Below are positions 1-29,358 of a stretch of DNA of 29,358 bases, piece by piece (positions within the stretch are counted from its first letter, which is position 1; every line of letters begins with the position of its first letter). The notes under the pieces were generated by a model. It had not been told where the DNA came from and did no database searches. It was given only the letters and a program-made list of their open reading frames with translations. Location of the stretch: IMG/VR virus record IMGVR_UViG_3300029319_000334, positions 1 through 29,358 of that record; one strand, 5' to 3'. The DNA comes from a virus. The position numbers and the translations under genes are program-made.

Positions 1-93
1 ACCGTGTCCCAATCTCAGCACGGTGGTCCCACGGGAATACTGGTGCCGCAAATTACCAAGCAATCTGGACTAACGGAGGGGGCCGTCCCCTGA
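1..93 (+). CDS. Possible C-terminal end of a gene cut by the window edge
   Basis: Frame 1 is open from the first base to a TGA at 91-93 and would encode about 30 residues ending in TEGAVP, without Cys or Trp. A second frame (frame 3) is also open, to about 216, so the coding frame is not certain. No start is visible because the window begins inside. No family recognised. Confidence 0.25.
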   Translation, partial: TVSQSQHGGPTGILVPQITKQSGLTEGAVP

Positions 94-178
94 ATACACG
101 GCGAGGTTGTAGGCTATCTTGCTTATACAAATTTTTAAAAAATGCCGGGCAAAAATTTCCAAACCTCCCAAACCGGGT
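94..178. other. Short AT-rich intergenic leader region
   Basis: Between the possible edge gene and the first promoter I see only an AT-rich tract near 128-142 and no convincing gene. The preceding GGGG...CCCC pairing (about 77-90) could form a small hairpin. Confidence 0.3.
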
Positions 179-214
179 GGTTGACAGATCTGCAATCCGT
201 GTTATTATTATAAT
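179..214 (+). promoter_or_regulatory. Sigma-70-type promoter P1, leaderless, first copy of a 32-bp repeat
   Basis: TTGACA at 181-186 and TATTAT at 203-208 are separated by 16 bp. The ATG at 215 lies 6 bp after the -10 box, the usual position of the transcription start, so the mRNA should begin at or next to the start codon. No Shine-Dalgarno site fits in the gap. Bases 179-210 are identical to 997-1028. Confidence 0.75.
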
Positions 215-496
215 ATGAACAACATAGACACAGAAAAATTAAAGACAGCCAGTTTCATCGCTGGACATCAAGAACTTTATCAATGTATAATCAATGGCGA
301 ACAGCACAGAAGCGACGAAATCAGAATGCGTATTTCTGTTTACCCGTGGGCACTGGATAATGCCAAGCAGTTCTGTCGTAGATTAAGATCACAGGCCAAT
401 CAATTTGGTTTGGTTGCAACCTGGTTCGACCAGGGACAACAGAGGCACATATCAATTCGTAAACCATCATATTCATACAAACCTCAAACTCAATGA
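215..496 (+). CDS. Hypothetical protein (93 aa), leaderless
   Basis: Small basic, mainly soluble protein of unknown function. It has no signal peptide or membrane segment. The C-terminal half (FCRRLRSQANQFGLVATWF, then a polar tail) is rich in Arg and Gln. The ATG start is set by promoter P1, whose -10 ends 6 bp upstream, and no ribosome binding site is present. It is the first of four genes in the left 3 kb with this promoter-start spacing, which suggests early expression (inference). I recognise no family. Confidence 0.75.
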   Translation: MNNIDTEKLKTASFIAGHQELYQCIINGEQHRSDEIRMRISVYPWALDNAKQFCRRLRSQANQFGLVATWFDQGQQRHISIRKPSYSYKPQTQ

Positions 497-558
497 ACCA
501 ACCTAACGCAAATTTTTATGCTGACGCAAAAAAACTTTAAAAACGCAAAGGAGCAACA

Positions 559-1002
559 ATGACACACAAGACAAAAAACGCAACTGAATTCTATAAACAA
601 TACGGTATGACGATGGCAGAGATGGGCAGACGAACGGGTGTGTCAAAAGAAGCGATCAGACTGAGATTCAAAAATGGAAAAAAAGTAGATGGACCAAATA
701 TGAAAGGGGCAGGAGCAGGAAGAAAAGCAAAAATTTATGAAGGCAAAACAATACAAGAATGGGCAAAAGAATTGAATGTTCCAATTGGGCAAATGTATCA
801 CAGAATTAGAGAGCACAATGATCCGCATTATCAACATCAACCTAGAAGAATAGAGGTTGAGGGCAAAACAATACAAGAATGGGCAAAAGAATTGAATGTT
901 CCAATTGGAAGGATATATTACAGAATTAGAGAGCACAACGATCCGCGGTTCAAAACACGGCATTTTGTATGGACTAAAAACCAGCATAAAAACGCAGGTT
1001 GA
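559..1002 (+). CDS. Helix-turn-helix protein with a tandemly duplicated 40-aa domain (147 aa)
   Basis: Residues about 16-36 (AEMGRRTGVSKEAIRLRF) have the form of a helix-turn-helix. Residues 61-100 and 101-140 are near-identical copies of a unit beginning EGKTIQEWAKELNVPIG and ending RIREHNDP, which also resembles a helix-turn-helix. The protein therefore probably carries three DNA-binding modules and acts as a regulator or DNA-binding protein (inference from motif shape). At the DNA level, 742-788 equals 862-908 exactly, with a 120-bp offset, so the duplication is recent or homogenised. AAAGGAG at about 548-554 gives a normal ribosome binding site, unlike the leaderless neighbours. The TGA stop lies inside the -35 box of the next promoter. 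Confidence 0.85.
   Translation: MTHKTKNATEFYKQYGMTMAEMGRRTGVSKEAIRLRFKNGKKVDGPNMKGAGAGRKAKIYEGKTIQEWAKELNVPIGQMYHRIREHNDPHYQHQPRRIEVEGKTIQEWAKELNVPIGRIYYRIREHNDPRFKTRHFVWTKNQHKNAG
739..978 (+). repeat. Two 120-bp tandem repeat units inside the HTH gene
   Basis: Units start at 739 and 859. Positions 742-788 and 862-908 are identical, as are 801-818 and 921-938, and the remainder diverges. The offset is exactly 120 bp, so the reading frame is kept. Confidence 0.9.
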
Positions 1003-1032
1003 CAGATCTGCAATCCGTGTTATTATTAACAT
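997..1032 (+). promoter_or_regulatory. Promoter P2, leaderless, second copy of the 32-bp repeat
   Basis: TTGACA 999-1004 and TATTAT 1021-1026 have a 16-bp spacer. The ATG at 1033 is 6 bp past the -10. The stop codon of the upstream gene (1000-1002) is embedded in the -35 hexamer. The 32 bp at 997-1028 repeat 179-210 exactly, including the spacer, so the spacer may also hold a shared operator (inference). Confidence 0.78.
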
Positions 1033-1590
1033 ATGAAACAAAAAGAAATGATCACAATCAGAGAATATTATAACAAGCACCAATTATATGCTGAACCTGG
1101 AACCCAGATTCTGAATCCATCCTATTATGAGATCAAATATGACCAATGGATTCCTTGGTTGCGGAACATCACCATTGATGAATTCAATAGGCCTGCTTTT
1201 GGCACAATACAGGTGGCAGGAAAAACACACAAACAGGATTTGATGTCAACATTGAAAAGGATACACCACAAGGCCATTGATCAAATCAATGACATCATAA
1301 GACAGAAACAGAAAAAGGAGAAACAAAGAACGGACATCGTGGATGGTAGGAAGGGTTATTATTGGAGAAAACGGAGATACAAAACCAAGCCTCTACATCA
1401 AGATTTAGAATATTTAAAATTGCTTGAAAAACTTTTAAAGGACAGCGAACAATGGGAGATCGTCTGTGATGAATATGATATGGTCATCGCTAAAAAATTA
1501 AAATGGAGACACCCGTATGCCAAGGATCTGCGAGCCAGATTGCTGTTGTTGAAAATACAAAACAGCGACAAACCACCCAGCATAGGTTGA
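1033..1590 (+). CDS. Hypothetical basic protein (185 aa), leaderless
   Basis: Function unknown. The middle (residues about 85-120) is very rich in Lys/Arg, including a KQKKEK and a YYWRKRR segment. It is followed by a predicted helical stretch (EYLKLLEKLLKDSEQW), and a second basic helix lies near the C-terminus. This composition suits nucleic-acid or ribosome contact, but no family is recognised. The start is fixed by promoter P2. The stop TGA (1588-1590) overlaps the -35 box of the next promoter. Confidence 0.75.
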   Translation: MKQKEMITIREYYNKHQLYAEPGTQILNPSYYEIKYDQWIPWLRNITIDEFNRPAFGTIQVAGKTHKQDLMSTLKRIHHKAIDQINDIIRQKQKKEKQRTDIVDGRKGYYWRKRRYKTKPLHQDLEYLKLLEKLLKDSEQWEIVCDEYDMVIAKKLKWRHPYAKDLRARLLLLKIQNSDKPPSIG

Positions 1591-1620
1591 CGGATCACAG
1601 AGATGTGCTACAATTAAGAT
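1587..1620 (+). promoter_or_regulatory. Promoter P3, leaderless
   Basis: TTGACG 1587-1592 and TACAAT 1609-1614 have a 16-bp spacer, and the ATG at 1621 is again exactly 6 bp after the -10. The upstream gene's TGA stop is inside the -35 box. Spacer sequence differs from P1 and P2, so the conserved element is geometry, not a simple duplication. Confidence 0.72.
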
Positions 1621-2079
1621 ATGAAACTGAAAAACATAGTCAAAAGGATACACTTCAAACACAAGACCAAGATAGTTGATGTGATCACAGCACCACAGAT
1701 ACATCCAGATGCCAAAATGGGCCAGTGTTGGGGAGTGGCTATGCAGGCCTGCCGTGAAATACCAGGCACACAAATGGTGCAGGGTTATATGATACAACCC
1801 TGTGATCGTTCATTGAGGCCAACGGCGGACGCACTGGTGCTCAAACACTACTGGAACAAGACCAGGGGCCAGTTCATAGACTATTCACCGCTCATTTCCC
1901 ACGATGCTATCTATGTGTTGGACCAACATCACCCAGTCAATCAAAACTGGAGCGAATGGTTGGCTGAAGACGATTACCAATACTTCACATTGAACGAAGG
2001 CCTTTCAGGACCAACCGCTGAAGAACTGGAGCGATTGTCTGTGAAAGTGTCTGAATTAGAAGCACAAGGCATCAGATAA
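1621..2079 (+). CDS. Hypothetical protein with a Cys/His/Asp pattern (152 aa), leaderless
   Basis: Residues about 34-44 read GQCWGVAMQAC. A later LKHYWN (about 74-79) and GQFIDYSP (about 83-90) complete a Cys ... His ... Asp order like that of papain-fold or transglutaminase-like phage proteins (GQC.. / HxW / vIDxT). This resemblance is by eye and the catalytic assignment (Cys36, His76, Asp87) is inference. The C-terminus (about 125-150) is an acidic helix that may form a coiled coil. No signal peptide. The ATG is set by promoter P3 without a ribosome binding site. Confidence 0.7.
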   Translation: MKLKNIVKRIHFKHKTKIVDVITAPQIHPDAKMGQCWGVAMQACREIPGTQMVQGYMIQPCDRSLRPTADALVLKHYWNKTRGQFIDYSPLISHDAIYVLDQHHPVNQNWSEWLAEDDYQYFTLNEGLSGPTAEELERLSVKVSELEAQGIR

Positions 2080-2086
2080 AAACCCA

Positions 2087-2130
2087 TTGACAAGCACCCT
2101 TCTTTGAGTATATAATAAATAACACGCACT
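2087..2130 (+). promoter_or_regulatory. Promoter P4 with overlapping AATAAATAAC motif
   Basis: TTGACA 2087-2092 and TATAAT 2111-2116 have an 18-bp spacer. AATAAATA at 2114-2121, followed by AC, overlaps the -10 and matches the motif seen before the structural blocks. The ATG at 2131 is 14 bp after the -10, so a very short leader is expected and no Shine-Dalgarno site is evident. Confidence 0.65.
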
Positions 2131-2784
2131 ATGAGGAAGAACGCAAAAACACCGGAGCAGAAGATCGAGGAGTTCTGGAGCAGGGTTGACACCACTGGAG
2201 AGTGTCATCTCTACACCGGATCCCTGGACGCACACGGTTATGGCAATTTTTGCAAAGGACCACCCCAACCGCTACAGGTCAAGGCACACCGATTCGCCTA
2301 TGAACTGCACACGGGCCGATCATATCCGCCCTGGAGGCCAGTAGGACATATCTGCGCCAACAGGCATTGTGTCAGGATCGAACACCTGAAATTGGGGCGG
2401 GAGAAACCCAAGGAGCATTTCCTCAACAGGCAGAGAGGACCAAGGCCGGAACTCTGGAAGCACGGACCATCGGAGGAATTGAAGGCCTTGAATATGGCGT
2501 TCCTGAGGGCCAGATGCCAGGCCAGATATCGGAAAGAGATCTGGCAGATGACCTTTGACGAATTCGTCGAGAGATGGGCGGGCAGGCACTCGGAGACAGG
2601 AATCAAGAGCACCTGCACCGTTATGGTGAGGACCGACCCAGAGGGTGTATGGAGCCTTGAAAACACTATGCTGACCAACAGGGGCAAAAATCAAGGCAGG
2701 ATGATGCGCCTCAAGAAAGAAAAAAACCTGCCCTGGACACACAGATTCAACCACAAGGAGCAAAATGAAACAGACACTGACTGA
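2131..2784 (+). CDS. HNH homing-type endonuclease (217 aa)
   Basis: Residues about 25-90 follow the HNH_3 pattern: a C-x-LYTGSLDAHGYGNF stretch, KAHRFAYELHTG, then GHICANRHCVRIEHL with the metal-binding His/Cys/Asn/His residues. Such enzymes nick or cut DNA and are common free-standing elements in phages. The second half (about 100-217) is basic, with an FDEFVERWAGRH segment and a Cys/Thr-rich linker that may serve in DNA recognition. GC content is visibly higher than in neighbouring genes, a sign of separate origin (inference). The ATG follows promoter P4, and the gene end overlaps the next start by 20 bp. Confidence 0.85.
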   Translation: MRKNAKTPEQKIEEFWSRVDTTGECHLYTGSLDAHGYGNFCKGPPQPLQVKAHRFAYELHTGRSYPPWRPVGHICANRHCVRIEHLKLGREKPKEHFLNRQRGPRPELWKHGPSEELKALNMAFLRARCQARYRKEIWQMTFDEFVERWAGRHSETGIKSTCTVMVRTDPEGVWSLENTMLTNRGKNQGRMMRLKKEKNLPWTHRFNHKEQNETDTD

Positions 2785-2953
2785 TCAAGAGATCAAAACA
2801 TTGGCGGCCATAATAGAGAGTTGCACACAACGAGGTGCATTCAGGGCCGCTGAATTGGTGCCAGTGGGCAACCTATTCAATAGGCTTATCTCATTGATAG
2901 AAAAACCCAAAGACACAGATGGCGACAACAAGGAATTACCAGAAAAAACTTAA
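2765..2953 (+). CDS. Small hypothetical protein (62 aa)
   Basis: Acidic at the C-terminus and helical at the N-terminus (TDQEIKTLAAIIESCTQ). AAGGAG lies at 2756-2761, directly before the ATG. It starts inside the last 20 bp of the HNH gene in another frame, implying translational coupling. The form (short helix, GAFRAAEL, hydrophobic helix) resembles many small phage proteins of unknown function. Confidence 0.65.
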   Translation: MKQTLTDQEIKTLAAIIESCTQRGAFRAAELVPVGNLFNRLISLIEKPKDTDGDNKELPEKT

Positions 2954-2963
2954 ATATTCAGAG

Positions 2964-3011
2964 AGCCACATCTACGCCCCAGTTGTCGGGCTATCTCCAG
3001 GGGGTGTGGCT
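2964..3011 (+). terminator. Hairpin between small gene and next promoter
   Basis: AGCCACA at 2964-2970 pairs with TGTGGCT at 3005-3011, and GCCCC/GGGG runs inside can extend the pairing. Only a short TTTC follows, so it is either a weak terminator or an RNA structure just upstream of promoter P5. Confidence 0.45.
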
Positions 3012-3014
3012 TTC

Positions 3015-3049
3015 TTGACACAGGCAAAAAAATTTGTTAAAATAACAAT
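3015..3049 (+). promoter_or_regulatory. Promoter P5, leaderless
   Basis: TTGACA 3015-3020 and TAAAAT 3038-3043 have a 17-bp spacer. The ATG at 3050 is exactly 6 bp downstream of the -10, as in P1-P3. There is no room for a ribosome binding site. Confidence 0.75.
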
Positions 3050-3496
3050 ATGAGCAAAAAGAAAAAAAGATTCAACAAAGATCCAGTGTTTGATCCCAAC
3101 GCCACGGTGTATTTGACCGGAGTGTCATTGCCAACACAGAGCAGGATGAACACACTACAGGTCAATGGTGAGACCGTGAGCAGTATCTACCACGAGGTGT
3201 ATGTGGACATCAACAGGATCGGTAACACACAGACGGCAAAAAGTTATGTGGACGTGTCAATGGACAATTTCAAGGAACAAAATTGGCCCAACAGGATAAA
3301 ATTTTTGAATGCAAAATTCATAATAGGTGGCAGGGGAGTTTTGAGGCAGAACAAAGATGGTGGTGTGTATCTTGATTGTGATCATTTCCATCCAGATATG
3401 GTGTATAATGAAGATGGCACGGCGATACATCCAGATTGGCCTGCAATAAATGTTTCAACCAACAATCATTTCACCACTATGTTTTCGTATGAATAA
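3050..3496 (+). CDS. Hypothetical protein (148 aa), leaderless
   Basis: Starts with a strongly basic MSKKKKRF segment and then becomes a mixed, probably beta-rich domain (YLTGVSLP, VSSIYHEVYVDI, IKFLNAKFIIGGRG, VYLDCDHFHPDMVY). Family not recognised. The basic tail plus beta core would be compatible with nucleic-acid binding, but this is only an inference. The start is fixed by promoter P5. The end overlaps the next gene by 8 bp. Confidence 0.72.
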   Translation: MSKKKKRFNKDPVFDPNATVYLTGVSLPTQSRMNTLQVNGETVSSIYHEVYVDINRIGNTQTAKSYVDVSMDNFKEQNWPNRIKFLNAKFIIGGRGVLRQNKDGGVYLDCDHFHPDMVYNEDGTAIHPDWPAINVSTNNHFTTMFSYE

Positions 3497-3686
3497 GACC
3501 GAACACACCAAAACAACAAATCTCAATGATGATCCAAAAAAAATATTAGAAGATCTAAACATCGGTGGTCATTTCGAGGCACATTATGATGCCTTGCGTG
3601 GTTGGCAGATAGCCACGGTCTACAAAGGCAAGAGTTATCTTGTTGATTGTGTTGAAGATAAAAGCAAAGTTTTCATTTATCAATAA
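3489..3686 (+). CDS. Small hypothetical protein (65 aa)
   Basis: I chose the internal ATG at 3489, not the upstream one at 3450. The 3489 start gives an 8-bp overlap with the previous gene, and the extra residues of the longer version read as out-of-frame translation of that gene. The protein has a polar N-terminus and a beta-rich end (GWQIATVYKGKSYLVDCVED). Its TAA stop lies within the AATAAATA motif at 3683-3690. Confidence 0.6.
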   Translation: MNKTEHTKTTNLNDDPKKILEDLNIGGHFEAHYDALRGWQIATVYKGKSYLVDCVEDKSKVFIYQ

Positions 3687-3690
3687 ATAA
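3683..3690 (+). promoter_or_regulatory. AATAAATAAC late-promoter-like motif before the first fibre gene
   Basis: AATAAATA followed by AC sits 30 bp upstream of the 3721 start, with a GGAGG ribosome binding site between them. No TTGACA is seen at -35 distance. The motif resembles the T4 late promoter TATAAATA and recurs before other structural genes. Confidence 0.5.
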
Positions 3691-3720
3691 CTATACAAGT
3701 TCAAATTTCGGAGGATCAAA

Positions 3721-6396
3721 ATGCCAACAAAGGCAAAAATTATTACAAGATCGGCGACATCATCGAGCGTGTCAGCGGACAACCTTGGTAAGGGGTCAGA
3801 ACTTACATTCAATGAACTCGACAGCAATTTAATTAATTTACGTGATGCTTCAATTGGTTTCGCATCAGATGACAGCACCACAACAAGTTTGACGATGGGA
3901 GACACCCTGAAGATAGCGGGTGGAACAGGTATCACGACAGCGGTATCAGGAGACACATTGACAATCACATCAAGTGGTGGCTCATTGGGAGACCTGACAG
4001 CCACAGGCTCAACAATACAATCACCATCAAACGCAGACATAACACTTGAACCAGGCGGAACGGGTGACATACACTTAAAAACAGATTCAAATTCAGATGT
4101 TAAGATTGGTGAAGTTACATCAAACAATTATTTCAGTTTTCTACCAGGTTCAGGGATATTCAGATGGAACTCAAGTGGTTCAACTGATTTGTCTATTAGC
4201 CATAACAACGGTGGATCTGTCACAATATCAGAAGCAGGTGGAACTGGAGCAATTACGATTGCACCAACCACAACAAATGCTACCATTTTTGGGTCAGGAT
4301 CACACAACGCAACTTTAACTTCCAATGGTGCACACGATTTAATACTAAACACAAATTCAGGAACCAATGCAGGTTCAATAACTTTGACGGATGGCGCGAA
4401 TGGTGACATCACTATTGCGTGTAATGGAACTGGTGAAATAGTTGCAAACTCACCTGTCAGTGTGGCAAGCACTTTGGCAGTGACGGGAGCATCAACGCTC
4501 GGTGGTATATCGATAGACGACAATGAAATTGCTACAACGGCTTCAAACGCAAATTTAGAATTAAAAACATCAGGATCTGGAAACGTAACAATGAGCCGGG
4601 CAGAGATAACTGGCGGAACTATTACAGGAATAACAGACCTGGCTGTCGCGGATGGCGGAACAGGTGCATCAAGTTTCACAGCAAACGAAATATTGAGGGG
4701 TAATGGCACAAACCAAATAACAACCAACTCATCTTTGACATTTGATGGATCAACATTGGCAGTGACAGGTGCCGCTACCGTGTCAACAACATTGGGAGTG
4801 ACAGGTGCATCTACATTGGATGGTATAATAGTAGAAGATCACACAATTAGAACACACAGATCAAATGACAATTTAATTTTAAGCACAGCAGGATCTGGTG
4901 TCATACACACATTAGATTCAATTATAGGTATAGGTGACCAGACAGGAGGAAACATAATCCTCACAGACCAAGCAGATGGAGACTTCCAAACATCATCTGG
5001 TGGAAGTCCAGGTATGTTGAATCCATCTGGACTACAGGTTGATTCAGCAGGTTCATTCCATTATTCACAACTTATCTTAAACAATTTTTCAACCAATGCC
5101 CACAACGCCCTTTGGACAACAAGATCAAGAACAAACACGCACGGTGCTAATGCATTCCTAAATTCGGGTGATGTCATATTCCAATTCTTTTCAGCCGGTT
5201 GGAATGGAGATGTCGATGGGACTGGTTATTTCTCTGCCAACGCACAAGTTGATATGTTCGCATCAGAGAACCACTCTGCTACAAACAGAGGTGGTGGAAT
5301 CAATATGCAAACCATCAACACAGGTTCGGCATCAGGTGCCACAACAAAATTAGAAATAATGGACAATGTAGTTGTCAAAAATCCAAAATCAGGAGATGCA
5401 TTGACGGTCACAGGTGGTGCAGGCATAGACTTCGTGCAGATAAGTGGAAATGAAATTACAACCAATGCCTCAAATGCTGATTTGGAGATCAGTGCCAACG
5501 GCACAGGACAGATACAACTATCACCAAACGGTGCCACGGTTGATGCTGTGTTTTCAGACAATGGCAGATATGACTTTGGTGCCAACAGGATATTCTCTGA
5601 ACAGGACGCAGATGCCAATTCAATATTCTCATCGTCAGCGGACAGAAGATATTCAAATGGTGATTTCGTATCAGTTTCATTAGCAAGTTCAAGTTCAAAT
5701 TCACACGCAAGATGGAGATCAGGAACATTCTCATTGATTGATATGAAGGGTCATTCCATAACATCATCAGCGAAATACTTCAAAGGTATTGTGACTCGTT
5801 ATGCTGAAAATATGGTTGAAAACAGCAACACATCAACAGCATCCACATTGAACAATGTCACAGGAATGTATTCATCACTGAACACACAGGGAACGGACAA
5901 TGGTGGTGGATTGACGATAACTTCAGGTTATGGTTTTGTATCAGACATTTTCCTTGGAGAAGGAACATCAGAGACGGTGGCTATGACCAATGCCTATTAC
6001 AATTCAGTGCAGGGTTCATCAGGTGGTGGTGCGATCACAAACGAATATGCCTACCACATTGAGGATGCATTGAGTGGCACGAACAAATATGCTTTCTGGG
6101 ATGAATCAAATTCACTATCAATGTTTGGTGCTGTTATATTACAGAACCAATCAGGTGATCCATCAGGTGTCACTGACACATCACACATCTACGCAAAAGA
6201 TGATGGAGGATCATCGGAAGTCCACGTAAGAGATGAAGCAGGAAACGTTACAAAGATATCACCACACAACCAACAAGGTGAATGGGAATTCTATTCGAAG
6301 AACACAAAAACTGGCAAGACCGTTAGAATCAATATGGAACGGGCAATCCAAGTATTAGAAAAATTATCTGGTGAAAAATTAATAGAAGGAGAGTAG
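3721..6396 (+). CDS. Large tail-fibre-type structural protein (891 aa)
   Basis: Repetitive beta-rich protein dominated by Gly, Ser, Thr and Asn, as expected for a trimeric phage fibre. A motif of the form SN-x-DL-x-L-x-x-GTG-x-I recurs (for example SNADITLEPGGTGDIHL, SNANLELKTSGSGNV, SNDNLILSTAGSGVI, SNADLEISANGTGQI), often after an ITTNA or EI stretch. The middle (about residues 420-550) is a module also present in the next gene. The C-terminus (HIYAKDDGGSSEVHVRDEAG, then WEFYSKNTKTGKTVRINME) resembles the last domain of marine phage fibre proteins. GGAGG precedes the ATG. Likely part of the host-recognition apparatus. Confidence 0.82.
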   Translation: MPTKAKIITRSATSSSVSADNLGKGSELTFNELDSNLINLRDASIGFASDDSTTTSLTMGDTLKIAGGTGITTAVSGDTLTITSSGGSLGDLTATGSTIQSPSNADITLEPGGTGDIHLKTDSNSDVKIGEVTSNNYFSFLPGSGIFRWNSSGSTDLSISHNNGGSVTISEAGGTGAITIAPTTTNATIFGSGSHNATLTSNGAHDLILNTNSGTNAGSITLTDGANGDITIACNGTGEIVANSPVSVASTLAVTGASTLGGISIDDNEIATTASNANLELKTSGSGNVTMSRAEITGGTITGITDLAVADGGTGASSFTANEILRGNGTNQITTNSSLTFDGSTLAVTGAATVSTTLGVTGASTLDGIIVEDHTIRTHRSNDNLILSTAGSGVIHTLDSIIGIGDQTGGNIILTDQADGDFQTSSGGSPGMLNPSGLQVDSAGSFHYSQLILNNFSTNAHNALWTTRSRTNTHGANAFLNSGDVIFQFFSAGWNGDVDGTGYFSANAQVDMFASENHSATNRGGGINMQTINTGSASGATTKLEIMDNVVVKNPKSGDALTVTGGAGIDFVQISGNEITTNASNADLEISANGTGQIQLSPNGATVDAVFSDNGRYDFGANRIFSEQDADANSIFSSSADRRYSNGDFVSVSLASSSSNSHARWRSGTFSLIDMKGHSITSSAKYFKGIVTRYAENMVENSNTSTASTLNNVTGMYSSLNTQGTDNGGGLTITSGYGFVSDIFLGEGTSETVAMTNAYYNSVQGSSGGGAITNEYAYHIEDALSGTNKYAFWDESNSLSMFGAVILQNQSGDPSGVTDTSHIYAKDDGGSSEVHVRDEAGNVTKISPHNQQGEWEFYSKNTKTGKTVRINMERAIQVLEKLSGEKLIEGE

Positions 6397-6400
6397 CACA

Positions 6401-7414
6401 ATGGCTTATCCTACTGTCAAGGCAACCACAACCCACTTAGACCAGGGGTCTGATAGCCCAAGCCAAGCGAGGGGACAATTAAAACAAAATGTTGACAACG
6501 TCAACGCATTGATAGATCATTTCAATGGCACAGGTCCTATATCAATACAAGGAAATGAAATAACATCAACAAGGTCCAATGATGACCTTATATTACAGGC
6601 ATCAGGCACAGGCAAACTTTCATCACCTGAAACAGTGAACTTCCACACAGTGGGTAGAATGCTAATCACGGATCAAACAGCAGGAACATTCTCAACTGAA
6701 AGCAGTAGTTCAATAGGAATGTTATACAACAACGGAATACAGGTTGAAGCCGCAGGAAATTTTGAATATCCTGCTTTGGTTTTAAAAACGCATTCTGTCA
6801 ATGGATATCCAAACATATGGGCATCCAGATCAAGGAACAACACATTTGGAAACAACACACATTTAAATTCTGGTGATATAATGTTTAGATTTTTTGGTGC
6901 TGGATTTGATGGCACTGACTATAACACAGGTCATTGCACAGTGGATTTTATGGCGGCTGAAAATCACGATGGTTCGGCACAAGGTGGAAAAATTGTTATG
7001 TCTACAACTACCAATGGAACAAAAACTTCAGCGGCAAGACTGACATTGAATGATTCTGTGCATTCAGAAGTTGAAATGGTTTTTGAAAAAAATTACAAAG
7101 AAAACGTAAATGCGATATCTGCCACTTCAGGTAGTGTTAGTGTTGACACATCATTGGCACCTGTCCACACGATGACATTGAACAACGACACAACATTTAC
7201 TTTCACAAATATGACCGCAGGCACATCTGCATTATTGATAATCAAAATTAATGCTACAGACAAGACAGCAACTTTTACATCAGATGGATCAACATCAGTA
7301 AAATTTTCAGGTGGTGCACCAACACTGACCACATCATCAGGACAAATCGACTTGGTGAGCGTGTTTTTTGATGGCGTAGATCATATCGGTGCGATATCAC
7401 AAGGATTAAGATAA
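6401..7414 (+). CDS. Tail-fibre-type protein (337 aa)
   Basis: The N-terminus (THLDQGSDSPSQARGQLKQN) matches the N-terminus of the gene at 26462, so both probably attach to the same virion site (inference). It then has one SNDDLILQASGTGKL motif and a region parallel to the middle of the 891-aa protein (IGMLYNNGIQVEAAGNFEYP, HLNSGDIMFRFFGAGFDG, AAENHDGSAQGGKI). The end (about 255-337) is a beta domain (MTLNNDTTFTFTNM, LVSVFFDGVDHIGAI) of a kind common at fibre C-termini. The AAGGAGAG site precedes the start. The stop overlaps the next ATG (TAATG). Confidence 0.8.
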   Translation: MAYPTVKATTTHLDQGSDSPSQARGQLKQNVDNVNALIDHFNGTGPISIQGNEITSTRSNDDLILQASGTGKLSSPETVNFHTVGRMLITDQTAGTFSTESSSSIGMLYNNGIQVEAAGNFEYPALVLKTHSVNGYPNIWASRSRNNTFGNNTHLNSGDIMFRFFGAGFDGTDYNTGHCTVDFMAAENHDGSAQGGKIVMSTTTNGTKTSAARLTLNDSVHSEVEMVFEKNYKENVNAISATSGSVSVDTSLAPVHTMTLNNDTTFTFTNMTAGTSALLIIKINATDKTATFTSDGSTSVKFSGGAPTLTTSSGQIDLVSVFFDGVDHIGAISQGLR

Positions 7415-8184
7415 TGCCTTTAGGTAGTAGGTTCTTGACCAGTAAAGGGGAACCCCATCCTCCAATAACAACTTTAACATTTGATTCACCACAGGGTGCT
7501 GGATCATCACAACCACAACATTTTCCCACCGTCACTATTAGTGGCGACACGGCAGGCAACACAGTGAACGGCAACGGCACCTACAATGGAAGTGACACAA
7601 GGGATCTTGCCGCGGGTATATTAGGTGGTCCCAACCATCCTATATGCGTGCCATTGACTGAAAACAGAACATATGTTTTGAGATTGAGAAAGACCACACA
7701 CTCAATCATATCTGGAGGGACTCATTCCACAGCATCATATCCTTACACAGACACAATGCCAAGACTTTCAACAACGAAAGCAAACTCAAGCAGTGAAACT
7801 GATGTGGTGGCATCAAGACCAAGAATAGATTTTTTTTATGGCAGGATAAGAGATGATGGAGGAGGATTCGCTTACAATTCAGGTGATCCAACTACCGTAT
7901 TCCAATTGCACAACCACGATAGGTCATCAGATGTGGTCAGTGGAACCAATCCATATATCCACACATTCAATTTCACATCAACAGATGCAGGCAACTCAAC
8001 AGGTGACAATGCTATGGTCAATGACACATTGACTCTGTCGCAGACTTTTACAGTGGCAAGTGGAGACAATGATGTTGTAGGCCTAAATCAATTCACTGCA
8101 AAAGGTCTTGTTTTACAATATGACATCACAAACACTGGATTGGGTGTTGCAGGTGATCTCACTCTTGAATTGTTCACACTATAA
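7414..8184 (+). CDS. Structural protein of the fibre cluster, unknown (256 aa)
   Basis: Beta-rich protein high in Thr, Ser, Gly and Asn. It contains a GAGSSQPQHFPTVTISGDTA segment, a basic strand pair (YVLRLRKTTHSI) and a C-terminal beta domain (LTLSQTFTVASGDND, LGVAGDLTLELFTL). No family recognised. Its place between fibre genes and its TAATG coupling to the upstream fibre gene suggest a fibre or fibre-accessory component. Confidence 0.7.
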   Translation: MPLGSRFLTSKGEPHPPITTLTFDSPQGAGSSQPQHFPTVTISGDTAGNTVNGNGTYNGSDTRDLAAGILGGPNHPICVPLTENRTYVLRLRKTTHSIISGGTHSTASYPYTDTMPRLSTTKANSSSETDVVASRPRIDFFYGRIRDDGGGFAYNSGDPTTVFQLHNHDRSSDVVSGTNPYIHTFNFTSTDAGNSTGDNAMVNDTLTLSQTFTVASGDNDVVGLNQFTAKGLVLQYDITNTGLGVAGDLTLELFTL

Positions 8185-8206
8185 GATAATGGAAATCCTA
8201 AAATAC

Positions 8207-8214
8207 CATAAATA
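8207..8214 (+). promoter_or_regulatory. CATAAATA late-promoter-like motif
   Basis: CATAAATA lies in the only non-coding gap of this cluster, 30 bp before the 8245 start. It is followed by an AGGAG ribosome binding site at 8231-8235. It differs from the T4 late consensus TATAAATA only at the first base. Confidence 0.5.
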
Positions 8215-8244
8215 TATTTTAACAAATTAAAGGAGACAAAAAAA

Positions 8245-8712
8245 ATGTCCGCAGCGTCAACGTTCTTGGAAAATGAACTTCTTGATCACGTATTAGGCGA
8301 AGGTGCAAGAAACTATACCCCACCTACTCTTTATGTTGCATTGTTTTCTGGCCCAGCGTCAGATGTATCAGCGGCATTGGAATCAGGCACAATGGCTAAT
8401 AGTGCAGGCAATTGGGGAAACTTCGAAATAAACACAGGTGGCTATGTGAGACAATCTATAAACTTTGCGGCGGCATCGAATGGACAAGCATCTTCAAATG
8501 TCACCATTAATTTTCCACAAGCAACAGCAAACTATGACAATCCGGCAGGTTCAGGGTCCACTGTAAGTTATGTGGCAATAATCGATCAAGTTGATGATGG
8601 ATCAACTACTGCAAACGTTCTCTTTTATGGTGCTTTAACAAACGCCAAAGAAATCCTACAAAACGATACATTATCAATACAATCTGGATCTTTAACTGTA
8701 AGTCTCGCATAA
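8245..8712 (+). CDS. Phage tail/fibre-associated structural protein (155 aa)
   Basis: The whole protein follows a pattern found in many phages of marine and proteobacterial hosts: N-terminal ASTFLENELLDHVLG, then YTPPTLYVALFSG, a GGYVRQSINFAAA strand, VTINFPQAT, a VSYVAIID strand and a closing LFYGALTNAKEI ... LTVSLA. It is usually annotated as a putative tail fibre or minor virion protein, and its precise role is not known to me. Strong ribosome binding site. It leads a block with its own CATAAATA motif. Confidence 0.75.
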   Translation: MSAASTFLENELLDHVLGEGARNYTPPTLYVALFSGPASDVSAALESGTMANSAGNWGNFEINTGGYVRQSINFAAASNGQASSNVTINFPQATANYDNPAGSGSTVSYVAIIDQVDDGSTTANVLFYGALTNAKEILQNDTLSIQSGSLTVSLA

Positions 8713-8723
8713 GGAGGTAGTCA

Positions 8724-9620
8724 ATGGCCATCAAAGAAGCCTTTGAAGGACAAGATGATTACACTTGGGATGATTTTGGTCTCGTAGACAGGTCGTGGGA
8801 TGATTGGTTTGCAGACAAATGGGAACCAGGTGGTGTATTTCAAATTAAAAGTGATCAAACTACGTTTGGCAAGTTTGGTATCCACTCAAGCATTACAGGT
8901 TCATTCACAGCAGACTTCAGACCGGGATTCATCTTCCAATCAGGCACGGTTTCTATTCCACTTGCGTTCAGCATAAGCACATCAGGAGCAGGTGGTGTAA
9001 CAAGGGCAAGTGTATCAAATCTTACAGGTGTTTTCACACAGACATCAAATGCAAATGTTGATTTCACGGGCAATATTGATATCACAGATGCTTTCACACC
9101 CATATTCACCGCCGTAGTAAATGTTAAATCTGCACAACTGATAATAGACCTTGTAACAAGTTTGACAGTAACTACTTCGAGGCATAGAGAATTAACACCT
9201 GAAGAATTTGCAAGTGTTTTATTATTCAAAGAGATACCTATAGCAGATCCTTTCAATGCAATCAAGGCTTTACAGGAAACAAGGATATTGAAAGCAGTGG
9301 CTGAAACAAGATTGGCCACACCTTTTACAGAAAATAGATTGTTGAGTGCTTTGATAGAAAGCAGGATAAGACAGGTTGGTTCTGAAACAAGAAGTCTATC
9401 TATTGGACCGGAAACACGCACACACGATGTTATAATCGAGTCAAGAACATTGAAAGTGCCTGTAGAAACAAGAATACATAATATAAAATCTACAAAAAGA
9501 TTAAATAACATAATACAAGAAACAAAGGTGTTAACGGTGGACTCGGAAAACAGAATAATTACAATAAAAAGGCAACCTTTCACAGATGGTGAGAGCCTTA
9601 TAAGGGTAAGAGGAGAATAA
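8724..9620 (+). CDS. Structural protein with eleven 9-residue ETR repeats (298 aa)
   Basis: Residues 1-30 are acidic and Trp-rich (YTWDDFGLVDRSWDDWF), a feature it shares loosely with the gene at 25574 (LTWDDLNTSPYATWDNW). Residues about 35-155 are a Ser/Thr-rich beta domain. Residues 185-283 are eleven back-to-back 9-residue units of the form E-[TSN]-R-x-x-x-x-x-x with alternating hydrophobics. AAGGAGG precedes the start. The location just before the adaptor gene points to a fibre or fibre-base role (inference). Confidence 0.75.
   Translation: MAIKEAFEGQDDYTWDDFGLVDRSWDDWFADKWEPGGVFQIKSDQTTFGKFGIHSSITGSFTADFRPGFIFQSGTVSIPLAFSISTSGAGGVTRASVSNLTGVFTQTSNANVDFTGNIDITDAFTPIFTAVVNVKSAQLIIDLVTSLTVTTSRHRELTPEEFASVLLFKEIPIADPFNAIKALQETRILKAVAETRLATPFTENRLLSALIESRIRQVGSETRSLSIGPETRTHDVIIESRTLKVPVETRIHNIKSTKRLNNIIQETKVLTVDSENRIITIKRQPFTDGESLIRVRGE
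9276..9572 (+). repeat. Coding region of eleven 27-bp (9-residue) repeat units
   Basis: Each unit begins with a GAA/ACA/AGA-type E-T-R triplet: ETRILKAVA, ETRLATPFT, ENRLLSALI, ESRIRQVGS, ETRSLSIGP, ETRTHDVII, ESRTLKVPV, ETRIHNIKS, then TKRLNNIIQ, ETKVLTVDS and ENRIITIKR. The period is 9 with no insertions. DNA units are diverged, so selection acts on the protein pattern. Confidence 0.88.
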
Positions 9621-9621
9621 A

Positions 9622-9969
9622 ATGGCAGACTTGACGGGTGCTAGATTCGATAATAAAGGATTACATTTTATCAAAGATCCGGATGCAAATTTAGTTTATG
9701 GTATTGATTGGACGAACTATCTCAACACAGGCGATACTATTTCAAACAAAGATGTGACAATCGAAACAATAACAGGAGATAGTGCACCTTTGGCATTTCC
9801 AACAAATGAATCCACAGACGTATCAGTCTCTGGAAACAAACAGGTCAATATTAGACTGAATGGTGGGACCGTTGGCAACGAATACAATGTTGATGTAAAG
9901 ATAATCACAGCAAACGGTGACACTGACTCAAGAAGATTTAGAATCATAGTCAAAAGGAAACATCTATAA
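9622..9969 (+). CDS. Putative fibre-tail adaptor protein (115 aa)
   Basis: Matches by pattern the small phage proteins annotated as fibre-tail adaptors: FIKDPDANLVYGIDWTNYL, GDTIS, then LNGGTVGNEYNVDVKIITAN and TDSRRFRIIVK, an immunoglobulin-like beta sandwich. Such proteins connect fibres to the tail. GAGGAG lies upstream of the ATG. The gene sits between fibre-type genes and the terminase genes, and its stop overlaps the next start (TAATG). Confidence 0.65.
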   Translation: MADLTGARFDNKGLHFIKDPDANLVYGIDWTNYLNTGDTISNKDVTIETITGDSAPLAFPTNESTDVSVSGNKQVNIRLNGGTVGNEYNVDVKIITANGDTDSRRFRIIVKRKHL

Positions 9970-10271
9970 TGAAGAAAAAACATTATAAGTTAGACAAAGA
10001 ATTAATTAAAAAACTTGCCACTATCCATTGCACATATCAAGAGATTGCGGACGTTGTGGGAACATCCACAACCACATTGGAAAAAAGTTATAAGGATCTC
10101 ATAGAGCACGGTAGGGCAGAAGGTAAGAAAAGCCTAAGAAGAAAACAAATGGAAGTCGCTTTGGAAAAAGGTGATGTAAGAATGTTAATTTGGTTAGGAC
10201 GAAACTTATTAGATCAAAAAGATTCTCCTGAAAACACTGAAAATAATCAGCCACTTCCTTGGGCTGAATAA
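9969..10271 (+). CDS. terS: Terminase small subunit (100 aa)
   Basis: Residues about 8-45 form a helix-turn-helix (LIKKLATIHCTYQEIADVVG, then TSTTTLEKSYKDLIEHG). This is followed by AEGKKSLRRKQMEVALEKGD and MLIWLGRNLLDQKD, the usual oligomerisation end of small terminases. The protein recognises the packaging site and passes DNA to the large subunit. The large subunit gene follows 12 bp later, which supports the call. Confidence 0.8.
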   Translation: MKKKHYKLDKELIKKLATIHCTYQEIADVVGTSTTTLEKSYKDLIEHGRAEGKKSLRRKQMEVALEKGDVRMLIWLGRNLLDQKDSPENTENNQPLPWAE

Positions 10272-10283
10272 TTACATTTACAA

Positions 10284-11537
10284 ATGAAATTGTCAGAACC
10301 GCAGAAGCGGATTGCATACGATAAGAGTAGATTCAAAGTCTGGGTAGGCGGACGTAGGACAGGAAAAACAACCTTATCAATCAGAGAACTTTGTTACACA
10401 GCAAAAGAACCAAACAAAAATTGCATAGCAGTATTTCCATCTTATCGTCAAGCCAAGTCCGTTGCTTGGGTGATGTTGAAGGACATTGTCCACAAATTAA
10501 AATGGGTAAAAAGCATCAATGAAGCGGACCTCACGGTGGTTCTGAAAAACAATTCAAGAATAAGTTTGAGAGGTGCAGAAAATTCAGATGCACTACGTGG
10601 AATTTTTTGTGACATAATTTGTTGTGATGAAACGAGTGATATACCTGAAGAGGCTTGGTTTTCTGTTTTGAGGCCTACGCTATCTGACAGGAAAGGTCGT
10701 GCTTGTTTTTTTGGAACACCAAAAGGTCGTAATTGGTTTTTTGATCTATACCAAAAAGGACAAGATCCAACAGAAAAGGAATGGAGTTCATATCTCGTAA
10801 CAACAAAACAGGGCGGTTGGGTTGATGATGAAGAACTGGCACAAGCAAAGAAAGATTTGGACAGCCGAACGTTTCAACAGGAATATGAAGGCACGTTCCT
10901 CACCTGGGCAGGAGTGGTGTATTACGCAATGGATCTACAACACAATGTAAGGAGATTTGAATTACCAGATGACGTAACGGTGTTGCACATAGGACAAGAT
11001 TTCAATATTGATCCCTGTGTGGCTATTGTGTGTTTTATCAAAAACAATATCATCTATGTGTATGACGAGATACAAATATGGAGTTCAAACACAGACGAGA
11101 TATGCACAGAAATACATCACAGGTATCCAAACAAAAAAATATTTTCATATCCAGATCCATCAGCAAAGGCCAGACGTTCATCATCTGGTGGAAGGACGGA
11201 TATTTCAATTTTACAAAACAATGGCTTCGTGGTGAAGGCACCAAACAAGGCTATGCCAATCAGAGATAGGATCAATGCCGTCAATTCCAAATTGTGTTCA
11301 TCCGCAGGAATAAGAGGGATGATTATACATCCAAATTGTAAAAATCTATTAAATACACTTACAAAGCAGGTGTATAAAGAAGGCACATCAATACCTGACA
11401 AAAGCAGTGGACTTGATCATCACGGAGATGCTTTAGGTTATTTGGTGTCCTATTTGTATCCTGTTACAACAAATTATGAAGGACCTGAACAAAGCAGATT
11501 CACAGTAAGGACAAGGACAAACAATGGCAGAATTTAG
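10284..11537 (+). CDS. terL: Terminase large subunit, ATPase-nuclease (417 aa)
   Basis: Packages DNA into the prohead. Walker A GGRRTGKTT is at residues 22-30. Walker B IICCDE has Asp115 and Glu116. The coupling motif FFGTPKG is at 142-148. The nuclease domain has the acidic IGQDFNID (Asp239), VYDEIQ (Glu about 258) and DHHGDALGY (last Asp about 386). All ATPase and RNase H-type nuclease residues appear intact. Length is on the short side but complete. No clear Shine-Dalgarno site before the ATG. The last 14 bp overlap the portal gene. Confidence 0.95.
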   Translation: MKLSEPQKRIAYDKSRFKVWVGGRRTGKTTLSIRELCYTAKEPNKNCIAVFPSYRQAKSVAWVMLKDIVHKLKWVKSINEADLTVVLKNNSRISLRGAENSDALRGIFCDIICCDETSDIPEEAWFSVLRPTLSDRKGRACFFGTPKGRNWFFDLYQKGQDPTEKEWSSYLVTTKQGGWVDDEELAQAKKDLDSRTFQQEYEGTFLTWAGVVYYAMDLQHNVRRFELPDDVTVLHIGQDFNIDPCVAIVCFIKNNIIYVYDEIQIWSSNTDEICTEIHHRYPNKKIFSYPDPSAKARRSSSGGRTDISILQNNGFVVKAPNKAMPIRDRINAVNSKLCSSAGIRGMIIHPNCKNLLNTLTKQVYKEGTSIPDKSSGLDHHGDALGYLVSYLYPVTTNYEGPEQSRFTVRTRTNNGRI

Positions 11538-13080
11538 CACAGTCAACAGAGATCCAAATTTACCCAATTACGATTTTGGACTTCCAACACACCCAGAATA
11601 CAGGAACTATATCCGAAGATGGAAATTCCTTATTGAATCATATCTTGGTGGAGCAAACTACAGATCTTCACAATACCTCACAAGATACATCTACGAAAGT
11701 GAAAATGAATACCTACAGAGAATAGCACAGACTCCATTGGACAATCACGTGAAGAGCGTGGTGCACATTTTCAATTCATTCTTGTTTAGAAATGAACCAG
11801 AAAGAGATTATGGATCTATCGCAGGACCTGAATTAGAACAATTCCTTAAAGATTGTGATATGGACGGCAGGACTTGGGAATCATTTATGAGAGATGTAAA
11901 TATTATGGCCAGTGTGTATGGACATTGTGCGGTGCTTGTGGATAGACCAGAAACACAAGTTGGAACAAGAGCAGAAGAACTTCAACAAGGTATTAGACCT
12001 TATGTCACACTTTACACCCCAGAGAACATCATTGATTGGAACTGGAACAGACTTCCATCTGGACACTATGAATTAGAGTATGTAAAATTTTTAGAACCTG
12101 AAGAATTAGGCACATATGCCGCGGGTAGATATTACATAAGAACTTGGACAAAGGATATGATCCTTTTAGAAGAATACAATGACCAAACAAAAAACAAACC
12201 AATATTAGTAGAAGAAAAAATTAATCCATTAGGCAAGGTTCCTGTAACTTGGGTGTATGCAAATAGATCACCCATTAGAGGAATAGGTGCCTCGGATGTT
12301 GGTGATGTGGCGGATATGCAGAATGCAATCTATAATGAGTTGAGTGAAATAGAACAACTTATAAGAATATCCAACGCACCCTCACTTGTGAAAACAAGAG
12401 ACACAGACGCATCAGCAGGTGCAGGATCAATCATAACAATGCCAGAAAATTTAGATCCAGGACTTGCTCCGAGATTGCTCCAACCAAACGGACAGAACTT
12501 GGATGCAATATTGAAAACAATCGAAAGCAAAGTAAAAGCAATAGACAGAATGGCTCATATGGGGTCCATTAGGGCCATAGAGTCTCGCCAGATGTCCGGA
12601 ATTGCTATGCAATCAGAATTTATTTTGTTGGATGCAAAACTTTGTGAGAAAGCAAAAAATTTACAACTTGCTGAAGAACAGATTTGGAGAAACTGGGCAT
12701 TATGGCAAGGACAAGTATTCGACGGAGAAATAAATTATCCAATGGCGTTCCATATCAGAGACAAGAATCTAGATATGGACCTATTACAGAAGGCGGCCGC
12801 AACACAGAGAGATTCAGCGACTGCCACACCAGCCGTTAAAACAATGTTAGATGAGAGAGTAAAAGAATTACTTGCCATTGACGACGAAGAAATGGAAAAG
12901 ATAAAACAACCAGACACAACAGGAATGACACATCCACCAATGGCTAATCCTGCTGATATGGTGAAACATATGAGGGAAATGATTTCACAAAATTACACAG
13001 ACTCTCAAATTTTAGAATTACATCCTGAAATTAATCAATTCTTTGGAGCAGACAATGGCGAAGAGACGAGCAGTTCCTAA
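11524..13080 (+). CDS. Portal protein (518 aa)
   Basis: Placed directly after the large terminase and of typical portal length. The N-terminus has a helical clip/stem-like region (YIRRWKFLIESYLGG, YLQRIAQTPLDNHVKSVVHIFNSFLF). It continues with the portal-type segment ASVYGHCAVLVDRPE, the strand VTLYTPENIIDWNWNR, and SEIEQLIRISNAPSL before a long helical region. It resembles the DUF4055-type portals. It forms the dodecameric DNA channel at one capsid vertex. The start ATG lies in the terminase 3' end. Confidence 0.88.
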   Translation: MAEFSTVNRDPNLPNYDFGLPTHPEYRNYIRRWKFLIESYLGGANYRSSQYLTRYIYESENEYLQRIAQTPLDNHVKSVVHIFNSFLFRNEPERDYGSIAGPELEQFLKDCDMDGRTWESFMRDVNIMASVYGHCAVLVDRPETQVGTRAEELQQGIRPYVTLYTPENIIDWNWNRLPSGHYELEYVKFLEPEELGTYAAGRYYIRTWTKDMILLEEYNDQTKNKPILVEEKINPLGKVPVTWVYANRSPIRGIGASDVGDVADMQNAIYNELSEIEQLIRISNAPSLVKTRDTDASAGAGSIITMPENLDPGLAPRLLQPNGQNLDAILKTIESKVKAIDRMAHMGSIRAIESRQMSGIAMQSEFILLDAKLCEKAKNLQLAEEQIWRNWALWQGQVFDGEINYPMAFHIRDKNLDMDLLQKAAATQRDSATATPAVKTMLDERVKELLAIDDEEMEKIKQPDTTGMTHPPMANPADMVKHMREMISQNYTDSQILELHPEINQFFGADNGEETSSS

Positions 13081-13246
13081 AGATAAATCCACAGGCATTC
13101 CAAAAAAATATTTGTCTGGCGTGAAAGGCAGACGGAGAAGAATGCTTGCCAATGCAATAAATCAAATATCTCGTTTGGCCAAAGCAGGCAAAAGGATCCC
13201 ACAGAGTTTGATTGACAGGAGGGTGAATCTTGGCTACAAAAAATAG
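13055..13246 (+). CDS. Small basic virion-type protein (63 aa)
   Basis: I use the ATG at 13055, inside the portal 3' end, because family members start MAKRRAVPK. The pattern AVPKDKSTGIPKKYLSGVKG, then RRRRMLANAINQIS and AGKRIPQSLIDRR, is common downstream of portals in marine phages. Function unknown. The strong positive charge suggests DNA or capsid contact (inference). Confidence 0.75.
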   Translation: MAKRRAVPKDKSTGIPKKYLSGVKGRRRRMLANAINQISRLAKAGKRIPQSLIDRRVNLGYKK

Positions 13247-13472
13247 AGCGAAACCACTTTCGAAAACAACCACAAAAATTTTAAGAGACAAAGCAAAGAA
13301 GAGCGTGTATTCATTTGCAACTTTGAAAAAAGTTTTCAGGAGAGGACAGGGTGCCTTCCTTACCGCTGGTTCAAGGCCGGGAATTGGAATGCAACAATGG
13401 GCTATGGGCAGAGTGAATTCATTTATTAGAGGTTCAAGGAAACACGACACTGACTTAAGGAGAAAGAGATGA
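13230..13472 (+). CDS. Small basic phage protein, DUF5824-like (80 aa), TTG start
   Basis: The central pattern VFRRGQGAFLTAGSRPG followed by QQWAMGRVNSFIRG matches the DUF5824-type proteins near capsid genes of many large and marine phages. The start is a TTG at 13230, supported by AGGAGGG at 13216-13222 and by overlap with the upstream gene. Function unknown. It ends in an ATGA overlap with the next gene. Confidence 0.75.
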   Translation: MATKNRAKPLSKTTTKILRDKAKKSVYSFATLKKVFRRGQGAFLTAGSRPGIGMQQWAMGRVNSFIRGSRKHDTDLRRKR

Positions 13473-13612
13473 AGTTCATAAAAAAGATAAAGGAAATGGT
13501 TGAGAAGCAAAAAATAAAAAAAGAATTAAAGGATAAAATCACAGAAGAAGAAAAGAAACATCAAGAATTGGTAGAAAGGTTAAGGAAGAAAGATCCATTT
13601 ATCTACAAATGA
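13469..13612 (+). CDS. Tiny charged helical protein (47 aa)
   Basis: ATG at 13469 overlaps the upstream stop as ATGA, and a TAAGGAGA ribosome binding site lies just before it. The sequence is almost all Lys, Glu and hydrophobics (MKFIKKIKEMVEKQKIKKEL ...), ending RKKDPFIYK. A single amphipathic helix or coiled coil is expected. It ends in another ATGA overlap, so it is part of a translationally coupled string. Confidence 0.65.
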   Translation: MKFIKKIKEMVEKQKIKKELKDKITEEEKKHQELVERLRKKDPFIYK

Positions 13613-13800
13613 AAAATTACAACAAACTAAAATTAAAGATATCCCGTATTGAAAAAATGGTCAAGTCTATAAATGATAAAACGACTATTAAGGTGAAGTG
13701 TTGGTGTGAACACTGGGCTGGATGGTGGGCATCTTTAATTAAAAAAATGAAAGGAGGAAAAACCAATGCCACACAAAAGAGGACACAAAAAAGGCGGTAG
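13609..13800 (+). CDS. Small hypothetical protein (63 aa)
   Basis: The ATG overlaps the previous stop (ATGA). An N-terminal basic helix (LKLKISRIEKMVKSI) is followed by a Cys/Trp-rich patch (KCWCEHWAGWWASLIKKM) and a basic tail. The Trp-rich patch could insert at a membrane surface, but no clear membrane helix is present. The 3' end overlaps the next gene. Unknown function. Confidence 0.5.
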   Translation: MKNYNKLKLKISRIEKMVKSINDKTTIKVKCWCEHWAGWWASLIKKMKGGKTNATQKRTQKRR

Positions 13801-13873
13801 AAGAGGCGGCAAGTCTATGAGACGAGGCGGTGCCAAAACTTCTATGAGAAGAAAAGGTGGAAGAAGAGGTTAA
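13766..13873 (+). CDS. 35-residue Arg/Gly/Lys-rich peptide
   Basis: Reads MPHKRGHKKGGRRGGKSMRR, then GGAKTSMRRKGGRRG. Over half of the residues are basic and nearly all the rest are Gly. An excellent ribosome binding site (AAAGGAGG, 13750-13757) precedes the ATG, which is strong evidence for translation despite the length. It overlaps both neighbours. RGG-like peptides bind nucleic acid, so capsid DNA condensation or RNA binding are possible roles (inference). Confidence 0.7.
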   Translation: MPHKRGHKKGGRRGGKSMRRGGAKTSMRRKGGRRG

Positions 13874-14195
13874 TTGGACTGAATATTTCGCCAGCATAGT
13901 TTCTGTCTGTCCTTGGTCAAAAGCATATTGGTCTAAACAAAAGATTGATGTGTGTGAATGGACAGGTAGTATACAACCTTTGGGTGAGAACGTAGCGAGA
14001 ATATACAAACATCCAAGGGCCAGTGCAAGATTACTAAAAAAAATTATGCACAGGATGAATGACGAGAGACCAACAGAAGAATGGTTATACTCTCATCCAA
14101 GATATGGAGGTCATTCAACTCCTGTGCCAGTATTGATACAACAAGATTATGAACTGCTACAAAAAGCAAGAAAAAGTAAAATTGAAAGTAAGTAA
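13857..14195 (+). CDS. Hypothetical protein (112 aa), GTG start
   Basis: GTG start at 13857 overlaps the RG-rich peptide gene by 17 bp. The sequence is well balanced: an aromatic N-terminal half (NWTEYFASIVSVCPWSKAYW), a helical middle (ARLLKKIMHRMNDERPTEEWLYSHPRYGG) and a basic helical end. No family recognised. Its position among the head-module accessory genes suggests a virion or assembly role. Confidence 0.6.
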   Translation: MEEEVNWTEYFASIVSVCPWSKAYWSKQKIDVCEWTGSIQPLGENVARIYKHPRASARLLKKIMHRMNDERPTEEWLYSHPRYGGHSTPVPVLIQQDYELLQKARKSKIESK

Positions 14196-14202
14196 AGTAG
14201 AT

Positions 14203-14280
14203 ATGCGTTTGAACACACCCGCATACAGAAGATGGAAACAGGGTGACAAGAGATATGTCGCAGAACAAGGAGTAAGTTAA
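14203..14280 (+). CDS. Very small basic protein (25 aa, or 32 aa with a TTG start)
   Basis: ATG at 14203 gives a peptide with TPAYRRWKQGDKRYVAEQG. An in-frame TTG at 14182 could add seven residues. The stop overlaps the next ATG as TAATG. This coupling and the natural composition support a real gene, but the length makes it uncertain. Confidence 0.45.
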   Translation: MRLNTPAYRRWKQGDKRYVAEQGVS

Positions 14281-14567
14281 TGCCAAGACCAACAGCACAG
14301 ATGAGAGCAAATGCCAAGAGGGCATTGAGTTTGAGAGACAAAGCACCATCGAGCAGAAAAGGAATGACTTCAGTTGGATTGCAGAGGGCAAATCAATTTG
14401 CCAAAGGAGAAAATGTTTCATTGGCTACCGTTAGGAGAACATTCAGTTTCCTATCAAGAGCAAAGGCCTACTACAAGCCAGGCAAGAACACTCCAGGCAC
14501 ACAGGCGTATCTTGGTTGGGGAGGCAATGCCGGTTTGAGTTGGGCAAGGAGAATATTAAAAAAATGA
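14280..14567 (+). CDS. Basic phage protein with a YLGWGGNAG motif (95 aa)
   Basis: The pattern RPTAQMRANAKRALSLRDKA, GMTSVGLQRANQFAKGENVS, then GTQAYLGWGGNAGLSWARR is known from many phage proteins next to capsid or protease genes, where the final WGG...WA motif is the conserved part. Role not established. An AAGGAG site overlaps the upstream stop region, and the ATG overlaps the previous stop. Confidence 0.72.
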   Translation: MPRPTAQMRANAKRALSLRDKAPSSRKGMTSVGLQRANQFAKGENVSLATVRRTFSFLSRAKAYYKPGKNTPGTQAYLGWGGNAGLSWARRILKK

Positions 14568-14579
14568 TAGGTGAATTAG

Positions 14580-14816
14580 ATGGCAGGTGTAAAGAAAAGC
14601 AAAGGTCAACAGACCTATCATACAAAATTTTACAAGGATGGTCAGGAGTGGCGACCTGCGAAAGTGGTTGCTCCAAAGATGTTTTCAAAAGGAACTAAAA
14701 GTTATATGGCGGCACAATCAGTGCAGACCGGAGACCTATACAAAAATTCACACGGTAGAGTTGCTCCGTGGCACAGCATACAATTCACCAGCATCAAACC
14801 AAACAATTTAGATTAA
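14580..14816 (+). CDS. Small basic hypothetical protein (78 aa)
   Basis: Contains YHTKFYKDGQEWRPAKVVAP and a C-terminal RVAPWHSIQFTSIKP. The whole is a likely small beta fold with Lys-rich surface. No family recognised. The ATG follows a weak AGGTG site, and the stop overlaps the next ATG (TAATG), as in the rest of this string. Confidence 0.6.
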   Translation: MAGVKKSKGQQTYHTKFYKDGQEWRPAKVVAPKMFSKGTKSYMAAQSVQTGDLYKNSHGRVAPWHSIQFTSIKPNNLD

Positions 14817-15094
14817 TGAAAAGAAGATTATATAGGCATCCTGTGGAGTCAGCAAGACACGAACAATTCAAAAATTTATGTTTGGAATATTTTTCCAATC
14901 ACGAAAAGTTAATGAACAATCCATCACAGAGATTTGCAACCAGGGCCAGGAAGGCCTTGATAAAATTAAAAAAAGTTGCCCACGAAAGGGGATTGGAACT
15001 TTTAAGTTTGTATGCTCCTTCGCAAAATGAAGGAAAGGAACCAATCAATCCATTTAACTACAAAGATGGCCGGGCAAACGGTAAATACAATTAA
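14816..15094 (+). CDS. Helical basic protein (92 aa)
   Basis: I use the ATG at 14816 (TAATG overlap), not the longer reading from 14768, which only translates the previous gene out of frame. Helical throughout: SARHEQFKNLCLEYFSNHEK, then RARKALIKLKKVAHERGLEL. The ARKAL-x-LKK-x-AHERG block is frequent in small phage proteins of the head module. Its function is unknown to me. Confidence 0.7.
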   Translation: MKRRLYRHPVESARHEQFKNLCLEYFSNHEKLMNNPSQRFATRARKALIKLKKVAHERGLELLSLYAPSQNEGKEPINPFNYKDGRANGKYN

Positions 15095-15139
15095 CGAGGG
15101 ACAATCCAAACCTTGAACAACAAAAAGGAGTAGTTTACG

Positions 15140-15850
15140 ATGGAACAAACACAAACATCGCCAGACAATACACAACAGGTCACTGAGCCAGTTGCAGAAG
15201 TCTCAAAAAATACGACACCTCAGGGAACGGTTGAATCGACAACTGACAAAACATATTCTCAATTTGAAGTTGATGCTATTGCGGCTGAGATCCGTAGGAA
15301 AGCAGAGCAGAAGGTATCAAAGAAATTTGAGGGCGTGGATGTCGAGCATTACAGGTCTTTGATTGCCAAAGAAGAAAATGAAAAACTTCAGAAGCAAAAG
15401 GAGAAGGGTGAGTTTGAAACGATCTTGAAAGAGCAGGCTGAAAAGTCACAACAAAGGATCCAACAACTTACTGGTGAACTGACAAAGATAAAAGTGGATG
15501 GGGCATTGATTAATGCCGCGTCAACTATGAAAGCGATCAATCCTGATCAAGTTACACAACTTTTGAGGGACAGGATCAAGATGTCAGACACAGGAGAAGT
15601 TGAAGTTGTTGATCCGAGATCAGGTCAAGCAAGATACACTGAAAAAGGTGCGCCTATGTCGGTCCAAGATGCCGTTAAGGAATTCTTGAATTCCAATCCG
15701 CATTTCGTTGCCGGAGGCCCAGCAGGAGGTGGATCCCAATCCAACACAAGACAGAGTGGTGCTAATAATGTTGATGTGACCAAACTGGATATGAACAATC
15801 CAGAGCATAGAAAACAGTATGCTGAGTGGCGAAAGACACAAGGCTACTAA
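15140..15850 (+). CDS. Capsid scaffolding protein (236 aa)
   Basis: Lies directly before the major capsid gene. It has the usual scaffold build: a disordered Thr/Gln/Pro-rich N-terminus, a long charged coiled coil (residues about 50-125, with EKLQKQKEKGEFETILKEQA), a DPRSGQARY turn segment, a Gly-rich linker (GGPAGGGSQ) and a short C-terminal helix that would bind the capsid protein. It guides prohead assembly and leaves before DNA entry. An AAAGGAG site lies upstream of the ATG. No protease domain is visible. Confidence 0.82.
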   Translation: MEQTQTSPDNTQQVTEPVAEVSKNTTPQGTVESTTDKTYSQFEVDAIAAEIRRKAEQKVSKKFEGVDVEHYRSLIAKEENEKLQKQKEKGEFETILKEQAEKSQQRIQQLTGELTKIKVDGALINAASTMKAINPDQVTQLLRDRIKMSDTGEVEVVDPRSGQARYTEKGAPMSVQDAVKEFLNSNPHFVAGGPAGGGSQSNTRQSGANNVDVTKLDMNNPEHRKQYAEWRKTQGY

Positions 15851-15859
15851 ACATTAACC

Positions 15860-15867
15860 TAAATAAA
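15860..15867 (+). promoter_or_regulatory. TAAATAAA motif before the capsid gene
   Basis: CCTAAATAAA at the scaffold-capsid gap is similar to CCTAAATAAA at 16788-16797 and related to the AATAAATA motif. It overlaps the AAAAAGGAG ribosome binding site region of the capsid gene. A capsid-specific late promoter is possible. Confidence 0.35.
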
Positions 15868-15881
15868 AAGGAGTTAGCACA

Positions 15882-16727
15882 ATGGCTAATGAAACTACAA
15901 CAACTACTTTGAATGATCTGATATCACCGATCGTTCAAGAGGCTATGTTTGTTGCAAGTGAAACTGCGATTATGCCAGGTCTTGTAAAACAATTTACAGT
16001 TCCAGCAAATGCAGGTAAGGTTCTTCAAGTTCCGATTTACTCAGCACAAACAATATCAAGTGACGTTGGTGAGAACAGTGATTTATCAAACACTCAAATC
16101 TCAACTGACAAAGCAGACATCACTTTAACTGAAGCAGGTATAATGACTACATTGACTGATATGGCGAGAAACCATTCAGTATCAAATGTTGTTGCTGACC
16201 TTGGTAAGTTATTTGGTGAAGCAATCGCAAAAAGACACGACAGAGCATTAACAGGTCTATTCTCATCTTTCTCATCTCAAATTGGTGAAGATTCAGATGA
16301 AGTAGAAGTTAAGGATCTATTCGAAGCATATGCGACGTTAAAAGCAAATGCAGTTCCTGGACCATACGTTGGTGTGTTCAATCCAAAAGCAATTTACAAT
16401 GTTAAAAAAGCATTGACAAACACTTTTGTGAATCCGAATGCGTCAAATGTTGCGAACCAGGCAATGACTGAAGGCTTCATCGGAAGAATCGCAGGTATCG
16501 ACATTTTTGAAACATCAAATGTTGTTGAACCTTCTTCAGGTGTGGCGATCAATGCTGTATTCAGCAGAGATGCTTTGGGTGTTGCGATAGCAGACCAATT
16601 AAAAATTGAAACACAAAGAGATGCTTCTTTAAGAGCAGATGAAATTGTTGCTTCTACAAGATACGGTGTATCTGTATTACACAATTCATATGGTGTTCAA
16701 TTAAAAGGTGATGCTACAATCAACTAA
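15882..16727 (+). CDS. Major capsid protein, HK97-like (281 aa)
   Basis: Position after the scaffold, length, very strong ribosome binding site and smooth composition mark it as the main coat protein. A helical N-terminus (LNDLISPIVQEAMFVASETA) is followed by an E-loop-like region (VLQVPIYSAQ), a long spine helix (VADLGKLFGEAIAKRHDRAL) and P-domain/A-loop strands (GVFNPKAIYNVKKAL, GFIGRIAGIDIFETSNV), ending with RYGVSVLHNSYGVQLKGD. This matches the HK97-fold capsid proteins of marine siphoviruses and podoviruses by pattern. A rho-independent terminator follows. Confidence 0.88.
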   Translation: MANETTTTTLNDLISPIVQEAMFVASETAIMPGLVKQFTVPANAGKVLQVPIYSAQTISSDVGENSDLSNTQISTDKADITLTEAGIMTTLTDMARNHSVSNVVADLGKLFGEAIAKRHDRALTGLFSSFSSQIGEDSDEVEVKDLFEAYATLKANAVPGPYVGVFNPKAIYNVKKALTNTFVNPNASNVANQAMTEGFIGRIAGIDIFETSNVVEPSSGVAINAVFSRDALGVAIADQLKIETQRDASLRADEIVASTRYGVSVLHNSYGVQLKGDATIN

Positions 16728-16750
16728 TATTTGATTTACATCATTCCCCT

Positions 16751-16786
16751 AAAAAGAGCGGCTTTAATCGGTCGCTCTTTTTTTTT
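16751..16786 (+). terminator. Rho-independent terminator after the capsid gene
   Basis: AAAAAGAGCG pairs with CGCTCTTTTT (stem 16751-16760 / 16773-16782, 12-nt loop), and the T run continues to 16786. It is the clearest terminator in the window and would limit read-through after the most expressed gene. Confidence 0.88.
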
Positions 16787-16789
16787 GCC

Positions 16790-16797
16790 TAAATAAA
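16790..16797 (+). promoter_or_regulatory. TAAATAAA motif directly before a start codon
   Basis: CCTAAATAAAATTATG: the motif lies immediately after the capsid terminator, only 3 bp from the ATG at 16801, and there is no ribosome binding site. Either a late promoter giving a leaderless or start-proximal mRNA, or an AT-rich leader. Confidence 0.35.
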
Positions 16798-16800
16798 ATT

Positions 16801-17355
16801 ATGACAATCATTTGGTTCAATGGTCCTTCGGGTGTCGAATTGATGGCGAGCCTGCCACGACAACCTTTTGAGATAGGTTGTAATCTCATACAAAACAACA
16901 GAGATGTGGATGTGGTCTGTGCCTATGACGTAGACACAGTGACTAAGATTGAAATCAAACCAAACACTGAATATTACACCAGAGAAGAAGCCGCACACAG
17001 CAAATGGAACATTATAAATGACCATATTATCAAATCAACAAACTCCGGCCTGTTGGCCTGTTATGTTGCCAAAATTAAAAAACAATTTCCAATCTACATA
17101 TTGGGTTGTGATTGGGGTCTCACAAAGATAAGCATATTTGAAAAAGAATATATGCACACAAAACCGCAAAGGAAGTATTGGCAGGCACATAAAAAATTTA
17201 TTTCAACATTGTTTGATGGTTTGCCTGTGTATGTGGTCAACGATCAACAACCAGATATCAATTTACCTATCATTTCCGTAAAGCAGTTCATATCTGCAAT
17301 TCAAATAAATAACAATAGCAGGAAGGACCTGCAACAAACAAGGAAGGACCTTTAA
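16801..17355 (+). CDS. Rossmann-like MptE/DUF115-type protein, paralogue A (184 aa)
   Basis: Key segments are IIWFNGPSG (4-11), EIGCNLI (about 24-30), VVCAYD (about 38-43), SGLLACYVAK (about 82-91) and YILGCDWG (about 99-106). Order and form (GPS, N, D, S-G-x-LA, GxD) match the DUF115/MptE-like and sialyltransferase-like Rossmann folds, which bind nucleotide-linked substrates. The actual reaction is unknown. A homologue lies on the other strand at 27567-28112. The C-terminus ends with a doubled RKDL (RKDLQQTRKDL), encoded by a duplicated AGGAAGGACCT, the second copy of which also serves as ribosome binding site of the next gene. Confidence 0.72.
   Translation: MTIIWFNGPSGVELMASLPRQPFEIGCNLIQNNRDVDVVCAYDVDTVTKIEIKPNTEYYTREEAAHSKWNIINDHIIKSTNSGLLACYVAKIKKQFPIYILGCDWGLTKISIFEKEYMHTKPQRKYWQAHKKFISTLFDGLPVYVVNDQQPDINLPIISVKQFISAIQINNNSRKDLQQTRKDL
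17304..17311 (+). promoter_or_regulatory. AATAAATAAC motif inside the 3' end of paralogue A
   Basis: AATAAATA followed by ACA, 44 bp before the next gene start. Same ten bases as at 3683 and 26433. Could drive the connector-tail block beginning at 17356. Confidence 0.4.
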
Positions 17356-17817
17356 ATGGCGCAATTTAGCACTGACTCAGATCTTTTAGAGTTTGAGCCC
17401 GATATAAAAAACTACGGTATTCAAGACTTTGAAACTGATCCAAACTTACACGAAAAATCCTACGATGATATCATACGTCTGTTGAACATCAAATGGGCAC
17501 CCACATATGGACTTGGAAGATACGATGCTTCTGTTCTTGGTGCCAGCATCATTGATGTTGATCCAAACAAGATACAGACATCACAGTTCAAGAGAGCGAG
17601 TGTGTATCACGTGTTGGGACATTACATCTATCCGAGATTATCTACATTCGATCCTGCTGGTGATGCCTTCCGAGAAAAAATGAATTATTACGTGAACAAA
17701 TTCAATGAAGAGTTTGATTTCATTCTTCAAGAAGGTGTAAAATATGATGCTGATTCAGATGGCACAATAGCCGACTCTGAAAAGCAAACATATTATCACA
17801 ACAGATTACAGAGATAA
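17356..17817 (+). CDS. Head-tail connector-type protein (153 aa)
   Basis: MAQFSTDSDLLEFEPDI begins like known connector or head-completion proteins of siphoviruses, which pack against the portal. It is mostly helical, with VYHVLGHYIYPRLSTF and FREKMNYYVNKFNEEFDFIL near the C-terminus. The assignment rests on place (between capsid and tail tube genes) and on this pattern. The ribosome binding site AGGAAGGA is in the end of paralogue A. Confidence 0.65.
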   Translation: MAQFSTDSDLLEFEPDIKNYGIQDFETDPNLHEKSYDDIIRLLNIKWAPTYGLGRYDASVLGASIIDVDPNKIQTSQFKRASVYHVLGHYIYPRLSTFDPAGDAFREKMNYYVNKFNEEFDFILQEGVKYDADSDGTIADSEKQTYYHNRLQR

Positions 17818-17823
17818 TGGAAG

Positions 17824-18261
17824 ATGTCAGCAAGAGAAAACATAGCAAAAAATATTGTCCAACAACTTGAGAATATGTCTCCACCTGCCCCAGGCAAGGT
17901 ATCGAGAGAATTCTTTGATGTCACAAAATTAGCGATAACACAATTTCCTGCTATTCTTGTTGTGACTTCAAATGAGACAAGGACAGACATTTCAACAGAT
18001 TTACGAGAAGCAGTTATAGAATATCAATTGAGGTCATATGTGAGAGGCACACAGATAGACACATTGAGAAATGAATTGGTTGAGAACATCGAAGAGACAT
18101 TGGAGGTCAGCAGAGACAGAGACATAAGTCAATCAATCACGAACATCCATAACGTGACAACACAAATAACAAACATTGAAGTGATAGACAGAGAACTGCC
18201 TTTGGGTGAGGTTGTCGTAACCTGTCAAGTCACTTACAGATACGCGAAAGGAACTTTATAA
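17824..18261 (+). CDS. Tail terminator/completion-type protein (145 aa)
   Basis: Alpha-beta protein with an N-terminal helix (ARENIAKNIVQQLENM), a central strand (FPAILVVTSNETRTD), then EAVIEYQLRSYVRG, a helix and two final strands (VEVI-like, GEVVVTCQVTYRY). This topology and place fit tail terminator or minor tail proteins that cap the tail tube. No diagnostic motif exists, so this is inference from context. The stop overlaps the next start (TAATG). Confidence 0.6.
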   Translation: MSARENIAKNIVQQLENMSPPAPGKVSREFFDVTKLAITQFPAILVVTSNETRTDISTDLREAVIEYQLRSYVRGTQIDTLRNELVENIEETLEVSRDRDISQSITNIHNVTTQITNIEVIDRELPLGEVVVTCQVTYRYAKGTL

Positions 18262-18503
18262 TGGCAGTAACTATGTATAAAGGAAAAGATTCTAAGGTTG
18301 TCAATAACCGAGAGGTTAGGCAACATAGAAGAGACGGTTGGACCTATAAACCATCCAAAACGGATCTACAACAAAAAATAACAAGACCGAAGAAGCCAAG
18401 GGCAACACTCAAGGCGACTCCGGCTGTTGAAAAAGTTGTGGAACCAAAAATAAACATCGATCTTCCAGGTCCGGAAGATTTCAACCTAAACATAAAGGAG
18501 TAG
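18261..18503 (+). CDS. Small basic hypothetical protein (80 aa)
   Basis: TAATG-coupled to the upstream gene. The N-terminus has MYKGKDSKVVNNREVRQHRR followed by DGW, a pattern found in small phage proteins that read VxxHxxDGW. The rest is a Lys/Pro-rich linker and an acidic tail. Unknown role between tail completion and tail tube. Confidence 0.6.
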   Translation: MAVTMYKGKDSKVVNNREVRQHRRDGWTYKPSKTDLQQKITRPKKPRATLKATPAVEKVVEPKINIDLPGPEDFNLNIKE

Positions 18504-18507
18504 GAAA

Positions 18508-18933
18508 ATGGCAGTTAATACAGGAACCTATACCGGAGAAGCAGGCGTCGTGAAGTTTTCAGATGACGGTTCAGCCGTTGCGGCTGTGGCCAGTGTGAGA
18601 TCTTTTACGGTGGAGCAATCTATGGACACTTTGGAAGACACAGTAATGTCATCAGATGGTGCGTTCAGAACTTACAAAGGTGGTTTATCAACTTTCTCTG
18701 GAACAATAGATTGTTATCTTAGAGATGATGATGATGCACAAAGATCGTTCTTCACGTCAATAGGAAACAACGCGGCGGCTATCGAGTTATATCCGTCAGG
18801 TGAATCAACTGGTGTAAAACTAACCGGAAACGTTTTGATAACTTCACATTCAATATCGGCTTCGTTCGATTCTATGACGGAAGTTAGCATATCTTTCACC
18901 GGCAGTGGTGCACTAACTCGAACGGATTTATAA
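18508..18933 (+). CDS. Major tail (tube) protein (141 aa)
   Basis: GTYTGEAGVVKFSDDG, VASVRSFTVEQSMDTLEDTV, GLSTFSGTIDCYL and VLITSHSISASFD with the closing VSISFTGSGAL is the usual pattern of siphovirus tail tube proteins, a beta-sandwich that stacks as hexameric rings. AAAGGAG precedes the ATG. Its order before the chaperones and the tape measure supports the call. Confidence 0.82.
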   Translation: MAVNTGTYTGEAGVVKFSDDGSAVAAVASVRSFTVEQSMDTLEDTVMSSDGAFRTYKGGLSTFSGTIDCYLRDDDDAQRSFFTSIGNNAAAIELYPSGESTGVKLTGNVLITSHSISASFDSMTEVSISFTGSGALTRTDL

Positions 18934-18942
18934 TTTTAAATT

Positions 18943-19236
18943 ATGATTTCGATTCAAGTCAAAGGAGTTGAAAAGGCCGGCAGGGCCATATTCAAGAAAT
19001 TGGATGACCTTGTCAGCAAAGTATCCCGAGATGCGTTTGCTGAAGCAAAACGTATCACACCGGTCCGATCTGGTCGAGCCAAAAAATCTTGGAGACTGGA
19101 AAAGAAAGGCAAGTTTAGCACGGAAGTAGTAAACCGTGTTCCATACGCCGCCCGATTGGATGAAGGATACTCTAAAAAAGCGCCACGAGGTATAACTCGG
19201 CCAGCCTCGAAGGCAGTTGCAAAACGTTATAGATAA
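18943..19236 (+). CDS. HK97 gp10-like tail completion protein (97 aa)
   Basis: Contains the typical block AKRITPVRSGRAKKSWR followed by VPYAARLDEGYSKKAPRG and a final PASKAV. HK97 gp10-family proteins are small neck/tail completion proteins. In most siphoviruses this gene precedes the tail tube gene, but here it follows it. No ribosome binding site is evident; the ATG is 9 bp from the previous stop. Confidence 0.78.
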   Translation: MISIQVKGVEKAGRAIFKKLDDLVSKVSRDAFAEAKRITPVRSGRAKKSWRLEKKGKFSTEVVNRVPYAARLDEGYSKKAPRGITRPASKAVAKRYR

Positions 19237-19251
19237 AGGAGATAATAGACA

Positions 19252-19626
19252 ATGAACAAAGCAACAATGATGAGTAAAATCACTAATCACTATCAAACAG
19301 CGATCAGTGATGCAAATATGCACAAGATCCACATCAAAGAATGGGATATGGATATCTATTTTAGAAACACATATTCATTCAAAGATGAGGCGAGAGTAGT
19401 TGAACTACAGAGCCAAGGAAAAGTGGTAGAGGCACTCGTAGAAAGTCTTATTGTGAAAGCGAGAGACAAAGAAGGCAAAAGGATATTCCAGGATGCCGAC
19501 AGAGTCACACTTTTGAATGAGGCTGACCCTGCTGTGATCACCAGAGTATGCACAGCGATTTCAAATGCTAATTTGAGATTAATAGGTGACAAAGCAGTAA
19601 AGGAATCGAATCCAACACAGAGTTAA
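19252..19626 (+). CDS. Tail assembly chaperone (gpG-like, 124 aa)
   Basis: Located between tail tube and tape measure, with the features of first tail chaperones: a beta N-terminus (IHIKEWDMDIYFRNTYSF), DEARVVELQSQGKVVEALVESLIVKARD, an EGKRIF...DRVTLLNEADP block and a helical end. It coats the tape measure before tube assembly. AAAGGAG lies upstream. A second ORF in the -1 frame follows at once, as in lambda G/T. Confidence 0.72.
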   Translation: MNKATMMSKITNHYQTAISDANMHKIHIKEWDMDIYFRNTYSFKDEARVVELQSQGKVVEALVESLIVKARDKEGKRIFQDADRVTLLNEADPAVITRVCTAISNANLRLIGDKAVKESNPTQS

Positions 19627-19637
19627 GACTGCTTTTG

Positions 19638-19781
19638 ATGTTGGCCGATAGGCTCCACAAGAGCCTTGAGGAGATAATGCAGTTGTCAGTGTTGGAGATA
19701 GATCTGTGGTTGGGATACCTAAGGATCGAACAACAAGCCGCCAGCAGGCAAATGAAGAACTTGAAGGGTAGGAAAAAATGA
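19638..19781 (+). CDS. Second tail chaperone ORF (gpT/DUF4035-like, 47 aa or a frameshift extension)
   Basis: The -1 frame relative to the preceding gene is open from 19590 to the TGA at 19779-19781 and encodes LLLMLADRLHKSLEEIMQLS, then VLEIDLWLGYLRIEQQ. This matches the second chaperones of proteobacterial phages (LADRL-x-K-x-x-x-EI ... LWxAYxR). Read alone it starts at ATG 19638. Read as a gpG-gpT fusion it would need a -1 slip between 19590 and 19626, but I see no ideal slippery heptamer. The stop overlaps the tape measure start as ATGA. Confidence 0.7.
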   Translation: MLADRLHKSLEEIMQLSVLEIDLWLGYLRIEQQAASRQMKNLKGRKK

Positions 19782-21802
19782 GTCAACAAATTCTATTAGC
19801 GATCAAGGCACAGGATCGTGAAATTAAAAGACTCACTGGAGAGGTCAATAGATTAAAAGGATCAATAGGTGGTATTGGGCCTATAGCCAAAGTTGCGGCT
19901 GGAGCCTTGGGTGCCATTGGACTTGTTTCACTTGCCAAAAATGCTGTAAACACAGCGGCCAGATTTCAGGATCTACAAACAACTTTAGCATCAGTAACTG
20001 GATCAACCAAGGCAGGTGCAGAAGCATTTGAATTTATAAAAGAATTATCAACTTCAACCCAATTCGGCATTGAAGACCTTTCCAAAGCATTTATAAAATT
20101 AAAAGCGGCTGGCATCGAACCAAATGTTGAACTTCTTACAGTTTTCACAGACACAGCGGCCATAACCACAGACCAAGTCGGATCATTAGAGGCGGTAACA
20201 GACCTGTTTGCAAGAACGGTCCAAGGGGGTCTGGGTTTAGAAGAGATTGAACGATTAGGAGACAGAGGTGTTCCTGTTCTTGATATTCTTAATGAAAAGT
20301 TAGACCTTACAAGGGGTGAAATATCAGAGTTTGGTAAAAGCGCCGAAGGAGCCAAAAAACTTGTTGATGCTTTTGCGGAAGGTATCCAGGAACGATTTGG
20401 CGGAGCAACACAGAAATTATTAGGAAACCTATCAGTTCAATTTTCAAATTTGAACATAGCAATAGACAACGCCAGTTCGGCATTTGGAATGTCTCTGGCA
20501 CCAGCATTGGGTGAGTCTGTTGTAGGACTAACAGAATTTATCGTAAGGAATGAAAAATTAATAGCATCAATAGGTGAAGGTTTAGGAACAGCAATACAAT
20601 TCACTGTGGCAAACATTGATCTGCTCGCTTCTGCATTGGTTGGATTGGGACTTGCAGGAATCATTGTTTTATTTGGGAAATTGGCCCTGGCAATAAAAGG
20701 TGCCGCCCTGCAAATGAACATATTCAACAAGGTAGCAGGCAAGAATCCTTTTGTAAGACTTGCCACTGGTTTGTTAGCAGTAGGTAGTGCAGTAGCGACC
20801 TATGTTACACTGAACAAAGATGCAGAAGAAACACAGGATGATGTCAATGATGCAGTTGACGAGGGAACAAAATCTTACAAAAATTATGAAGATGGCATAA
20901 TACGAGCGGCCAAGGCTCAAAAGAAAGCGGAAGAGCAAGCCAAGAAGAATGCCAAAGCACAAAAAGATTTAGCAAAAGCACATAGAAAAACATTCGACGA
21001 AATAATGAAGTTGAATGAGACAGAATTACAAAAACTTGCGAGACAGCAAAATGAAAAAATGAAAGAAATCAAGGATATGCTTCGAAATAGAAGCGTGTCT
21101 GAAGAAGAGGCGGCAAAAGCAAGGCTTGAGATAGAAAAATTTTATGGTGGCAAGGCCAGAGACATCAGAAACAGAGAAGCACAAGAGGCATTAGAAAAAC
21201 AATTAGAAGCAAGTAGAAAGATTGAAGAGGACAGAAAAGAAAAACTTGAATTATTCAAGCAAGGCAAGTTCAAACAAGGTAGTATTGAAAGAGCAACACA
21301 AGAAGAGATGCTTGACATTGTTATTGCCACAGGATCAAGAACATTAGATATACTTGCAACACAAAACAAAAAATTCTTCCAATTACAGAAAGCAGTCAAG
21401 ATTGCATCTGCTATCCAGAACACATACGAAGGTGCTACCAAAGCCTTTGCACAGGGAGGTTTCCTTGGATTTGTGACATCAGCACTTGTCATTGCGGCAG
21501 GTTTGGCACAGGTTGCACAGATACGGGCACAAACCTATCCAGGTAGAAGAAGAGGTGGTCCTGTTATGGCTAACAGTCCATTCATTGTTGGAGAAGAAGG
21601 AGCAGAGTTATTTGTTCCACAATCATCAGGCACGGTCATTCCGAACGACAGGATGGGAACAGGTGCGGTAACAGTTAATTTTAACATAAGTGCAGTTGAT
21701 AGTTCAGACTTTGACGATCTATTGATGTCCAGACAGGACTTGATCGTCAGCGTCATAAACAGAGCATTAAGAGAAAGGGGGAGAGCGGCTATAACCGCGT
21801 AA
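19778..21802 (+). CDS. Tail tape measure protein (674 aa)
   Basis: Sets tail length. N-terminal helix and hydrophobic Gly/Ala stretch (about 25-60), then a TP901-type tape measure domain (FQDLQTTLASVTGSTKAGAE, FIKELSTSTQFGIEDLSKAF, SLEAVTDLFARTVQGG). Two hydrophobic segments follow (about 284-315 and 328-345) that may cross the membrane during DNA entry. Residues about 360-490 are a charged coiled coil. The end has YPGRRRGGPVMANSPFIVGE followed by EGAELFVPQSSGTVIPN, common at tape measure C-termini. The length suggests a tail of roughly 100 nm, from the known 1.5 angstrom per residue rule. Confidence 0.92.
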   Translation: MSQQILLAIKAQDREIKRLTGEVNRLKGSIGGIGPIAKVAAGALGAIGLVSLAKNAVNTAARFQDLQTTLASVTGSTKAGAEAFEFIKELSTSTQFGIEDLSKAFIKLKAAGIEPNVELLTVFTDTAAITTDQVGSLEAVTDLFARTVQGGLGLEEIERLGDRGVPVLDILNEKLDLTRGEISEFGKSAEGAKKLVDAFAEGIQERFGGATQKLLGNLSVQFSNLNIAIDNASSAFGMSLAPALGESVVGLTEFIVRNEKLIASIGEGLGTAIQFTVANIDLLASALVGLGLAGIIVLFGKLALAIKGAALQMNIFNKVAGKNPFVRLATGLLAVGSAVATYVTLNKDAEETQDDVNDAVDEGTKSYKNYEDGIIRAAKAQKKAEEQAKKNAKAQKDLAKAHRKTFDEIMKLNETELQKLARQQNEKMKEIKDMLRNRSVSEEEAAKARLEIEKFYGGKARDIRNREAQEALEKQLEASRKIEEDRKEKLELFKQGKFKQGSIERATQEEMLDIVIATGSRTLDILATQNKKFFQLQKAVKIASAIQNTYEGATKAFAQGGFLGFVTSALVIAAGLAQVAQIRAQTYPGRRRGGPVMANSPFIVGEEGAELFVPQSSGTVIPNDRMGTGAVTVNFNISAVDSSDFDDLLMSRQDLIVSVINRALRERGRAAITA

Positions 21803-21806
21803 TATT

Positions 21807-22427
21807 ATGAGCGGAACATTTCCAACAGCGGGTTTCACAACCCTCAACTACAACAACAATGTAACGGTGAGGCAGACCGAATCTGTCAATGGCAAAACAC
21901 AGAGATCCAAGACAGGTGGCCAGTATTGGTCATTCACTTTGGAATCACCACCATTGGAGAGAGCGGCATTCAACGCCATATACAGTTTCATTGTGCAACA
22001 GGATGGATCATTTGAATCATTCACGATATCACCTCCAGTTGTTGGTTCAACAGCGGGCACGGCATCAGGTAATTTAGTGACCAAAGAAATGAGCACGGCA
22101 CAGAAACAAAAAGGCAGTAGCACAATTAAATTTGGCAACAAGGCGGATGGAAGTCCAGTCACAGGCACATTGAAGGTTGGCGACTTCTTCAAATTGGCCA
22201 GCCACGACAAGGTTTATATGATTGTTGGTTCAGACATAACTTTTGATGGATCAACCTCTCCAGAGGTCAGCATATATCCACCATTGGTGCAGACCATAGA
22301 CAATAGTGATGACGTCACATACAATAGTGTGCCATTCAAGGTGCATTTCACCAGTGACAGGCAAAGTTATACGGTGGATCCAAGTCTGCTATACACATAT
22401 CAAATAGAAGTAAGAGAGCAACTATAA
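21807..22427 (+). CDS. Distal tail-type protein (206 aa)
   Basis: Follows the tape measure, where distal tail proteins are encoded. It contains GGQYWSFTLESPPLERAAFN, FIVQQDGSFESFTISPP and a C-terminal YTVDPSLLYTYQIEVREQL strand, a pattern seen in phage hub proteins of DUF2460-like or related kinds. It would link tail tube and tip. No ribosome binding site is visible, and the stop overlaps the next ATG (TAATG). Confidence 0.65.
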   Translation: MSGTFPTAGFTTLNYNNNVTVRQTESVNGKTQRSKTGGQYWSFTLESPPLERAAFNAIYSFIVQQDGSFESFTISPPVVGSTAGTASGNLVTKEMSTAQKQKGSSTIKFGNKADGSPVTGTLKVGDFFKLASHDKVYMIVGSDITFDGSTSPEVSIYPPLVQTIDNSDDVTYNSVPFKVHFTSDRQSYTVDPSLLYTYQIEVREQL

Positions 22428-23032
22428 TGCCCAGAGATATTGCCAGTGCTACGGTTACCAAACTTGAAGCACAAACGGTTCACATCGTCGAGTTGATACA
22501 ACTGCATCTGCTGGACAGCAATGGCAATGACCGGGTTTTACAACTCAATACCGGTCCAACGGATTTGATTGTGACCACACCAACTTCAGGCACAACATTA
22601 TATACGGCACAAGGCCAATTCCTGAACTTTGGATCACTGAAAGAAACTGCTGACTTGAGTGTGCCAAGTTTTGAGATTTTATTCACAGCAGTGGACACAA
22701 CAACATTGGCGGCACTTGTGGCATCGGACAACAGCGGTAAGGCCATAAACGGCAGACGTGCAGTTTTCTACAGGGTGGTTTTGGACAGCAGTTATAATTT
22801 TTCCAACGACGATGTTTATATGATTTTTGATGGAACCATTGATGGTTTCAGCATCACACAGGATGACAACACAGCAACCTTAAGTTTGACCTGCACATCA
22901 AACTTCGCAAAATTTAGTATGATAAATGGAGTAAAAACAAATATGGGAAGCCAACAGACAAGATTTCCGGATGATATGGGTATGGAGTTCGCTTCTTCAA
23001 TAAGACAAGATATAAGATGGGGACAACCGTAA
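22427..23032 (+). CDS. Tail hub protein, DUF2163-like (201 aa)
   Basis: HIVELIQLHLLDSNGN, LYTAQGQFLNFGSLKETADL, a strand FYRVVLD and a DVYMIFDGTIDGFSITQDD segment resemble tail hub proteins of gene transfer agents and alphaproteobacterial phages (DUF2163 group). The assignment is by order (tape measure, distal tail, hub, tail tip). TAATG junctions tie it to both neighbours. Confidence 0.65.
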   Translation: MPRDIASATVTKLEAQTVHIVELIQLHLLDSNGNDRVLQLNTGPTDLIVTTPTSGTTLYTAQGQFLNFGSLKETADLSVPSFEILFTAVDTTTLAALVASDNSGKAINGRRAVFYRVVLDSSYNFSNDDVYMIFDGTIDGFSITQDDNTATLSLTCTSNFAKFSMINGVKTNMGSQQTRFPDDMGMEFASSIRQDIRWGQP

Positions 23033-23484
23033 TGTATGTGAGAAAACTTAACATAAAAGATTTCAATAAATTTTATGAATTGCTTTTGAAAGCATTCACA
23101 GAAAAAGGTTTCCTTGATACAACTTTTGACAGAGAAATGGTAAACATAGAAGCCAAAAGATGCATCGTGGCCGCTGATCATTATGTGATTGGTCTGTTCG
23201 TTGATGATGTGTTGCGAGGTTTCGCTATCCTTATGTTTGGACAGAACGTCTACAACAGAGATGAATATGTGCAGGTTGATATGATTCACACTGACATTGA
23301 CTACAGGCACGACATACATCTACAAACAATTTTTTCAAACATCAAACAAATTGCACTTGAACACAATGCCAAGAGGGTGATTTGCAATGATAATGCTTTG
23401 AGTTTGGACAAAGAGACCAAAAATGTGATCTGGTTAAAAAATTTATTCTTCCAGACTGACAAAGTTTGGGAAGCGGAGATATAA
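23032..23484 (+). CDS. GNAT-like acyltransferase in the tail-tip module (150 aa)
   Basis: I start at ATG 23032 (TAATG with the previous gene), not at 23017. The fold pattern is GNAT-like: an N-terminal strand-helix (VRKLNIKDFNKFYELLLKAF), CIVAADHYVIGLFVDDVLRG, FAILMFG, a strand YVQVDMIHTDIDYR at the motif A position, then a long helix and AKRVICND. The acetyl-CoA loop (Q/RxxGxG/A) is not well conserved (DYRHDIHLQTIF), so activity is uncertain. In many siphoviruses an NlpC/P60 peptidase occupies this place. Confidence 0.6.
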   Translation: MYVRKLNIKDFNKFYELLLKAFTEKGFLDTTFDREMVNIEAKRCIVAADHYVIGLFVDDVLRGFAILMFGQNVYNRDEYVQVDMIHTDIDYRHDIHLQTIFSNIKQIALEHNAKRVICNDNALSLDKETKNVIWLKNLFFQTDKVWEAEI

Positions 23485-25574
23485 TGGGACTTTTAAGAAG
23501 AATCAAGAGAGCGATAAAAAAAGTTGTCAGCGGTGTAGCCAAGGTTGCAAGTTTTTTGATTGGTCCAGTATCAACTCCATATCAAACCACGCAATCGATA
23601 TCACAGACCAGTGCGTCAACAGGTCCTGAAAGACTTGATGGAACTTTGGTCAATTTCCAAGGTGGATCTATTCCTGTGCCTGTGGTTTATGGTTTCAGGA
23701 AAATTGGTGGCACTCGTGTTTTCGTGTCAACGAATGGCACGGACAACAAATATCTTTTTGTTGCCATTGTTTTTGCAGAAGGACAATGTGTAGGATTGAG
23801 TGAGGATGGTGGCTTTGGTGAGGACCATAGATCTCCGCTCTACATAGATGATACCAACGTGCAACTGACAAGTTATTCACACGGTGTGGTGGCAGAACCA
23901 ACAAAAGGACCTTACAAGGACAGATTAAAAGTGCAATTCTTTGACGGCAGGGAAATACAAACAAGTGCCTCAACTAACAATGGTGTTTTTTCAAATCTCG
24001 ATGGTTCAGGTGGTGCTCCAGGTTGGACAGACAGGCACAAACTGGCAGGATTGTGTTATTATGCTATGAGATTCGAATGGAAAAAAATTACAACACAAGA
24101 AGATGCAAACAACAATCCATACAAAGGCATTCCACAGATCAAAGTGAGATTATCGGGCAAAATGATTTTTGACCCGTTGGAGATACAATCAAATCACGGA
24201 AGGGCGATGGATGGCACTGATCCGTTGAGGTCTACACAAAGGGCATCTTACTTGAGGGACATCTATCCACAAGGAATATCAAATAATGTTACATTCACAA
24301 ACAACTTTAGATCAAACGGAAGATATATGGGTGATGATCCTGTGGCAGTTTTACTGGATTATCTAAGAAACCCCGACTACGGTAAAGGCATAGATGATGA
24401 CAGGATAGATTTTGATAGTTTCAAAGATGTATGTCTCAAACTATCAAGAACAGACATCAGTAGATTGTTCACTTGTCCAGTCTACATTGACACCAGTCAA
24501 ACTATGATGAACAACGTGAAAATTATTTTGCAATCATTCCGAGGATTCCTGCCCTACGCAAATGGCAAATTCAAATGTGTAATGGAAGCACCGGAAGATC
24601 AAGGTTTGGTAGGGGGTGATGAACTTACCCGTTTCAGTGGCACAATGGCAAACATCGTGACAAAGAAAACATTCAATGATGACAACATCGTTGGTGGTAT
24701 AACAATTGAAAGACCTGACAAGGCATCAAGATATAATCGTGTGAGGATAACTTACACAGACGGTATAAAACACGGAGCAACTGCTGAAGCAATCTTTCCG
24801 CCGGACACAACAAGTGCAGACTATGACGGATTATTGTCAACAGACAATGGAGAAAAATTGGAAGGCAGTTTCACCATACCCTGGTGCACATCAGAAAATA
24901 GAGCAAAACTTTTTGCACAATTATTGTTGCGTAGATCAAGGAACAACAAGGTCATAACATTTGCAACGAATCTTTCAGCAAGTGATCTCATACCAACTGA
25001 TTTGATAACCATACAAAATGATGCTTTTGGAATCGATGGTCCTTTCAGGATCCAAGAAATGACAATCGGACAGGATGGACTGATTGTTATTACTGCCGTC
25101 CAGCACGAACCATCGATATATGTGCAGGATTTAAACGTGTTCACACAACAACAGACCGATCCTGTATTGAATCTACCAGATCCAAATCTTGTGCAACCAC
25201 CAAGTGGTCTCACTGCTGACAGCAGTCAGGCACAGGCATTGTCGGATGGCACAAGGCGGATAAAGATTTCATTCACGGCCAGTCCGGATCCTTTCTTGGA
25301 GGATCACCACATACAGATAAAGAAATCCAGTGAACCTTTCTTCACCACCATAGCACAGACAGAGGACACAGAAGTTTTCTATGGTCCTGTTGCGGTGGGC
25401 GACAAGTTCGACATAAGGGTATTCGCAAGGAACGAGATAGGAAGAAGCAGTGATAAAATTAAAATTACAGCACACACGATCGCGAACACATACACACCAG
25501 CCAGTGGAAGTGCGACAACGGTAACAGGTAATTCAGTGTCCGCCAGCATAGGGACAGCGGAGTTGGGAGCATAA
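23484..25574 (+). CDS. Tail tip / central fibre protein, J-like (696 aa)
   Basis: ATG at 23484 overlaps the previous stop (TAATG). The N-terminus is a basic amphipathic helix (LLRRIKRAIKKVVSGVAKVA). Then comes the conserved tail tip core GGSIPVPVVYGFRKIGG, followed by KYLFVAIVFAEGQCVG, VAVLLDYLRNPDYGKGID and a phage-tail_3-like region (MMNNVKIILQSFRGFLPYAN). The C-terminal 130 residues form a fibronectin type III domain (PPSGLTADS, FDIRVFARNEIGRSS). Host contact and tail closure are expected functions. The stop overlaps the next start (TAATG). Confidence 0.88.
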   Translation: MGLLRRIKRAIKKVVSGVAKVASFLIGPVSTPYQTTQSISQTSASTGPERLDGTLVNFQGGSIPVPVVYGFRKIGGTRVFVSTNGTDNKYLFVAIVFAEGQCVGLSEDGGFGEDHRSPLYIDDTNVQLTSYSHGVVAEPTKGPYKDRLKVQFFDGREIQTSASTNNGVFSNLDGSGGAPGWTDRHKLAGLCYYAMRFEWKKITTQEDANNNPYKGIPQIKVRLSGKMIFDPLEIQSNHGRAMDGTDPLRSTQRASYLRDIYPQGISNNVTFTNNFRSNGRYMGDDPVAVLLDYLRNPDYGKGIDDDRIDFDSFKDVCLKLSRTDISRLFTCPVYIDTSQTMMNNVKIILQSFRGFLPYANGKFKCVMEAPEDQGLVGGDELTRFSGTMANIVTKKTFNDDNIVGGITIERPDKASRYNRVRITYTDGIKHGATAEAIFPPDTTSADYDGLLSTDNGEKLEGSFTIPWCTSENRAKLFAQLLLRRSRNNKVITFATNLSASDLIPTDLITIQNDAFGIDGPFRIQEMTIGQDGLIVITAVQHEPSIYVQDLNVFTQQQTDPVLNLPDPNLVQPPSGLTADSSQAQALSDGTRRIKISFTASPDPFLEDHHIQIKKSSEPFFTTIAQTEDTEVFYGPVAVGDKFDIRVFARNEIGRSSDKIKITAHTIANTYTPASGSATTVTGNSVSASIGTAELGA

Positions 25575-26437
25575 TGGCAAAGACAGGATTTTACGATAGT
25601 TCACAGGAGTTATATCTACCCAAGGACACACTAACTTGGGATGATCTAAACACGTCTCCATACGCAACCTGGGACAATTGGACCAGTTGGTATCAAAATT
25701 TATCGGCTTCAACAACGGTTGAATTCACTTCAGACATCATAGACTTTGGTTCCAGTAGATCCATTGTGCCTTTCGTAACAATATTCACTAAATTGGATGG
25801 TGCAACAGGATCAGCAAGTTTCAGCAGTGACAAACCTGCTATAACCATAGAAGGCAGTGACAATAGTGATATGAGTAGTGCAAGTAGTGTGACATTGACG
25901 AGGACAAGTTCACCCAACTTCACTTCATTTGGGGCAAAGAGATATTACAGGATCACTGTCAACATAAATTCAGGCACAAATGCGGCACCACAGGGCATTT
26001 CCGGTATAGACATAAATTTGAGTGCAGACACCATAGCAGAAGAGATAGAAAACGTCAACACAACCACATACGATGATGGTTCCAGTGTGACAAGGACGAT
26101 TCCAACGCGACAGCAATACACAGCAATCAGTTATGTGGGAGTGACGCCAACATCAACCATCACTGACACCAATGCCACTGGCACGAGTGCCACAGGCAAC
26201 TATGTGCAACTGGACTATGTGGCTGAAGGATACTTCACGGAAAGTGAGGCCAGTATTACAACCAGCAACATCACGATTGTGCCAATGATACAATTGGTAT
26301 CAACGGGCACACAAGAATTCACGATAAGATTATTCAAACCCAACAGCGGAGACGAGACCGATTGCCAGATACGGGCATTGGTAAGAGGATTACCATTGGT
26401 GTCACAAGACACAAACGGAAATATTGTGCAAAAATAA
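25574..26437 (+). CDS. Tail fibre/tip accessory protein (287 aa)
   Basis: The N-terminus TWDDLNTSPYATWDNWTSWY resembles the Trp/Asp-rich N-terminus of the 298-aa repeat protein at 8724 (YTWDDFGLVDRSWDDWF), suggesting a shared docking peptide (inference). The rest is Ser/Thr-rich beta structure with three likely beta-sandwich domains. The TAATG junction with the tail tip gene and its role as last member of that block suggest that it decorates the tip. Confidence 0.68.
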   Translation: MAKTGFYDSSQELYLPKDTLTWDDLNTSPYATWDNWTSWYQNLSASTTVEFTSDIIDFGSSRSIVPFVTIFTKLDGATGSASFSSDKPAITIEGSDNSDMSSASSVTLTRTSSPNFTSFGAKRYYRITVNINSGTNAAPQGISGIDINLSADTIAEEIENVNTTTYDDGSSVTRTIPTRQQYTAISYVGVTPTSTITDTNATGTSATGNYVQLDYVAEGYFTESEASITTSNITIVPMIQLVSTGTQEFTIRLFKPNSGDETDCQIRALVRGLPLVSQDTNGNIVQK

Positions 26438-26440
26438 ATA
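26433..26440 (+). promoter_or_regulatory. AATAAATAAC late-promoter-like motif
   Basis: AATAAATA followed by ACA overlaps the stop codon of the upstream gene, as at 3683. An AAGGAG site and the ATG at 26462 follow. Confidence 0.45.
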
Positions 26441-26461
26441 ACATAAAGAAGGAGAAACAAG

Positions 26462-26896
26462 ATGGCTTGGCCAGCAAACGCAAACAACATATCAACCACA
26501 CACTTAGATTCAGGTAGTGATAATCCTGCATCCAGTCGTAGCGACCTTAAGGCGGCACTGGACGAGATAACGAATTTAATTAACGGAAGGAACGAGGCAT
26601 CAGGTGTGGCCGGGCTCGACGCATCATCAAAGATATCAAACACACAATTGCCTGACACCATCATAAGTTCTTCTTCAACTGACTTGACACTGACACCCAA
26701 CACAGGAACCGTCAACATCAATTCAGTGATACAAATGAATCCGCAATCAAGGTCGGCTCTGTATTCGAGATCAGATCTTGCAGATGGTATGATCGCAATG
26801 GCGTCAGACGGAGATTCTACAGTGGACACACCAGTTTATTACGCCGGGTCCGTATGGCGATATTTTTCCGATAACTCCGAAGTTCCAAGCACTTAA
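26462..26896 (+). CDS. Tail-fibre-type protein (144 aa)
   Basis: The N-terminal STTHLDSGSDNPASSRSDLK is homologous to residues about 10-28 of the 337-aa fibre protein at 6401. A short TDLTLTPNTGTVNI segment follows the fibre motif of the 891-aa protein. The end, DGMIAMASDGDSTVDTPVYY, then AGSVWRYFSDN, is a common C-terminal cap in phage fibres. Good AAGGAG ribosome binding site. It closes the structural block. Confidence 0.78.
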   Translation: MAWPANANNISTTHLDSGSDNPASSRSDLKAALDEITNLINGRNEASGVAGLDASSKISNTQLPDTIISSSSTDLTLTPNTGTVNINSVIQMNPQSRSALYSRSDLADGMIAMASDGDSTVDTPVYYAGSVWRYFSDNSEVPST

Positions 26897-26904
26897 TTTT
26901 TTTC

Positions 26905-26933
26905 TTGACAAATTTGTAAGGTTGTGTTTAAAT
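26905..26933 (+). promoter_or_regulatory. Sigma-70-type promoter of the structured intergenic region
   Basis: TTGACA 26905-26910 and TTAAAT 26928-26933 with a 17-bp spacer. No convincing ORF follows within 200 bp, so a small RNA or a leader is the likely product. Confidence 0.5.
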
Positions 26934-26983
26934 ACTGCAACGACATATTCATTTTAGGTGGCCCTATTTTATATGTTGTTTTT

Positions 26984-27049
26984 GAAAGGCACGTTTAGGT
27001 TTGTTTGATTCGTCAAAAAAAAAAAACTTAATTAAGCAACGTGCCTTTC
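26984..27049. repeat. 12-bp perfect inverted repeat around an A12 tract
   Basis: GAAAGGCACGTT at 26984-26995 is the exact reverse complement of AACGTGCCTTTC at 27038-27049. The 42-nt loop holds twelve A residues (27015-27026) and the palindrome CTTAATTAAG. It may be the core of a small RNA transcribed from the promoter at 26905, or a two-way terminator. Confidence 0.65.
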
Positions 27050-27077
27050 GCTTATGATATCCAATTTTACATCTAAA

Positions 27078-27085
27078 AATAAATA
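27078..27085 (+). promoter_or_regulatory. AATAAATA motif and nearby TATAAT in a non-coding region
   Basis: AATAAATA at 27078-27085, with TATAAT at 27103-27108 but no fitting -35. They lie just before the second inverted repeat. They could start a short transcript covering it. Confidence 0.3.
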
Positions 27086-27117
27086 TTTTTTGTATTATCG
27101 CATATAATACATTCCCC

Positions 27118-27168
27118 GGGTGCAAACTTTCTGACATTGCCATTAGTATAACTAAAGGGTTTGCACCC
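27118..27168. repeat. 10-bp inverted repeat, probable RNA hairpin
   Basis: GGGTGCAAAC (27118-27127) pairs with GTTTGCACCC (27159-27168). CTTT/AAAG inside can extend it, and the loop contains a small TTAGT/ACTAA hairpin. No T tract follows on either strand. Confidence 0.6.
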
Positions 27169-27241
27169 CCACTATCACACACACCCAAAACACTTTTACC
27201 ACGCATATACAGGCGTCTGTGTGCGTTTAAACATAAAAGAT

Positions 27242-27271
27242 TTGACATTCTTACCCGAGATCATATATATT
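27242..27271 (+). promoter_or_regulatory. Possible promoter before a short basic ORF
   Basis: TTGACA 27242-27247 and TATATT 27266-27271 (spacer 18) or TATATA 27264-27269 (spacer 16). Downstream lies an ATG at 27286 for a 33-residue ORF, in an alternative frame to a basic reading frame that ends at 27421. Confidence 0.4.
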
Positions 27272-27285
27272 ACTGAATATAGGCA

Positions 27286-27387
27286 ATGCAGGCAAACATC
27301 AGACACAAACAAGCGGAGCACTCACAAGAAGAACGCTTTGGTCAGAACGAGGAAACGGCCTGTGCCAAAACCAGTCCAGGTATTTGA
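27286..27387 (+). CDS. Possible short ORF (33 aa), uncertain
   Basis: ATG at 27286 opens a short polar ORF (MQANIRHKQAEHSQEERFGQ ...). The competing frame, which ends at 27421 with a Lys/Arg/Pro-rich stretch (RTRKRPVPKPVQVFET), looks at least as protein-like but has only TTG or GTG starts. No ribosome binding site decides between them. Either could be a leader peptide or neither may be translated. Confidence 0.25.
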   Translation: MQANIRHKQAEHSQEERFGQNEETACAKTSPGI

Positions 27388-27490
27388 GACGACACCTCTC
27401 AATGTAAAAAAAGCAGGATGAACGGGTTAGTATGAACCCCCTGGAAGGAAAGGTCCTTGGGACTCGTGAAAGACAACTCACATAAAGTCA

Positions 27491-27508
27491 CCACCCGGAA
27501 ACGGGTGG
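27491..27508. ncRNA. GNRA-capped hairpin in a structured region
   Basis: CCACCCG-GAAA-CGGGTGG is a perfect 7-bp stem with a GAAA tetraloop, a stable RNA fold. It lies in a 140-bp ORF-poor segment (27422-27566) that also holds the terminator hairpin at 27540-27563. Confidence 0.4.
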
Positions 27509-27529
27509 AATCTGATCTGCCAATCTACA

Positions 27530-27563
27530 TAAAGAAAACACAAACAGGCGACAGCCTGTTTGT
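27530..27563 (-). terminator. Rho-independent terminator of the minus-strand genes
   Basis: ACAAACAGGC (27540-27549) and GCCTGTTTGT (27554-27563) form a perfect 10-bp stem with a 4-nt loop. On the minus strand it is followed by TGTTTTCTTT. It begins 4 bp after the stop of the minus-strand gene. Confidence 0.82.
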
Positions 27564-27566
27564 AGA

Positions 27567-28112
27567 CTAACGAAGTTGGTCTTGATACCACTCCCGGAAT
27601 TGGGCCACGGTGATGTGCGGCACTGACACGTCCCTGGTCTCATCCGCCACCACGTGTATGTCCAGTCGTTGGGCGTAATGTTCCATCAATCTCTTCTGTG
27701 AGTTGGTGTGTTTGTGTGGCGAACGTCCACAGCCGTAGTCATAGATGGTCTTGGTGTTGATGCCCCAGTCACAACCCAGTATCCACAACCTCCCAAAACC
27801 CAAATGGTCAGCCAGTGCCACCGCCAGTGTGCCACTCTGTTCCGGCCTGCGATACGTGGGCATCCTGACCTCCCGCCATCCCCTGGGCCAATCCGTGAAG
27901 CCAGCGGACCTGGTGCTCCATCTCTCCACACCCTCCGTCGCGGGCACCGTGTTGACCACCCGTGCGTCATAGGCCACCACGTGATCCACCCGACGATCCT
28001 GCAGGATGTAGTTGCAACCTATCTCCGTGAACCTTCGTGGCAGGTCCAACAGGCTGTTCCTGCTGGGACCATTGAACCATATGATGCAGTTATCTTGATC
28101 CGGCACCCGCAC
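27567..28112 (-). CDS. Rossmann-like MptE/DUF115-type protein, paralogue B (181 aa)
   Basis: Has the same segment order as paralogue A at 16801: IIWFNGPSR, EIGCNYI, VVAYDARVV, SGTLAVALADHLG and WILGCDWGINTK, with a similar C-terminal HITVAQF. The insert between AYD and SG is longer and basic. The GPS/N/D/GxD pattern fits nucleotide-sugar or pterin-type Rossmann enzymes of the DUF115/MptE group; the substrate is unknown. GTG start at 28112, with a second GTG at 28106. GC content is far above that of paralogue A (G/C at most third positions), so it did not arise by a recent local duplication. A good terminator follows, and the gene overlaps the upstream one by 23 bp. Confidence 0.78.
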   Translation of the reverse strand: MRVPDQDNCIIWFNGPSRNSLLDLPRRFTEIGCNYILQDRRVDHVVAYDARVVNTVPATEGVERWSTRSAGFTDWPRGWREVRMPTYRRPEQSGTLAVALADHLGFGRLWILGCDWGINTKTIYDYGCGRSPHKHTNSQKRLMEHYAQRLDIHVVADETRDVSVPHITVAQFREWYQDQLR

Positions 28113-28308
28113 CTATCTGGCGACCACCCTCCGGCGTCAACCTCCACACTCGCCTATCCCGATTGCCTCGCAACCGGAACGGACAACTGCGATAGCCTGG
28201 CTGGCAGGGGCAGGTGCTATGGACACCCCGCATTGATCGTGTCCGCTCGTTGCGGCACAGCCATTCGCCGAACCTGCCCACCACTCTGTCAAACCTCGTT
28301 GCTTTCAT
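28090..28308 (-). CDS. Small Arg/Cys-rich protein (72 aa)
   Basis: I choose the ATG at 28308 because it follows a divergent intergenic region. The longer reading from 28416 would run over the start of the plus-strand gene. Contains RFGEWLCRNERT, a Cys cluster (STCPCQPGYRSCPF) and RRVWRLTPEGGRQ, the last like a winged-helix or zinc-ribbon end. Four or five Cys could bind a metal (inference). GC-rich like its operon partner paralogue B, with which it overlaps. Confidence 0.5.
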   Translation of the reverse strand: MKATRFDRVVGRFGEWLCRNERTRSMRGVHSTCPCQPGYRSCPFRLRGNRDRRVWRLTPEGGRQIGAGAGSR

Positions 28309-28338
28309 ACGCAGATATTTAATGTTTGGTAAAACACC

Positions 28339-28352
28339 CCGGACATTTCCGG
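28339..28352. promoter_or_regulatory. Palindrome in a divergent intergenic region (possible operator)
   Basis: CCGGACATTTCCGG has perfect 5-bp arms around CATT and lies between the minus-strand start at 28308 and the plus-strand start at 28368. AATAAATA at 28355-28362 is 5 bp before the plus-strand ATG. A regulator could control both directions here. Confidence 0.4.
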
Positions 28353-28367
28353 CCAATAAATATCCAT

Positions 28368-28610
28368 ATGCAGTTTGACCGAGGCAACACCATATTTGAT
28401 CTACAGGCCACAACATTCTATGACCGATACGAATTGTTTGACAAGATCAGAGATTCACACAAACCCCGATACAGCACCGTCAAGATCCTACAGCGATACC
28501 AACAGGCGGGCTTGATACCCTCGGGCAGAGACATAATGTATGAGATGTGGGAACAGGAAGACATATCAAGCACACACCACGAAGGCCCTGGGGATGAAGA
28601 AAAACTTTAG
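28368..28610 (+). CDS. Small hypothetical protein (80 aa)
   Basis: ATG at 28368, not 28326, because AATAAATA sits just upstream and the longer version would cover the palindrome. Helical with many charged residues (FYDRYELFDKIRDSHKPRYS, TVKILQRYQQAGLIPSGRD) and an acidic C-terminal tail (about 65-80). No ribosome binding site is visible. Family not recognised. Confidence 0.55.
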   Translation: MQFDRGNTIFDLQATTFYDRYELFDKIRDSHKPRYSTVKILQRYQQAGLIPSGRDIMYEMWEQEDISSTHHEGPGDEEKL

Positions 28611-28640
28611 ATCCGACGACAACAGATTCCAATACAACAA

Positions 28641-28783
28641 ATGAGTTATCGTGTCATCAACGGCGATTCAGCCAAAGAACTAAAAAAATTCCGAGACAAC
28701 AGCATAGATGCTGTTTGAGTAGATCCCAACCCGGAATTGATGACACCTGTGTCGCCGGTTAATTCACAAGCACTTGGCTGATT
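28641..28783 (+). pseudogene. Broken DNA methyltransferase N-terminus
   Basis: ATG at 28641 reads MSYRVINGDSAKELKKFRDN, then SIDAV, stop (TGA 28716-28718), and the same frame continues VDPNPELM until a TGA near 28779. The opening is the standard N-terminus of N6-adenine/N4-cytosine methyltransferases (V-x-x-GD-x-x-x-x-L-x-x-x-x-D-x-SIDAV-x-x-DPPY). The catalytic DPPY is reduced to DPNP after an in-frame stop, and nothing like the rest of the enzyme follows. TGA is a true stop elsewhere in this genome. Confidence 0.6.
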
Positions 28784-28806
28784 TGGCGGATTTGGAGGAT
28801 TTGGTT
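28780..28806 (+). repeat. Three tandem 9-bp repeats
   Basis: GATTTGGCG, GATTTGGAG and GATTTGGTT lie head to tail. They are followed at once by an inverted repeat, CTACGC (28811-28816) and GCGTAG (28831-28836). The block sits between the methyltransferase remnant and a consensus promoter. Confidence 0.7.
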
Positions 28807-28810
28807 GACC

Positions 28811-28836
28811 CTACGCGGCGCGAGCCGATTGCGTAG
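28811..28836. repeat. 6-bp inverted repeat, possible hairpin or binding site
   Basis: CTACGC and GCGTAG flank 14 GC-rich bases. No T tract follows, so a terminator is unlikely. A protein-binding site or the junction of a past insertion is possible. Confidence 0.35.
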
Positions 28837-28870
28837 ATCAATTCTGGTATTACCATTAACATAGCGGATA

Positions 28871-28899
28871 TTGACACGATCCCGATTACGTGCTATAAT
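28871..28899 (+). promoter_or_regulatory. Full-consensus sigma-70 promoter
   Basis: TTGACA 28871-28876 and TATAAT 28894-28899 with a 17-bp spacer: both hexamers and the spacer are ideal. An ATG at 28905 lies at the start-site position, but the ATG at 28943 with an AGGAGG site is the better gene start. Confidence 0.9.
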
Positions 28900-28942
28900 G
28901 AACTATGTTCAATTTAATTAAACACGGAAAGGAGGATACAGT

Positions 28943-29125
28943 ATGCAAGAAGAACTTCAGAACATCGCTGACGCAATTGATAACTTTGAAGCAATGGGCA
29001 CAGATGACATCTACGGTCTCACAGCAAATGGAAACCTTGGACAGATCGCTTACAATCTCAATGCTATCAAAGAAGAACTTGAGAACATCAGCGGCATACT
29101 GACGGCTAATATGAAGAACAAATAA
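28943..29125 (+). CDS. Small acidic helical protein (60 aa)
   Basis: AGGAGG at 28930-28935 stands before the ATG, and the consensus promoter at 28871 drives it, so high early expression is likely. The sequence has two similar halves: EELQNIADAIDNFEAM and, after a GLTANGNLGQIAYNLN turn, KEELENISGILTAN. A helical pair or dimeric coiled coil is expected. No family recognised. Such small acidic early proteins often bind host proteins, which is only an inference here. Confidence 0.75.
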   Translation: MQEELQNIADAIDNFEAMGTDDIYGLTANGNLGQIAYNLNAIKEELENISGILTANMKNK

Positions 29126-29136
29126 GAGCCAACAGA

Positions 29137-29170
29137 GCAGGAAATCAGAAACAGATTCCTGCTGACTTTA
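29137..29170 (+). terminator. Probable terminator
   Basis: GCAGGAAATC (29137-29146) pairs with GATTCCTGC (29154-29162) with one bulged base, and TGACTTTATCC follows. It is a weak but well placed hairpin just after the 60-aa gene. Confidence 0.5.
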
Positions 29171-29241
29171 TCCTACATTACCCACCAAACGAAAGCATCA
29201 TATGACACACAAGACACTATCAAAGAGTAGCATAAGTGTGG

Positions 29242-29358
29242 CTATGTATGGGGTTTGGCTCTCCTTGTGTCACCCATCCCGATTACCACAACATCCAGTC
29301 TATCCTGATCATACGCACCCGATGAACCAGAATGCCCCACCATTTGCCAGACGATCGC
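29242..29358 (-). CDS. Possible C-terminal end of a minus-strand gene, cut by the window edge
   Basis: The minus frame from the edge to a TAG at 29242-29244 reads AIVWQMVGHSGSSGAYDQDR, then LDVVVIGMGDTRRAKPHT. Its composition is more protein-like than the plus-strand reading from ATG 29202, which is full of His and Pro. The end piece is GC-rich, as in the minus-strand genes at 27.6-28.3 kb. No family recognised. Confidence 0.3.
   Translation of the reverse strand, partial: AIVWQMVGHSGSSGAYDQDRLDVVVIGMGDTRRAKPHT

Follow-up and report, generated by a model that had tools for sequence, protein, structure and literature searches.

The phage record analysed here, which is the whole 29,358-bp IMG/VR virus record (the window), contains no copy of CATG, AGCT or GTAC on either strand, and it retains only three CTAG sites and one GCWGC site. 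Its relatives have lost restriction-type words in the same way, in sets that differ from one to the next. The best explanation, and a very probable one, is that several Type II restriction systems of the hosts, which vary from host to host, have exerted purifying selection on the phage; both the enzymes and the host are putative. Site elimination itself is already known, and accounts of it usually concern a single site or a few in any one phage; what is new is that it affects many motifs, in combinations that change rapidly across an aquatic phage lineage.

The absence of the three palindromes had been claimed in a first-pass annotation made from the sequence alone, and the direct count over the whole record bears this out, with no sign of the ordinary numbers that had been named beforehand as the contrary outcome. 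At the record's GC content of 41.6%, a zero-order (composition) expectation is approximately 104 copies of each, in agreement with the annotation's estimate of about 100, while a maximal-order Markov model expects 117 CATG, 44 AGCT and 47 GTAC. The three are the most depleted of all 256 tetramers, followed by CTAG (3 present against 40 expected), which had been described as rare but present on the basis of two of its three positions. GCWGC occurs once against 29 expected. An unbiased scan of all 4–6-mers in the record found strong depletion only for AGCT, CATG, CTAG, GTAC and GCAGC/GCTGC, the last pair being GCWGC. By the definitions of PMC6286503, these five words are eliminated (observed/expected <0.1, expected >15) and each is a complete recognition site of Type II-like form, that is palindromic and possibly degenerate.

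Other words of similar type are present. GATC (159 copies) and TGCA (132) are abundant, AATT, GGCC and TTAA are also ordinary, and CCGG, CGCG, TCGA and ACGT occur along with GGCC, all consistent with the annotation where it listed them. GCGC, which it likewise listed as occurring, is found in 8 copies but is itself depleted (approximately 30 expected). We note that TATA and ACGT are mildly low in the record.

The elimination is independent of composition and of amino-acid sequence. We shuffled the codons of the record's 24 kb of coding sequence 300 times, keeping the proteins and the codon usage. The shuffles gave 52±5 CATG (minimum 38), 63±7 AGCT (minimum 47) and 69±6 GTAC (minimum 53), against an observed count of zero in each case. 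They gave 40±5 CTAG (observed 3) and 29±4 GCWGC (observed 1), while TGCA and GGCC match the shuffled expectation. CATG, AGCT and GTAC are also missing from the non-coding stretches and from the GC-rich right end. The window being the entire record, the description of the absence as genome-wide holds for what is assembled. The annotation had added that the absence extends to GC-rich minus-strand genes; the right end does lack the words, but it holds essentially one recognisable minus-strand gene, the second copy of gene X (Table 1).

Table 1. Residual sites and genes in the 29,358-bp record.
Feature	Position	Strand	Basis or remark
Helix-turn-helix repeat protein	559..1002	+	weak HNH-family PHROG match
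Residual CTAG site 1 of 3	842..845		direct count
HNH endonuclease-like protein	2131..2784	+	HNH_3 1e-7; PHROG 5e-17
Sole GCWGC site	8251..8255		direct count
Residual CTAG site 2 of 3	9641..9644		direct count
Terminase large subunit	10284..11537	+	PHROG terminase 8e-44; 46-48% to DSL-LC06 and HTVC111P
Portal protein	11524..13080	+	PHROG 1e-63
Residual CTAG site 3 of 3	12769..12772		direct count
Head scaffolding protein	15140..15850	+	PHROG 7e-17
Major capsid protein	15882..16727	+	PHROG 1e-17; 48.6% to HTVC111P; 94% to L006
Gene X, conserved, after capsid gene	16801..17355	+	Rossmann-like fold (predicted)
Tape measure protein	19778..21802	+	PHROG 8e-19
J-like central tail fibre protein	23466..25574	+	PHROG 1e-38
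Diverged second copy of gene X	27567..28112	-	within GC-rich (0.55) stretch

The record is a tailed-phage genome, with terminase, portal, scaffold, capsid, tape measure and J-like tail genes in order, and is probably near-complete, judging from its likeness to the circular 29.8-kb phage DSL-LC06. The closest named relatives are the Pelagibacter phages HTVC111P, 112P, 202P and 026P together with the lake phage DSL-LC06, at 44–49% in terminase and capsid, and the record has the terminase, portal, scaffold, capsid and tail homologues of the HTVC111P-like phages, arranged in their order. The families listed for its 43 ORFs include no polymerase or integrase, and no replication genes were recognisable; with structural genes present and no integrase in that list, the record groups with non-temperate dsDNA phages. 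None of the 43 ORFs matched a methyltransferase family, and no restriction–modification system, in the sense of a methyltransferase with its cognate endonuclease, is recognisable in the record. Restriction-enzyme families were likewise not found in the ORFs beyond the HNH match. The HNH-like protein is the record's one plausible sequence-specific nuclease; its C-terminal domain is common to relatives with differing sets of missing sites. Searching solved structures with the sequence of this protein yielded no useful match, and its structure model was poor. The predicted fold of gene X is weakly like those of thiamin pyrophosphokinase and sialyltransferase, and is not a nuclease fold.

We gathered 85 contigs by capsid and terminase searches, with the major capsid protein of the record as the query for relatives and the basis of the tree. 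A word was scored as eliminated when observed/expected was <0.1, with Poisson p <0.001 and an expectation of at least 8. On this fixed rule, 93 contigs display 49 different eliminated sets, bearing in mind that short contigs have less power and that some of the 49 are truncated versions of others. The word counts show that nearly every relative lacks some restriction-type words, each in a differing combination, the words lost being CATG, AGCT, GTAC, CTAG, GCGC, TGCA, ACGT, YCGR, GCWGC, GTNAC or CTNAG; up to seven motifs are missing (contigs G003, L072 and L111). Several motifs show near-absent versus present states across the 93 contigs, and in the longer contigs an unbiased scan of all 4–6-mers finds almost only restriction-type words depleted. 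Degenerate motifs vanish as wholes: TCGA, CCGG and CCGA/TCGG disappear together as YCGR, and the same is true of GTNAC (G008) and CTNAG (G003). GCWGC is absent from nearly the whole clade. In contrast, GATC, GGCC, CGCG, AATT, TTAA, ATAT, TATA and GANTC are eliminated in none of the 93. In a comparison covering approximately 130 contigs of at least 9 kb, the mean number of eliminated palindromic 4-mers per contig is 3.1 in the record's clade; wild HTVC112P-like phages average 0.97, and other terminase relatives, found in bacterial genomes, 0.45. Counting 4-mers in related phages, as had been proposed alongside the annotation's claim, thus reveals a trait common to the whole lineage, but one in which the sets differ and turn over rapidly.

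The difference is already seen at close range. In L001 and L006, both near relatives of the record, AGCT and GTAC are missing as they are in the record, and so is ACGT, which the record has; both contain CATG and CTAG. At aligned positions the record keeps none of the CATG sites of L006 (0/9), L001 (0/18), G005 (0/28) or L027 (0/25), while it keeps GATC sites at 14/21, 15/32, 18/61 and 20/37, respectively. Compared with L006, its nearest relative, all seven evaluable CATG losses are synonymous; in more diverged pairs synonymous losses are mixed with other changes. The fewest state changes that the capsid tree allows are 11 for CATG, 13 each for GTAC and YCGR, and 8 each for CTAG and AGCT. The motifs are of restriction type, their loss is lineage-specific at aligned sites, and it has turned over repeatedly on the tree. 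The exact zeros, the loss of whole degenerate motifs, the differing sets of near relatives and the repeated turnover together point to sequence-specific cutting.

The missing words are the sites of common Type II enzymes. The annotation had read three losses as an answer to Type II restriction; selection is indeed the best explanation, but the record has five losses and not three, and the enzymes stay inferred. A phage infecting hosts with several Type II systems would survive by having no recognition sites (“no site, no cut”). CATG, AGCT and GTAC would all have been removed in this way, and CTAG and GCWGC almost entirely, in coding DNA largely via synonymous changes, while relatives in other hosts would have shed different sites and recovered these through drift. 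The selecting agents would be host enzymes of NlaIII-, AluI-, RsaI-, MaeI/BfaI- and TseI-like specificity, with the host presumably changing over evolutionary time. In this lineage several sites are purged together and the set changes from one near relative to the next, so that the missing words in metagenomic contigs alone could show which restriction specificities select on a phage. The defence repertoires of uncultured hosts, their exchange by the phages and the speed of the restriction arms race could then be tested from sequence.

It could be asked whether part of this selection came from methylation-dependent (Type IV or IIM) or base-excision enzymes and not from ordinary Type II enzymes, which we regard as very unlikely. 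GTAC-specific restriction glycosylases are enzymes of the PabI type. Restriction glycosylases are described in PMC10273834, and in PMC6286503 YCGR is classed with the Type IV sites and GCWGC with those of Type IIM. The match of YCGR to a methylation-dependent site counts against ordinary Type II restriction, though it would need methylated phage DNA, and no DNA methyltransferase that would make the phage a target was found among the record's 43 ORFs. Furthermore, Type IV sites are reported to be only weakly avoided, and orthodox Type II sites strongly (PMC6286503).

We attach a slightly lower, and very small, probability to the idea that one or more phage-encoded nucleases, such as the HNH-like protein, cut host or competitor DNA, the phage protecting itself by lack of sites and not by methylation. 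Genes for HNH or related endonucleases do occur in several genomes of the family (the record, L005, G004, G007, G009, G012, G013 and DSL-LC06), and the near-universal loss of GCWGC in the clade leaves room for a shared phage-side cause at that site. Nevertheless, one plausible nuclease gene faces five missing motifs in the record and seven in G003, L072 and L111, and the endonuclease homologues of G004 and G009 are similar, yet the missing sets of their genomes differ. Gene X has a tree that tracks the GTAC/YCGR state described below, but its predicted fold is not that of a nuclease, and other structural genes track the state too. We rejected the HNH-like protein as the cause, there being too few genes for the motifs and no motif common to all carriers. 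A phage nuclease could explain one or two motifs at most, with GCWGC the candidate.

It is extremely improbable that the words were removed by a general avoidance of palindromes, by codon bias or by a mutation bias such as methylation with subsequent deamination: many phages mildly avoid palindromes, and TATA and ACGT are mildly low here, but each missing word still occurs dozens of times after codon shuffling, GATC, TGCA, AATT, GGCC and TTAA are ordinary, the sets of close relatives differ, and mutation bias does not produce counts of exactly zero. The chance that reads bearing the sites were lost in library preparation or assembly is negligible, even though all the sequences except the isolates are metagenome assemblies, because a single dataset (3300030376) yielded both L001, lacking ACGT, AGCT and GTAC, and L067, lacking AGCT, CATG, CTAG and TCGA, and because contiguous assemblies of 20–32 kb exist and aligned homologous sites are changed, not missing.

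Phage-borne or virus-borne restriction systems, such as those of chlorella viruses, have known specificities that overlap the missing words; these viruses encode methyltransferases and protect their existing sites, whereas the record has no methyltransferase that we could find in its 43 ORFs. The loss of sites is an established answer of phages to orthodox Type II systems: Rusinov et al. (2018; PMC6286503) found elimination almost only at orthodox Type II sites of dsDNA phages, with avoidance much stronger and elimination more frequent in non-temperate phages, and approximately 7% of (phage, Type II site) pairs eliminated. The record resembles those phages in its near-zero observed/expected ratios at Type II-type sites, and differs in that a single genome of 29 kb has lost five motifs wholly or almost wholly and its relatives up to seven, in sets that change between near relatives.

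The SAR11 phages HTVC111P, HTVC112P, HTVC202P and HTVC026P are like the record in the order of their head and tail genes and in genome size, and are 45–47% identical to it in terminase and 47–49% in capsid. These four isolates form a sister clade and, unlike the record's clade, keep CATG, AGCT, GTAC, CTAG and YCGR; they also have more early genes and a lower GC content (approximately 31%, against 0.36–0.51 in the relatives of the record). Some wild relatives of the isolates lack GATC, GGCC, CTNAG or GAWTC, although for some GC-rich 5-mers these AT-rich contigs bring the test close to its limit. Our literature search found no paper on site avoidance in Pelagibacter phages. DSL-LC06, a circular phage from a lake metagenome (PMC10611076), has a layout and size similar to those of the record, no annotated replication genes, an HNH or “PacI-like” gene and a terminase 47.5% identical. 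It differs in that, of the words tested, it has eliminated just one, the non-palindromic AGCC/GGCT; this is one exception, outside the record's clade, to the palindromic Type II-like form of the motifs.

None of 84,980 genomes searched for the host held a capsid relative. A terminase relative, L213, is a 27.96-kb phage-like contig in a Porticoccaceae metagenome-assembled genome (MAG), and has no AGCT (85 expected), GTAC (67) or GCWGC (29), and 2 TGCA against 133. The same MAG contains an unrelated T4-like phage contig (L301), and the binning of L213 is therefore weak host evidence. Matches of the record's DNA in genomes of this candidate family are short and weak, and we regard the link to Porticoccaceae as weak. 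Word counts are ordinary in chromosomal pieces of the L213 MAG, and in all in three pieces from two MAGs of this weakly linked family; in a proven host, equal depletion would point to general sequence bias. By our reading of the ORFs of L300, in the L213 MAG, a C5 methyltransferase gene lies beside guaA with a putative endonuclease as its neighbour. C5 methyltransferases occur in 18 of the 112 candidate-family genomes. Searches of the 112 for NlaIII-type (PF05315) and PabI-type (PF09522) enzymes were empty, but controls were equally silent, and this is no proof of absence.

Within the record's clade, the losses of GTAC and YCGR exclude one another: 38 contigs have lost only GTAC, 38 only YCGR, and none both (Fisher p ~1e-13). 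Independent pairs on the tree show 0 changes in the same direction and approximately 7 in opposite directions (median p 0.016). Simple restriction pressure would not predict so strict an exclusion unless the hosts were structured. The exclusion is not biochemical, because several contigs of the DSL-LC06-like clade (L198, L200, L203 and L204) lack both. Several structural-gene trees fit the YCGR state more closely than the capsid tree, a pattern that a division of the phages into two gene pools would produce; we infer that these correspond to two host groups. Tentatively, it may be possible to read from the missing words which restriction systems uncultured aquatic bacteria possess, with the exclusion reflecting two alternative types of host defence between which the phages have switched many times; the two types would belong either to separate host lineages or to restriction systems that alternate at a single chromosomal locus. 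The exclusion provides a concrete prediction about host populations. Gene X was considered as the determinant of the GTAC/YCGR state and rejected: its tree does follow the state better than the capsid tree, but so do those of g17356, g17824 and g18943, and its predicted fold is Rossmann-like. That all four trees follow the state points to recombination within gene pools.

Elimination of GTAC and of YCGR (TCGA, CCGG and CCGA/TCGG, which are lost together) showed zero overlap among 76 contigs of the window clade, and a further 15 contigs of this clade had eliminated neither. Of the 91 testable contigs of the clade (L001-L113), 90 have at least as many GATC sites as expected, and this word is therefore spared or favoured lineage-wide. 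GTNAC and CATG are wholly lost, with GTAC itself retained, in contig L055 and contig group G008 (L095 and L096).

The GC-rich island of the window, which holds a second copy of gene X, the conserved gene at 16801-17355, 3' of the capsid gene, looks imported; the nearest relative of this copy is the one in L090. Despite this appearance, CATG, AGCT, GTAC, CTAG and GCWGC are all missing from the island too. At the left end (1-3700), several small unique ORFs with no database matches adjoin the HNH gene, and the whole window contains no recognisable replication genes.

Features of the window and of the candidate-host MAG
Feature	Position	Strand	Remark
Small ORFs	215-496, 1033-1590, 3050-3496		unique
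HNH gene	2131-2784	+	HNH endonuclease-like
GC-rich island	~27480-28430		GC 0.55
Second gene X copy	27567-28112	-	diverged; inside island
C5 methyltransferase gene	L299:1131-2225		broken by stop or frame break

The methyltransferase gene belongs to the Porticoccaceae MAG, a candidate host, that contains the phage-like contig L213. The MAG also includes a T4-like phage contig, L301 (G021:C28), with UvsX-like, helicase-like and DNA polymerase genes, and host calls from this bin therefore call for caution.

Outside the clade, the non-palindromic AGCC/GGCT is absent from the whole record of the lake phage DSL-LC06 (0 against 68 expected), unlike AGCT and GGCC, which are ordinary there; it is also missing in L198, L203 and L204. 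The missing-word spectrum of the SAR11-type relatives (HTVC112P-like wild contigs, L117-L196) differs from that of the window clade: the words missing from some of these contigs are GATC (10/80), GGCC (13/29), GAWTC (7/76) and parts of CTNAG, and CATG is missing in only 2 of 80.

Follow-up and report, generated by a model that had tools for sequence, protein, structure and literature searches.

A compact phage protein family with a predicted Maf/GT42-like fold, candidate glycosyltransferases at two late-region junctions in uncultured aquatic phages

The 29,358-base IMG/VR record IMGVR_UViG_3300029319_000334, analysed over its whole length and called the window below, carries two related genes on opposite strands. 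Copy A (16801-17355, plus strand) encodes 184 amino acids and lies between the capsid gene and the head-tail adaptor gene and shares their strand, a position referred to here as slot A. Copy B (27567-28112, minus strand) has a GTG start, encodes 181 amino acids and occupies slot B, on the opposite strand just past the tail-tip genes. Both products are predicted to be compact proteins of the Maf/GT42 fold. They share 33% identity over 166 residues (BLASTP, 90.9 bits, E 4e-28), and we therefore regard their likeness as homology. An earlier note, made from the sequence alone, had located both reading frames and described shared motifs in a common order; both observations hold, and most of the motifs show little or no variation among 25 family members. 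The different base composition of the two genes was likewise confirmed: GC content is 37.8% in copy A, 57.7% in copy B and about 41% in the remaining window. By codon position, the GC content of copy B is 57/46/71%, as in a genuine GC-rich gene.

The same note had credited copy A with a terminator and a promoter-like motif of its own. The motif is present: CTAAATA (16789-16795, plus strand), a promoter -10-like element placed 5 nt before the ATG, differs by one mismatch from a family-wide TTAAATA. The terminator upstream of copy A (16751-16782, plus strand; 13-pair stem and T run) belongs instead to the capsid gene, because an equivalent hairpin is kept 3' of that gene in two relatives, L037 and L046, that have no copy A; it shields copy A from transcription coming from upstream. 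Copy B does have its own terminator, as claimed, at the end of a minus-strand island (27564-27539; 11-pair stem and T-rich tail). The first ORF of this island (MKATRFDRVV..., 72 amino acids, 28308-28090, minus strand) overlaps the start of copy B; no relative of it was found, and it may not be a gene. A TTAAATA element (28316-28322, minus strand), located 7 nt before the ATG at 28308, precedes this ORF and not copy B itself. At least one such match arises in 37 of 100 shuffles of the window, and the single slot-B match is not significant in the window taken alone.

Across the family, 17 of 29 genes have an exact TTAAATA no more than 25 nt before the start, versus 8 of 437 other genes; with one mismatch allowed, the counts are 23 of 29 versus 58 of 437. 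The 29 genes include close relatives and are not independent. In family genes the element stands nearly always 4-7 nt before the ATG, a spacing that is rare among non-family ORFs; it is seen in both slots and both orientations, and is absent from the clade L027/L029/L031/L034 and a few other members. Because this -10-like element sits so near the ATG, family genes probably have their own promoter and a leaderless message. Among features of moron cassettes, we see presence or absence at a given site and the TTAAATA element, and an own terminator for copy B and not for copy A. The window also contains two hairpins in tandem (17318-17332 and 17340-17352), each with AGGA in its loop; the second contains the ribosome binding site of the adaptor gene. 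Their stems vary in relatives but can still form there, also in genomes that lack copy A, and the hairpins resemble CsrA/RsmA-type sites.

Scans of IMG/VR identified 44 contigs with relatives; family members are single-domain proteins of 160-184 amino acids. A tblastn search with five family members as queries gave no meaningful match among 50,697 phage records, and two scans of bacterial and archaeal genomes recovered no relative. The dN/dS ratio is 0.08-0.21 across nine pairs of relatives, and the protein is therefore under purifying selection. Gene neighbourhoods define the two slots: slot B is filled in the window and in nine other contigs (L003, L036-L038, L041 and L044-L047), and at slot A the gap between capsid and adaptor genes measures about 600-660 bp with a family gene and 113 bp without one (L037, L046). 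In L041 this gap holds an HNH-like ORF in place of the family gene. HNH endonuclease-like ORFs, running against the capsid strand in or beside slot A, occur in several relatives (L018 2671-3027, L039 9502-10077, L041 19342-19827, and 18451-18870 in L064, the phage DSL-LC06), which marks the junction as an insertion site.

The near-complete relatives G005, G006, G010, G011 and G012 have a single copy each, with one slot filled; in G011 the gene spans the contig ends and gives two partial matches. Two family copies were seen in the window, where both slots are occupied, and in L032, where genes of the two slot types adjoin (992-1528 and 1568-2077), the slot-B-type one being inverted. The arrangement in L032 suggests movement between slots. 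In a phylogenetic tree, most slot-A genes stand apart from the slot-B genes, and one slot-A group (L039/L040/L042/L043) falls among the latter; a single clade of slot-B genes is not rejected (p 0.16). A tree constrained to unite the two window copies is worse by 45.6 log-likelihood units (AU p 0.00015), and a recent duplication of one into the other is rejected. The earlier proposal that copy B was gained separately thus stands in so far as it did not arise from copy A by recent duplication, but copy B is not a one-off, as slot B is filled in nine other contigs. Nor does base composition reveal a single recent gain, a reading that we dropped because the GC content of each slot-B gene exceeds that of its remaining locus, by 2 to 16 points. 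Slot-A genes have a GC content close to that of their own locus.

Searched on their own, the two window proteins have no Pfam match, and NCBIfam returned nothing sensible. The kinship with DUF115/MptE proposed in the earlier note is borne out in part: 15 of 25 members match the MptE-like profile (PF01973), in its C-terminal part, with a best E of 0.0013, but all remain below the Pfam cut-off of 34.6 bits, the members listed reaching at most 17.3 bits. Two members matched the CST-I profile below its cut-off. Agreement between sequence profiles and the predicted fold is thus weak. The profile phrog_4603, annotated 'alpha-2,3-sialyltransferase' (178 amino acids) and lacking a curated cut-off, matched 21 of 25 members when E values up to 1 were allowed, with a best value of 1.1e-6 and only 0.061 for copy B.

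A profile of slot-B proteins searched against PDB sequences had CstII or CstI as all of its best eight matches (E 0.04-0.1). It aligns NGPS..LP..CN to CstII residues 9-31 and SG..A..L....I...G.D to residues 132-154, such that the CstII donor-pocket residues N9-S12, N31, S132-G133 and D154 all have aligned counterparts that are invariant or nearly so in the family. A comparison with CstII as the single reference, its sequence checked against the PDB, covers NGPS..CN31 and S132-G133..D154. There are 17 invariant residues across the 25 members, most of them in the putative donor pocket. The general base of GT42 enzymes is His188 of CstII (PMC4202792). As no histidine is invariant in the 25 members, this catalytic base is not conserved; the residue after an invariant K125 is Y, H, F or M, with an uncertain residue mapping past the GxD motif.

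AlphaFold2 models built on the 25 window and IMG/VR sequences reached a pLDDT of 93.7 for copy A and 90.7 for copy B. Foldseek gave no match against the PDB at E 0.001 or below for either copy. When the same candidate chains were re-ranked with VIA-align, the Maf glycosyltransferase 5mu5 came first for both copies (Z 12.2, 159 residues aligned at 3.7 Å for copy A; Z 12.9, 165 residues at 3.9 Å for copy B). It was followed by CstI/CstII (Z 10.4-11.8 for both copies), by the 6-hydroxymethylpterin diphosphokinase MptE (8sd5; Z 10.1 for copy A and 11.0 for copy B), by SteA, titled a cell division regulator (Z about 10), and by thiamin pyrophosphokinases (Z up to 9.2 and 8.6). The fold suggested in the earlier note is thus well matched: Maf, of the pfam01973 family, CstI/CstII and MptE provide the best solved matches of both predicted structures, and a Maf/GT42/MptE fold is very probable for both copies on the basis of these models. 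The same note had found the compact size unusual, a point that we do not retain: viral structure models of 167-224 amino acids match the predicted fold at E 3e-6 to 7e-4, and DSL-LC06 has a 185-amino-acid protein annotated as a sialyltransferase.

Each known system resembles the family in part. In Maf enzymes, which attach nonulosonic acids to flagellin by O-glycosylation, the central pfam01973 domain resembles CstII (PMC11339370). Our family shares the fold of this central domain but is a phage-encoded single domain without the N- and C-terminal domains of Maf. With CstI/CstII it shares the GT-A variant fold and co-linear NGPS, CN, SG and GxD motifs, although its members are shorter and have no conserved counterpart of His188. 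MptE has the same core fold, but fewer residues align (127-135) and no pterin pathway was seen. Both phrog_4603 and the DSL-LC06 'alpha-2,3/8-sialyltransferase' agree with the family in size and motif order, and the DSL-LC06 protein aligns to it across 100 columns (hhalign P 3e-4, probability 39%). The DSL-LC06 gene is located elsewhere in its genome, however, has no BLAST match to the family and does not itself match phrog_4603; a scan for relatives of its product found none.

From the models and the conserved pocket, glycosyltransferase activity appears somewhat more likely than not for the family. In the mechanism that we propose, the protein would bind a host-made nucleotide-activated sugar in a donor pocket formed by NGxS, ExGxN, SG and GCDW and would then pass it to an acceptor; the sugar is plausibly a nonulosonic acid linked to CMP, as it is for the closest structural relatives. 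The conserved pocket and the Maf/GT42 relatives are the reason for proposing a nucleotide-sugar donor. The donor is assumed to be host-made because no sugar-nucleotide synthesis family occurs among the 25 families listed for the relatives scanned; those listed include FkbM methyltransferases, GNAT and HlyC-like acyltransferases and HNH nucleases. The gene would travel as a self-contained accessory cassette, with TTAAATA before the start of most members and thus probably a leaderless message, and would drop into one of two late-region junctions, either beside the capsid gene or, on the opposite strand, after the tail genes. Taken as a whole, this reading of copies A and B as compact single-domain glycosyltransferases, carried by mobile self-promoted cassettes and using a host-made nucleotide sugar, is one on which we are evenly divided. 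The homology, the predicted fold, the conserved pocket, the purifying selection, the two slots and the enrichment of the motif come directly from the analysis; catalysis, donor, acceptor, promoter function and timing are all deduced indirectly.

As to the acceptor, a host surface glycan, modified for receptor masking or superinfection exclusion, seems slightly more likely than a virion protein. That the transferase glycosylates a capsid, adaptor or tail protein, as presumed of phage glycosyltransferases for mycobacteriophage Che8-like capsids, the two copies serving two virion targets, is suggested by the location of both slots among virion genes; moreover, a passage of PMC11256854 citing Freeman et al. 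2023 mentions glycans covalently attached to capsid proteins of cluster F1 phages. Yet the acceptor cannot be read from a location next to the capsid gene, since different phages use different slots and location is not bound to one target, and some relatives with homologous capsid genes have no family gene; we consider this alternative rather unlikely.

The fold group also contains pyrophosphokinases and SteA, so that glycosyl transfer does not follow from the fold by itself. A transferase of nucleotide or pyrophosphate groups with a small molecule, a nucleotide or a DNA precursor as its substrate, in the manner of MptE or thiamin pyrophosphokinase, would agree with the core common to these enzymes, with the MptE-like family being the Pfam family that most members touch, and with the missing GT42 histidine. 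It is nonetheless improbable, given that pyrophosphokinase matches cover 109-136 residues versus about 150-170 for Maf and CstI/II, and that sequence matches to solved proteins favour CstII. Least probable of all is a descendant without catalytic activity whose sole function is to bind a nucleotide or sugar, for instance as a regulator or decoy: SteA and the missing histidine would fit, but the 17 invariant residues, most of them in the putative pocket, and the low dN/dS argue against it.

In a bolder form of the transferase reading, which we think unlikely, the family would be a new branch of the Maf/GT42 superfamily, made of His-less minimal transferases with a chemistry or acceptor yet to be described; their cassettes, leaderless and self-promoted, would shuttle between two fixed late-region junctions in uncultured aquatic phages. 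What the analysis defines is a phage family of transferase-like proteins of about 180 amino acids, missed by family-profile annotation, together with its genomic placement and probable expression mode. It offers a minimal system for asking how a protein of the GT42/Maf fold can function when the known catalytic histidine is missing and, if active, would give relatives of abundant marine phages a way to alter host surface or virion glycans.

The window virus is an aquatic phage, as yet uncultured, with distant kinship to known SAR11 viruses. Its terminase large subunit is 45-48% identical, and its capsid protein 44-49% identical, to the counterparts in Pelagibacter phages HTVC111P, HTVC202P, HTVC112P and HTVC026P and in DSL-LC06, whose genome was assembled from lake metagenomes. 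In all five the family gene is missing from the capsid-adaptor junction, which contains one or two short hypothetical genes in the four HTVC isolates and an HNH endonuclease in DSL-LC06. A further window protein (559-1002) has helix-turn-helix-like units that repeat, GKTIQEWAKELNVPIG occurring twice, and matches to sigma-70 region 4. An acetyltransferase-like gene lies within the tail module (23017-23484); in HTVC111P, HTVC026P and HTVC112P a comparable place is occupied by an annotated lysine/RTX-toxin-type acyltransferase. In HTVC111P (L063 26997-27878) and HTVC112P, an annotated glycosyl transferase directly follows the tail fibre gene.
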